DNA of 64,000 nt, taken from Straminergon stramineum. Lineage: Eukaryota > Streptophyta > Bryopsida > Hypnales > Calliergonaceae. The stretch covers positions 14,758,501 through 14,822,500 of the forward strand of contig OY987273.1 of assembly GCA_963920665.1 (NCBI GenBank). The letters are read 5' to 3'. The position numbers were made by a program, and so were the translations under genes. The notes under the pieces were generated by a model, which did not search any database, was not told the DNA's origin, and worked only from the letters and a program-made list of their open reading frames with translations. Shown in pieces: positions 1 through 64,000 of the stretch (its first letter is position 1; each line of letters begins with the position of its first letter).

Positions 1-450
1 AAAGTTTGTGCTCTTGTCAAAATAGATGGGGAAACAAGTATGGGGCATTTATTTGTGGGAGTGGCATCAACATTTGACAAGAGGATAGGCGACATTGTAG
101 TTCACTAGCGGGGGTTCCTATTGGGCAATTCTCAATTGAGCTTGTTGTCTATTGAAGTTGATGATGAACAAGTCAATTTGATGGTAGATCAAGTGGATGC
201 TATGTTGAGAACCTTGAGGGCAAAGGAAGTAGATTTGTCTCCGAAATGAACCTTGAAACGGAAGAGGGAGGATGAAGATGACAATGACCACTCTCTTGAA
301 ACTAAACGGCTATTTTTAGCGGTTGACATGGAGGCTAGAGCTGAAGGAGGTGATGTCCATAGTTCTGGGGGAAATGTTCAATGAATGAGTGCAAGACTTA
401 TGGCTAAGGAGGGTCCATCTCACGATGTAGGAGAGGGTAGCGGTAGTTAA
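1..450 (+). pseudogene. Decayed coding fragment, function unknown
   Basis: Frame 1 from the first base reads as plausible protein up to a TAA at 448-450. It is interrupted by TAG at 106-108, TGA at 247-249 and TGA at 382-384. The C-terminal third has a basic stretch (KRKREDEDDND) followed by a Gly/Ser-rich tail, which resembles the end of a nuclear protein. The 5' part lies outside the window. I do not recognise the family. The three stops are of the same TAG/TGA kind as in the other broken genes here, which supports this being former coding sequence rather than chance. Confidence 0.35.
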
Positions 451-779
451 ATGTAAGAGAGGTTTCCCTTTATCTATTATGTCTATTGGTATAGAAGTAT
501 ACGGAATGTTATTTGGATGTTATAACTTACAAGGATTGACTACTAGTAATTCATTGTACTCAGAATATTTTTTGATTTGTTTTGAAATTATAAATATATG
601 AATATCTATATCTATATCTATATCTATATCTTTGGATTTACCATTTGTTTTTCTTTCTTTTTAATCCATGCTATTATGAAGTATTCCTTTTTGTGAAGTC
701 TATTTTTTTCATTCTCATCTTCCAATTATAAATTATAAGACACTTTGACTAAATCGTTTATCTCTAGAATCTCATGCTT
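451..779. other. AT-rich spacer with a TATATC microsatellite
   Basis: No gene seen. Positions about 601-632 hold a short run of the hexamer TATATC/ATATCT (about five units). Confidence 0.6.
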
Positions 780-1066
780 CTATCCTTGAATCCATATTTT
801 TTTGTCACATGTCCTAAATGCATTGTACCTTGTCCGTCTGCTTGAATTGCTCCGTTCGCCCATCCACACAATCTCTCGTCTGCATAATTGCCTGTTTGCA
901 TAGTCTCCCATCCGCACAGTCTTTCGTCCACAGAGTCTCCCGTTTGCATAGTCTCTTATTCGCACAGTCGCTGGTCTGCACAATCGCCCGTCCCCACAAT
1001 CGCCCATCCATAGAGTCGCCCATCTGCCCATGCGATTGCCCGCCCGCTCGCATTTATCCATGGTAA
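780..1066. repeat. Degenerate 16-19 bp tandem repeat
   Basis: A minisatellite-like tract with units close to CACAGTCGCCCATCTG, varied by C/T and G/A changes. It keeps frames open on both strands, giving low-complexity ORFs I do not treat as genes. The unit resembles a CpG-depleted form of the CGCGGTCGCC motif found 5' of genes A-E, but no gene follows it here. Confidence 0.6.
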
Positions 1067-1240
1067 GTTTGCGAACTAGGTTTTTTACCCACCGGAGTCA
1101 CAATGTCTATCGAGTTTGAATGTCCGAATTTTGGACATGATTTTGGCCGGGACACTCACTTTTGTCAATCCTGCTCTAAATCAAAAGAATTTGAGCACCT
1201 ATAAATGGCCTAGGTGCAAGCCTCTTCCAAGATTAAATTT

Positions 1241-2330
1241 CTAAGGGTGGTAATCACTATCTCCTTTTACCTTTGTCCCACTATTAAAGTCTCTTGATCG
1301 GAATCCGTCGTCATCATCCATTAACGTGTTCTCTTCATCGTCCAATGAAGGTGATTCATTTCCCCCTCTTTCTTCTTGTACTTTTCTAGTTATAAAAGCT
1401 TTCTGCTTAGGCTTGCCCATCTTTTGCTCCCTCTTCGCTTGCAACAAGGTATTCCCTAGGCGTTCTCAAAGGCAATCAACCGCTTCTCCTTTTTTGAAGG
1501 GAAGTATCAAAATAGGCATACACTTACCAAGTGAGGGTCTTCTTACAATTACTTTCATATTTGGGGAGATGGCAAATGGCTCCATTAATCGCTTGTTCTT
1601 AGGTTTAGGAATTTCTTTCATCATTGATTTTCCTGCCTTTCACCCCTTTGTGGAAAATGCCTCTATTGCATTCAAAAATTGCAATTGAAAGTTAGATGGC
1701 CTAATGGAAGATTGCGGTTGGCAACCTTCTTGCTTCTTCAGCATTGATGCCAATGTCTCATCTTCCTCGCTATTAGTGAATGAAGTAATGTTTAATTTTG
1801 AATTCTCCATATGGCCTATTTTTTTGAAATATTGACAATCTATGGTTGACATTGAGAATTTCCTAAACCTAACAAAGTAATAGTCCCATTCTTAAATAGA
1901 GAGCGTGGAGCTATTTGAGGACTGTTGCATGTTGGATGTTGCAAATTTGGCATGCTTTCTTTGGTCCCTTGGTCATTGTGAAGCAAATTTGGGCTTCCAC
2001 ATTTTACGGAATGAAAACCTATATTGTTCCCAATAACATTTGCTTCAAGGTTCAAGGTACTGGGTTCCCAACTACATTTGCTCCTCAATTCTCCTCCAAA
2101 CTCTACGCTCGTCTTGTCTACTTTCATTTGCTCTTGGTCATTAGTTCGTCATTCTTTTCTACCTGGGCCATTGCCATGGACGGAGACTTATCACTTCCAA
2201 TCACTTCTTCTACTTTTGAAGTTCCACCATAGGCAGCTATAGTCCCAATAGGAGCCGCTCTTTGGACATTTTTATCCTCTTTGTTTGTATTTAGGACCTT
2301 ATTGTTGCTCAGAAATCTGATCATCTACAA
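1241..2330 (-). pseudogene. Decayed minus-strand tail next to the hAT fragment
   Basis: Several minus-strand frames of 66-95 codons (2324-2124, 2127-1840, 1852-1640, 1447-1241) run on from the hAT C-terminus and share its acidic, Ser/Asn/Lys-rich composition. They lie in different frames and hold many stops, including TAA, so this part is older or more damaged than the rest. It may be the long acidic tail of the transposase or 3' untranslated sequence. No domain is recognisable. Confidence 0.3.
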
Positions 2331-3045
2331 ATCTTGCTATGGAAGGTACACCTTCATTGTTTCCACAATGGTCATCGTTCAATGGAAAGTCGTATTTGTC
2401 TTAGTCATTGTTGCCCATGTCATCATCGTACATATTTCCTCTCTCAAATGATTCACCTCCAAAATTGTACGTGTCACCATCCATATTGTCTTCTTCATCA
2501 AAGATCGAGTCGTCCTCACTTGCTTTGTATCCATGTTCTTCATTTCCGTCAACATCAACACCTTCTTCGTCTTCATTGTCTTTGCTACTCTCGTCATCCG
2601 CCTCAGACCCCTTGGGTTCTTGTAATTCTACATTTTCAAGTGGTGCATTTTCAAGGTACGACTTCTTTTCATCCTTCTCCTTTGATGCAGCCAAGGCTCT
2701 TGAATTCGTGCACACATACACCAAATCCATGGCTCTTTTTATTTTCAACTTGTTTTGAGATTTGTTGTAAACAAAAGAATAGCTACTCCAATTTCATTAA
2801 CATAAAGATGAGGATATTGGTTGACCCAATATTCTCCTTGCAATTGAAGCAATTAGCTTCTCACAAGCGCCTTCAAAATCCCACCAAGTGTGTGCCAATA
2901 ATTTTTTTTCACTTGGATCCAACATGTTCTAGAATAGAGGCTCCCTATGTTGAAAAGCCATGAACTCCTTCACAACATCTGCATAGTCCCAACGTTTACA
3001 AATTCGCATGAGAACACAAGGTTTATAATCATCAACATTCAGAAC
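2331..3045 (-). pseudogene. hAT transposase C-terminal (dimerisation) fragment
   Basis: The minus-strand frame reads WWDFEGACEKLI, IARRILGQP, a decayed CERNWS site (the Glu-Arg pair is now two stops, TAA TGA, at 2789-2784), NWSSYSFVYNK and AMDLVYV. This is the hAT C-terminal dimerisation region, which carries the last catalytic Glu. An acidic tail (about 2748-2400) follows. The fragment aligns with the end of gene A (26283-28604), including the stretch before it, VVKEFMAFQHREPLF. Extra stops are present. The N-terminal half of the transposase is missing: the frame meets an unrelated GC-rich gene at about 3045. The family call is firm; the fragment is clearly non-functional. Confidence 0.75.
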
Positions 3046-5106
3046 AGACGTTTGGACATCGTAAACTCGGAAAAGGAGCGGAACTTGTCCCCAGAATCTG
3101 GATCCAGGTTGTACATGACGAAGATGTTCACAGCTGCACGAGAATACAACGCGGACTTCTGGAAGTGTCGATCGGATTTCAAACAATACAAAATTCGATG
3201 CGCACGCTAGACAGCGTTTCCGGCTGCAAAGGACTCCACATTCCTGGAGCTTGGACCGTCACAGATTATGACGGCTGGGGCGAGCAACGACTCCCGCGCG
3301 TCTTGGACGGACTGCTCTGACTCCGTCGTGGGATCTTGCACGCGACGAGCCAATCGACCGTGCACAATATCCAAATCCTCGAGGCTCAAAAGCTGGCTCT
3401 TCCCATTCGGGTCAAAGCTGAAGAGGACCAGCAGCTCCTGCACGTTGTCGCCCTGTTGCGCCTTCAGGGAGTCAAGTACTTCCTTCATGTTTCTTGCGAC
3501 TGCGACCTGCTAATTCGCTGGAGGTGCTTGGGGCTTGCTGGAGGTGCTTGGGGCAGTCGTCCTCTTCAACTTGTCGATGACCTTTTGGAATACTCTCGGG
3601 GCGGGGTCCTTATCCCTCTGACTAGGATTCAACTGATTCGAACGTCTCGTGAGCCAAGGACGACCATCGCCGTCGTGTGACACCTTCGTCACGATGTTCT
3701 TTAGTACATCTTCGGTTATGGTGAACTCCTCCGCGAGGTCTTGCCACTCTTCGTCCGTGTACTCCTGGTAATCCCCCTTCTTCGAGGGCAAGTCAGTGCC
3801 TCTGAACTCCGCCATCAGCTCGTTCATGATGATCCGTTCGCGCTTCCGGCTCGTGCACCAGTCAACCAAGGTCGTGCCATGCCTCATCTGACCGCTACCC
3901 ACCTTCCTGCTCTTGATGCTCACCTCCTGCGAAAGAATTGCATCCGCCAGCTCTATCAGGTCGCTGTCACGAAGTCCGATCGTTCTATCCACGTCGTTCA
4001 TAGTGATGTCCTTGGATGGAATTTTGGGGATCATTCCGTCGTGTCTGCTACCGTCCTCTGTGATGATCTTACCCTCCTCCCACGCGTCGAAAACGTCCAT
4101 CCACTTGTTATAAGTGGCATCATCCACAAAGCATAGCGGGAATTTCTGGGTCGAGGTGGACACATCCTTGCCGAAGAAAGGACTCAGATAGTCCTTCACC
4201 AGCCTCTACACCGAAGCATTTCAATTTTCTGAGTGAAAATCTTCTGGCCGGCAATCCAGCGAGGCGATAGATCCTCAAGAGACAGAAGATTACATACGGT
4301 TTCACGCAATGCACGCGGCAACGTGAGAGAAAATTCCAGAGTACCTTGAATTCAGCATCGTGTTTGGCTCCGGCTTTCTTCGGAAGTGGCCGTCCCCTCT
4401 CTATCCACTTTGCCCTAGCATTTCTCAATTGGGAGCGGAAGTTCTCCATGATTGCCTTGTCCTTCACGTGAATGTTGAGTGCGTTTGATACTTTGATCAA
4501 GAGGTCCACGTCCCTTGTGTATACGGGCACAACATCAAACTCCGTGAAGAACTTGTGTCGGCTCGTCCCCGGTTCCTCCTTCGCAGCGATTGCCGTGCAC
4601 GCTTGGTAAGTGTGCTACCCTCCAATCATGTACCAATGAATTCCTGTTTCCCACCACGACACTCGTTCGTCGCCCTTCTCCCACACTTCTTCAATTCGCG
4701 GCATGAACTCCTTGATCAGCGCCGGTCCATCCTCTTCAAGACCTCCGCCCTTCACTGGCCTTTGCTTCAGCAGTACATAGTAAAGCTCCGGCTTTCGCCG
4801 AATGACTCCCAAAGCTTCTCGCTCCAGCTGCAGCTGCTCCTTCCGCTTCTCCATGAACACCCTAAACTTCAGCGAGTCCGGCGCGAGGTGAATGAATTCG
4901 GCGCTGACTTTGCTCTTGAGAACGTTCGCGCCATACGGGAAGCAGCTGCCCAAGCCTTCTTCCAGGCTCCGGTACATTGCCTCCACGGTCTCGGGCTTCG
5001 TCTTCGACGTCAGGTTGTTCGCGAGGACTATAGCGTCTGCAAGGGACATCTCTCTCTTTATCTTTACGGGCCTCGCCCGAGAAGTCTCCTCCGGGCAAGA
5101 CGCCAT
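3039..5106 (-). pseudogene. GC-rich gene with ParB-like GGQH motif, broken
   Basis: Coding from ATG at 5106 to TGA at 3041-3039, about 690 codons. Internal stops are TAG at 4615, 3510 and 3207, and there are two frameshifts between about 4340 and 4200. The first segment is basic and helical. The TAG at 4617-4615 sits in WYMIGG(stop)HTYQA; a Gln codon there (CAG to TAG) gives a GGQH-type motif as in ParB/sulfiredoxin-like domains. It is followed by VVPVYTRDVDLLIKVSNALNI, which fits the strand-helix after that motif. Later parts hold an acidic middle and a Pro/Ser linker (TTAPSTSSKPQAPPAN). GC content is visibly higher than in its surroundings, so the gene looks foreign to the AT-rich flanks. 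The gene's 3' end abuts the hAT fragment. ParB-likeness is an inference from motif and order; that this was a gene is well supported. Confidence 0.6.
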
Positions 5107-5345
5107 CGTAAACGCACGCGCTAAGTGGCGCTCGCTCGCTCGCTATTCACGGAATCGCAACCGAAAACTGAAAAAAAAGGCAACCCTAAACCGCAAAGAT
5201 CTCTGCTTAGCGCCCAAGCCCAGTTAGCACGCGCTGCAAACCAACTGAAACCAACTCTTTGCAAACTGAATCGAAAATTGAGGGTCTAGGCAATCGGGTG
5301 TTGGATCAACCTCATACAACAATCTTCAATTGATTGAGGAGAACC

Positions 5346-6000
5346 TTAACCCCTAAATGACCAAGGCCTGTTTTGAGCCACTAAAATTTTGCTCTAAATT
5401 GAACAAAAAGTCAACACTCTGATAAGTTGTATCAACTTTCTTCAAGTTGTAATCATACAAATTCAAACTAGACAGGTTAGAGACATAGGAAAAAAAAAAA
5501 AAAAAATTCACTTACAAGAGGGAAGATTATAATGTTTGACCATGAGGATACTAAAACTATGAAAATCTTTCAATTCTATTCTTGCATATCAAATCTTCAA
5601 GGTTGGTCATCGAGAAAATATGAGGCTAAAGGACCTATCATGCATAACCCCAATCAATTTACGGCTTCTAAAAATCTACTCTACAATTTTCTTAAATGAA
5701 TTTCTAATGTGATTTTTCCTCCAAGTCTTAGTGTATTTGAGGCTCATTTTCAAGACCTCTCAACACTACGGAAAGTCAAGATTGTAAGAGGTATCCTTGC
5801 ACAAAATCTTGAATAAAAAAATCCTAACCATTTGTTTTCAAAATTGGACTTTTGGAGCTACAACTAAACTTCAAGAAGAATCTTTCAAAAACATAAACTA
5901 CTAAAAATAGAAATTTGGTTAGGTTTTATTTAACTTCAAACTATTGTCAACATCAGATTCTAGTGCCTTGGACATTTAGGGGTGAATTAGGCAATTGACA
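5346..6000. repeat. Dispersed AT-rich repeat with TTAACCCC start
   Basis: It begins with TTAACCCCTAAATGACCAAG at 5346. The following ~400 bp (for example around GATTATAATGTTTGAC at 5526) match a second copy at about 29168-29540. The segment near 5885-5995 has another copy at about 22205-22315. A poly-A run lies at about 5490-5507. No gene. Confidence 0.55.
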
Positions 6001-6757
6001 GACTAAAAGCACTAAAAAAAAAAGTCTACTCTAGGGGATATTAGAACAAAGGAGGAAAATCAAAGGACACTCATTCAAGCCTAAATAAAACATAGAAATG
6101 CTAATGAAATCATTGCATACCTGCATTGGCTACCACATCTAATATCAAAGCATCACTACTCCAAATTGCAAAGGGATATTAATTTAAGAGTCTTTAAATG
6201 TAATGATTTGAAGCTCAATCTCTAGTGGTCCACTGGCATAGTAGAAACTCATGTATATACCAAAAGAAATTTGAAAATATATTACTTTACAACCCTGCAC
6301 ATGATTACGAATAGTACAAGTTCTCATTGCATGCAATTTTTAAACATTGAAGATGGTTCTTAGATCATCGTTTTGGTGAAATACCATCAACTCCTCCCAC
6401 ATGTGCAATTCTTAGTTGTTAAGAAAATTAGTTTCCTACTCTCAAAAAATTAAAATGCAAAATTATAATGATGGTGCATGTTTCCATTAGATTCTGCACT
6501 TTTCTAGTTCACCTACTTAGAAAAAATTTCTATGCTTTTCCCTCCTAATTTACTTTCTTTTTGAAGATGTATACATGTAACATATTTTTAATTTTTTTAA
6601 TGAAAAATTTATATTTTTAAATTCTCTCAAAGGAAAAAGAAACAAATAGCATAAGAAATGCTACTTTTTTGCAATGCCCTTACTTGTAATGACCCTTAAT
6701 TCTTGCCAAAGGTTTCTAACCCTTCAATGTAAGGACTTCTTCTCTAAATTAGCATTT
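6001..6757. other. AT-rich spacer
   Basis: No coding frame or RNA gene that I can support. Confidence 0.6.
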
Positions 6758-7710
6758 TTAACCCCTAAATGGTTTTGACTATGTTTTCACCAAAATTGCT
6801 TCCAAACTGCCATTTCTAGTACATGTACCAAAATTTAGAAAAAAAACATTTTTAGACATAGGTAACCATAGGATCTTGTAGTAAACTTGTTAGAAAACAT
6901 GTGGAAAAAATTTCAGAAATTTCCACAGTATAGATTGCAAGATATTAGCATTTGAAGTGACAAATTTCCTTTTTGGGGCCCTGCCAAAATCTAGGCAGCT
7001 GCACTCCAGAAGGTCACATTTGTATGAAAAATGCCCAAAATGTTTGAAACTCTTTGGATTCATTTTTTATGTCAAATTGGCTACATGCTTGAAAAATTTC
7101 AAATCATTCGGAATCATACAACATACAGGAAAAAAATAGTAAATAAAAAGGAGTAGAGAATGATTCAAAATACTAAATTGTTAACAATTTATTTATGCAA
7201 TTGAAAAATACCAATCCCAATGGTTGTAATGTTTTTATAAACAATCTACACCCAATGTCTTTATTTTTTTCCAAAAATATTGAAAATTGAGTTAAATAAA
7301 GGACTTCAAGGTTTATCTTAGAGTAGAAACTCAATAGCAAGTTGGAAACTCCTCCAAACTAAAATTCCTCATAACTTTTGACTCATTGATCTTTATGGAA
7401 TGATTCAAAGCTTAACAAGTATATATAAATCTAAAGAACCAATTTCAAATTCTAATTTCTTTAAAAAATGATTTCTGAAGAATTTTGTTTTTGCTGCCTA
7501 GGCTGCCTGCCAAGCAATGAAAAGTACATATCATACCACAACTTTTTAATTTTGTGGTCAAAATTTATGAAAATTTTTGGACCGTAAAGCTACTCCTTGG
7601 GCACATATTGTATTAAAATTTCAACATAAAAAAATAAAAACTCCATTCGAGGTGAGCTACCCAAAATTTCTATGTTGCCAAAAAATGCAGTTTAGGCATT
7701 TAAGGGTTCA
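6758..7710. mobile_element. TTAA-bounded MITE-like element (diverged copy)
   Basis: It starts TTAACCCCTAAATGG at 6758 and ends near TTTAAGGGTT at about 7710. The first ~200 bp (CTGCCATTTCTAG, CCATAGGATCTTGTA, GCAAGATATTAGCATTTGAAG) match the corresponding ends of the copies at 41685, 44322 (inverted) and 48981 (inverted). The other end matches CTACCCGAAATTCCATT of those copies. Its small ORFs are not genes. Confidence 0.55.
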
Positions 7711-10700
7711 TAGGGATTACATCATCTGAAATATGGACTTAGGATATCTAAAATGGAATTTGTGAAATTTGGTCACTTTTGAGTCAAAATTGCAAATAGA
7801 AGATAACTTTGGTCTAAAGATGATGATAGAATGGAGACTTCTAAGAATGGCAAAGATTTTTTTTCCTTGCTCCATTCACAACACCTAGACCTCAATTTTG
7901 TATGCTAAACTTAAATATTAACCCAAAGTTTTTGGGTGGTAAACTTTGAACCTAGTTACTAATCTTGGGGATTAGTATATGACTAGGACTCTTACAAAAG
8001 TTTGCCGTTTATAATTAGTATGCAAACTAGGACTCTAAAAACGGCTAGAGTTTGTCCACCAATGCTCCCAAAAGACTCTTGAGGTCCTTGATTCCAATTC
8101 AAGGTCCTTCCAAATGACCCCAAAACAATGACAATGCTTCAAGGAGCTTCTAAAAGTGACAAATGATCCTCACAACAATAAAAATGACTTTGAAATTTCA
8201 ATAGGACTTCATCAATACAACAAGAAAGGTGAGGACTCCCCAACACAATTGCTCCCAAAGTAGCAAGGCTCTCAAGAGGAGACCCCATGTCTCCTCAAAG
8301 GTAACAAGAGAGCTTCAAGCCACCCAAATGGTGACCCAAAAGAGCAAAGGAAAGAGAGGAATAGAAAGAAGGGGGGGTTGGCCTTTTATACTCCACCAAT
8401 GGCCTCTACCCCTCCTACCCCTCCACCCCACACATTTCTATCAAATTAACCTAAATTTTAGTCCTAAACTCTAATCTAGGACTTACACCATTTTAATTAC
8501 ACTTACAACATCTAAAAATGGCAAAGATTAGGATTAAACACCCCTCCGCATGGTTGACTTGGAGATTGACTTGGAAGTTGACTTGGGGATGACATCCTCT
8601 CTTCCCAAGGCTTCATCCACATGTGGAATGCAAGATGTCTTCCACCACATGTGGATTGATACCCTCCTAGGATTTCCCACCCTTGTACTCTGGTTTTTGA
8701 GTATAACTTTTGGAGAAATGCTTTGATTGCCAAACCAATTGCACCAACATGCTTAAAATGGCCCTAATAACCTAGAAGAACCCTTCACCCCTTTTTGTTT
8801 CGCAGAAAACCATCGAAAGCTAGTGCCACCTCATTGACCTTATTATGTGGAAAATCCAACTTTTGGATTTTGGATTTTTGGTCAAAGGCAAGTAGACCAA
8901 GCTCCTTGTATGGCTCAAGGGAGTCAGAAAAGTCCTCTCTCAGGCCCCGTTTCGATACTGTCTACCTCCAATTCACGAGTCAAAGTACGCTGGTATTTTA
9001 AGAAGTTTAAAATCTCTGGGACCATTGCAAGATGGGGCTCTTCCCGCTATCAAAACATCTTGAAACTTGTTGGGGATCTTTACTAGCATAAAAGAAACTA
9101 CCTTAATTTTTAGTGGGATTTTACCGCCGTCAAGTGAATTTCCAAAAAATTCCAAACGTGTAGAATTACAATTGACCGTTCGGAATAGTATTCTCTGCAA
9201 GCTATAAAAACCCAAAAATCTTAGGAAAGTCTCCCATGGAGCTCCCCTAGGTCTACTAGTTTTCTTGATATTCTAGGACCAATAGCTGAGGGGAGATAAA
9301 TCTCGCACCCTCACATTTCATGTCGATTTTTAAGGAATATTTCCTTGGAGGAAATCCTATGAGAATTAGGCTCTTGGAGACCCCTCTTGAGGGAATCTCC
9401 ACTCCTAGGCTCCTCTTGTTGTAGTCGCCATCCACTGTCAAATATCTCACTTCAATTTGCCAAGCTTTAATTGTCAAAAAAATTGGTACATGGCAAATTG
9501 AGAGAACATGTTAAAAATTTGAAGTGCTTTGTGTTAGTTCATTATAACAACATTGTGTTAACCATTACAATAATTGTCAATCTCTCAATCAAATTGTCAT
9601 TTCTTGCCAAGAAGACAAAAAAGCAGTTGAAAGAATTCAAAGTCTAGTAATCTTTAGAGAGATAAATGAGAGAACATGATAAGCTAAAGAGAGAAATTTG
9701 CAATGGAATCCATTCTCTTCTCTCGTTTTTCATTGTAAGAAAATTATCCAAAATCATTATCAAGAAAGGAGGGTCAATCAACTTCTTGAGAAAATCAAAG
9801 ATTTGTAACCTTGAGCCTACTTCATCATTTTGTTCTAACCAGTTTGTTCTTCCATTTGTTTTAGTGTTTCTAAAGGAGGATTTGATTTGTCTATGGAAAT
9901 TTCTCTCTTGTCCATTTTTGAAAGAGTTAAGTGTGAAGCAATTGAGGACAAGCAATTGACATGTCTATGAACTAAAGGTGTGTACAAAAAATGCCAAGAG
10001 TTTTCATTTTTTCCTAGTTTACTATGATCACTTTCAAATTGACAAAATAAAGACTTGTAGACTTGAGAGTATTTCTTGCCTTTATTACTAGAGTTTAGAA
10101 AAAATAATCAATTTATCTTTCTTTCACTCATACTAAAAGGAAAAGTCCATCGGTCATCTTTTTGCAAAATTAAGGATTTAGTCAAATTGTCATTTTTTTT
10201 ATTACAATAAAGGCCAAATCTTAGTAGTCATCCTTTTGAGGTTAAAAAAAATAAAATTGCCAAGTAGCTTGCAAAGATAAAGAAAATTTAATTTAATATT
10301 TTCTACAAGCAAGTGAACATGATAAATTCTTGGGTGTGTGATCTTTTTCTCTAAAAATCAAAGTATGACATCAAAAAGACTTGTGTTAAAATTTGCCAAA
10401 AGAAATGGTGAGAAATTTAAAGGAGCAATTGTCAAATTGACTAAAAGTATAATTCTATGAGCAAAAAGAGAACATGATAAGAAATAAAGTGACACTAAAA
10501 GAAATTTGTGTTTTTTTTATGTTCAGATTTTTTGTTGGAACATTGCGCATGATCTCGAGAGGTGCAGTGAGCCTCAGTAGTAGAAAACTACGTATGAACA
10601 AATGATAGGGTGCCTAAAAAACATTTGACATAAAAATTTGAATTTGTCTTTTATAGGATACCAAGAATGCCATGACATGTGTTATAACTACTATAGGGGA

Positions 10701-10932
10701 TAGAAAAATAAGTTCAATTAGAAAAAATTGGACCTTAGATACCCTCCTTTTGTTCTTTTTTTGGCCAAAAGCATAAAATTCAGGAACCTTGAAAGTGGCA
10801 TATTCAATAATTGCATAGACTTTAGTTGGTTTTAAGTGGCTTTAGGCATCTATACCTTAAGACAAGCTATTTATTTGTTATGTTTGTTTGTTTGTCACAT
10901 TGAGATCTCCTAGACCATGCATCCTCTGGGGG
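7711..10932. other. AT-rich intergenic stretch
   Basis: Only short, unconvincing ORFs on both strands. I see no domain, intron-flanked exon or RNA gene. Confidence 0.55.
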
Positions 10933-11300
10933 CCTGCTTGGTATTGTTAGAAAGTTCTTGGCAAAGAGGGGTGCATCGGCTTGGTTTCGTGGCATTTGGA
11001 CCCATGGTATGGAAGTTGCTAAATTTTGAAGTTATTTTTGGATTAAAAATTAGAAAATACTTTTATTTTTCCTCCGATGGTATGCTTGGTATTGGTAGAA
11101 AGTCCTCAGCGAGAAGAGATGCATTGGCTTTGTTTCATGGCATTTGGTTCCATGGTATGGAAGTTGTTGAATTTTCAAGTTATTTTTGGATTAAAAATTA
11201 GAAAAAAAAATGATCGTGTGTCCTCTAGGTTGTGCTTAGTGCCATCGGAAAGTTCTTGGCGAGAATGGGGGCATGGGCTTGGTTTTGTCATGTTTTACAC
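10933..11300. repeat. Tandem repeat, ~148-bp unit, 2.5 copies
   Basis: The segment beginning TGCTTGGTATTG recurs at 10935, 11083 and (partly, TGCTTAGTGCC) 11233. Copies share GGCATTTGG, CCATGGTATGGAAGTTG and TTTTTGGATTAAAAATTAGA. The open frames here are by-products of the duplication. Confidence 0.75.
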
Positions 11301-11394
11301 TTTCTTTTGATTGTGGCATTAGCTCAAGGCACAAATCACACTAGTTAGGAGTGAAATGAATCTACAAAGGGTCCACCTCATAGTGCAAATCTAA

Positions 11395-11868
11395 GAGCAT
11401 TTCCACCCATCCTCCAAAATGGATGACATCTCTCTTGCGGCCTCCAAAATTGCCCCACTTGTCCTCCAAAACAGTTGACCTCTCTCTGGGCCTTGCTTGG
11501 AAGTGGTGGCTGGCCTCCAAAATAAGGACCTTTTGGAGGCCGGATTGTGGCCTCCAAACCGGCCTCCAAACATGAAGAGACAACACCCGTTTTTCCCTTC
11601 CATTCCTACAAAGCAAGCGCTTTTACCTCGCAGCTTGTTGTTTCACCTTCGTCTAGAAATGGTACTCCATGTTAATCCTTAAGGAAATAAACAGGGCGAG
11701 TTAAAATTATAAAGGTCAAAAGGACCTTCGATGAAAACTAGAGGTGCAACAAGCCTCCAAGTCGGCCTGAGCACAGCCATGGATGAGGCGCTTGGGTCTT
11801 AGAGCACCTTGCCTTCAAAATAAACCGCCCAAACCCGCCTGCAAAATGCAGAACAAGTGGGCATGCTC
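11395..11868. mobile_element. Tourist/Harbinger-like MITE, 474 bp
   Basis: Ends are GAGCATTTCCACCC and, inverted, GAGCATGCCCACTTG, flanked by TAA on both sides (11392-11394 and 11869-11871). A 3-bp TWA target duplication with GAGCAT-type termini is typical of PIF/Harbinger MITEs. Internally the unit GGCCTCCAAAA recurs, partly in inverted form. No transposase is encoded. Confidence 0.6.
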
Positions 11869-11871
11869 TAA

Positions 11872-12364
11872 ACTCACTAGTAATTTAGTGAAGGCATCAT
11901 GGTGCCCTGTGTGGAAACACGCAAATGCAAGTTACTAGAAATTAGATTAGTCTGGATTAGTTAGAACATAATTTTTCAAATTTTGGGTAGTAGAAGAAGG
12001 GAATAAGAACTGACTAAACCGGAACTTGAAAATAGTCAATCCGAACAAATTGTAAACTACTACGGAGGATAAGGATCTGGATTCTGGAATCCAAAAGTGT
12101 CCCGGGTGGCCGGGACCTACGGACCTATTTCACCAACCTAGCGGAAATAGGGTGCCGTTACGAGAACATCCAAGTTTCCAATCTCCACCGGGAACGGTCG
12201 GACCAAGGGGTACTTAAGTCTTCCACCACCCTCTTTTTTCTTTTTCTCTGATCAGCAGATTTGTGCGCAATTATAGAAGAGTGAAAGAGTGGTGAATTAG
12301 GGATTCGCGGCTAGAAGAGGAGAGGTTAGTATTACATCGGATTGGTTTCCTTAGTCCCGGAGAC
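11872..12364. other. Leader region of the 12.4-14.3 kb gene
   Basis: No gene. GC content rises from about 12050, which suggests that the mobile unit carrying the next gene begins here. I looked for a primer-binding site and an LTR and found none I could support. Confidence 0.45.
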
Positions 12365-14314
12365 ATGGCGGAAACTAGTACCCGGAAACCGGTGATCACA
12401 ACCCGGATGGTTTGTCCATCCTTTCCTACCAGCCTAGTGATCCGAAAATAGTTAGATGACAATTTAGAGGAGATAGGATGCCTCGGACTAATCCAGAGAC
12501 CATGGACAATTAAGGATGACGGAATGGTTCAAGAACTCATTACGGGAGTTTTGAACCAGTATGAGTTGACTATGAGAGGCCGGCCAATTGCTTGGACGGA
12601 AGATGTATGGGCAGATGTTTACTCTTTTGAGAGAAGCGGACTCGGATTAGCCTCCCGGGTAGATAAGTTTGCAACCGAAAAATTCCGCAGTTTGGCAAAC
12701 TCCAAAAAAGGATATGATATTAGTAAGGACGATAGGTAGAGACGGGTGTTGGAATTCTTAATTCCAATTCTATACTTGGAAAAGTCTACCCGGGTTACGG
12801 TCACGATGGCCAACCCCATTTTTGGAGCAATGGAAGGATGACAGGTGCATTGGAGAAGAGTGATCGTGGAGGTAGTAACGAAGTTGGCGGATCATGTCGT
12901 CAAGGTCAAGCAAAGCCTCATCAATCCATACCTCTTCCACTTGTATCACAAGAACAAGGTCCTGACGGATGAGGAAGCGACGGCCTACCAAGTGGGTGTC
13001 TCTCTTCTAGAACACAACTTGATTGATGAAGTTCAGAGAGATGATCCGATCTCTAAGGAAGAGGAGTTTTCGGAAGTGGAAGCGGAACCGCGGAGGCTGA
13101 GACGGAAGTTGACCGATAAGGATTCCAGACGGAAGCAGCTAGACGAGGGGCACAGGGAACCGAATCTGCCTCCGGCTACCACCCGGGAGATGAATTTTTA
13201 CAAGACCGGATTCACTTGGATGTGCCGTGCTCAGCATTTGCACAAGGTTCTGAGTGACTGTGTATCCGATGTCGCTATTGAGTTGCAGGTGGGTCCAGAA
13301 CGGATTCTGGAGGAGATCCAGCGACGCCCAAATCCAGAAGTACTTTGTAAAAAGGATGAGCGGATTGAACAATTAGAAAAGGAGGTGACAGACCTGCAGA
13401 CTTGGCACAACTGGGTAGAGGGAGAGGTAATCGTGGCAAAGGAGAAGGAAGAAGAAGCTCTCCGAATGGTCCGAACCATGACGGAAGTACTTTTACATCC
13501 GGTGGAGGTGCTCAACCATGCTAAGCTCTTTGAAGCCCGGTTGTTGAAGGAAGGACATGTAACCGAATCGAATGTTGCGTAGGTCCTGGTCGATTTCCAT
13601 GTCCACTTGGATCGGACGTTGAAGGAATTCTGATCTATGGTGAATCAGATCAATCCGGACAAACCGATGAACTTCGACCAGTTTCTAGAAATCCCTATTG
13701 AGATGTTTGAGACCACACTGAAAAAGACAGCGCCTCGGGGTTTGTCCCAATCCCTACCGGAAGGTCTCCAAAGTATATTGCAAGCGCTTGGACCATTCGA
13801 GAGTCCAGCACCAACCCGACGGAAGGGGAAGGAAGTAATGGAGGATCCGGTTAGGCAAACACTTCTAGTACAGCCGGAAACGTTTATCCCATTGCAGACA
13901 CTGAGCACTCGCTATGAGTTTACGGAAGCTCTTGGCACGACGGGAACCAAAGTCCGGAGTAATTTGACGGAACGGCTAGCTAGTTTGCGGAATCCGGCCC
14001 GCTCACATCTGGAGGGATTTTAGCACATGGAAGAACCCTCACCCGAGGGAAAGAAGAAGGCCAACACAATGAATCTAACCGATTCTTTGGAACAGATGAC
14101 TCTAGAGCAAATTGACAATTCGGAAGATGAGGAGGTAGAAACCGATTTCGATACGGATGAGGATTTCTCTCCGGAAGTGACAAGGTCTCAAATCCAAATC
14201 CATGCAGCGTTGAGATCAACTTTGGGGAAGACTCCAATGTGGACGCCTGCGAGTCAAGGCAGGAGTAGTTTAAAGAAGGCATGGAAGATACTTAGCCAAT
14301 TAGTAGGAATGTAG
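12365..14314 (+). pseudogene. Coiled-coil protein of mobile-element type, six internal stops
   Basis: One continuous frame of 650 codons from ATG at 12365 to TAG at 14312-14314. It is broken only by TAG 12449, TAG 12737, TGA 12839, TAG 13580, TGA 13631 and TAG 14021. The N-terminal ~150 residues are globular (RGRPIAWTEDVWADVYSF). A basic/acidic helical segment (EVEAEPRRLRRKLTDKDSRRK) follows, then a coiled coil (KDERIEQLEKEVTDLQTWHNW) and a Pro/Ser-rich acidic tail with SEDEEVETDFDTDEDF. No protease, reverse transcriptase or integrase follows, so if this is a retroelement it is non-autonomous. It could also be a gag-like or plant-mobile-domain-like protein. The fact that the frame stays open for 650 codons apart from six transition-type stops shows recent coding ancestry. 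Function unknown. Confidence 0.6.
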
Positions 14315-16842
14315 TTAGTTTTGTGTTGTTTTTGGATCCAGAACGGGTTTTCGGAATGTGGGTCCCGGTTCCAAATCTATAGGGACAAATGACTTCTACC
14401 CGTCCGGGTATCTCGGTCGATTGCTGGTTGGTTGTTGGGATTTCCGTTTTTTATTTTTGATTGTGTTTTGGGTTTTTAAAGAGAAGGCAGGGATGTTGTC
14501 CTCTCATTCCATCTTTGTTTAGTTTTCTTTTTCTTTCCATTCCCTAGGGAAGCATTCTGTTAATGCTGATATTATTTCTTTCCTTTAATCGGAGCCACCG
14601 AGTGGACCTTCTGTTTTTACTTTGTGTCAAATGTTTGATTAGTTTCTGAGTACTGGAGTACGAGTTTAGAGGAGAGCAAGCAAGTGAAGTGGGGTCCAGA
14701 TCTGAGGTAACCGGATCTAGTGCTGAGTTTCGTTGTCATAGAAATTGAATCTATAAACTAGGGTCAAACCGAGGTGCCTTTAAAATCCTGGGGTGGGAAT
14801 CCGGTTACGTGGCATAGATGCGAGTCTGAAACCAAGGAGGTTCCGTGTAGAGATAAGCAATCGCTAGAGAAAAAGTCCACACATTGCGAAAGGTTAGCTA
14901 ATCCTAGAGACAATTCAGATACTAGGTAGTGTTTGTCTATCAGTTCCAGAAACTTTAGATCTGTTGTTGTAGTGAAGGAGGCCAGAAGCTACTCTAAGTG
15001 ACCTACTTTACGGATTGGACAATCCAGAAAGTTGTGAGGGTACTTCTTTTTCTTCCACATTGCAACTTATCGGTTGAATGTTAGCTTTAGGTTTTGTTGT
15101 TTTATTTATTTGTGGGTTTGTGTGATTATGATGAGTGGTTCAGTCCCTTCCCCTCAAACGAGATCAATTGTAGACCCTCTGATGGCTAAACAGAGGCATT
15201 GAAATCCATAGTTTGGAGAGACAAAATTGGATTCTGGAACAAGCCGGATCCAAATTGGAATCCAGATAGTTGTAATTTATGAAAGTATGAGGAAGTTTGA
15301 CGGATCATTCTTTTTTTTGGGAGTCCAAATTCAACATTTCACAATGACATATTAGAAATTTTTGGGACGATACTTCAAGTTCATCTTACGACATTTTTGT
15401 GCCATAAAGATACTTATTGCTAGAGTCAACCTACAACACCCTACGTAGCATCTCGATCACAAAGATCAACACTCTAAAATAAGTCTAATAATGATGGAAT
15501 AGTAAAGTTTTTGGCTGTTGTTGTGAAGGCAGTGTTGGGCTTTTGAGTGCAATGACGAGTAATTCCAACTACAGTCTAGGAAATATTTAGAAAATTTAGG
15601 CCAAAAATTAGATGGTGCATGTGGGATATATAATTTAAATTTAGTAAGAGCTCAACCACTCATAGTTGAATCAAAAGCAAGAATTCATTTTGAATTAGGA
15701 TTTCATACTTCATTTAGGCATAGTAGAATAGGATTTTTTTTTTCCAAAAATGTTGATCTAAGTTAATGTAAAATATCAATTTAACTTTCATTTCCAATTT
15801 TTTTTTTGAGATTTAAAGTCTTCAATCAAAGATTATGGATAAGTTTTAGAGGGGTTGAAAGGAACATTTTTTTAAAACACTTTCAAACATCCTCTCTAAA
15901 TTTTGTTCACTACTTTTGACTAAAGTCTTGAAACCTCAAATTGACTTTTGCAGATGAAAGTTTGCTCAATATAACAACTTTTTTTAGTTCAAATTTTTTT
16001 GAATTTTTTTTTATACAAGTTAAATTAAGGTCTAAAATTCTATTTTGAACACAATTCCTGCATTTTGACAATGAGTGATCAAGCTCTTATCTCCAAATCA
16101 TCCCATATCCTTTGAGATTCATGATGAATAATAATTTTCATTATAAAAACAACCTCTCCATCCACAAATTTCAGAGAATGTTCCTTCATCTTGATACCTT
16201 ATTTGCTGTAATGGTAAATAATAAGTGCCTTCAATGTCTGGTGGTAATTACAAAGGTACTACTCTTGATTAATTCCCATGTGGTGAATTATTAACTTTAG
16301 CCACCCTTTTTGGTTGTTTGGTGAGCATATGAAGTCTCCAATTGACTCACCATTGATAATCAATTATCTTTGGATGCCTTAATTAAAGTCTAGCTATATT
16401 TTCAAGAGATCCTCCTATATTTGTCCATCCATACTTCCAAACAATCAATTTCTGGTCCACTTAGAAGATGTAGAGATAATTTTCCTGCCTATTTTTTCTT
16501 CCCTGGTCAATTTCCACCTTATTTTCATTGCATTCGTTTTTCCTGCCTAATGGTTTAAAATTGAACCAATCAAGTTGCTAATTTAATCGGCTCATCTTGC
16601 ATTTCCTAGACATTGATTCCAACTAGTATGAATTTCCCACCACAACTTTGTGTAATCGACAGTTGTGAGCTGATCTTTCTCAACTAAGCTGATTCTCAGT
16701 CTGAGTTGAGTCACATTCTTGCATCAGTGTTAGGTGGAATCTCGTTGTATAACTTATTGTTAAGATCACACACACTCGCACTGGAAAGCAAGCAAAAGCA
16801 ACAGGAACGGACAAAAAAGGAAGGCAGGTAGGTGGTGGAGAC
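14315..16842. other. 3' flank and AT-rich spacer
   Basis: The first kilobase has the GC level and style of the preceding gene and may be its 3' untranslated part. After about 15300 the sequence becomes AT-rich with poly-T runs. No gene seen. Confidence 0.5.
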
Positions 16843-16983
16843 ATGCTGCCTATTCGACCTGGTCTCTCGGACATCGATTTGTCCTATTATAAGTTGCATC
16901 CACACTTTTACGGAGAGGTTCAGACGTTTGGTGGGGAAGTGGTAGAATACAAGAATATTCCAAGCTGTACCAATTCAAAATAG
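16843..16983 (+). pseudogene. Possible isolated exon, family unknown
   Basis: The frame from ATG at 16843 reads LSYYKLHPHFYGEVQTFGG and continues to TAG at 16981-16983, after which coding-like residues go on for a few codons. Composition is protein-like and GC is above the flanks. I cannot place it in a family and see no partner exon, so chance is possible. Confidence 0.25.
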
Positions 16984-16999
16984 CGTGATTGAGATCAAT

Positions 17000-18497
17000 T
17001 GGCTTTACTTGCAGTAAGCTTATTGTACAGTGTTGGGACAAGTCAAGGTACTGGCTGGTGGGCTTTTGAAGGAATTTTTTTTTTGTGGAGGAAAAAAAAA
17101 AAAAAAAGGTGGAGGTGTGGAGGTTGGTCGGGGAAAATTGACCCTTTTATTGCTCCAACCACGGATAATTTTGAAAAAATTTCCCCCTATCTTAGGCCAC
17201 AATTTTTTTGGTATTCCTACATCTCGCCAATGGGGACCTTTGATTGCAAATATGAACTTTGAATTTTCAAAAAGATCTCATGTGTTGCAAATAAAAAAAT
17301 TCAAGTATTTTCCTTTGACGAACCCTAGTTGTGGAGGGTAGGCGGGCAGGAATGCATGCCTTGATGGCAAGAGGCTTGTCAGGCCCCTCATTAATGCCGG
17401 AGATTGTGCAACAGAATAAGGTGGAAGCACCAATTACCAACCACGCCCAGTACCCAACAAATAGGGTGAGCTATTTCCAACCTTAGCCGGTTATCAAGCT
17501 TGAAATTTGTTTTTTCTGTCCTTTCCAAGGTTGGAACTAGTAAGGCCATGCTACATGAGTTGAAGTAATGAGCAAGAGAGTTCTATCTTGTATGATTAGG
17601 ATTAGAAGACTTTAGACATTGTTTACTAGTCGCAAGTTCTCTTGGCTCCTAAAATTTTCAGTAATTTCAATTTCCGGAATTTAAATCTGAAAATTTAGCA
17701 ATCCCCATATTTCTTACTGTCCTACATGGGAAAAATATTCAATAATTCATACTAAGTAGAATCTGCTCCCAAATTGCTTATTTGATCGGTTATTGGTGCT
17801 TCCACCTTAGTTCCTTTGCAACATAGTCGATCTATCCCATCACTCTACAAAAAAGAATTTTAATCTAAAAAAACACTACCCCAGCTACAATATTGTTGCC
17901 TTTCCCCACTCCAATCTTTTAATTCATTATTATCCCAATAAGTGTTGCCTTCATCATCACTCGGCCGACTGACTTGCTTTTTATTTGTATATAGCAGCTT
18001 TCGCAAGAAGCTGGGACCCTCCCCAAAAAGAGAAGGGGAAAAAAAAATCTGGGACGGTAGCTGGGACGGTGCATGTGGTAGGTTGGAAAAAATCCTCAGC
18101 CTGCCACTTTATTGTGCGTAGCTTGAAATCAATTAAAAGTATATTCTAATCAGTAGTTTAGAAGCCAGTGCACTCCATCTGTCACCAACTGAACCTTTGT
18201 TTTAGGATTATGCAAAGAGAATCGCCACTCCAAATGAATGTTCTCCACTTTTGGAAGAAAGCTAGGGGTGTGGGAGTCTGGCAGGTCGGTACATAACTTG
18301 TCTCTCGGCCTACCAGTTTACTGTACATGACTCGGATTTCGACTAATGGTACTCTAGAATTGCAGATGTGCGTGTCCAGTGTTGGATATTAGAATGAAGA
18401 TCAACATGCACTCTGTCCGAGTGAACTGAGAGTCCATCCTATATAACTTAACATTCTTACCTACCAGGCTGCCTGTAGCTGGTTGGTATGTACTTTT
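17000..18497. other. Spacer with poly-T/poly-A tract
   Basis: No gene. A poly-T run and a poly-A run flank GTGGAGG at about 17076-17107. The stretch 17165-17270 (GATTGCAAATATGAA) is a copy of the repeat end at 19440. Confidence 0.5.
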
Positions 18498-18695
18498 ATT
18501 TTGCAATAAAATTTTGTTTCATTTGAGTCAAAAAACAAACAAAAAATATGACATTCTTAACTCGTTGAGATGCCTCCCCCTAGGTGAAGGTATTATTTTG
18601 CAATGAAATTCCATTTCATTTGTGTCAAAAACAAACAAACATAACATTCTTAACTTGTTGAGATGCTTCCCCCCAAGTAAAGGTATAATTCCCCC
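18498..18695. repeat. Tandem duplication, ~97-bp unit
   Basis: ATTTTGCAAT followed by a TTTCATTTG-GTCAAAAA segment, ACATTCTTAACT and GTTGAGATGC occurs twice, starting at 18498 and 18595. Confidence 0.7.
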
Positions 18696-18904
18696 AAGGT
18701 ACCTCGAGGGAGGATTAAGTTAAAATACTGTGCTTAGCAAATTAAATCCCATTTGCTAAGGGGCTCTTGATTTGGGGGGAGAAAAAGGGTACCCCCAGCA
18801 AGGGTCAATAATGTTATATATATTCGTTCTACAAAGTGGGATCAGCGGGCTGAATTTATCTTTGGAATAAATACTGAAATTTTTTATTTTTTGCACAATT
18901 TTAT

Positions 18905-19475
18905 TTTTGCAAATTCTAAATTCATATTTGCAATTAGAGATCCCAAATTAGGTAGGAGGGATTAGAACACATCCAAAAACATGACACAAATAGTGAACTT
19001 TATTACTTTTACCTTGCTAGCACAAGTAACACAATTTTTACTTTACTAGGACTTCGTGAGACGGATTTAATATCTTGTGGTGAACTAGCCCTCCACTTAG
19101 CAACTCCAAGTCACTTCAAGGGTGTAAATAAAACAAAAAGTCCCCTATTTTGGGCCAGGGAGGATTGCCCCCTTGCTCATCCTCGAAGTAAAACCCTGAA
19201 ATTTTTAATTTGCCACACATGATTTCTTTTTCAAATTCTGAATTTATATTTGCAATTAGAGGCCCCAAATTAGCTAGGAGGCGCGTAGAACATACATTTC
19301 ATAGGCACAAAATAGGGAGTCTTTTTTTTACTTGCAGCCGCTGGATTGACTTGGGGAGACGAGCGAGGGGGTCAATCCACCCCAATCCTATTTTAGACTT
19401 GAAAAAAATTATCTTTACAACTCTCCTTGCTAATTTGGAGCTTGTGATTGCAAATATGAATTCAAAATTTGCAAA
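18905..19475. repeat. Element with ~50-bp inverted ends
   Basis: The left end (18905-18960: AAATTCTAAATTCATATTTG, then CCCAAATTAG) matches the reverse complement of the right end (about 19421-19475: CTAATTTGGAG, then GCAAATATGAATTC). A second left-type end lies at about 19231-19280. This looks like a MITE, or two overlapping ones, without coding capacity. Confidence 0.5.
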
Positions 19476-19529
19476 TTTGATAATACTTGGAAAATTAAAA
19501 AATTTAGGCTTCTCTGAGTAGCTGAGCAA

Positions 19530-22500
19530 AAGGGTTATTTCACCCCTACCTTCAAGGAGGGGAAGAACTCAAAGAATAAGTTACAAAGAATAAGGTAGGT
19601 GGCTCTAAAAGCGACACTTTTAGGGCTGCTAGGCCTTTTTGATGGATTTCAGGAGTCCAAATTTTTTTTCACTTATTTTTACTTGAAGAAGAATTGATGC
19701 AAAATCTTATCCAAGTGGTTTCATATTTTTTGGAACATTTATGAATTACTCATGAATTTTCAAAGAATTCTATGGAAAATACCTATTTGTGACTTGTAGC
19801 CCTTGCAAATACCACACACATGTGGTTTGAAAAATGATATGACATTACCAGAAACAAACATTGCGGCATGCCTAAAGTAATAGAGAAGGTTCCTAAATGC
19901 GACCCTTTCTAAAACTTAAATGAAAGTATAAGTCAATTAATAATTTCAGATTTTTTAGTATACTTAACCCATTAACATTCGTGGTCAATTTGGTGGGCGG
20001 ACATAATTTTTGGATACAATTCTGAAAAAGTGACATTTTGTGCTATTTCAAAGATGTAATCTTAGATTGGATTGAATAAATAAGTCCTATGGGATAGGTC
20101 TTTCAACTGCACAAAAAATGAAAGTGATCCAACGGTTCACATCTTTGTAATTATTCTTCAAAGATTGATGTGTTGTAAACACCTTTCCACATTAGTGTTA
20201 AAATAGGGTTTGCTATAATTGGGCATAAATTTGAGTATATGGTCCGGAAATTGACCAAAAACCTTTTGACTTATTCCTTCAAACATACATATAGTTGTCC
20301 TTTACATTAAATTTGCATTTCTCATTGAAAATTCCAATATGAAAGGTCAAGCCATTTCAAGTTTGGACAAGCACATTTCACTCATTTATGCACACATTCT
20401 CTTTAAACTGATTTTGTTAGGAGTATATGAAGACACTTTAAATGCGTTCCTCTCTAAGTTTTTTGAAATTGAATATTCTACAAATTGTAGGAGACAAAAA
20501 GTCCTGAAATCAACCAGAAAGTGGTCAAATGGTCCTTAATGGGTTGGGTTAAGAAGGTAGTAGGGCCATTATTTCTTATTTTGAAAAAAATTTAATGAAC
20601 ACCTATTCACTTAGTTAAAAATGAACCCTTTGTGTCTCTTCAATCAACCATTAAAGAATTATGAACCATCTATTGAAGAACTATGAACCAAACCTTATTA
20701 TGTTATGACGTAATCATTAGTCCATTCCTTCATCAACACATATCCATTTTAGAGCCTCCTAGAGGTCGGTTTCAAGAAGAACGGTTGTTTTAGAGCTACC
20801 TACCATAAATTAAAGAATGCTTACAAAACTGCTTATGCAAAGCTTCCACAACTGACATAGAGCTTCTACAAAGGAAGTTGAAAGTTGTCTTCTTGTACAT
20901 TCTAATGACAAGCCAAGTGGTACTTTTGTGTTTGTTCTTTGTACCATGTAAGCTCTACTATAATATCATCCTAGTGTAATTGGAATGATAGCATCTTAAG
21001 GTGCCCATGTGAATTGTAATGATGTGTTCTTCTCAAACTCACGCTCTAAACAATTCTCATTAGCTAGACACCTCTTAGTTCTTTGTTGTCAGTCCTATAT
21101 GGTGGCCTCAATGCCAAGCCAAAAAATAATTATTGTGGGTTGGGCAAGTGAAAATAGTTATAAGAACTCAAAGCCCTCTTTATCCCTCCATTCTACTTTT
21201 GTGGTGTAGGGGAAGGACTTTGTCATGGCAAAACAAAGGGCTGTGGAAGTTAGCATTTGTGCTTTCATTTTTCTGTGGATTATATAGGTTTTGTGAGACT
21301 TTTGTTTATTCTCATTACTCTCCTGAAAACACATTTGTGAACTTCAAACTTGTAATAGGTTTTGGAAATTGAACATTTGGTCACTAAGATTTTTGTGTTT
21401 TCAACACATTTTTTGCTTAACAACATAATTTGGTTATCATCTATTATGTGCACATTTAGTTCCTACTTTGTAGTCTGTATGGTACTTGACAAATGTGTTG
21501 CACTTTACAAATTCTATGGCATTTCACAAATGTTATAGCATTGTACAAAAACTTGCATATAAGGAAAAAAAAGTGAGTGTCATGGACAAAAAAGTAGTAG
21601 AAAAAAAATTGAAGTAAGATAGTATATGATATATTTGTGACAATTGGAGATTACAAATAATGTATGCCCCCTTTTTAATGAATCAAATTTGAAAATTACA
21701 TAATGATAGGATGCACAAAAAAATAATAATGATATCCCCCCCCCCATTTATTACCCGGTGTTTGCACCTATATCCTTATCTTTATAAGAAGAGCCTCCCC
21801 CCCAGTAGGTGATGTCTTCCTATGTCTACGTAGACATCTAAAAATTTGTGTTACCGGAGTCATGCCAAAAATACACTACGTTAAAACAAAACATACTATG
21901 TCTAGTACCAAACATCAGAAAAAACAATAGTCCATGGGGTCTTTGTATTTTGACATGTTCCTCCTCAAGGCTCAACAACTTTTTGGCAACGAAGGTTTTC
22001 AATGAATTGTGCCACTTTGATATTTTTTGCACATAGATGTTCTTGAAATATTTAATTTTAACCATAGAAAAGTAAAGACTACTTTATTCAATATACATGG
22101 AATAAATTGTGAAAATTTTTGACAAGTCGATTTTTAGATTATAACAACTTTGGATGATCAACTTAATAAGCAAAAAAGTTAAAAGGCAAAAGAAATCCAA
22201 CTAAAGGGTTATATAAACTACTAAAAATAGCAACTTGGTAGGTTTTACTTAACTTCAAAGTTTTTGAAACACTAGATTCTGGTGCCTTGGGCATTTAGAG
22301 GTTGAATGAAAAGTGTTTTGGCAATAGATCACAATACTAGTGTCAATGCCAGGTTGCAAAACTTGAAGGCCAACAAAAAGGATGGATCACATATCCCTTG
22401 TTGAATCATGCTTGCCGGAAAAGCACAACAATCTCATACAAACACGGCCTCTGGATAAATTGCACTTTCATGGGGCCGGCTCCCTCATGTGACCTCTACA

Positions 22501-23650
22501 AGTCCTTGCACACACAAGCAAGTTGAATCTCCAGACAGTCATGTGTAGGTCGCAGCACGCATGCAAAGCCAAGCCCAACTTATTCTGAACTCTTTTGGTG
22601 CACGAACTAAATTATTTTTTGAATAAATCTCAAACGCCTTCTAGAGTAACCTTACCAATAACCACACAAAGCAAATTCAAATCCTTCTCTATAACTCAAT
22701 AGACACTTTCAAGCTCTCAAATTTGGCATGATTGTCCAATGGCATGTTAAGCTTGAGTCAAAAAAAATTATGAAAAAAAGTTTCTTCTTGCAAATTTTGT
22801 TGCAACTTGAAAGCAACATGAATGAAATCTTTTGAAAAAAATAATGCAATAGCCCTTAACTATAGAGTGTGCAATGAGTGTGTGGTGGTCTGATTTTTAG
22901 CTTCATTTGTATATGATGATGTATAGTGCTTGTGCGGTAAATAGCAAAGTTAGTGTCTGGTTTTTAGATGTGTCCAATTGATGGCAAGTTTACTCTAGTC
23001 AAACTATAGATATATTGTCATAAACTCATAGCAAATAGAGTACTCTCTATGAAAGCATCTTTAAAGTGATTGCACTGTACAATAGTATGATATTCTTGGC
23101 AGTCACTACATGCATAAACTTCATCAATGAAGCGGTGCAGCAAGCCTTTCAACTTCTGAGAAACTTCCCTTATGATCTTGCAAGGACAATTCCAGTTCAT
23201 TCCATTGCTAAACAAGAATTCCAAAGTCATTGCCATTTGACAAGCTAATAAATCTTGAATTCTCTTTGACTTGGTAAATAAGGATAGAAGCTACAAAACA
23301 TGCTGTTGCTATCCAATACTAGAATTTCCTCTCTTTCAACTTGGTGCTCTGTTCTCTTCAGTTGTTCAGCCTTTGGGCTTGGCTATATGTTGATGTTTTA
23401 TTCTTTTAATGCAATGGTTCTCCATATGTTATCAGAAGAAAAAAAAAAGCATCCTTAAAAAGCACCAACAAGGCCATTTCAATGATAAAGACATTATCCC
23501 TAGCTTACAAAGGAAGGCTTACCCGAGACTAATCTACCTTGTATTAGCCCCTTAAAATGAATGAAACAATAAGTGGGGCAAAAATCAAAACTTTAGCATG
23601 GCCAATGTGGACCTTTTGGGGGACTAAAGTCCTATTAACAAAGAAAATTT
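19530..23650. other. AT-rich intergenic stretch
   Basis: No supported gene. A run of C lies at about 21736-21746. A copy of the 5.9-kb repeat segment is at about 22205-22315. Confidence 0.55.
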
Positions 23651-24640
23651 GTGATTTTTCTAACACCTTGTAAAGAGGGGCCAAAGTGGGGGCTAACCCT
23701 CAAAGGATTAGCCCTAGTGAATGCCACGAAATCTTCCTATGTAGCTGACCACACAAACATGGCGATGGCAAAGATCCAAAACACAAATTGGTCGTGTGGA
23801 CAAAGAAGGATCTCACAAAGGTGCGCACCCGGTATCCTCGAGGAAATGAAACAACCCAGTAATCTCCATCGCAGAGCGAATGCAGACGGAGGTGATAAGT
23901 CGAATCCTTGTTGTCTACAGGTACGTTTGCACCGATTTTCATGGAGCATGGATTATGCACAATTTGTCAAACATCGAGGACTCGAGATGTGGTGCCACTT
24001 GATGATATCTACGTCATTTGCGGCTGCATCGGACAGTCTGACACTTATATTAATGAAGGTGTTGTTTCCACACAACGTTTTCAAGTAGATGTGGAATACT
24101 TGCGACACACAGCAAGGTGCATGGAGTTGTGAGCTTTTGCAGCAGAAGGGTGTTGACAGTGTGTGAGCGGTGGGATGCGGTTCACACAATAGCGAGGAAA
24201 AAAGCTTCGCGAGCCTCAAAAATCTGTCTGCATTGCACACACACACCGAATTTTCTTTCTCCACACATGTAGCTCAAAGTGTTTGGTGGGAGCGAGACTC
24301 TGAAAGCTGGCAGCTTTCAATTTCTCAAACCCCATTCTGTCATACTCTTCGAGCATTGCATGGCAACAGTAGCGACCAGAGCATACAATACTCCTCGACA
24401 AATATTTCTTTATAAATGATCGAAGTGCATGGCCATGTTTTGGCTCCATTAACAGAAAGTGGTCCTACCCACGTCAAATCTATGTTTTTCAGAAGATGCA
24501 ACGTTAATTTACAAACACCGCAGCACTAGGCACGCAGATGCCATTCTGCGGCGTTTGGATGACATTGGTACAGCATGGAGGGAAAATCCAAGCAGTTTTT
24601 CATCCATTTCTTTTTTCTTGACCTTTCACAAAGAATTATG
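23651..24640. other. GC-richer block with coding-like frames, unassigned
   Basis: This ~1 kb is more GC-rich than its flanks and has open frames on both strands (plus 23651-24088 and 23908-24132; minus 24264-23953 and 24449-24216). The plus frame from 23908 can be read through several TAG/TGA codons to about 24600. I found no motif that identifies a family on either strand. It may be an old exon set or an organellar insertion. Confidence 0.3.
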
Positions 24641-26282
24641 AAGAGTACCTAATTTCTTTTGTAATCTTTTCATTGTCTCTCTTTCTATGAATTAGAAATT
24701 AGAATAAAGGACAGATCACAAAAAATGCTAGTTTCAGTGTATTTTGGAAAGTTGCTGGTCTTTGCTCCAAAAATGAAATTTCTCCAAAAAAAATGATATT
24801 TTTTTGAATTTGAGCTCAACTAACAACATAAAGGTCACCTATTCTAGTTTCTACTATAATTGAAAGTTCTGGAAAAATTTGTAATATTTGAATATTATAT
24901 TGCAATATGAACTTTGGATGTATTTTTTATGTCTTCTATATTCTAATTATAGAATGACATGGGATTTGAGTTTACACCATGATGTTTGCCACTATAATAT
25001 ACACCCATGGTGAAATTTTCAGATATTTTGAAATAAATTTCTATTTGATATGATTTTTCTTTAATTTTCCTTCAAAAATTCTTATAAAAACTGATTTTCC
25101 TTTTGAATATCTAAAAATTTTTTAAAGCAAAGGAGACATGTAGTTTCATCTTTGAAAAATAAACATAACATTTTTCAAACATATCTAGTTCAAAAATAGT
25201 AACAAAATGAGTCACAAGCACTCAAGCTTAAAATCCATGGTTATAGGTTTGTCTTTACAAGGTTAAAATAAAACAAAAATCCTGGCGTCTATTAAGGAAA
25301 GAGGCTCTGAAATAGTGTGGGCATTTAGAACCACCCTACAAATGGTTGTAGAATGAACATTAAGTAGTTCTTGAATCAACTTTCACATTCATTTATTGAA
25401 TTAAGGAGAGAAGCATTAGGAAGGATGAGACCAATCATTCTCTTTGCTTTCCCATGTTTCTTTAGAAGTTGCAAGTGAAGAATTCATGGAAGATCTAGAG
25501 AGATAAATAGGGACCTACTGCACGTTTATTTTGAAAATTCATATCTAATTCAAAAATGCTTCAAAAAATATGAAACGAGTTCTATTAGATTCCTCATCAA
25601 ATTTTCTTTCCTTGAAAAATAGTCTAAGAAAATTTCCATCCGATCTAATGTATGGAAAAGGCGGAATGGCCATAAGAGGCACGGTTTTTGAGCCTTCTAC
25701 CTTAAAAGCGGTTTTCATGACCACCCTAACCAACTCCCCCACAGGCTTGGTTGTTACAACTTGTGTGTGTGCAAACACTTGATGAGAAAATCCCCTACTT
25801 GTAGCCTCTTCGACCACTTTCAGAGCGCAGTGCAAACGTGCCATAAGATACTTTTATTACACCTCAGACCTCTGCAATACATCTTCCATAACATTATTCA
25901 CCTTTGCTGGGAGGGTCCCTTTTGCTCCCTCCAAATTAGGAGCCCCCCAGCCAATGACTTTTCTAAGTCTGACAACACGTTCTCAGCCAAGCCTAGCCAA
26001 ACCAATCACATTCTAAGTATTATAACTCAATCCTCTTCCAAGTATCTTGGAGGGGATTATACCTCCATCTGGCAAGGATGCACCTCAACTAGTTTAGCAA
26101 TGTTATATTCAACATCCAAACCCTTACTCAGAACATCCTAAAGGTAGTGATAATCAACAGTTAAAAAAACTTATATTTCTTTTGTGGCATAAGATCAACA
26201 AGAATGCAAGGCATGCCACATCAGCAAGATAAGTGGTAACACACATTTTATAATTTGGAATATCTTTGAGTACCCAGCCAGA
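24641..26282. other. AT-rich spacer 3' of gene A
   Basis: No clear gene. A minus-strand frame of 99 codons (25844-25545) and a plus frame of 126 codons (25761-26141) overlap; neither shows a known motif. This may include the 3' end of the hAT element. Confidence 0.4.
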
Positions 26283-28604
26283 TCAACAGCACACAAGCGC
26301 CATGTGTTGAAACCTTGAGTAGAACCTATAGAAATCAACAAGTCTTTTGGGGTTCAACAAGCAAGTGTTGGTTTCTTGTTGTTTTGGACAACATTTTCTA
26401 CTAGGCACTAAGGTAGGAGGCTCTTGAATAGCACGTCTAAGTATTAATCTACCTTTTTCATGTATTTCTGATTCCGAAGGCACTGGTTCATCTTCCTCTT
26501 CATCATTGTCCTCATCTTCAAGCATCTTTTCATAGAAGAGGGCTGGATTGTGTCCACGTTTCTCACGCTCCAATTTGCTGTTGGTATAGATGTATACCAA
26601 ATCCTTTGCTTTAGAAGTATGCAGACGATTTCAGATCTTACTATGCACAAAGGAGTACATGCTCCAATTCCTTTCGCACGAAGATGCGGAGCATGTCAAG
26701 CTCAAAACTCTCCTCGCAATTTTTGGAAGAGCATGACCACCAACCACATTCTACCATTGATGGGGCTGCAATTGACATGCAGTGATATCTGGAGCCTCAT
26801 TTATGATATCAAATGGCCCCGTGTTCTCCACATATTGCATTAGCTCTATCATTGCCTCCAATGGGCACACATCCAACATCGGGGCCAACTTCCGAATGAC
26901 TCGATTCAAAGCTCCTTTGGCATGCCCGTCATTTTGAATTTCTAGCACGCCCTTCAAATATGGGTTCAATAGTGCCCCAGCATAGTGGAGGTCTGTTCGC
27001 ATTAACTGCCAACGAGAATTAAAATTCTTCTCATAGCGCGTTGCAACTATAGGGTCCAAAAGAAATGGAGGATTCTTGAGAGAGTAGACATGGTCTCTCA
27101 AGTTCTTCATCACCAACCAAGCTTTGGGCATGGCCGGGATTTTTCCATCAAAATGTCATAAAGCAACTAGCATAGGCTCCACCATATGCAAGAAATTGTC
27201 ACATCTCACCCCAAAAGCCTCCGAATGGATGTTCATCCAAACCTCTTTTGCTCTATGCATCACCAAGCGTCTGTTTGTCCTTTTCTCCAAACTGAACTCG
27301 AAAGTCATGTACCCTTCGTCAACAACCACATGTTGCAAAGCTTGCTTGCACTCCACCAACCGGTCTATCATGAGAAAATTCGTGGCAAAACGGGTGAGGG
27401 CAGGAAGTCTAAGTGACTTCTTTGGTGACCACTTCCGAAACACAGCCAATGTGAAATGGTATTTCCTGATGAACTTCACCATATCCCGACAGTCCTTCAC
27501 CAAATCCTTCACTTTTTGATCTTTCCCCCAATCTTCCAAAAGTAAATCGAGAATGTGAGCAGCACATCCTTGCCTATACATATGAGGGTATAAAGTCACC
27601 AATTTCGCCATAGCTCCTGTCATTACTGAGGCATTGTTTGTACACAATTGGACAATGTTTGAAGGACCTACCTTCTCTATGTATTTCACCATCATTTCCA
27701 CCGTGTATGCAATATCCTTTCGGTGTCCTGTACTATCCACTAATCCCAAAAAAACATCCCCAATAGGGCAAACAAGCATCATATTCAACAAAGGACGTAT
27801 ATTGGTATCTAACCAGCCATCTGAACAAATAGTGGCACCAAATTGAGCAATGGAGGTCTTCATGCGATCATCGACCATTTTCTTAACAACTTCTTTTTTA
27901 ACATCTAGCAATTTTGTGTGCACGGCGTTGAAAGCCGGCGGCCGATACACAAATCCAGCTGCTGTTGTTTCCCTCACTGCATTTACAAACGCAGGGTGCC
28001 GCACCACGTTGAAGGCTATGTTGGCCTCGTAAAAAAAAGATGCCCACATCCTATCCAACTTTTGTCTAAGGCCCACTTGCAAGGCCTCATCCATACTCAA
28101 TTGACAAGAACTCGAAGGGCGATTCCTCATTCCTTGGGCCTCTATAGGTGCAATTGGAGCCGAATTTTGCGAACCTGGTGCAAGCGGGTCTATCTCATCT
28201 GGAGCACTACGATTCAGCGACCCTTCCACCTCCTCATCCCATGTCTCTCCAAAGATAGATTGTACCGGTTCATCATTTAGAGCTCCTGGAAGTGTCCCTT
28301 CAAACATCTCTTCGTATGTCATGGCTTTGGGGACCACCCCATTATAGGTTCAAAATATTTCTCACACATTCCTCGGTATTTTTGAACAATGGTCTGATGT
28401 TGATGAACCGCCATATCCAAAATGCATAAATGCCCTCTTTCGTACAAATACTTTGCTCCACCCACAGAAAGTGCATTTGCGAGGATACGCGGAATTATTA
28501 TCAACTGTGCACGGTATAAGCCAGGGGTCCCAGTCTTTGGTGGCCCTACGTGTATCACTCGGACCCCCTTCTCGACGAGGAGTCCCTGCGCCAGGACCAA
28601 CCAT
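26283..28604 (-). pseudogene. Gene A: hAT transposase (BED finger, DUF659), five premature stops
   Basis: One unbroken frame of 774 codons from ATG at 28604 to TGA at 26283, with internal stops TGA 28364, TGA 28352, TGA 27158, TAG 26753 and TGA 26633. Order: a BED-type zinc finger (CTFC at residues ~44-47, then His and DHC before KIPRNV); a DUF659/hAT catalytic core with SDGW (Asp 262) and CTNNASV (residues 321-327); and a C-terminal dimerisation region ARRVLSLTCSASSCERNWS (Glu 644) with DLVYIY and an acidic tail. hAT enzymes cut and paste DNA using a DDE triad. Here the second Asp, normally in a TDNA motif, reads Asn 323, so even without the stops the protein should be inactive. Four stops fit CGA to TGA and one TGG to TAG. 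A TATA box and a CpG-rich motif array lie upstream. No terminal repeats were identified. Confidence 0.85.
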
Positions 28605-28816
28605 GATGCAAATCTGCAAAGGATTCAATACAAAACGACTAGACAAGGTAACAGCAGTAATGACAAAGCAACCCGCTATGAGTGGTCTTTTAAACCCCTC
28701 AACGCAAGGTCGTTGCCCTCCGATGAACCAAAACGTCCGCAAGAAGCCTCTTTCGAAGGTTCAAGTCAAAAGTTTAATCATTGGAGCAAGGTGGCCAGAA
28801 AATGGTGGCCCAGGCA

Positions 28817-28822
28817 TTTATA
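28817..28822 (-). promoter_or_regulatory. TATA box of gene A
   Basis: The minus strand reads GGGTATAAATGCC, about 215 bp before the ATG at 28604 and directly beside the motif array at 28835-29110. Position and sequence fit a plant core promoter. Confidence 0.5.
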
Positions 28823-28834
28823 CCCTTGCAATCT

Positions 28835-29110
28835 GCAGAGCCGCGGTCGAAGCCTGGGTGACCTCGGGTAAAGAATTGCATGAAAAAGGCGAATTCGGGT
28901 AGTGACTGAGGTGACCGCGTCTGAGAAAGGCGACCTCGAGTACGATCAAAGGCGACCGCAGCTGAGGAAGGCGACCTCGTTTGGCGAGCGCTGCAGTCAC
29001 TTCGCGACCGCGGGTGGGAAGTTCAAGCGACAGCGTGTGTGAAATGCTGGCAACCGCGCATGATTTTGGGCGACTGCGGGTCTGGAAGTGCGACCACGCC
29101 TGCCTGAAAC
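28835..29110 (-). repeat. Array A: GCGACC-N-CG motif cluster upstream of gene A
   Basis: The plus strand shows repeated cores such as GGCGACCTCGAGT, GGCGACCGCAGCT and GCGACCGCGGGT, spaced irregularly by 10-40 bp. In gene A's direction they read CGCGGTCGCC. The block is far richer in CpG than the flanks. It probably forms the upstream promoter of A. The same motif precedes genes B-E. Confidence 0.7.
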
Positions 29111-29167
29111 CTCAAAATCCCATGGGTATGTCCTGCTCGCATCCACCAAGACAAATTTTAAACTATT

Positions 29168-29540
29168 GTAAGCCCTACTTGACCAGGGCCTATTTTCCGA
29201 ATTTCAACGTCTTCCAATTTGCTGTGAAGTGAACAAAATGCCAGCATTTTGTAAAGATGTATCATTTTTTGCAAAATTGTAACCGTAAATGCTAGAGATT
29301 GTACATGATAAGAAAGTACTACAATATCCCTTATGGAGTGAAAGATTATAATGTTTGACTTTGAAGGTGTTAAAATTGCTAGAAAAAAATTGGACACTTT
29401 AGTGCAAGTTAGATCAAAGAACTTGGTGACCAAAATAAATTTAAGGTCGAGGGGCCTAACCTACAGAATCCTAAACAATTCATGGCTACTCAAATTATAC
29501 TTATTAAATTTTTTAAATGATTTTGTTTTTGAATTTTAAA
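29168..29540. repeat. Second copy of the 5.3-5.75 kb repeat
   Basis: It starts TAAGCCCTACTTGACCAGGG and shares GATTATAATGTTTGAC and the surrounding order with 5346-5750. Both copies sit just upstream of a minus-strand gene. Confidence 0.55.
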
Positions 29541-29957
29541 AATGTAAATCTCAGCCACAAGGGGATTCTCTTCCCTTGGTCTCAATGAACTATGAGACTA
29601 CTATGTATATATGAACAACAAAATTTGGAAGCTTCATTGGACATTTTGGCAAATAAAATTAGGAGGCTTAGGTTGTTTAACACTTGAAATTTTATACCAC
29701 GATTTGAAATCTTGTCATGAGGCCAAAGGTCAAAATTAAAGATAAAAAACTTTAAATAAAAAAAATTCCAAACATTTACTTACCGTCCCAAGAAGCCAAA
29801 ACAACCCGCCATTCTTTTCCATTGATGCAATTAAATACTTTAATTAAAATAAAAAGAGCAAACACTACCAATCCATTGATAACTTGATGATTCCTTCATG
29901 TGGATATTTTGATTTTGGATATTTATTCAATTGTGGAATGCCTTTATAATAGAGTAT

Positions 29958-30450
29958 GTTATTTTAGAAGCACAATGCACCAACACCATATTTGTTTTAC
30001 TTTGGAAATTGACTATTTCTTTTAGAGGATGTTTCATTCCTATTTATTTCTATATTGATTTGAGAGATTGAAATAAACTCCTAAAGGACTTTGTAATAGT
30101 GTATTTTATTTTGGAATTGCAATGGACAAACAACATAAAGACATATAGTCTATTCATTTTGAAATTCATCATTTGTTCTAGAAGATGTTGAATTTCTTTG
30201 TTTTATTATGATTTGGTATCCATTTCGGGATGGATTCATATTAGACTCTTCTATTTTAGACGCACATTGGATAATTGCCATATTGTTTTTCCTTCCTCAA
30301 ATAACTATTTTCTTTTAGAGTATAATGGATTCTTATATGTCTTTATGCATCACTCTTCATTTATTATGCAAGAGTGTTTTTCTTCTATTATATGTTATTT
30401 TGGAAAAGAAAAGATTCAGTTTCAAATCACTTTTAATTGAATTTTTGATC
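29958..30450. repeat. Degenerate tandem repeat, ~145-bp period
   Basis: Units begin near TATTTTAGAAGCACAATG (29958), ATTTTGGAATTGCAATGGAC (about 30109) and TATTTTAGACGCACATTGG (30250), each followed by a C-A-A/CATATTG stretch and TTCTTTTAGAG. About three to four copies, strongly diverged. Confidence 0.5.
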
Positions 30451-31970
30451 CAAAAGTACACATTGTGGCCATAAATAGAATTGATTAATTTAGTTCTACA
30501 TCAATTGGTTCCATTGTAGCTTAAACCAATGAAGACGGGATACAATATGGATGCCTACTTTATCATCATTCATTATCTTCAAGAAACTTCGAAATTAGCC
30601 CTATGAAGTTCCATTGTCCCCTCGTGGGACAAGAAAAAATTCATGGAGGTCTCTATGATTTTAAAACTCGTTTTAATTTTTGGATGCTTTTTTGGAAGAC
30701 AGAAAATCACATAGATGTTACAAAAATAGAATTTTTATTTCAATTATTCATTTATTGCTAGGGAGAAGAAAATATGGCACCAAAATCCTTTTGGGGTTCC
30801 AATGATTTCAAAATAAACCTAAAGAATACTTCTAATATATACAATTTTTAAATTTTGTTACAAAAAAATTGTATTTTTATTTGCATGGGAAGCTCTCATT
30901 CAATTCATTTGGATTTGTTTTGCAAAAATTATGGACAAACTTGTTTTGGGAACATTAAAACATCTTCTTGCCAAAAAAAAATTGTACTATTCATTTTTGC
31001 GCTCCATTTTCACATATCACAATTCTTTCCAATAAAATGTCTTACAAGGTTATGACGTCTAGGGCTCTATGCAAAAGAATCTCACCGCTTACCTCACAAT
31101 GTTTCAATTCCAACTTTAGGCTATTAGTTTCGGAGATTTTTCTTCAATCATTAACAAATAACAATTTTTTCGTAAGTCAAAACCAAAAGAACTTCCTTTT
31201 TATTGTAGACCCTCCCGTTAGTTCCTTGTCATAATCCATAAAGAATTAGAAATTCAAAATTTGATCAATAAAAATTTTAAGTTCAAAACGTTTCAAGTAA
31301 AATAAATTTGAATGGGTTAGAGCAAGATGCAAATGAACTTAATTTCTCACTTCAAATGCAAAAAACTTGCAATCTACAAGGTCCAAGTATTTGAAATATA
31401 TAAAACACATTCTCATACTAGTCTAGTATAAGATCCAATGCTAAATGCTTAGATATGTAGAAGAAAACATTTTGAAATTTGTTGCTCTTTGCTATTGAAA
31501 TGGTTGTTAAGAGTGTTTTCTATGAGAAAAATGCCTTGGAAGTTTAGAGGTTTATACAAATAATAAAATGTTGTTATCATAGTAAATGAAACTCAAGCAA
31601 TAGGTCATTACATGCTTTTATTGTACTCAATGAAGTCAAAATGATAACCACCTTGAAGGAAGTGCAAATGGTGGACTCTAAATTTGTATACAAACAAAGT
31701 CAATAAGAAAAAAAAAAAAAAATTTTAAATCACCAAATTTGCTCAACAATAGTTACAAAGGGTAAATATTTTATATATTTACATGTTTTGAAAAATACAA
31801 TATCGATCCTACAAAATTACAAAAATGGTGGATAAAAAATGACATGTTGTCATGTAACATCCACATTGTCATGTTGCCCTATTTTCCTGTGTTATTCTTC
31901 CGTGATTCTTCCTTTGCCCAAATTGTAGTTGAGAATCTTTGATATTGGTGCCATGGTCATGGTGCAAGTA
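30451..31970. other. AT-rich spacer between genes A and B
   Basis: No gene seen; only short ORFs and homopolymer runs. Confidence 0.55.
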
Positions 31971-33293
31971 TCACCTTTGCGACAGAAGTTCATGTTGTGA
32001 TCTCAAGGACTTCAACTCGTTTTTCTTCTTATTGACGTCCTCATCCAATTGACCCTTCAATTTGAGACACCCAGTTAACTTCTTCTTCAATTCCTCAACC
32101 TCCTCCATTGATATCTTGGATTGCTCACAATATTCTTTCCACCCGTACATATCCACAACACGGTCAAGAGGCACTTTGTCCTTCCTGTCGCATAGGCTCT
32201 TCAAACGCAATTCTTCCTCTTTCAAAGCTATTTTATCTTGACCGAGAGCACGTGCTTCAATTGTGCAATCCTTTGTAATGGACAAATGTCGCTCCTTTGC
32301 AAATGGATTTGAAGATGACCCAGAAGCCCCATCTTGAGAAGCACGAAAATTGCGGTAAAATGCTTCCAAGTTCAAAATCTCCTCGTGTAGACTTGACAAC
32401 CGCATCTTCGCATCTTCCACCTCCGCTTCCACATTGCGCAGCTCATCACCATCATGTCCATCAAGCTAGCCTTGAAGCGCATGGCATTCCCTTTTCTTGT
32501 CCTCCAACTCCTCAAGAAGTATACGTAGATGGATTTTGTAATACTCTACAAGAGATTCAGTTGGGGAGATCTCAGGATTTGCATGCTCAACCTCTTGTAG
32601 TTCTCCACCCATCTCTCCCACATCCGTTGCAATCATGTCAATAGAAGCCACCACAACATTGGTATTTGGAGTTGGCATTCTCATCGTGGGAGCTCTATCC
32701 ATTATAACCTCATCAGGTGGGTCATCATCGCTATCTGAAGATTGAGAACTGCTGTGGTTAGACCACACAAACTCATTGTTTGGCACTCCGTGCTTGATAA
32801 AAAGATTTCTTCCTAGCCCTTCACGTGGATTAGCAGAAGGGCCCGCTCTAGGAATGGATTTGACTGTTGGGAGGTTGGCAAGCTTGGCCCCTTTGATTGT
32901 CCTCCAATCCACGGTTCGTCCCAAGATGACCTCTGCGTACACCATTTCACATAAAAACAATGGAACCTCATTCCGTGGCACATGCTGTGTATTGTACAAG
33001 TATCGATGTACTTCAATACATTGTTGTACAAAGGCGTCATGCGTGCATGAATGCAGATTTGCCACGTTGGACTTCAAATGAATCTTGTGGCGTTGGTGCG
33101 GGAATAGCTTATCGATGTGGCACCAGTGTACAAACATTTTGCAAGTTGCTGATGACCAATCCCCTTGAACTCTATCCCAACCATCCGCAGCTAACACTTG
33201 TGGATCCAAGAGGATGCGTCTTTGTCTGCTCTGTTGCCTTCCTTTCGCTTTTCTCTTCTTCTTGTTGGCCTCCATCGAAAAAGAACCCGACAT
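31971..33293 (-). pseudogene. Gene B: WCHI-domain coiled-coil protein, one internal TAG
   Basis: One frame of 441 codons from ATG at 33293 (a second ATG at 33275 is the alternative start), broken only by TAG at 32468-32466. A Lys/Arg-rich start (NKKKRKAKGRQQSRQRR, a likely nuclear signal) is followed by a domain at residues ~38-135 with MFVHWCHIDKLFPHQRHKIH, RNEV and MVYAEVILGRTVDWRTIKG. That domain is shared with genes D and E; I do not recognise it. An acidic Ser-rich linker (SSSQSSDSDDDPP) and long coiled coils (ELEDKKRECHALQ; EEVEELKKKLTGCLKLKG) fill the C-terminal half. I call the shared unit the WCHI domain only for convenience. The gene reads away from array B. The frame is nearly intact, so decay is recent. 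Function unknown. Confidence 0.7.
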
Positions 33294-33414
33294 ATGTGAC
33301 ACAATGATGAGTGTAAGAAGGCCAAAAATAACCCTGTGGTACTCAACCCCCCAACTCACGGACTCGTAGTTAGCCACAATAAGGCGGGTAACCGAACAGA
33401 GCGCTGAGTTGGAA

Positions 33415-33920
33415 GTGGTGACCGCGGCTGGGGGCGACCGCTCATAAACCCGCATTCTCCTCGAGGCGAGTGCGGGAGAGGTGCATGCTCTCCTGGGCGA
33501 CCTCGGGTCAGGACCGCGTGAGAGGAACGTGAACGGCCCACAATGGTTTGTGAAGGCGACCTCGGCTTCAAGGCGACCTCGTCTAGTGCGACTGCGGCTT
33601 CGACTGCAAAAATTTTAAATTCAAGATCCAAATAACACGGCGACTGCGTCTAGGCGACTGCGGCTTGGGTATGACATTAGAGAAAGAAGTTTGAAAACCA
33701 TAAGCGACCGCGCGTTTTGGGCGACCGTGGGTGAGGCGACCGCGTGTGAGGCGACCGTGTCTGGGCGACCACGACTTTGACGGCAGAGTTCAAAATTTCC
33801 CGCACATACGAGTTGGGCGACCGCGCCTTGGGTGACCTCGGGTCCCCTTACGAGGCTGAAGAAGGATTTTGAAATTCCCACCAAATATGTCCCTCCAAAA
33901 AACTCTTTGGCGACCTCGTG
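33415..33920 (-). repeat. Array B: GCGACC-N-CG motif cluster upstream of gene B
   Basis: Plus-strand cores include GTGACCGCGGCT, GGCGACCTCGGGT, GGCGACCTCGTCT, GCGACTGCGGCT and GCGACCGCGTGTG. In gene B's direction they read CGCGGTCGCC. The cluster begins about 120 bp from the gene start. Its open frames (33631-33356, 33884-33621) are artefacts of repeat composition. Confidence 0.7.
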
Positions 33921-35780
33921 TCCAAATACAAGGGAAGATTCCAGCCCCTTTAGGACTAAATGGAGTCATTAACCTTTAATGCCCAACCACCAAATTTTGT
34001 GGTTGAGCTCCTCAATGTCCAAGGCACCAAAAGTCTTGCTTCACCAACTTTCATTTTGTTTTTAAAATTCTATGGGCTATGGCTTGTTCATTTGTTCCCA
34101 AAAAAAATAAGAAATAAATGAATCAATCAATCAAAATGTGCCCCCCCCTCAATTATTCTTCTTACCACCACAACTGCAATATTTCTCCACTTCTTCATCA
34201 TCCATTTCGTTGAATTTAAAGTTGAAGCACTCCCAAATTAAATTGAGAAAACACCACATACTCTCCCCATTTTTCCCCCACTTGGACATCTCTTCTTTTC
34301 AAATTCAATTCACACCCCTTCCAAAAGAAATTCCAACACCCTCCCCATATTCGGGGGCACTTGTGGTCTTTTCATTTCCCAATTCAAGCACCGACACTCC
34401 TAAATTAAATTGACAAAGCACCACACACTCTCCCCATTTTTCTTTCCCACTTAGACACCACTTTTATCAAATTAGAGAATTTAAACCCCAAAATTATTTT
34501 TGAGAGCATCTCCGCTTCATTCCAACTTGTGTTTCCGATGTACCCAATTTAAACACCACAACTCCCCAAAATGAATCTCTCAACGCTCACACACTATACT
34601 CCACAATGCTTTTTCTTAACAGCCATTAGTCACAATCACTCCTAGTTTCAAGAAAGTTAATGCCCCAACCCTAGCTCCCACACCTTCATTATTTAATTGA
34701 AAACTCCACTCATCATGACCACTTCCAACATCACAAAATTAAATATACCTAGTCTTCCATCCCCTTACCATTTTGGAGTCTATGGTAAAACAAACCATTT
34801 TTCCCCAAGTCCTATACCCTACATCTTTAATTCACACCTTCAATAATAGCATTCATTTAACTTTCTCATGTCCCATTTTATAATTGCCTCGAGAGTTGGG
34901 CTAGCACCGCCGAGTTATCTCTATATGGAATTTATATGAGCGGTGGTCAATTCATTATCACATGATGCTCCCTTGTTTGTACTTGGCTTGGTTTTGGTTT
35001 GTGAAAGGCTTGATCCTATATTTTTTCAACTTATTGAATTATTGTATTGAAGAAATTCTTTTGTGAAAGCCTTTTTCAAAGATTTGTGAGAGATAGGCTC
35101 CCTCTCCACTTGCATTTATTTCTTTATATTTTAACAAATCAAAAAAATAACCATTGCATCACTTAGACCGAGAAACAATGCATCATTGCATCCGTGAAGA
35201 GGTAAGAGTTACACTTCCAATTAGACAAAGAAATCTGTTTATATTTAAATGATATAGAACTCAATAAAAGTGAGACCATTGCAACTGTTGGAACATTTTC
35301 AATGTTCTTAAGAGAATCGCCACCCATTGATGGGGAAGCTCCCCAGCCAAGGCTTGGTTGTGGCCAGCCTCCAACAGAGGCTCCACCGGGGACCCAGCCA
35401 AGGAAGGACAGAGGCCGGTCATGCCAAAAGTGGCCTTGGGAACCTCACGACATCGTCCACTCTAAGTGTGTTGACTTCGGAGACTTACATGTCAGTTCCT
35501 ATGGAGTTGTGCTTTCATGTGAAGTCGGGCTTTCCTATGTAGTCATGAATCAACCCCCTTTCCACCTTGTTGAAGTCCTCGGCTTTTTAGCTAGGGGTGC
35601 ATGTTTAAAAAAAGAACCCCAATTTTGTCCTTCATTGACCTATTTTCTACAATACTCCACTGTATTTGGGGGCCTTTGATTGCCCATAAGAATTTTAAAT
35701 TTGTAGATACTATGATGTGTGGCAATTAAATAGATCTTATTTTATTCCTGATGATAAAACCAAAGATGAGAAAACTTAAA
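33921..35780. other. Spacer, low-complexity C/A/T-rich
   Basis: 34100-34900 is rich in CCACTT/CTCCCCA stretches without repeats clear enough to define. A short GC-richer piece lies at 35325-35460. No gene that I can support. Confidence 0.5.
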
Positions 35781-35789
35781 GAGGTCAAT

Positions 35790-37270
35790 CCATCCAAGAG
35801 TCTATTTGTGAAGAGGTCAATGATGTAAAAGATTTAATACATTGTGACTAATGCTCAACAAGCTCATTAGTTAAGTAATTATTTCCAATATACAAAATCT
35901 TCTACAATTTTTGACTAGAAGGGAGGGTAAATTCTTTAGAATAATTATACATTTTCTATACAATATAAGACACCTAAGTACAAAGTTGTAGGACAATTGG
36001 ACACTTTTAGAATTTTTTGCAATTTTTTTATTGCTTTTACTTACAATCTAAAAAAACAAGAGAAATTCAAGTGGACATGTCCAATTTTATATGTTAGGAT
36101 ACATTTTAAGGATTCTTTGCAAATGTTGGGAGTTCTTTAAATCAATTTTGGAATGCAAAAGGCAAGTAATTTCAGAAATTCAGACAATATATGAATAATG
36201 TGACTAATGCCCATTAGTCCCATTAGTCCCATTAGTTACAACCAAGCAAATTTGCCACAATTTTTGCATGGACATTGAAAACTTTATTGAAATTTGTGCA
36301 TATGCTCCAAACAATGTATGGCACCTACTTGACAATTTGAGGGACCATTGAATACTTTTTGAATTTTTGGTAAATTTTTCATTGTTTTTGCTACTAATTC
36401 AGAAATTTATACACAATTGAGTTGGCATGTCCACTTTCATGCCTTAGGATGTTTCTCTAGGTTTGATTGCAACTATTGGGAAATTTCTAGGCAATTTGGG
36501 AAATTGGCTTGACTATGACTAATGTGACTAACCCCCCCAAGGGGGATTAGTCACATTAGTCTCAATTGAGGAAATTTGCTATAATTTTTGCATGGGTTAG
36601 TGAAATTTTCTCAAAATTTATACATAAGTACTACATTATGTGAGACACCTATTTGCCAATTTATAGGACTATTGGACACTTTTTGAATTTTTGGCATTTT
36701 TTTCTATTGTTTTTGCTACCAATTTAGAAGTATATATACAATTGAGTTGGCATGTCCACTTTCATGCCTTAGGATGTTTCTTTAGGGTTTATTGCAACTA
36801 TTGGGAAGTTTTTAGGTAATTTGGAAATAAAAAAGGCAAGCAATTTGGCAAATTGGCTTGATTGTGACTAATGTGACTAGCCCCCCTTGGGGGGGTAGTG
36901 ACATTAGTCACAGTCAAGCAAATTTGCTATAATTTTTTCAGGGGTTAGTGAAATTTCCTCATAATTTATATATAAGTACTCAATCATGTAAGACAACTAT
37001 ATGCCAATTTGTAGGACAATTGGACACTATTTGAGTTTTTTGCAATTTCTTGATTGTTTGACTCCCATTTCAAAAACAAATGACATTGGAGTTGAGTTTC
37101 CCAGTTTTATAAGATAATTTGATGCTTTGGGATATTTTTCAATATTTTAGAAAGTCTTAGGCATTTTTTTGAATCAAAAGGTAGAATTGTAGAAGATTTT
37201 ATGCATTGTGAGTAATGTAACATGCTTGGAATAGGCATGAGTTCAATAATCACAGTCTATAAATTCTTCC
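35790..37270. repeat. Tandem repeat, ~340-bp unit with central hairpin
   Basis: About five diverged units centred near 35850, 36210, 36545, 36885 and 37225. Each centre is an inverted repeat with arms like TGTGACTAATGTGACTA and TAGTCACATTAGTCAC around a C-run/G-run loop. Units share GAGTTGGCATGTCCACTTTC, TTTGCTATAATTTTTGCATG and GACAATTGGACACTTTTTGA. Confidence 0.75.
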
Positions 37271-37987
37271 ACAATTTTCTTATGGAGGAATGATTTTTTT
37301 GTGATTGGTAGATTTTTATATACTTTGTGTTTTTATCTTGGTGCAAATTTGTGTGTGTAATTTTATAGCTATAGAAGATTTTTTATTTCTCCTATCTCAT
37401 TTCTTTTTGCGCAACTTATTAGATAAAAAAAGAAAATGGAATCACATTTGCAATTTTTTTAATTGAAAATCCTAAAAAAAAATGTCCCACAATTGCTCAA
37501 ACTTCCCAGAGCAAACAACTTACTTTTGCATTTTGTAAATCAGAAATTGATTCCTAGCCAAACTCAAACTCACAATTTCTTCCTCCCATTTCTTTCAATA
37601 CAAGTTCATTCTAATTTTTTTCCAAAAACTAATAGGTTTCATAATTGGCCAAAATCAAGCACTATAATCTTCCGTCATTTGAATTGTGATTGACTCTTTT
37701 TTAGAGTGACCTTTGGCAGGGAATGAGTGGCATGTCTACCCGTCAAGAGGAAGCCACAGCCTTGGCAAGGCTTCAGCCGCCCATTCCCCCGACCCTATTT
37801 GGGGGGAATGAGTGGTGATGCTCTAAGTTGTTCCCAAGTTTCTTTGGGAAAAATATAACACATGCATTTCACCATGAATAGAGAAAAATAATCACATGCC
37901 ATTGTTTTCTGCCATTTCCGGCACTTCATGGAGGGACTTGTAGGGTTGGTAGGGTTAACATGGTTGGTAGGGTTCAAGCGAGAGTGG
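37271..37987. other. Spacer before array C
   Basis: No gene. A small GC-rich block at about 37700-37826 ends GATGCTC-TAA and may be a MITE remnant. Confidence 0.45.
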
Positions 37988-38820
37988 GGCGACCGCGCTT
38001 AGTGCGACCGCGGTTTCAATTTTGGGTCGCATACTCTCTCTAAGTCCAAGAATTTCGTTGACTCGCGACCAATTAGAAGGCGACCACGTCTGTCAAGAAC
38101 CTCGTGTACGCATGGCGACATTTTGTAAAATCAGGGTTAGAAAGAAATCCAAAGAAGTACCCGCGGTCGCCTAATACGCGAAGTCGCCCAGCGGACCCGC
38201 TGTCGCATTGGTAGGCACAGTCGCTTGAACCCGAGGTCGCCCTAGAGTCCACAAAAGGTTTGCGAGAGACCCACTTGGTACCCGAAGTCGCACTGGAATG
38301 CGCGGTCGCCCTGTACCTGCGGTCGCTTGAACCCGCGGTCGCCTTGGAGTTTGCAATTGGTTTGCGAGAGACCCGCTTGGTACCCGAAGTCGTACTAGAA
38401 TGCGCGGTCGCCCTGTATCCGCAGTCGCTTGAACCCGCGGTTGCCTTGGAGTTCACAATTGGTTTGCCAGAGACCCGCTTGGTACCCGAAGTCGCACTGG
38501 AAAACACGGTCGCCCTGTACCCGCGGTCGCCCTAGAGTTCGCAATTGGTTTGCCAGAGACCCGCTTGGTACCCGAAGTCGCACTGGAACGCGCGGTCGCT
38601 TGAACCCGCGGTCGCCCTGGAGTTCGCAATTGGTTTGCCAGAGATCTACTTGGTACCTGCAGTCGCATTGGAACGCGCGGTCGCCCTGTACCCGTGGTCG
38701 CCTTACCGCACTCATCCTTTCCACCTACCTCCATGCGCCCTCGCGCGACTTCGGGTACTTAGTCGTTCTCTTCCACCTGCGGTCGCCATTCTTGGCCCTA
38801 TGCACTGCCTTTCACCCGCC
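37988..38820 (+). repeat. Array C: motif cluster with 85-102 bp higher-order repeat, upstream of gene C
   Basis: About twenty GTCGC cores on the plus strand, as ACCCGCGGTCGCC, ACCCGAAGTCGC, AACGCGCGGTCGCC and variants. A higher-order unit starting GTTTGCSAGAGACCC recurs at 38258, 38360, 38462, 38548 and 38633. The first ~140 bp (37988-38130) carry the core in the opposite orientation (GGCGACCGCG). Long ORFs on both strands here are artefacts of the repeat. The cluster ends about 115 bp before gene C. Confidence 0.75.
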
Positions 38821-38934
38821 TAGTTGTGGCTAAATGCGTGTCCGTGGGCCGGGGATTCTTCTTGGGGGGGGGGCAGCTTTTTGTTTTTTTGGTAGGGAAT
38901 TCAAGAAAGGGTTTTTTAGATTCGTACACACATC

Positions 38935-40509
38935 ATGTCTAATCCACATGAAGGTAGCAGCTCGAGGCGAATATCAATTTGGGATATGGATGATCCCAAG
39001 AATTTTGAAGTGCCTATTCCTACAAGTGTCACAACGGGAAGTGCAGCGAAGAGAAAAAAGCCTAGGACGGCCCATGAGAAGGACCCCACATATCCTCCTC
39101 CAAGTTATTCAAAGTTTGCATACGAGGTGACTCTCCAATGGTATGCCGGGAAAAGTGTCCAGTTCCTAGATGCAAACTACTTGAGGGACCCCACTTCAGG
39201 CATCGAAAAGCTACAAAATGATTTGACGCTTGGGATTTTAAGCAAGTGCTTTGAATCCGAGGATTTCAAGGACGTGGAGTTAACATATAATTCCAGAGTG
39301 GACCAATGGCTTAATGATGTTACTCAATTTGTTGTTTTTAACAGCAAAAGATTGATGAATGACCTTCGACCTCGAGTGTCTGGACAAGTGGAAGATGACA
39401 TGGCAAAAGACTTCCGTTTGGAGATGGAATGGTGGCAAACTGTTGTGAAGAAATTGTCAAAGTCCGCATCAAGGGGATTCAAGTGGAAAAATGAAGCAAT
39501 GGTGGCGGCATTTGCAAAAGATGGCGGATTGAATGTCACGTGGCTTCCGCCTTCGTCAAAGGTGGAGGCCCTTGGTGGGTGGGCACGTGAAGGTGGGCAT
39601 AGGAAGGTGTGCAAGGTGCGCATTCAAGGGGTACCTACCGTTCCCAATTACATTGCTTTAGCGGGCAAAATGCCCCAAAACAAGAACTTGCAGGATGCAA
39701 GGGTGGAGCAATCTACAGAGGCATTAACATGCCCCTTGAATCATCCAGCCATTATAAAATTCTTTGCCATCTCAGCCAAAACCATAGAAGCATATACTTT
39801 GTGGTGGAATGGAGGTCATTTGGGCAAGTTGAAGCAATGGAATAACAAAGTGTCACCAACCGTGGAATGGAACCAAATGCATCGAGTGAGGGAACTTCCT
39901 GAGGAACAACAAAAAGAACTTTCCCTTTTTCGAAGGCACAAGGCAAAATTGGCGTGGGCTCTAGTGTACGTGACCCACCTACTGCACGAAATGTTGGTGC
40001 TACACAATGACTTGTCTCCAAGGAATGTATTGTTGCATTTTCCCGATTATTCAAACGACGTTATCAACATTGGGATTTGTGATTGAGGGATCGCAAGTTG
40101 GATAGACGAAAAAGCCCCCTCTCATTATGGGTATCGAAGCCAAGATGAGACAAATAGACAACGACATGGACGTTGGTGGGTGGCTCCGGAGCTCTTCTAC
40201 ACCTTCGGGCCCGAGAATTCGGATACGAGCCTCTCCATTATGCAATCTACGCATAAGTATACGATGAAATCTGATTCATACTCCATTGGAAAATTGATGG
40301 AGTGGATGAAGATTGGCGATATGGATAATATTGATGAAGATATTTTCAAAAGTCCAGAAACATGTAGGTACTTTGCATTGAAGTTGGGCCAACTCACCGA
40401 AGAAGATCCAATTAATAGGCCAACATGTAGCGAAGTGGTGAATTTGGTTATGGGGCCCCCATGGAACATGATACCACCAGAATTTGTGTTCCGTAAGTCG
40501 CCTTTGTAG
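38935..40509 (+). pseudogene. Gene C: protein-kinase-like, stop codon inside the DFG position
   Basis: One frame of 525 codons from ATG at 38935, broken only by TGA at 40084-40086. The N-terminal ~225 residues are not a domain I know. A kinase fold follows: ALAGK (Lys 245, candidate ATP-anchoring Lys), an αC-like ARVEQSTEAL before NHPAIIKFFAI, catalytic loop HNDLSPRNVL (residues 357-366), then GICD-(stop)-GIASW at codon 384 where the Asp-Phe-Gly motif belongs, WVAPEL (APE motif, ~417), DSYSIGKLMEWM (subdomain IX) and a C-terminal RPTCSEVVNL. A Trp codon (TGG to TGA) would restore D-W-G. The glycine loop is not obvious. Known family members transfer phosphate to Ser/Thr or Tyr; the target is unknown. 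The gene reads away from array C. Confidence 0.75.
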
Positions 40510-41284
40510 TCTTCATGTAGTATGGTTCCATGGAAATCGTTGCACGAAATGTCAACTTAGCAAACACATTTTGTATTTTTCATTTTGGAATGAAAAACAT
40601 GATTATACAAATCTTTCTTTTCCATGTTACAATGTTACATGTGGGAAACCTACAAAATTCACCTACATAATCTTGCTTTTGAATTTGAGTCAATGAGTCA
40701 AAATGTATGATTCTTTTTGGTTGCGGGCAGTAAGTCAGTTACGGATTGTGTACTCTAAAACAAACTTTGAAGTTCATTACTTAATTCAATTTGTTAGGAT
40801 AGAAAAAAGAAGTTGGGTATAAATTGTTTATAAAAAAGATATGGGCATTGGGATTGGCAATTTGTTATTTCAAAAATAAGTTATAACCAATTTTATATTT
40901 TGAACCATTGGCTACTTCTTACTACTTACAATTATTTTCCTACATATTGTACAATCAAGTATACTTCATTTACATATTGTTCATTTTTGTCACGTGTACT
41001 CTCTTGTATAGCATGGAAGAGAATTGGAATTTTTGTTCTTGAATTATTTATGCTCAATTCTCGCACAACCTCGCAAAAGGCTACCAAACTTCACTTAAGA
41101 AAGTAAAAATTTAATTTTTGGTGAAGTTTTGAAGTCTTTTTGTTCATGGTTTTACATAATATTTCATAGAAAACAATTGGTGACGACTTTTTTAATTCTA
41201 TTGCATGGGTATGTAACTAACATCCATACGCACATCTTTCATATTACAAAACACTCCATTAAGAGTTTAAGACCCAAAAATTGA
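40510..41284. other. AT-rich spacer 3' of gene C
   Basis: No gene; probable 3' untranslated and intergenic sequence. Confidence 0.5.
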
Positions 41285-41688
41285 AGCTCCTATTAAGGGC
41301 TCCAGTAAATCCTACAAGTTATTATTTTCTTAAAAGATGATCTAATTGCCCCCAAAACAAGAATGTCAATAACTTTTTCAAAACAAATCCAAATGAAATG
41401 AATTAAAACTTTTTAAATAGGCAAAAATATTGTAAGAGAAAAAAAACTCAGTTTTTTGGTTTTTACAAATTCTTCTAATTTTTTTTGGTGCTCCCCTATT
41501 TTGAGCTTGTTTGGTCACAATTTGGTTCCCAAGCACCAATTGTGAAATAAATTTCATTTCCACAAAGCTTATGAATTTTTTTTAACTTCATGAAAAGTTT
41601 TAAACATCATGATGAAAATTTAGCCTGTACGTACTTGCCCAAACCCCCATTTCTCTCCTAGATGTCCGAAAGGACAATGGTCGTTTAG
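41285..41688. mobile_element. Partial TTAA-type MITE (right end)
   Basis: Its right end GACAATGGTCGTTTAG at 41673-41688 abuts the next element directly. The internal part (CTACAAGTTATT, CTAATTGCCCCCAAAACAAG) matches the other copies. The left end is missing. Confidence 0.5.
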
Positions 41689-42612
41689 CCCCTAAAGTCC
41701 CAAGGCCTTTTTCCCATCAAAAACCACTCAAAACTGCCATTTCTAGAGCAAAGAGCCAAAAAAAATTTTAAATGTTTTTTTGGCATATCTAACCATAGGA
41801 TCTTGTACTAGACCTGCATAAGAATGAGTGGAAAAAATTTCACAAGCTTTGGCCACATAGATAGCAAGATATTTGCATTTAAAGTGAAGGAAACAAGTTT
41901 TTTAGTAGCTCGCTCAACTACATTTTTTAGCTTTGAACCTTCATAACTTATAATTCTCTCTATTGATTTAGAATTGCTTTTTTTTTATGATGAATAATTG
42001 AGTTGAGAATATAGGAAAAAAAATTCAACAAAAAAATACTTCATCTTCACTCATTAAAAAATTGTTAAGTAGAAGTAGGTTTAAGATTAAAGAAAAATCT
42101 AAATTATTAATAGCTCTAAGATGGAATTGAAATACACTAATCTCAATGGTGAGATTGTTCTAGCAATAGAACTTAACCTTGTGAAGCTATTTTTTTTTTA
42201 AATTGTGAAAATTGAGGTCAGAAATGAATCCTACAAGTTATTTTTTCAAGAAGATGCTCTAATTGCCCGAAATCTAAGATTGTCCATAACTTTTGCATAA
42301 CAAATCGAAATGGAATGAATCAAAGCTTCCCAAGTAGATAAAAATATAAATTATTTGAAAAAAAATTTAAAAAAATTTAATTTGAAGTTTTCTTAAAGGT
42401 TAATTTCTGCCCGCCGAACTAAAAAAAGGACTTTTTATGCCATAACTTTTGCTCCTGGACTCCAATTGAAATAAAATTATATTTTCGGAAAGCTAATGTG
42501 TTTTCCTATCTTCATAGAAAAATTCAGAAGATTATGATAAATATTGAGACCATAGGAACCTGCCCGAAATCCATTTTGTCCCCCGAGGGGACAAGGGGAC
42601 TTTAGGGGTTAG
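41685..42612. mobile_element. TTAA-type MITE-like element, ~925 bp
   Basis: Left end TTAGCCCCTAAAGTCCCAAG; right end GGGGACTTTAGGGGTTAG. It shares the conserved left 200 bp (CTGCCATTTCTAG, CATAGGATCTTGTA, GCAAGATATTTGCATTT) and right 70 bp (CTGCCCGAAATCCATTTTGT) with the other copies. No coding frame. A further right-end-only remnant fills 42613-43393. Confidence 0.6.
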
Positions 42613-43389
42613 GGATTAAAGATAGGATAATAATGCCTTTCGATGAATTTGAGATATTTAAGCATGTGTACACAAATTCCATTTTCTTGCAATCCAATGC
42701 AATTCTTTTTTTCCATGTACTTGTCCTTTCTACAAATGCATAGAAAATGTTGAGAATTATTTTTGCACCATATAGTTTTGGGCTTTGAATCTTTGTAGTG
42801 GAGAATTGAGTTGAAGATTTGGGGTAAAAATAAAAATTCAAAAAAACTTAATTTTTCATTCTTACAAAAATTGATATGTAGAAGTAGGTACAAGATAGAA
42901 GGAAAATCTAAAATATTCATGTCTTTTATTAGGAATTAAAATGGTGAGATTGTTCTAGCTAGTAAACTAAACCATGAAAAGCGGAAAAAATTGAAAGATA
43001 CAAAAATCGGATTCACAAATGAATCCTATAAGTTATTTTCTTCACAAAGATTGGAAAGTGCTATGATTGCCCCCAAAACAATAATGTCCATAACTCTCTG
43101 AGAACAAATCCAAATTAAATGAATTAAAGATTTCCAAATAGGACAAAATTTAATGTGTGAGGAAAAAAAATTCAAATTTTTTTTTTGGTGCCCCTAGTCC
43201 CCATTTTGAGCTTATTTGGAGATAACTTTTGTTTCCGGGTAGCAATTGTGCAAAAAATTATATTCCAACAAAGCTTATGAGTTTTTTAATCTTTGTGAAA
43301 AGTTTCAAAACATCACAATGAGAATTCAGCCTATATGTACCTACCCGAAATTCCATTTGTCTCCCGAAGGGACAATGGTCCTTTAGGGG

Positions 43390-44322
43390 TTAACCCCTAA
43401 AGGACCAAGGTGCCTATTTTGGCAACATAGATTTTTTGGGTAGGTACGTGTGACTAGAGATTATATTGTTTTTCTTTGAAATTTTCACACAGCATGTGGA
43501 CGAGGAGTATCTTTAAGCTCCCCAATTTTCATAACTTTTGATCTCATACTTAAAGAGTTATTGCATGATATGCTGTTTCTTTCTCAACTCGGGCAGATCG
43601 GGCAGGTCTAAAAAAAACACTTTTTTTAGAAATTAAAATTTGAAATTATTTTTCAAGATTTATATAAGAGAGAAAAGCTTTAAATCAATCCATTTTGATC
43701 AATGAGTCAAAAGTTATGAGGATTTTTTGTTTACGGGCAGTTATAGATTCATTACTCCAAAATAAACTTTGAAGTTCATTATTGAACTCAATTTTCAATA
43801 TTTTGGAAAAAACAAACAAAAACATTGGCTGTAGATTGTATATCACAACATTTCAACCATTGGGATTGACATTTTTCAATTAAAAAAATAAATTATTAAC
43901 AATTTAGTATTTTGAACCATTGGCAACTTCATTCTACTTCCTATTTTTTTCCATAATGTTGTACAATTTCAAATGATTTGAAAATTTTCAAGCATGTAGC
44001 CAACTTGACTTGAAACATGAATCCAAAGAAGCACCACCAATTTGGTCATTTTTTCATGCAAATATGACTTTGTGAAGAGAAACTGCCCTATTTTTTGCAA
44101 AGTTAAAATAATGATTTTTGTCATTTCAAATGCTAATATCTTGCAATCTATAAGGTGAAATTCTCTGAATTTTTTTTCACATCTTCTTGAATAAGCTTAT
44201 TACAAGATCCTACAGTTACATGTGTCCAATATTTTTTTTTTTTCAAAATTTGGTACATGTTCTAGAAATGGCAGTTTTGGAGCATTTTTGATGAAAATGT
44301 AGCTTGGTCCTTTATGGGGTAA
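43390..44322. mobile_element. TTAA-type MITE-like element, inverted copy
   Basis: It starts TTAACCCCTAAAGGACCAAG and ends GGTCCTTTATGGGGTAA, with the conserved CAAGATCCTACAG and AGAAATGGCAGTTTTGG stretch near the right end. Its left terminus forms a perfect palindrome with the right terminus of the preceding element around the shared TTAA at 43390-43393. Confidence 0.6.
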
Positions 44323-44517
44323 GGTACATCAATTTGCATAACTTTTGACTACTAACATGGTTTAAAAGCCATTCTATAATATATAATTTTCTATAATTAT
44401 TGGGAAGCTCAAAAAATTTCTTAAATAATCACTTTCTAGAAAGAAAAGTTTCAAATTGATTTTCAAAATTTGTATATACAATTTGTACACCCTCCAAAAG
44501 GTGGAATGAAACGAAGA

Positions 44518-45000
44518 GGAGGAGCAGTCGCTGGAGGCGGGGTCGCAGGTGGCGCGGTCGCAGGAAGCACGGTCGTAGGAGGCGCGGTTGCCCATAAGCT
44601 GGACCTGAACCTGCAGTCGCCTAAGCGCGGTCGCCCAGACACGGTCGCCTTCGCTTTAGGATTCGCATGCGCCCGCAGACACACGGTCGCAGGAGGCGGG
44701 GTCGTAGGTGGCGCGGTCGCAGGAGGCACAGTTGCCCATAAGCTGGACCCAAACCTGCAGTCGCCCAGACACGGTCGCCTTTGCTTCAAGATCCGCACGC
44801 GCCCGCAGACGCGCGGTCGTAGGAGGCGGGGTTGCCCATAAGCTGGACCCGAACCCGCAGTTGCCTAAGCGCAGTCGCCCAGACGCGGTCGCCTTTGCTT
44901 TAGGACCCGCACGCGCCCCTTTGTGCATGTGCCCCGAGACGCGCGGTCGCCCCAACGCGACCTCAGGTATATGTGGCCGCGACTGACCCACAATCGCCAT
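44518..45000 (+). repeat. Array D: motif cluster upstream of gene D
   Basis: Sense cores such as GGCGCGGTCGCAGG, AGACACGGTCGCC and AAGCGCGGTCGCCC. A higher-order unit containing CCCATAAGCTGGACC recurs at 44591, 44735 and 44835. One core near 44957 is inverted. The 3' edge (TCGCCATTC, then TGCACT, CCTAG, GTGGCT) matches the 3' edge of array C (38780-38840), so the two leaders share ancestry. Confidence 0.7.
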
Positions 45001-45316
45001 TCCCACCTTCTGTGCACTATTCGGTCATCCACCTAGAAGTGGCTGGCTGCATGTTCGGGAGTTGGATTTGACTCTGTGACGTGGCTAGGGGTCATTCGCA
45101 CATTTTTGGCCTCTAATTACTCGTCGTGCATTTTGTGCAATCTTCTGTGAATTGTTGTGACCATTTCCTTCTTGTAAATGCACTTTACTTTGTAAATGTG
45201 AAGTCTAAGTCTTTCAAGGTCCACCATTTATAGTGCCTAGCCTAGTTTACCTTTTTTTGCGGCCTTATTCATAAACCCACCTCACACGTGTGGATTAGAC
45301 ACTCGAGGACATCATC

Positions 45317-46750
45317 ATGGAGGACGGGACCCCATCAGCACCGTTTACTACTCCAAAACCGCTCACTCGACCGTAGAAGAAGGCACTTCGTGACAAAGAT
45401 CGAAAAAGAGCAGGGAGAATTCGCAAGAAGCGCGTGCCTTTGCTTTTGCATCCCAAAATCAAGGCTTCTTTGGGTTGGAGAACGGAACCTGAGCCTTGGA
45501 CGTACGAAACGGTGAACAAATACGTGGATTGGTGCCACATAAACAAAGTGTTTCCGCTTTGGCATCACAAAATTCATGTGGAGCAGAACAAAGCAAATTT
45601 GGGATATTGTCTAAACGAGAATTTCACCCGAAGATGCCTCAATGTATGGATCAGATTGTATGATGAGCCAAAACCATACCGGAATGACAATTTTTGTTTT
45701 TTCCTTGTTCAAATGGTATATGCGGAGTGTATATTGAAGAAGAAGGTGAATTGGTCAACGCTGAAGGAGTTCCCCATTGGAGACCGTCCAGAAGAAGAAT
45801 CCATTCTCAATGAACATGCAGCAATTGATGTCGGGAAGACTTTGACACCAGTGAAGCCAGGCAAGCTAGTTGTCCAAGATGAAGAAGTGGTGTGGTCACC
45901 TAATTCTAGCTCAGATGAGCACATCGATGAATATGACGGATATCGCTTTGAAAGCGATGATGAAGATAGTGTCAGAGGTGGATAGAACATTGTTTTGGAT
46001 TTTGAAGTACTAGAGAAGGGGAAAGAAAGAGTTGATGAGGCAAACATGGAGACCATCATCAATCAACAAGGCAAGTCAAAAGAAAACCTTCTCGAAGATG
46101 ATGAACAAACGTTGGAGACCCAAATAAGCACGGCCATAATTGCTTTAGAAGATGTCAAGGAGCAGATCGCGGTATTGCAAGTCCAAAAAGCCACAACTCC
46201 ACGTGCTCCATCCAATGTGGTTAGTGCGCATGGGTCCAAAGAAGAGCTGAAAAGCATCAGCGATGCCATTGAAGAAACTCAAGGGCGTTTAGATGCATTG
46301 AGGAAAAGCAGGGACAATTATCGCAAGAAGAAGGACGAAAATCGTGGGCATCTCGTGGATGAGTATTCTGTCTTAAATGAGAAATTGAAGATTTTACAAC
46401 TCGATTGCCACAATGTGCAGAAGGAAAAAGAAGTAGTTGACCTCCAAATGAAAGAAAAAGAGCGGGAGTACTATGATGCTGCTTTGCATTCGGCGTCAAT
46501 TGTGAACGTTTCGACCATGGCTCTTGAATTTGGTAGCACGCAAGGGGAGTTAGCAATATTCCGTAGTCTCGTGAAGTTGTATGAGAAATCAATTACAATA
46601 TTAAAGGAAGAGCAACGTGACTTGGATGTCCACATTGACTATGAAATAAGGTGGATTAAATGGAGGGAAGAAGCTATAAGAAATGAACGTGCAAGAATTG
46701 CCGACCCATGGCCTGAGCCTAGGGTTAGCAATTATGTGAGGCCTAGGTGA
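45317..46750 (+). pseudogene. Gene D: WCHI-domain coiled-coil protein, two internal TAGs
   Basis: One frame of 478 codons from ATG at 45317 to TGA at 46748-46750, interrupted by TAG at 45374-45376 and 45983-45985. A basic start (KDRKRAGRIRKKR) leads into the domain shared with B and E at residues ~54-152: EPWTYETVNKYVDWCHINKV, FPLWHHKIH, NKANLGYC, MVYAECILKKKVNWSTLKE. An acidic Ser/Asp linker follows, then about 250 residues of coiled coil (EETQGRLDALRKSRDNYRKK; KEKEVVDLQMKEKEREYYDA) with a C-terminal basic segment. Both TAGs fit CAG to TAG. The gene follows array D by about 320 bp; a TTTATAG sequence near 45228 is a weak core-promoter candidate. Its WCHI domain looks closer to E than to B by eye. 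Role unknown; possibly a structural or adaptor protein. Confidence 0.7.
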
Positions 46751-46964
46751 AGAATACTGTGGTGTAGGATTGTAATGGGGATGTCAAATTTTGAACTTTT
46801 GGGGATTTAGGCCCAATTTTTATGTGAATCACTCTTTTCCAGGATATATAAAATACTAAGTTTGTTTAATTGTGTATAATGAAGCAATCATGCATATTTT
46901 CATGTCATGTATGTGTATTTTGAAGTGTTTGAGTGTATGTGTATCTACCTTTCAAAATTGTTAT

Positions 46965-47495
46965 TTAACCCCCTCAAGGACCAAGGCCTTTTTTTTGCCA
47001 ATAAACATTCAAAACTGCAATTAAAATTGGTCTAGCACTCTAGCGAGGAAGTGAACCTTGTAGGCCTTTCCACAAAAATTGCAAAATTGCATTCAAGAAT
47101 AAATCCTATAGAAGTTCTTTTTCCGAGAAGATGCTTAGATTGCCCAAATGACAAGATCATCCATAAATTTGACAGTTCTTATCTAAATGAAATGAATCAA
47201 AGTTTTCTACGTAGGTAAGATTGAAATCTCTAGAAAAAAATGTTTGAAAAAATAATATTGATTTCTGAATTTTTTTAAAGTCCGGTCTACCCAATTTCGA
47301 GCATATCATTTGTTTATGCCTTTACGGGCCTAACTTTTGTCCTGAAGACTCTATAGAAGAGCAAACTTTATGCCCATGAAGGTAATCATTTTTTTCATCT
47401 CAAAAAGGTCTTTTAGCAAATTATGACAGAAATTGTGATTAGAGGTACCTTCCCAAATTCCAATTTGTCCCCCCAAGGGACAAATGCTCCTTTAA
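46965..47495. mobile_element. TTAA-type MITE-like element, internally deleted
   Basis: Left end TTAACCCCCTCAAGGACCAA at 46965; right end GGGACAAATGCTCCTTTAAAG near 47495. At about 530 bp it is shorter than the ~930-bp copies. An isolated inverted left end (TTGTAGGGGTTAA) lies at 47960-47972. Confidence 0.55.
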
Positions 47496-48050
47496 AGCTG
47501 AGTGAAATTGATTGTTCCAAGCCTCCCACACCCTTCCCATTTTTTTTGGTTCCCAAAGATTTCAAGTCACTAGCACTCCCTACTTAATGGAAAAAATTGT
47601 CCCAACCCTCCTACATCGTTGCCAATTTTGTTTTCCAAAAATTTGAAGTCATTGGTACTCTTCAATGAATGAAAAGAAATGTTCCAAGCCTCTTACACTA
47701 TCCCCAATTATTCCCCCCTAAAGTTTGAAATCACCACTAGTTCCCATTTAATTAAAATAAATGTCTCACCCTCCCACAATGTACGGGGTCAAAATTCCTC
47801 AAATTTTTGCCCATCTTCCTACAGTAGAGTACTTCAAGATCCTACATTCCTACGGTTACACTTGCCCGAATTTATTTTGTTTTTCAATTTTTTTGTACTT
47901 GTACTAAAAATGGCACTTTTGGAGATTTTTTGGTGAAAACATATTGAAGGAACTATAGCTTGTAGGGGTTAAGATCAACCACAAATATCTTGCAATGTGG
48001 GTGTTACAAAATTTCAGATTTCTTGTCCACATATTTTCATATAACTTAGG

Positions 48051-48981
48051 TTAACCCCCTAAAGGACCATTGTTCCTTCGGGGGACAAATGGGATTTTGG
48101 GCAAGTACCTATGGGCTGAATTTTCATGGAGATGTTTTGGAACTTTTCATGAAGATAGAAAAACTGTTAAGGTTTGTGGGAATATAATTTTTTTCACAAT
48201 TGGTGCCAGGGAACAAAAGTTATGACCAAATAAGCTCAAAATAGGGTAGAGGAGGCAATAGAAAAAAAATTTAATTTTTGGAGAAATCTTAATTTTTCTT
48301 TTCTCATAGATTATATTTTTCCCTATTTGAAAAATCTTTAATTCATTTAAATTGGATTTGTGATGAGAAGGTTATGGACATTCTTGTTTTTTGGGCAATT
48401 AGAGCATCTTTGTGAAAAAAAACACTTGTAGGATTCATTTAAGGATGCAATTTTTGCAACTTTGCAATTTTTTTTTTCTTTCCATGGTTTAGTTTACTAA
48501 CTAGAACAATCTCACCATTGGGATAAGTGTATTTTAATTCCTAATAAAAGATATTAATGTTTTAGATTTTCCTTCTATCTTGTACCTACTTCTACTTAGC
48601 AATTTTTTAAGAATGACAAATTAAGTTTTCTTGAGTTTTGGTTTTTTTCCTAGATTCTCAACTCAATTCTCCAATATGAGGATTTAAAGCTCCAAACTCT
48701 ATGGAGCAGAAATTTTTAATTAAAAATGTTCAAAGTTGAATAGTCTAATCCCGCAATGTGTTGAAAAAATTGTCTTTTTCACTTTAGATGCAAATATCTT
48801 GCAATCTAAGCAATAAATAATTCTGAAATTTTTTCCATACATTCTCATACTAATTAGGTATAAAATCCTCTGGTTAAATGTGCCAAAAAACATTTTTTCA
48901 AGTTCTTTTACTCATTGCTACAAAAATGGCAGTTTTGAGTGATTTATGGCAACGAAAAGGCCTTGGTCCTTTAGGGGTTAA
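48051..48981. mobile_element. TTAA-type MITE-like element, best copy, 931 bp
   Basis: TTAACCCCCTAAAGGACCAT at 48051 and TTGGTCCTTTAGGGGTTAA ending at 48981: near-perfect ~18-bp inverted termini starting CCCC and flanked by TTAA on both sides. TTAA targets with CCC-type ends are the hallmark of piggyBac-like elements; assignment of this family is my inference. No transposase inside. Confidence 0.65.
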
Positions 48982-49261
48982 GATCCTCCAATTAGATGTT
49001 ATGTATTAGATTGTACAAACAAAGTTTTTAAAAACAATGTGTATATAGTATATATTGAAAATGAAAGCATTACATAATAGTTGTAGAACTACATAGCTAA
49101 AGACAAAGACTTGGATTTGGAAAAACAAGAGAATGAAATGTATACTATTTCACAATGTAAGTGCAGCTCTACAGATAAAATACTATGCTCTATAAAAGCA
49201 CTTTATCTCTTTTGTATTCTCCCTTATAGGATGTGAGACTACAAAATAGGAGCGCCTATTT

Positions 49262-51751
49262 TTATGTAATGTTGATAACCTCCTTTGCCTTCTGGGTATC
49301 ATTTGACTCCGCACACTCAGAATTTGATGACTCTCCAACCACAAGCTTGTGTTTGGCACGTGTGCGTGAAGATGGTCCATTCGCATTGAGAATTTCTTCC
49401 AAGACATTGGAATCTTTCAAAGCTTCAAGAGTCCTCATAGTTTGTGGGGAGTGTTGTTCCAACAGATAGTCTAGTGCTTGGCTTTGGTAATAGGGCCCAT
49501 ACATTGAGTCAAGAACCGCCATATTGGTAAGGTCTTCGAGTGAGGTATTTTCATCATGGTTGGCCACCCTCTTTCCTAGATTATTCCAACGATGATTTTC
49601 CGGATGAGGGCCCCACTTGAAAGTTTGGGACTTTTTGTCAAAGTACCCACCAAGACATTGGAAAAAAAATGCTCTATTTCCCTCATTGCGAGGGCCTTGC
49701 CCCGCAAGCTTTGGTGCAATTCGGAGAATCTCAGTTGGGTCCGTATGCCAATTCAATTGTGAGTTGGCAGGACCCTTGTCTTGATCATGATGGCCTTCAC
49801 GCCAACTCCAAACCAAGTCTTTTCCCCAAAGTCTTGACTCCGGCATTGTGTCAAGGTTGTGTTCCCAAGATGGTGGCATGTAGGTCATGAGATTGAACAT
49901 GGCATACAGGCGATCGTGGAACAGTGCAGCACAAATGACACAACGTCGCTTGATTAGACATTGTGTGATGAGACATTGAGGATGGTACATGTGTGCACAA
50001 GACCTAAGTGCCCATCTGCCTTCGGGGCCAAAGAATTCTGTGCAAATGACACATTTGGTATGATTGAGAACAAAAGGTGTAGGATTTGGCCACAATAGTT
50101 TTTGGTCCTTCTCATTGGTGTGGCAAGACTTTTGATTTTTGTAGTCCCAACCAAGCTGCGTCCAATCGATCAAGTCCTTGTCATCGGAGACGCCCAACGG
50201 CAAGTTCTTGGGAAACATGTCGTCCATCAATGCCCACGATGTAAGTCCATTCTCGCGCTTAGGGGCTTGAGCAATGAAGTTCCTCGAAACTTTCTCCAAT
50301 TCTTTGGCAACTTGCATGGATCTATCTACGGAAAGTATGCAAGCAACCTTCCAGTGATAGTATGTAGCTCCCAATTCAGCCAAGCGAGCTCGAAGCATTT
50401 TGTTTTCATCTTGCAACCCTAATTTCTTTGTCGACAATGTAGGGTGTGACCCTATGGGAAAAGAAAGGGAGTCTTGAGTGCCCTCAACATCATTTATGTC
50501 ATGAGCATCATTTTCTTTAATGGTAGGAAGAGCTGCATTAGGAACAACAAAAGAACGCCTTGCTCGCTTGTGAAGAGGGGAATTTGAAATGAGACCGCTG
50601 GTGAGATCCCCTACAAGCTTGTCCAACTAATTTGGATCTTGGTCAACCAAACTATCATCCATGTCTGATAAAGACAACGTGGCTTGCACCTTGTCTTCCA
50701 ATTGTTGTAAATCTTTAGATTGTTGAGCAACGAGGGCATTTTTGATTTCCAAATCACATTGCAATTTCTTCACATCCGACTGCAGTGAAGCAATGATTTT
50801 GTCTTTGCTCTCCAAGAGGTCAAGAGCCTTAGACAAAGTCATATTCGTTTCTCCATCAGAATTGGCAATGGCAATAGGGTCACTCGCTTCCATGGGCGTG
50901 TCCTCATCCGGGCCAAAGTCAAAGACATTGCTTGCATTTTGTGGCGACACGGGTTCCAGTGTTGGAATGGTTGTGGACGCTGATGTAGGTCCAATGTAAT
51001 TGGTCGAGCGTCGAACCTTTGCCGGATATCTTCTTTTCCGTCCTTGTGAAGATGAAGATCCTTCGCCGCTTGGATGATGAATTACCACGGTGGTAATTGC
51101 TTGGTTCTTTGCTCGAGCAACCCTAGGAGCCCTTGTGCCGTCGGAGTCATTGTCTTCTTCAAACTCATCAGTGTGAGGTGTCACAGTATCTTTGTTGTGA
51201 GGATCACTTCGAATTGGTCCCAGTCCACCCTCAAGAAATTTGAGAACGCCCCTTGGTATTAATCCAACCTCTGGACGTTGTATGTAAAGACTTTCCTTGA
51301 TCGTAGTCCAATCCACTTCTTTCTTCAATACCACCTCAGCATATGCTCCTCGGGCAATTTGAAGAGTGACTTCATTCCTCTCCACAAAAGCAATTCGATA
51401 AAGGACTTGCCATAGTTCCATGCACCTCTGAACGAAATCCGCATTCTCACAATACTTCAAATTTGCCTTGTTGGTGTGCCAATGGTAATGATGGCACCAT
51501 AATGGAAATAGCTTGCCAATGTGACACCATTCGATGTATTCTTCACAGATGGGAATTGTCCACGGCTCGGCCTCCTCATTCCAGCCTCTAAAAGCAAGAT
51601 GACCAGGACTTTTCAGTACATGCCATCTTTTCTTGTGAATGGTGCCCCTACGCTTCCGTCCCTTGTCTATCATAGCTTTTCTTAGTGCAGCAGTCGGGCA
51701 TACTATTTCCGAAACATGAAGCGCCACGTGAACATTGCCTTCGCTTGCCAT
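49262..51751 (-). pseudogene. Gene E: WCHI-domain / RING-H2 protein, single internal TAG
   Basis: One frame of 830 codons from ATG at 51751 to TAG at 49264-49262, broken only by TAG at 50629-50627 (codon 375). Residues ~57-153 form the domain shared with B and D (EPWTIPICEEYIEWCHIGKL, FPLWCHHYH, NKANLKYC, RNEV, YAEVVLKKEVDWTTIKE). A Ser-rich basic linker and a coiled coil (ESKDKIIASLQSDVKKLQCD) precede the TAG. Past it come another helical part, then a RING-H2-like finger at ~564-609: CVIC, SCAHMYHPQC, RRCVIC. RING fingers of this kind act as E3 ubiquitin ligases. The C-terminal ~200 residues (WREGHHDQDKG, YYQSQALDYLLEQHSPQ) are unknown. The TAG fits CAG to TAG. It could instead be two separate genes, but the second has no ATG at its start. 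Array E lies upstream. Confidence 0.75.
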
Positions 51752-51903
51752 GGGATATGTCGGTGTCCAAACCACAAATGACCACAAGTATGGACAAATC
51801 CAGAAAATAGTAAATATTCTCAACCTGAGGTTAAATGCATGCAGCCAATGAAGGACGCAAGACCTAAAGCCTCAATTGGAGAACGAAGGTGCTAAACTCG
51901 CAC

Positions 51904-52375
51904 GGGCGACTGAATATATAGCAAGGCGACTACGGTTGGCAGGGGCGCATGTGCATGTGCGGGGGTCCCAGAAGGGCGACCACGGGTGCGAGGAGTGCGA
52001 CCTCGGGTCCTAAGAGGCGAACTCAATTGGACGATGCAGGCGACCTCGTCTCACTTGCGACCGCGGGTAGGCGACTTCGGAACCAAGTTAGGCGATCGCA
52101 GCTTACTGCAGTAGGCGACCGCGGCTCCTCATGGTGCGACCACAGGTAGGAATATGGCGACCTCGGGTACCAGAAGGGCGACCACGCGTCTCAGGAGGGC
52201 GACCGCGTCTTGGCGACCACGCCTCTCCAGCGACGGCCTCCTAGCGACCTCGGATTCAAGTTGGGCGACCTTGGGTGTCGTGGGCGACTGCGGGTACACA
52301 TGTGGTCGCCTACTCGAGATCGCCTACCTGCATTCGCTAGAGAGGCAATTGCCTAGACGCAGTCGCCTCCAACTT
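51904..52375 (-). repeat. Array E: motif cluster upstream of gene E
   Basis: About seventeen GCGAC cores on the plus strand, mostly GGCGACC-N-CG-NNT (for example GCGACCTCGGGT, GCGACCGCGTCT, GCGACCACGCCT), reading CGCGGTCGCC in gene E's direction. The distal end (52302-52375) carries GTCGCC cores in the opposite orientation. The cluster starts about 150 bp from the ATG of gene E. Confidence 0.75.
51915..51920 (-). promoter_or_regulatory. TATA-like box of gene E
   Basis: The minus strand reads GCTATATATTC between the first two motif cores of array E, about 165 bp before the ATG at 51751. Confidence 0.45.
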
Positions 52376-53290
52376 TGATATCCGCATGTGCCCTAAAATG
52401 TGCCACGCGGATGCCATATGGCATCCACCTGGCGTGGGTAAAACAGGGGTAAATTGGAAAATAGTCAAAGGTAATTTTGACTCTATTGGACGTCGCGGGG
52501 GCTCTACTAGATGTCACTAGACGTCGAGTTGTCGCGTTGTCGCGATGTCGCGACAGAAAACCCTGCCAAGAAGTAGTAAAGCCAAATCAATTGAAACTAA
52601 TTAAGGTTGCAATCGAATCAATAGAAGCTATGTAAGTCGGAAGACTGAATTGATTGGAAGATTGTATTTGTGGTTGGTGGAAAGGAAAATCAAAAAGAGC
52701 AAAGCTAGGACGAAAGATTGCAATAGAATTGATAAGTGCCCTAGCATAATTGTAATAAAATTAAATCTAAACTATAGATTGGGTAGAAAGGTTAAAACTA
52801 TCCTAATTTCTTCTATTGTGCATAACCAAAGTGGAATTAAATCCACTTCTTTAGGAAATTACCATGGCACCAAACCTCCCTAAGAACGAACTCTAAATTA
52901 TAGGAATTTCTTGATAGTTAAGTCTATAGTACATTCCAATCTACAAGACTCCCATTCCATCTGGATGTATAGTTTCTTGTTCTCTTGTTTCATCTCTATG
53001 AACTCCTTGGATTTCATGTAGGCTAATGCTACAACCTTGATTAGCACCTAAGAAGAAAAAATCCACTTTTGAAAACTTCACTATACTTCTACAATTGTGC
53101 ACTCAAGGGAGTGTTATCACATGTTATCACCTTCACCATTTCCTAGGTGCATGGCTCTAATGTCACCACCTGTAAATTGCAGTATTTCATCATTTCCATG
53201 CGAGTGCTAAAGATACCTACCTTGCCCATATGTGGAGGTAGGAATATTGCCAATTATAACAATTTGAGTGGGAGGGATTTTATCATCTAA
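52376..53290. other. Spacer 3' of array E
   Basis: No gene seen. A small run of GTCGCG repeats occurs near 52530-52550. Confidence 0.5.
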
Positions 53291-55710
53291 GGATCGTGTG
53301 GTAGAGTGAGACACATCGGAGCAATCATTTTGTTGTGTATCTCCCTATGTGTCATCGTCAACTTCAGTCCCTTTGACCATCTCAGCATCCTAAAGAGTAG
53401 TGCACTTGGATACCATGATTCTATCCGATTCAACTTGCATGAGTCTACTTCCAGAGGTAGTATTTTGAGATGTCCTCCATCTCTTCTAGACTTGCTTGCC
53501 ACTTTGATGCTCCGAGAAACCTAGGTGTGCTTCAATGGATAGATTTGCAATATTGCACACATTGATATTTTCAAAATCATTATCACCATCACCACCTTTA
53601 AGACTTTGAATCAGCGTCGATAACTGCTCATCCTGCCAATGGTGCACTTTTGCTATTTTTGTGGCAATGGAATAAAAGGCTTGAAGTTGAGTTTCCTCAT
53701 TAAAAAACAAATAATGTGTATTAGGAAGCCAAAACCAAATTGTAAATTGTTGCTTAAGAGAAAAAATAATCATGAACACAAACAAATAAACCTTAAGAAG
53801 AGATTACAATTGGCACATATCAAAGCCCAATTTGTTGTTGGGCACATTGCAAACGCTGCTTTTCTAAATGCAGATCTCTAGATGTTTCTTCCATTTGCAA
53901 TTCCAGCATGGCAATCCTATTTTGGGCGCCCTCTCTTGCCATCTATTGGCAAAAACAAAATCAGCACAGTTCCATGGAATGCTTAATCAGAGCTTCAAAT
54001 GAGTAATTAGGATTAAGCTTTCAAGGTCTATACACAAAGTACTGGCAAAATAATATACCTTCTCGTCCTCCAACAATCTACATGTCTGTCAGAGTTTGAG
54101 TTCAAAATCATTTGCTCTCTAAAGTAGGGATTCCCATTCCAAATCCTGAAAGCAAGAATGAATAATAACACAACAAGTAAATCTCTTGAGAATCAAGAAG
54201 AGTATTTTCACTACAAAATGATAGTTAAATAACATCATCTATCACAAGCAACCTAAGGCCAACCCCATTACTAATGCAAAGCCTGTGAACACCCTAAGAA
54301 AACATACCTGTTTCTTTTGTACAGCTTCACAATACTCCTTATCTATTTCCTATACAAGAACATTTCATGCAGCTTAAGAACACCGGGATGACTAAAACAA
54401 AGAACACTCATTTGAAGTGTGAAATTGGTGACAAACTAAAAAGTTAATGATGGGTGGTACTTGAAGTGCCGAGATGATATCGTTTTGATGTTCTTGTTGA
54501 CAAATGAAGGCTTCTTTGTGGCACCTCAAATCTTCAATTGCTTTTGTATGAATCCACTCCAAACTTGCCTTTAGATTGACTTCTACTTCAGCCCTTTCCT
54601 TCTTTACTTTTAAGTGCTCTTTTTCTAAAAACTTTTCAAGGTCTTTAATTCTTGATTTCAAATTAGAAACCCATGGACCACAATGGTATTAGATATAAAT
54701 ATTAAATAAAAAGTTAAGATTTGTTTATATTACTTATGAGATAAAAACAAACAGTTATAAAGCATGAGTAGGTCCATATCCATGAATTACATCTTCAACA
54801 TTTTCATGAAATTTGCCTTCAGAAGCAAGCCGTTGTTAAAAAAGCTCAATAGTGCTCCCTTGTTGTAAGTGTAATGCACTTACTTCTAGCTCTTCATGTT
54901 GTGGACTGAGTTTCCCTGCTAGTGCTACTAGTATAGCTTTTAATTCCTAAACTCAATCAATTAAAAGTAAAGGTAAATAAGTATGGATCAAACTTTTAAG
55001 AGAAATATATGTACATAAACAACAGGAAGCTCTATGCACTATGCTACAAAAAGTATGGAGCGCACTTCATTTGAACTTTGCAGTTGGCAAAAATCATTAA
55101 GCATGCTAGGACCAAAACCACCACCATTGCCCTTGATACACTTCATATTTCCGCCATTTGTGTCTCCTACATCATCTACGACACTCCATGTAGATCAACA
55201 ACCAGCACACAAAGAAAACATATGAAAGTAACTCACACATTGCAAATGTAAAGTAAGACATGCAATTTGCCACAAGAAATCATTGATTACCAAGAGGAGA
55301 ATCTTGTTGCCTGTTAGGTTGTAGCGCGATAAGCGCAGGAAGTGTTGGCTGTAACATGTGATGAGATACCTCTCGATACACAAAGGAGAATGCGGTTACC
55401 AATGTAACACAAGGACACACTACGAAAGTACAAGCAATGACTTCTCGGAGCAACCTCTTTGAAAAGGATTTTAAAATATGCTTGACTTGCCATATGCTGT
55501 TCTTACGAGGTATTGAAATAGTGGACTGAAATGACAAAGCCTACTACTTGACTAAGGTGTGGGATGAAGAGTGCACATCCAAATTAGAAGTGAGCAAGCC
55601 TTATGCGGAGTTGAATGGACAAAAGCCAAAATCAAAAAGCCCCTGAGGCGGCAAATAGATGTTTCTTGCAACCAATGAGCACGCCTGCATCAACTCTTTC
55701 TTCCAAACCT
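53291..55710 (-). pseudogene. Multi-exon coiled-coil gene, decayed, family unknown
   Basis: The minus strand shows a series of exon-like pieces with AG before and GT after. They include 55693-55590 (WKKELMQACSLVARNIYLPP), about 55400-55315 (HHMLQPTLPALIALQPNRQQ), 54947-54790 (KLSPQHEELEVSALHLQQGS), 54663-54465 (RIKDLEKFLEKEHLKVKKER), a 42-nt exon at about 54354-54313 (EIDKEYCEAVQKKQ), 54151-54064 (DLEWESLL-stop-RANDFELKL-stop-QTCRLLEDEK), 53944-53800 (GAQNRIAMLELQMEETSRDL) and a last exon from about 53700 (ETQLQAFYSIATKIAKVHHW). The product is mostly coiled coil. Stops (TAG, TGA and one TAA in 54947-54790) show it is broken. I could not name the family; a cytoskeletal or augmin-like role was considered but has no firm support. 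Boundaries are approximate. Confidence 0.5.
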
Positions 55711-55711
55711 G

Positions 55712-56120
55712 CGTGAGGTAAGCACATAATATAAGTCCACTATTGTGTAAGAGAATGGAATAGAGCCCAAACATAGAAGCCTTCTATTGTCAAGGATCTA
55801 CAATGTCATACAATGTAGAATCAAGCAGCGACATTTTTCATAATTAATAAGCCACGGCAAAAAATAAGAACAAATGTATAAATACAATCAACATACCTCG
55901 CAGTAAGAGATCCTCTATGTTCTTCGCTTTATTAGGCTTAACCAAAGCAATTCAAGCCACTGCCAGCCAAAAAATAACTCATCGGCTTCAGAAATGCTAT
56001 TTTCAAAGAAGATTCTAGTAGCTGTTCTAAATAAGTAAAAATTGATAGACTAGTTGCAATAAGGGTATTTGAGCTTCCAAGAGTGTTGAAGATTACATTG
56101 TTCTTGTGCCTCGGATGACA
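55712..56120. other. Spacer
   Basis: No clear gene; part may be an intron or 5' end of the coiled-coil gene. Confidence 0.4.
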
Positions 56121-56129
56121 AGGTTGACA

Positions 56130-56660
56130 AATCAGAACGTCCGCCTGAAATTCACGTCCATAATCGGGACGTTTGGACGCACGGACTCCATCGGACACAG
56201 CGGCCCTGAGGGCTTCCGCAAGCGGATGGCATGGGTGGGGCAGATGGTGGAGGGCGGATGCTGGAGGACGAACACTAAATGGTGAACGATAAAGGGCAAA
56301 CACTAAAGGGCAGACGTTGGAGGACAATGCAGTGGAGGGCAACGGATAGGGAGGACAATGTAGATGGGGAAGACAAGGTGGATGGGGAGGATAAGGCAGG
56401 CAGGGCAGACTGGATGGTCGGAGTGGTTGGGGCGAAGAGGGCGGACGGAATTGTCAGTTGAGGCGGACGGGCAACTACAAACAAGCAAGGGGTCCGGGCG
56501 GACAGGGCAGACGCAAATGTTGGTTGGGGCAGACGGTCCAAGCAGATGGCGAAAATGTCTACTAGTCCGCTTGTCATCGGACACTACGGACCTCGCATCC
56601 GCATCTGCGTCCGGACATCCGGATGTCTTGTCAACCCTAGCAGATGACAATACCCTAGCG
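56130..56660. repeat. Degenerate GC-rich array (GGCGGACGG / GGGCAGACG units)
   Basis: Short units such as GGGCGGACGG, GGGCAGACG and GGAGGACAATG recur irregularly; the flanks hold inverted TCCGGACATCCGGATG pieces. The open frames on both strands here are by-products. It lies in or next to the PDCD5-like locus and may have replaced its missing 3' exons. Confidence 0.55.
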
Positions 56661-56868
56661 AGCATCGACGTTTAGCATTTCACAACCTCCTTGTATATTC
56701 CACCAATTTGAAATAGCACACCAAGGATAAGTAATCCGGAAGGGAAAATATTGCAAACAAAAGGATAGCCAACTAAAATTCACTTAGCAACAAAATGTAA
56801 TAGAAGTTCAAAAGGAGGTAAAAACAAAACAAAAAACAAAATAAAATAAAAAACAAAAAAACATGTAC

Positions 56869-57180
56869 CACTATTGCGCCTCTTGCGCCTGTTGCTGTTC
56901 TAAGCTCTATGAAGCACAGTGCGTAAATCATTCCACACAACCCTAACATTAAAACTTGGAATTCACCCTATTTAGCAAAGATTTACAAAGTGATTGCAAA
57001 CTTCTTGCAATTGCCATCCAAAAACTTGGTCATGCTAACTTGCAAATTTAACATGAGATTCACATCTAATCTCCATACATCAGACATGCTCTAAAGATGT
57101 ACCCCCCACCACCTCCTCTCCCTTTGCGCCATGAGCTCCTGCATCCGTCGCTGCCTTATAGCGTCTAGCTCCGCATTAGC
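56869..57180 (-). pseudogene. PDCD5: PDCD5-like gene remnant, two exons
   Basis: Exon 57180-57103 on the minus strand (AG before, GT after) encodes ELDAIRQRRMQELMAQR, the signature N-terminus of PDCD5, a small conserved DNA/nuclear protein linked to cell-death control. Exon 56906-56869, in frame after splicing, encodes SLEQQQAQEAQ and then TAG, matching the next PDCD5 segment (EQQKAQEEAK in the family). The TAG and the lack of the remaining ~70 residues (the helical bundle) in the next 700 bp indicate a broken copy. The first exon with the start codon was not found; it should lie upstream, toward 57.9 kb. A GC-rich array occupies the place where the 3' exons would be expected. The family call rests on one clear motif and is fairly sure. 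Confidence 0.65.
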
Positions 57181-57189
57181 CTATCACCA

Positions 57190-57999
57190 TACCATACATA
57201 CCATTGCAATATTACGAAGAATGGTCCAATATTCCAGATTTGAAAATTTTGCATTGCATTTTTGCCACTTGTTCTTGAGAGGTATCATCTCAGATGTAAT
57301 TAAAAAAAATCAAAAAATATGAGATTGAAATTCAAATCAATACTGAGCTAGAAAGCAAGAAAGTTATCGAATGCAACTTTTCCCAACAAAGCACATATCG
57401 TCATCTAGCAGACAATACTCAACATCTAATTCACGCAATCCCTAATTTCTCAAATCAAAATCAATAGTTAAAACCCTAATTTACATATTGGTTCCAACTC
57501 CAACTCAAGGTACACTCACAAAAATTTCCATTCTTTTTAGTGAAAGAGAAGAAAGAAACAAGAGGATTGGTTCATGGTTTGTAGCAAAGTCTAGAGACAA
57601 ACACCGCAACGCACACTCCAAAGACATCTTAATAAATTTTCAAAAATGAAGAGGAAAAAAGTGAGAATAGTATCGTCGCTTCCGACGAGCTTCTACTGAG
57701 ATTCAAACGATTGGTTATTCAAACTAATGAGATTCTTGTCAATTGCAAACGGGAGACAATTCACATGTATCAAAGATTCAAGAGCACACTAAATCTGTAG
57801 CTAAATCGGAGAGGGAATGACGTTCGTTCCCTGATGGTAACATTTCTCAGCACGGCGCCAAGTTATGCCGTCTAGCAAGCGTAAGCGTCTCCTGATGAGG
57901 CCCAGGCCCATAAAAGTTAAAAGATTAGGTGTAAATTATTCATTACAACATTGCAACCATTCAATTGGGATTGGCATTTTTCAATTTAAGAGAGTCCAA
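57190..57999. other. Spacer upstream of the PDCD5-like exons
   Basis: No gene established. It may hold an intron and first exon of the PDCD5-like gene. Confidence 0.4.
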
Positions 58000-58560
58000 T
58001 ATTTAAGTGTAAGGATATTTTGAGTCCAAGGTCATTTTCATTCTAAGACATTTTTACTACAAGAGCATTTTCATTACAAGGGCATTTTTACAATGAGGCC
58101 ACTTTTACCACAAGAGCATTTGACTTCTTGGCATTTAGATAGCACAGGCATTTTTACCACAAGGACATTTTTACTATGAGGGCATTTTCAAAACAAGGTC
58201 AAATTTGTGCTAGAATCAACTACATTCCAAGGATATTCATACTACAAAGATATTCTTACTTCAAGGGCATTTTCACCACAAGGTCATTTCTACTAAACGC
58301 ATATTTTCATTGGGAGGGCACTTCCACCATCACGGCCTTTCACTACAAGAGCATCTTTAATACACTAGCATTTTCAACACAAGGAAGAAGGGCATTTTCA
58401 CTTTAAAGCCATATTTGCAACCATTTAATTTTTACTCCAATGTCAATTTTATAATGAGGGCATTTTACTCCAAGATCAAATTTATGATAAGAGTATATTC
58501 ACTACAAGGGCACTATCACCATAAGAGCAATTTTATAGATAAGATCAAAACACATTATAT
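58000..58560. repeat. Minisatellite, ~19-20 bp unit
   Basis: Twenty-odd degenerate copies of CATTTTCACTACAAGGG (variants with TTTTTACCACAAGAG and similar). ORFs inside it are artefacts. Confidence 0.75.
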
Positions 58561-60845
58561 GAAGGATGAAGTCCATCAATATCCATTTGAAAGATTGATT
58601 AAGGAATTTAGATTGGTTGAAGAAATAGACTAGCACATTGGATAAAGAGAAGCGTGTTGGAACTTGGAGTTATCTAACTCCAAGAGAAGATCAAGAGTTT
58701 GAAATTAGATTGGATTGGAAGTTGATAATTCTAAGAAAAAAGTTAAGATATGTTATAGTTGGATTGGAATTTGATAATCAAGAGTTGGAAATACAAGATG
58801 ATTAAGATAACTCTAAGTAGAAGATTAAGAGTTAGAGATGTTTGGGATTTAATAACTCCAAGAAAGAGATTAAGAGTTGGAAATGTTTAGGTTTTAATAA
58901 TTGGAGATAGAAGATTAAGAGTTTGAGAAAAGAGATGATATAAGAGGGAGCTTAGGGGCAAGACGATCATCTCTTGGTTTTGGAGATTGATCTCTCTCTA
59001 TGGTTGGGTGGTGTCGCGACCCAAGTGTCTCTTCACAACACTTTTGCAGCTTAATGGGCTCACCACTCTATTTTTCCAACTCCACTTGGGTCACCAACTC
59101 CCTAACACTACACATGCCAAGCACCCACAGCGTTAGTTCCCATTTCCAACTCATTTGCTCAAGTCTCAGTCACCAGGACTACTAGCACACACACCCATCA
59201 TGGCACCGGGGCATGTCACTTCGTAACATGGGGCGGAACTTCCATCTTATTGTGCAAGGACCCATGGTGGCACTACTCACCATGGCCCTAACCGCCTTTG
59301 AGTGTCACTTCACTCCTAGCTAGCCCATTTTGTATTTGCTACTTACCAACCATGGCTAACCGGGACACACAACTTGGGACACACCAAGAGTGGTCTAATA
59401 AAGAGAGGGATTCCACCCAACCGGTGCCACGGGACACATACAAGTGTCCCATGGTGCCTTGGAGTAGTGGTGAATCCATACCACCAACCTTGAGTCACCG
59501 GGACTCACCAAGGCTCTAAGAGGGAGGGAAAAGGGAGACCATCCCTCCTCATATTACTCTCTGTGGGATTCGGCAAACCCCCCTCCCCTTGTGGGTCAAA
59601 GGTAGTCCCCAAACCCACTATAGTTTTGGAAAACCACCCATTTCCAACCGAAATCACCAAGTTTCGTCCCCGTTTGGGGTCCCGAACTTCAAACTAGTGT
59701 AACTTCTCGGTCAAAGCTCCAAATCCTGCATGCTAGCACACTTTCGACATTTACACAACAAATAGATGCCAATGGACTGATCACTTGTTCCATTTAGACA
59801 AGATCTCGAAAAGTTATGGCCCTCCAAAGATTCAGGTTCACCGTGGAGGCGTCACGCCTTCACCACGGCCCTTTTTTTGGCCATAACTTCTTGCTCCTAA
59901 CTTAGAACCTCGTGATTCTTGTCAATCCAGCATCCTTGTGTTCTTAGCTTTCCAATGATATGTTACGTGCCATACTTTATGGAGGGTTTCCTTGTGCACC
60001 CCTCCCACCTTGTCCTCAAGTGTCTCGGCGTCACTAGGACACCTCCAACTTTGAACGGCCATAACTTTTGGCTCACACCTCCAAATGGCGCGTTTTTTGG
60101 ATGGTTGGAAGCATCTTCTCAAGAGCTTTCCAAGAATGTATGACACTTGCCTAGATTCATCCAACAAAGAGCATTATGACGCTTTATGTACTTAGGAGTC
60201 CTCATTCCTCCCTACCTAGACTCTTGCAAGGCTTGGGAAGTCACCCCCAAGGTCCCCTCTTGCTCACTAAGGCATAACAGGCACTCCAAGGAGATAGGGG
60301 CTTGACAAGTGGTTTGAGCTCTTGCATAAAATTTTTGTTATTAAGTATAAAATGTGGTATTTGAATATTATTATAGATTGAGTTATAAGCTATAAGAGAT
60401 TTGTAACACCCATATACATGCAAATGAGTCAATTTTCTAAAGAACAAAGCAGTAAAGCAAATGATTAAAAACTATTCAAAGGCAATTAAAAGCTTAGTAA
60501 ACTTCAAAAACTTACATTTGGATTTTGGGATAGAACTCTAGTAGTTCCTATAACTTATTGAATCATATGATACAAGTGAAGTATGATAGCTATAAATAAT
60601 CACCATTATATGTGTAATTCATTATTTCTTGAATTTATAATGAATTAAAGGTAAAATACATTACACTTATAGAAGTCATGGTAATACAATAACATGCCTT
60701 AAAGAAGTACAAGTATCTCGGCTAAATGAATGGTTTTCAACATCAAGCTTTTCACCATTGGAATCTTGGCCACCAACTTTCACATGATTCCAGCAATCGA
60801 CCTTTCTAGAACATTGACTTTGCAATTGTATAAATGTCTTTCTAC
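58561..60845. other. Intergenic stretch
   Basis: 58640-58960 is rich in GATTAAGAGTT/TTGGAAAT repeats. 58990-60250 is GC-richer with many CACC/CCATGG pieces. I could not define a gene or an element boundary. Confidence 0.45.
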
Positions 60846-61149
60846 TGCCACCTCATAATAATGTTGTCAAAATTGAGTGATGTAAGGCTTGAATGCTTGA
60901 TTGAAATTAGCTTCTTTCAAGCCATTTTTGCTTGGGTTACTACCTCCATGACAAATTTTAGATTGGGAGATGAAGAACATAGAACCTGCCTCATAATAAT
61001 TTATTGCCACCTCATAATAATGTTGTCAAAGTTGAGTGATGTAAGGCTTGAATGCTTGATTGAAATAAGCTTCTTTCAAGCCATTTTTGCCTAGATTATT
61101 GCCTCCATGACAAATTTTAGATTGGAAGATGAAGAACATAGAACCTGGT
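60846..61149. repeat. Tandem duplication, 159-bp unit
   Basis: TGCCACCTCATAATAATG starts at 60846 and 61005; both copies run through GATGTAAGGCTTGAATGC to GATGAAGAACATAGAACCTG with few differences, so the duplication is recent. Confidence 0.85.
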
Positions 61150-61729
61150 ATTGCTAATTGAATTGCCTTCCATCACCTGGGTTACTTGCCTAAAATCGTC
61201 ATCCACAGCTTCCCTATTGAAGAATCGCAGAGAAATTCTGGAGTGCGTAATGAAAGAACTCGAATAAGAATTCATCCAAGCAACTGAAGCGTATGTGCTA
61301 GGGTTTTAGAGCCAGGTCGCGTTATAAAATTCGGTTTGCTATCCCCCGGGACCAACTTCATTAGATGGTTGTGGCGTGAAACTGATAAGCATGACTTGCA
61401 TGATGTTCGCAGGCTCGCATGAATGCATAATCCAACTGAAGTTGACACGCTAGCTTTTATGGCTGCCAACTTGCGATTTACGTCACTATTGCGTTAATTT
61501 TATTCTAATGTAGGAATTGGCAACCTGAAGATTGTGATCCACTAGACTGATCGAATATTTTGGCCTTCCAATGCGAATTCACGTCCACTGAGAGACAATC
61601 TACCAGGGACGAGATAGCTATTTAAATTTTTGGCCAGTTTAATAACCAGCCTGTTCCTAAGGTGTGAGATCCTGAGTGAAGTTTGATTTTGCATCAACGC
61701 AAAGTGTTGAGTCTAATTGCAAAGTAGGG
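61150..61729. other. 5' flank of the esterase-family gene
   Basis: No separate gene; likely promoter and 5' untranslated part of the gene beginning at 61730. No clear TATA box chosen. Confidence 0.4.
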
Positions 61730-63851
61730 ATGATGAGTCAAGGGAGCGTTATGACGGAGCTAATGGGCGCGGCTAGGGGTTTCAAATCCATGGCCGACCT
61801 CAAAGACATAATTGACAGGATAAAGCATGCGAAGATTGTGATGCTGGGAGAAGCTTCTCACGGGACGTAGGAGTTTTATGAGTGGCGCCGCCTCATCTCC
61901 TAGAAGCTCATTGCAAATCATGGATTTAGATTCATTGGGGTGGAAGGCGATTGGCCACCCATGCAGCGTGTCAACCACTTCATCAGGGCAGTGACTGAAT
62001 CAGGCAAGTGCTTCTCGTATTGACTACAATGTTTTTGGACATGAGATTTCTATGTGTTCGTTTTGGAATGATGTATCAGTAGTCGACGGTTTTGATGCAT
62101 TTGTGAATAGACTACTCATTTTCAAGGGCTCTATTCTCCGCAAAGCTGTGATTAACATGGTGCAATTATGCACAAAGGTCGTTAAGAGAATGAGCAGTTG
62201 ATTTGATTATGAGAATACATGTCATGCTAGCGGCTACTCTTTCGGTGTGCAATTTATGTTGGCAAGTTTTGGAATCATAATGCATTTGTGGACATTCAAG
62301 CAGAGATCCTGCGTGGCAAATGTTCGAACCCTATGACTTGGTTAAAACCCCGAGTCGTTGCCTCAGATTGTTTAAATCCAAGTGATAATTTACAGATTCG
62401 CATCCCGAAGCCTAACAAGACGAGAGCGGCCGTGACATTTTAAGGAGCTTCAAGCGATGGCCAACATGGATGTGGGCGAACACGGAGGTGGTGGAACTTG
62501 TTGAATGGTTGAGAGCGTGGAATGGTAAAGTCCCTCGCATGATTGAATTCATATACTACCACTAATGTGCATAGTTGTTGCTTTTGTGAAGCTTGTATTG
62601 CTGCTAATTTAAATTTCGCACCCATGATCTATTTAGTACGGTTGAAGAAAGGCTGACTAATTGGTTCGGAACCCTAAGATGTGGCATGTGGTAGAATCCG
62701 TGAGTGGAAGTAAACGGGTGGGATTTCATGGCCTGGATGTGTACTCGCTGTTCGAATCTATAGAAGCAACCGTGATAGAATTGGAGAGAGTGGATCTAGT
62801 GCTGGCGCAGAATGCGCAACTTCGCTACCAGTGCTTCGACCCCTTCGTGGATGACGAGAAAGAATATGGGCGCTCTCTCATGTCACATCCACAGGGATGC
62901 CGAGAAGGAGTGATCAAAATCTTAACGGTACTTATGGAAACATGTTCTCCTTAAATCAAAGATGATCAGGGTATTAATCATGCATGTACCCCACATGGTA
63001 ATATTGACATCCTTTTGAATGGCTCACATCCGATGGTACTCTAGTGTTTTGATTGATGGACATTGTTTGTGTTTGGATTAACATATTATCATGAGTGCAG
63101 GAGCTGCTACGCAAATGACTTGGCAGCAATGTTGAACCTGGCAAACGCGCGGCCTTGTGGAATGCCACCCAGAATGCGCGAATTGTGAAAAATGCGGAGA
63201 ATTATTACCGTGCCATGCTGGATGTTGACGAGAGATCATGGAATGTGCGGGATCGACACATGATAGAGACCATTGATGCGCTACTAAATTATTATGGCCC
63301 TGAGGCGAAGGGAATCGTCTAGGCACACAACACCCACATTGGTGACTACCGTGCCACTAGCATGATGGAATGAAACACGGTGAACATTGGCAGACTTGCA
63401 CGAGAGAAGTATGGATCGGAACAGATTGCATTGGTAGAATAAATTGAATAATATCCCTCCCCCCCTCCCTCTCCCTACCCTGCCCTTCCCTTTCCTTGGA
63501 TTTCTCGTTCTCACATGATAGTCTTGAACTTGGTATGAATAAAATTGGTGATTGATATTCTTGATGTGCAGGTGGGTTTTTCAACTTATGAAGGCATTGT
63601 GATTGCATCTCACTATTGGGGTGGCGAGATAGCAGCGTTGGCAGTGCACGGGCCCGCACTAGATCGTGGGATTCAGTATTACACAACGTAGCGTTGAAAA
63701 TGAATTCAGATAATGTGGTTCTGGTGTTTGCGAAGCAGCATCAGGAGGGCACTCTTGGGAAAACCAGGAAGGGGCAAAGAGCCATTGGAGTTGTTAATAA
63801 TCTTGCATTTGAGCGTTGGGGAAACTATATTCCCACCTCCTTGGCACAACG
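61730..63851 (+). pseudogene. Erythromycin-esterase-family gene, five exons seen, broken, 3' end outside window
   Basis: Exons join in one consistent frame: 61730-62003, 62420-62524, 62695-62927, 63101-63433 and 63572-63851. The first intron uses a GC-AG pair (AG|GCAAGT); the others are GT-AG, and a donor at 63852 points to a further exon off the edge. Motifs: MLGEASHGT (His 44, matching the catalytic His of EreB), GFRFIGVEGDWPPMQRVNHF, FKRWPTWMWANTEVVELVEW, RVGFHGLDVYSL, YQCFDPFVDD, NYYRAM, SWNVRDRHMIETIDALL, AHNTHIGD (second active-site His) and FSTYEGIVIASHYWGGE. Family members hydrolyse cyclic esters; a plant substrate is unknown to me. Premature stops: TAG 61868, TAG 61901, TGA 63116, TAG 63320, TGA 63371; plus one frameshift at about 63650. 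The introns show it is a eukaryotic gene, not bacterial contamination. Confidence 0.8.
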
Positions 63852-64000
63852 GTAAAATCATTCATGACCACTTCACTGAATATATGTTCTCTTGGCCATC
63901 CAACTTCATTGGCATGTCTTTCCCAGGCCAGGTTGTCTGTTTGTTCAGTCATGTGGAAATTCATTTCTCATCTCTTATTTTTCTTGTTTGCAAAGCCTGG
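63852..64000 (+). other. Intron or 3' part of the esterase-family gene
   Basis: Begins with the donor GTAAAATC. The last exon was not found before the window ends. Confidence 0.4.

Follow-up and report, generated by a model that had tools for sequence, protein, structure and literature searches.

A five-gene hAT-type DNA transposon with co-oriented motif arrays upstream of its genes in Straminergon stramineum

The window, the whole 64,000-nucleotide stretch of Straminergon stramineum DNA that was analysed, carries five genes, A to E, each with an array of a short CpG-rich motif on its 5' side. Gene A (26520..28604, minus strand) encodes a hAT transposase in which DUF659 and the hAT dimerisation region are recognised by homology. 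Its aligned part, 26520-28604, exceeds its open reading frame in length. The gene is broken: four stops fall in the aligned frame (26634-28604). Pfam DUF659 was matched at 1.4e-30 in this copy and at 2.2e-35 in L040, and Dimer_Tnp_hAT at 1.9e-07, above the cut-off, in L046. At K12, one of 15 host-genome loci sampled (K1-K15, 10 or 20 kb apiece), the transposase reads CSDGW, CTDNA and SSCERNW, which we take to be the catalytic D, D and E motifs of hAT; the window copy reads CTNNA and that of K7 CSNGW. The N-terminus of gene A shows a Cys/His pattern by eye, without a Pfam BED match.

Gene C (38935..40506, plus strand, one in-frame stop) encodes a protein kinase with a helical N-terminal extension. 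At least 82 close copies exist in the host genome, and stops are found in 57 of the 82 scored by hand; kinase motifs are retained in most of 30 relatives, and no relatives were found in viral and prokaryotic collections. The three remaining genes encode WCHI-domain proteins: B (32031..33260, minus strand, by homology) has a long tail, D (45317..46750, plus strand) has two in-frame stops, and E (49262..51751, minus strand) joins the domain to a long middle part and a RING-like finger. In fact, a single gene, interrupted by an in-frame stop at 50627-50629, comprises E and the downstream RING open reading frame; the RING matches score 21.9 and 18.7 bits, below the Pfam curated cut-off of 27.3. 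For each of B, D and E separately, the window copy groups with family copies, and the three are old orthologous sets. The WCHI domain is confidently modelled in the predicted structure. Its fold has no match among solved or viral structures in the libraries searched, so DNA binding by this domain would be a guess. Sequence comparison with the PDB gave two weak matches (E 0.042 and 0.36), both outside the domain, and no WCHI relatives were found in viral collections.

All five arrays share the core A-n-n-CGCGGTCGCC, and we counted as units all occurrences of CGCGGTCGCC with up to two mismatches. At this threshold the window holds 89 cores, against 9-56 when 30 shuffled versions of equal composition are counted. 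The initial annotation had proposed one array 5' of each gene and co-oriented with it, and all five are real: array A (28857..29098, minus) has 11 units along its gene and 1 against, and none runs against the gene in B (33417..33918, minus; 17 units), C (38162..38787, plus; 17 units, partly in higher-order repeats of 85-102 bp), D (44538..44951, plus; 16 units) or E (51925..52292, minus; 15 units, subterminal at the right end). By homology the genes start at 28604, about 33260, 38935, 45317 and 51751. The arrays are thus close upstream, as claimed, with the nearest unit about 148-366 bp away rather than the ~115-320 bp first given. Two smaller pieces had been missed: a short central array of 3 units beside array C and opposite to it (37988..38088, minus), and one of 4 units outside array E and opposite to it (52301..52415, plus).

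The window copy is a decayed, old member of a second subfamily, and is longer than the family units. Its right, E-side terminus lies at 52539..52565 (minus strand; CAGGGTTTTCTGTCGCGACA from outside in) and is followed by a putative target-site duplication, CCAAGAAG (52566..52573, plus strand), for which no partner was found; a search for the left, A-side end of this copy was also negative. The E-side end reads CAGGG, which fits the hAT consensus, and a genome search allowing two mismatches gives a single occurrence of the terminus, as it does for the reversed control. AT-rich repeats lie between the window genes, and similar ones stand outside the element at 6784-7708. Common 3' tails were considered as part of a gene cassette and rejected: seen in the window, they are absent between the genes of K12 and K15. 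Given this absence and their presence outside the element, we regard the AT-rich tails as later repeat insertions.

Elsewhere in the genome the same genes recur together. Their order and orientation in the window are kept in 12/12 loci with at least two of them, and K1, K12 and K15 were each read with all five. K3 has gene C alone; K10 and K14 showed no match to any A-E gene in the fetched sequence; in K4, D and most of C are missing around an assembly gap. On contigs C1-C4, 22 of 48 E-ends pair with an A-end, enclosing 2.0-5.2 kb in 12 cases, 12.2 kb in one, 19.9-24.4 kb in eight and 41.1 kb in one. The eight units of 19.9-24.4 kb, from four contigs and with exact ends paired, are flanked by target-site duplications of 8 bp, identical in seven and matching at 7/8 positions in one. 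Only K15 (21,143 bp) was read with all five genes plus both ends; the remaining seven were partly read. Across the 13 end pairs examined of the 22, the duplication matches at 8/8 positions in 10, 7/8 in 2 and 3/8 in 1; outside this set, K14 gives 8/8 and K10 7/8.

The A-side end has 233 exact places in the genome and the E-side end 228 (up to one mismatch), with none for either reversed control. Published hAT termini follow (T/C)A(A/G)NG (PMC6027215), and duplications are 4-8 bp (PMC6027215), typically 8 (PMC12506042). The A-side CAGGG fits this consensus, and was already contained in the search pattern for the 13 pairs. On the E side, these 13 units end in CATGG (9), TAGGG (2), CATAG (1) or TATGG (1), which fits in 2/13; the outer end of K10, TAGGG, also fits. 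From the recurring gene order and orientation, together with hAT-type termini and 8-bp duplications around the units, we conclude that A-E constitute a single hAT-type DNA transposon, about 20-24 kb long (about 21 kb in K15), that moves as a unit. This bears out the single element of several genes, among them transposase, kinase and RING, that had been proposed at ~26 kb, along with the further A-E loci and target-site duplications it was expected to show. Differences between the two subfamilies are mostly silent in all five genes (pN/pS 0.37-0.55; gene A 0.39), indicating coding constraint.

Of the outcomes that would have spoken against the initial reading, neither arrays mostly away from genes nor random orientation was seen. 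A doublet of exact cores at most 25 bases apart occurs 215 times, its reversed pattern never. On C1-C4, 17 of 43 kinase starts have such a doublet within 600 bp upstream, all 17 co-oriented and none opposed; 26 lack one there, and 1 of the 43 has one just downstream. Counting by hand in the K loci, at least four co-oriented units precede 42 of 43 A-E starts with uncut upstream sequence; the 43rd has an assembly gap in its upstream region. In several members of the family the B-C interval holds a longer central array, and opposed units outside array E are found in K4 and K15 too. Shorter derivatives of 2-5 kb are also present in the host genome. The two fully read, K10 and K14, retain arrays and no A-E gene; K14 has arrays, both ends and the duplication, yet no A-E match. 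A shared binding platform at gene starts is a probable role, but a promoter function alone is an incomplete account, because arrays also lie centrally, near both termini and in these gene-less derivatives. CpG decay to TpG/CpA runs at 5-16 times that at other C/G sites. It is alike upstream and in genes, so the standing copies give no sign of the protection of array regions for which we looked.

How might such arrays work? Building on what the sequences show of the unit and its ends, the duplications, the placement and orientation of the arrays, and coding constraint, we consider it likely that an element protein binds the arrays of this five-gene hAT element and so couples expression, anti-silencing and end recognition; the array-binding protein, the anti-silencing and the roles of kinase and RING are what we infer. 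Gene A encodes the transposase, and the array binder would be encoded by the element, most likely as at least one WCHI paralogue (B, D, E). Its binding at gene starts would open or de-silence the promoters together, and at the element ends would gather the termini for transposase A. Since every core holds three CpGs, DNA methylation may block this binding. Kinase C, like the RING-like portion of E, could modulate proteins of the element itself or silencing factors of the host. More tentatively, the element may be a self-contained system with its own kinase and RING-like protein, in which a DNA-binding WCHI family of new fold reads methylation-sensitive CpG arrays at every gene and both ends, as a family-wide switch of silencing, expression and transposition together.

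The subterminal motifs of hAT elements are bound by their transposases, and the arrays could be plain repeats of this kind that spread inward, their place before genes being incidental and B-E passengers. Arrays at both termini, in the middle of the element and in gene-less K10 and K14 would suit this reading; we find it unlikely given the co-orientation at 42/43 starts (17/17 where an exact doublet is present), a constraint on B-E of the same order as on A, and the old orthologous sets formed by B, D and E. That the arrays serve solely as promoters or CpG islands for a host transcription factor agrees with their single orientation, CpG richness and place ~150-370 bp upstream, and is quite unlikely, as they persist close to both ends and in derivatives devoid of A-E genes. 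From the window alone, with AT-rich repeats between genes that recur outside the element, A-E could look like independent mobile genes brought together by nested insertion. This is hardly credible with order and orientation fixed in all 12 multi-gene loci and repeats that the intergenic parts of K12 and K15 do not share; one end pair with target-site duplications encloses whole units of ~20-24 kb, and we therefore rule nested insertions out.

As a five-gene hAT element, the family shares with Ac/Ds, Tam3 and Gulliver the DUF659 and dimerisation domains, the 8-bp duplication and short terminal repeats, and differs in its five genes, including a kinase and a RING-like part, and its mostly CATGG E-side end. 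It is also large: ~21 kb, where the longest consensus in a 2018 plant hAT survey measures 7,144 bp (PMC6027215). By analogy, the array system would most likely resemble VANC or TnpA in coupling expression, anti-silencing and end recognition. VANDAL transposases of Arabidopsis are Mutator-like, a different superfamily from the hAT domains here. VANDAL elements likewise have several genes and tandem short-motif arrays in non-coding regions; VANC was localised by ChIP-seq in work cited by PMC10398659, whereas protein binding to the present arrays is predicted from sequence. CACTA elements such as En/Spm and the 20.5-kb soybean Tgmt* are also large, with an own TNPA that binds repeated subterminal motifs and a GC-rich part thought methylation-prone; they differ in CACTA ends and a 3-bp duplication, against CAGGG/CATGG and 8 bp here, and the available portion of the source notes no kinase or RING for them (PMC2613891). 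Starships and ToxhAT/ToxTA are large mobile units with many genes, but Starships use a tyrosine recombinase, and ToxhAT has been reassigned as Tc1/Mariner-like, with a TA duplication (PMC12506042). No Starship captain (tyrosine recombinase, DUF3435) was matched by Pfam among 17 proteins scanned, and an NCBIfam search gave no match. The literature searched, with few subscription journals, yielded no hAT element of several genes that includes a kinase and a RING.

Kinase and WCHI relatives are found on contigs, mostly short, from other samples, which makes it probable that the system extends beyond the source genome. The usual picture of a hAT element is one transposase gene between short ends. 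An amplified ~21-kb unit of five genes with matching target-site duplications broadens this picture; it also adds a second case, from a different transposon superfamily, in which element-encoded control via motif arrays can be tested.

Arrays of the shared CpG-rich core motif are present, far from chance, at the five places where the initial annotation had put them, one before each of the genes A (hAT transposase), B, D and E (WCHI proteins) and C (protein kinase), and their units point along the gene in 5/5 cases, as it had claimed. That description missed further opposed pieces beside array C (short) and outside array E. The aligned core reads A-n-n-C-G-C-G-G-T-C-G-C-C, the TCG columns being fixed by construction because the unit finder required TCG; the A three bases before the core is found in 82/89 units.

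The product of gene A is a hAT transposase (DUF659 match), whose second catalytic motif is CTNNA in the window. B, D and E have a domain in common that we named WCHI after its motif. It has no Pfam match; its predicted model reaches ten-residue block means of pLDDT of 88-97 (residues 41-180 of 208), and the top Foldseek matches had only E 8.7 (PDB) and E 4.6 (viral models). Gene E runs on from its WCHI part into a RING-like finger: in the family copy K12 the second part of E lies in a single frame overlapping the WCHI part, and P0005, from another sample, spans both; the RING match is below the Pfam cut-off (21.9 and 18.7 bits vs 27.3). Sequence and modelling identify the product of C as a protein kinase: the Pfam Pkinase match has only E 0.01 for the window ORF but 3.9e-12 for an intact family copy, the glycine loop, lysine, HND, DWG and APE motifs are retained in most of 32 aligned sequences (2 family copies and 30 relatives, two truncated), and the predicted model resembles kinases (E no higher than 0.001 for 1,590 PDB chains). 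The window copies of A, C, D and E carry stops.

In the genome (326 Mb, 59 contigs) the core doublet occurs 215 times and its reversed control 0 times. Twenty 10-kb stretches around core doublets, five pairs of them adjoining, gave the 15 loci K1-K15, which were searched with the family proteins. At least two of A-E occur together in 12 loci, in line with the multi-gene element that had been suspected, and in 12/12 the layout is the window's: A(-) B(-), arrays, C(+) D(+) E(-), or its mirror. All five genes are found in K1, K12 and K15; K3 has C alone, no A-E gene was seen in K10 or K14, and the other loci show parts, mostly because the stretches are short. At least 82 kinase copies have 91% identity or more (82 of 786 candidates scored), 25 of these 82 without a stop. 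With the window kinase as query (107 scored of 693), seven copies belong to its subfamily, at 61-100% identity with the window copy counted in. Contig C11 (17.4 Mb) carries six of these seven, including the window's own, and is perhaps a chromosome retaining old copies. Array places or equal-scoring kinase copies form mirror-image pairs at C3:28033742-28045572, C10:19316789 and 19338277, and C11:2156158 and 2170227, which suggests that parts of the element lie in large inverted duplications. Gaps of exactly 200 N lie in the same element region, between C and D, in three fetched stretches (L035 6407-6606, L045 5872-6071, L050 1526-1725), perhaps due to an array that is difficult to assemble.

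Counting on uncut upstream sequence, with at least four co-oriented units required within 800 bp, we found co-oriented arrays upstream of A in 8/8, B 12/12, C 12/12, D 7/8 and E 3/3 copies (42/43 in total, window B entered by array position); the sole D exception, K12, has an assembly gap at that place. Opposed units number 0 or 1, but 4-6 at E, where they come from the small outer array. Since the K loci were picked by arrays, two checks were run starting from the kinase. On contigs C1-C4, an exact doublet precedes 17/43 kinase starts by no more than 600 bp, each time in the orientation of the gene, where random placement gives a mean of 0.005; 26/43 have no exact doublet upstream, and 1/43 has one just downstream. 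Six loci from the kinase lists hold, within 261 bp upstream, 5-9 co-oriented units in five cases and 2 in one. A listed kinase is found within 20 kb at 50 of 88 array places (drawn from 100 listed of the 215). Some arrays are not gene-start arrays, since the A-side terminal array (K5 11623-11912) is positioned 3' of gene A. K10 and K14 retain arrays and ends, and the family-protein search found none of the A-E genes in their stretches.

The E-side (right) end was identified by comparing K4, K14 and K15, and the A-side (left) end from K14, K10 and K5; 9 of their first 10 bases match. K14 is flanked by TGAAAGAA at both sides, and K10 by CTCAAAAA at one side and CTCATAAA at the other. The genome has 233 exact places of the A-side 18-mer and, with one mismatch allowed, 228 of the E-side 20-mer, each with a reversed control of 0. 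Pairing 100 listed A-ends of the 233 with 48 E-ends (two taken from fetched loci) on C1-C4 gave at least 22 pairs within 45 kb, spaced 2.0-5.2 kb (12), 12.2 kb (one), 19.9-24.4 kb (eight) and 41.1 kb (one). Among the 13 of 22 pairs tested for an 8-bp target-site duplication, 10 were identical, two matched at 7/8 and one at 3/8; duplications, which the initial annotation had proposed as a check, accompany all eight 19.9-24.4 kb units (seven at 8/8, one at 7/8). The unit with ends 41.1 kb apart (C4:13435497-13476600) contains a kinase and is flanked by an 8-bp duplication that is exact; it probably represents an element carrying a nested insertion. At K10 (L043), a derivative without A-E genes, the termini are doubled at both sides, two A-type and two E-type ends standing in tandem. 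A LINE-like endonuclease frame, recognised by eye, lies at L038 4791-6104 (-), ~2.8 kb beyond the A-side terminus of an element copy.

Among the eight 19.9-24.4 kb units, all of A-E are present in K15 (C2, 21,143 bp), with C and A broken or cut and one 200-N gap. K4 (C1, 22,351 bp) has E and B, together with the beginning of A and 56 codons from the start of C; around a 200-N gap it lacks D and the remainder of C. Read in part, K6 gave the C start, B and A, and K7 gave A and B, with no kinase seen in the half of that unit read; C and D were read in the K11 unit. Listed kinase matches fall inside 4/8 units. The whole A-E set is thus identified as the mobile unit directly from K15 and otherwise from size, ends and parts, and its movement by the hAT transposase is well supported.

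Between the window and the family, pN/pS is 0.39 for A, 0.50 for B (261 codons only), 0.43 for C, 0.55 for D, and 0.41 and 0.37 for the N- and C-terminal parts of E, with bootstrap upper bounds of 0.63 or less for all genes; these ratios are rough because silent sites are near saturation. In the WCHI tree each window protein groups with its family counterpart (B 98/95, D 100/100, E 94/100, the last not starred), and relatives from other samples fall in the B and E groups, not in D; the row of one of them, P0077, is long and misplaced because it was entered with only a part lying beyond the domain. In other samples, B-type relatives have 45-55% identity (P0077 90%), and identity reaches 63% among kinase relatives. 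Elsewhere in the window, 2467-3075 (-) weakly matches the C-terminal part of transposase A (26% identity), near a decayed tandem array of 48-bp period with AGTCGCCC-like units (859-991); together they may be what is left of a more distant element built in the same way. Two open frames, 3510-4100 (-) and 4615-5106 (-), have no Pfam match; an AT-rich repeat near them (6784-7708) is found again within the element of the window.

CpG to TpG/CpA change is 5-16 times that of other C/G sites in alignments of C (8 copies), B (9), A (6) and D (4, one of five dropped). Coding regions and the 700-bp upstream stretches show the excess alike, so the dispersed copies look methylated throughout. This argues against a lasting protection of the array regions in standing copies, and would be compatible with an array role in active ones.

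In a 2018 plant survey (PMC6027215), the longest consensus hAT element is 7,144 bp and none is found in Physcomitrella; the literature searched yielded no multi-gene hAT with a kinase. The five-gene element is a variant within the hAT kind, not a separate kind. Its arrays have their closest working parallels in two systems: VANC proteins bind tandem motif regions in the non-coding parts of VANDAL elements and cause silent marks to be lost (PMC10398659), and TNPA recognises the subterminal repeats of En/Spm (PMC2613891). Arrays at both gene starts and ends would be the placement needed for VANC-like and TNPA-like roles together, and we favour WCHI as the candidate array binder, because it is the sole domain of the element without another assigned task.
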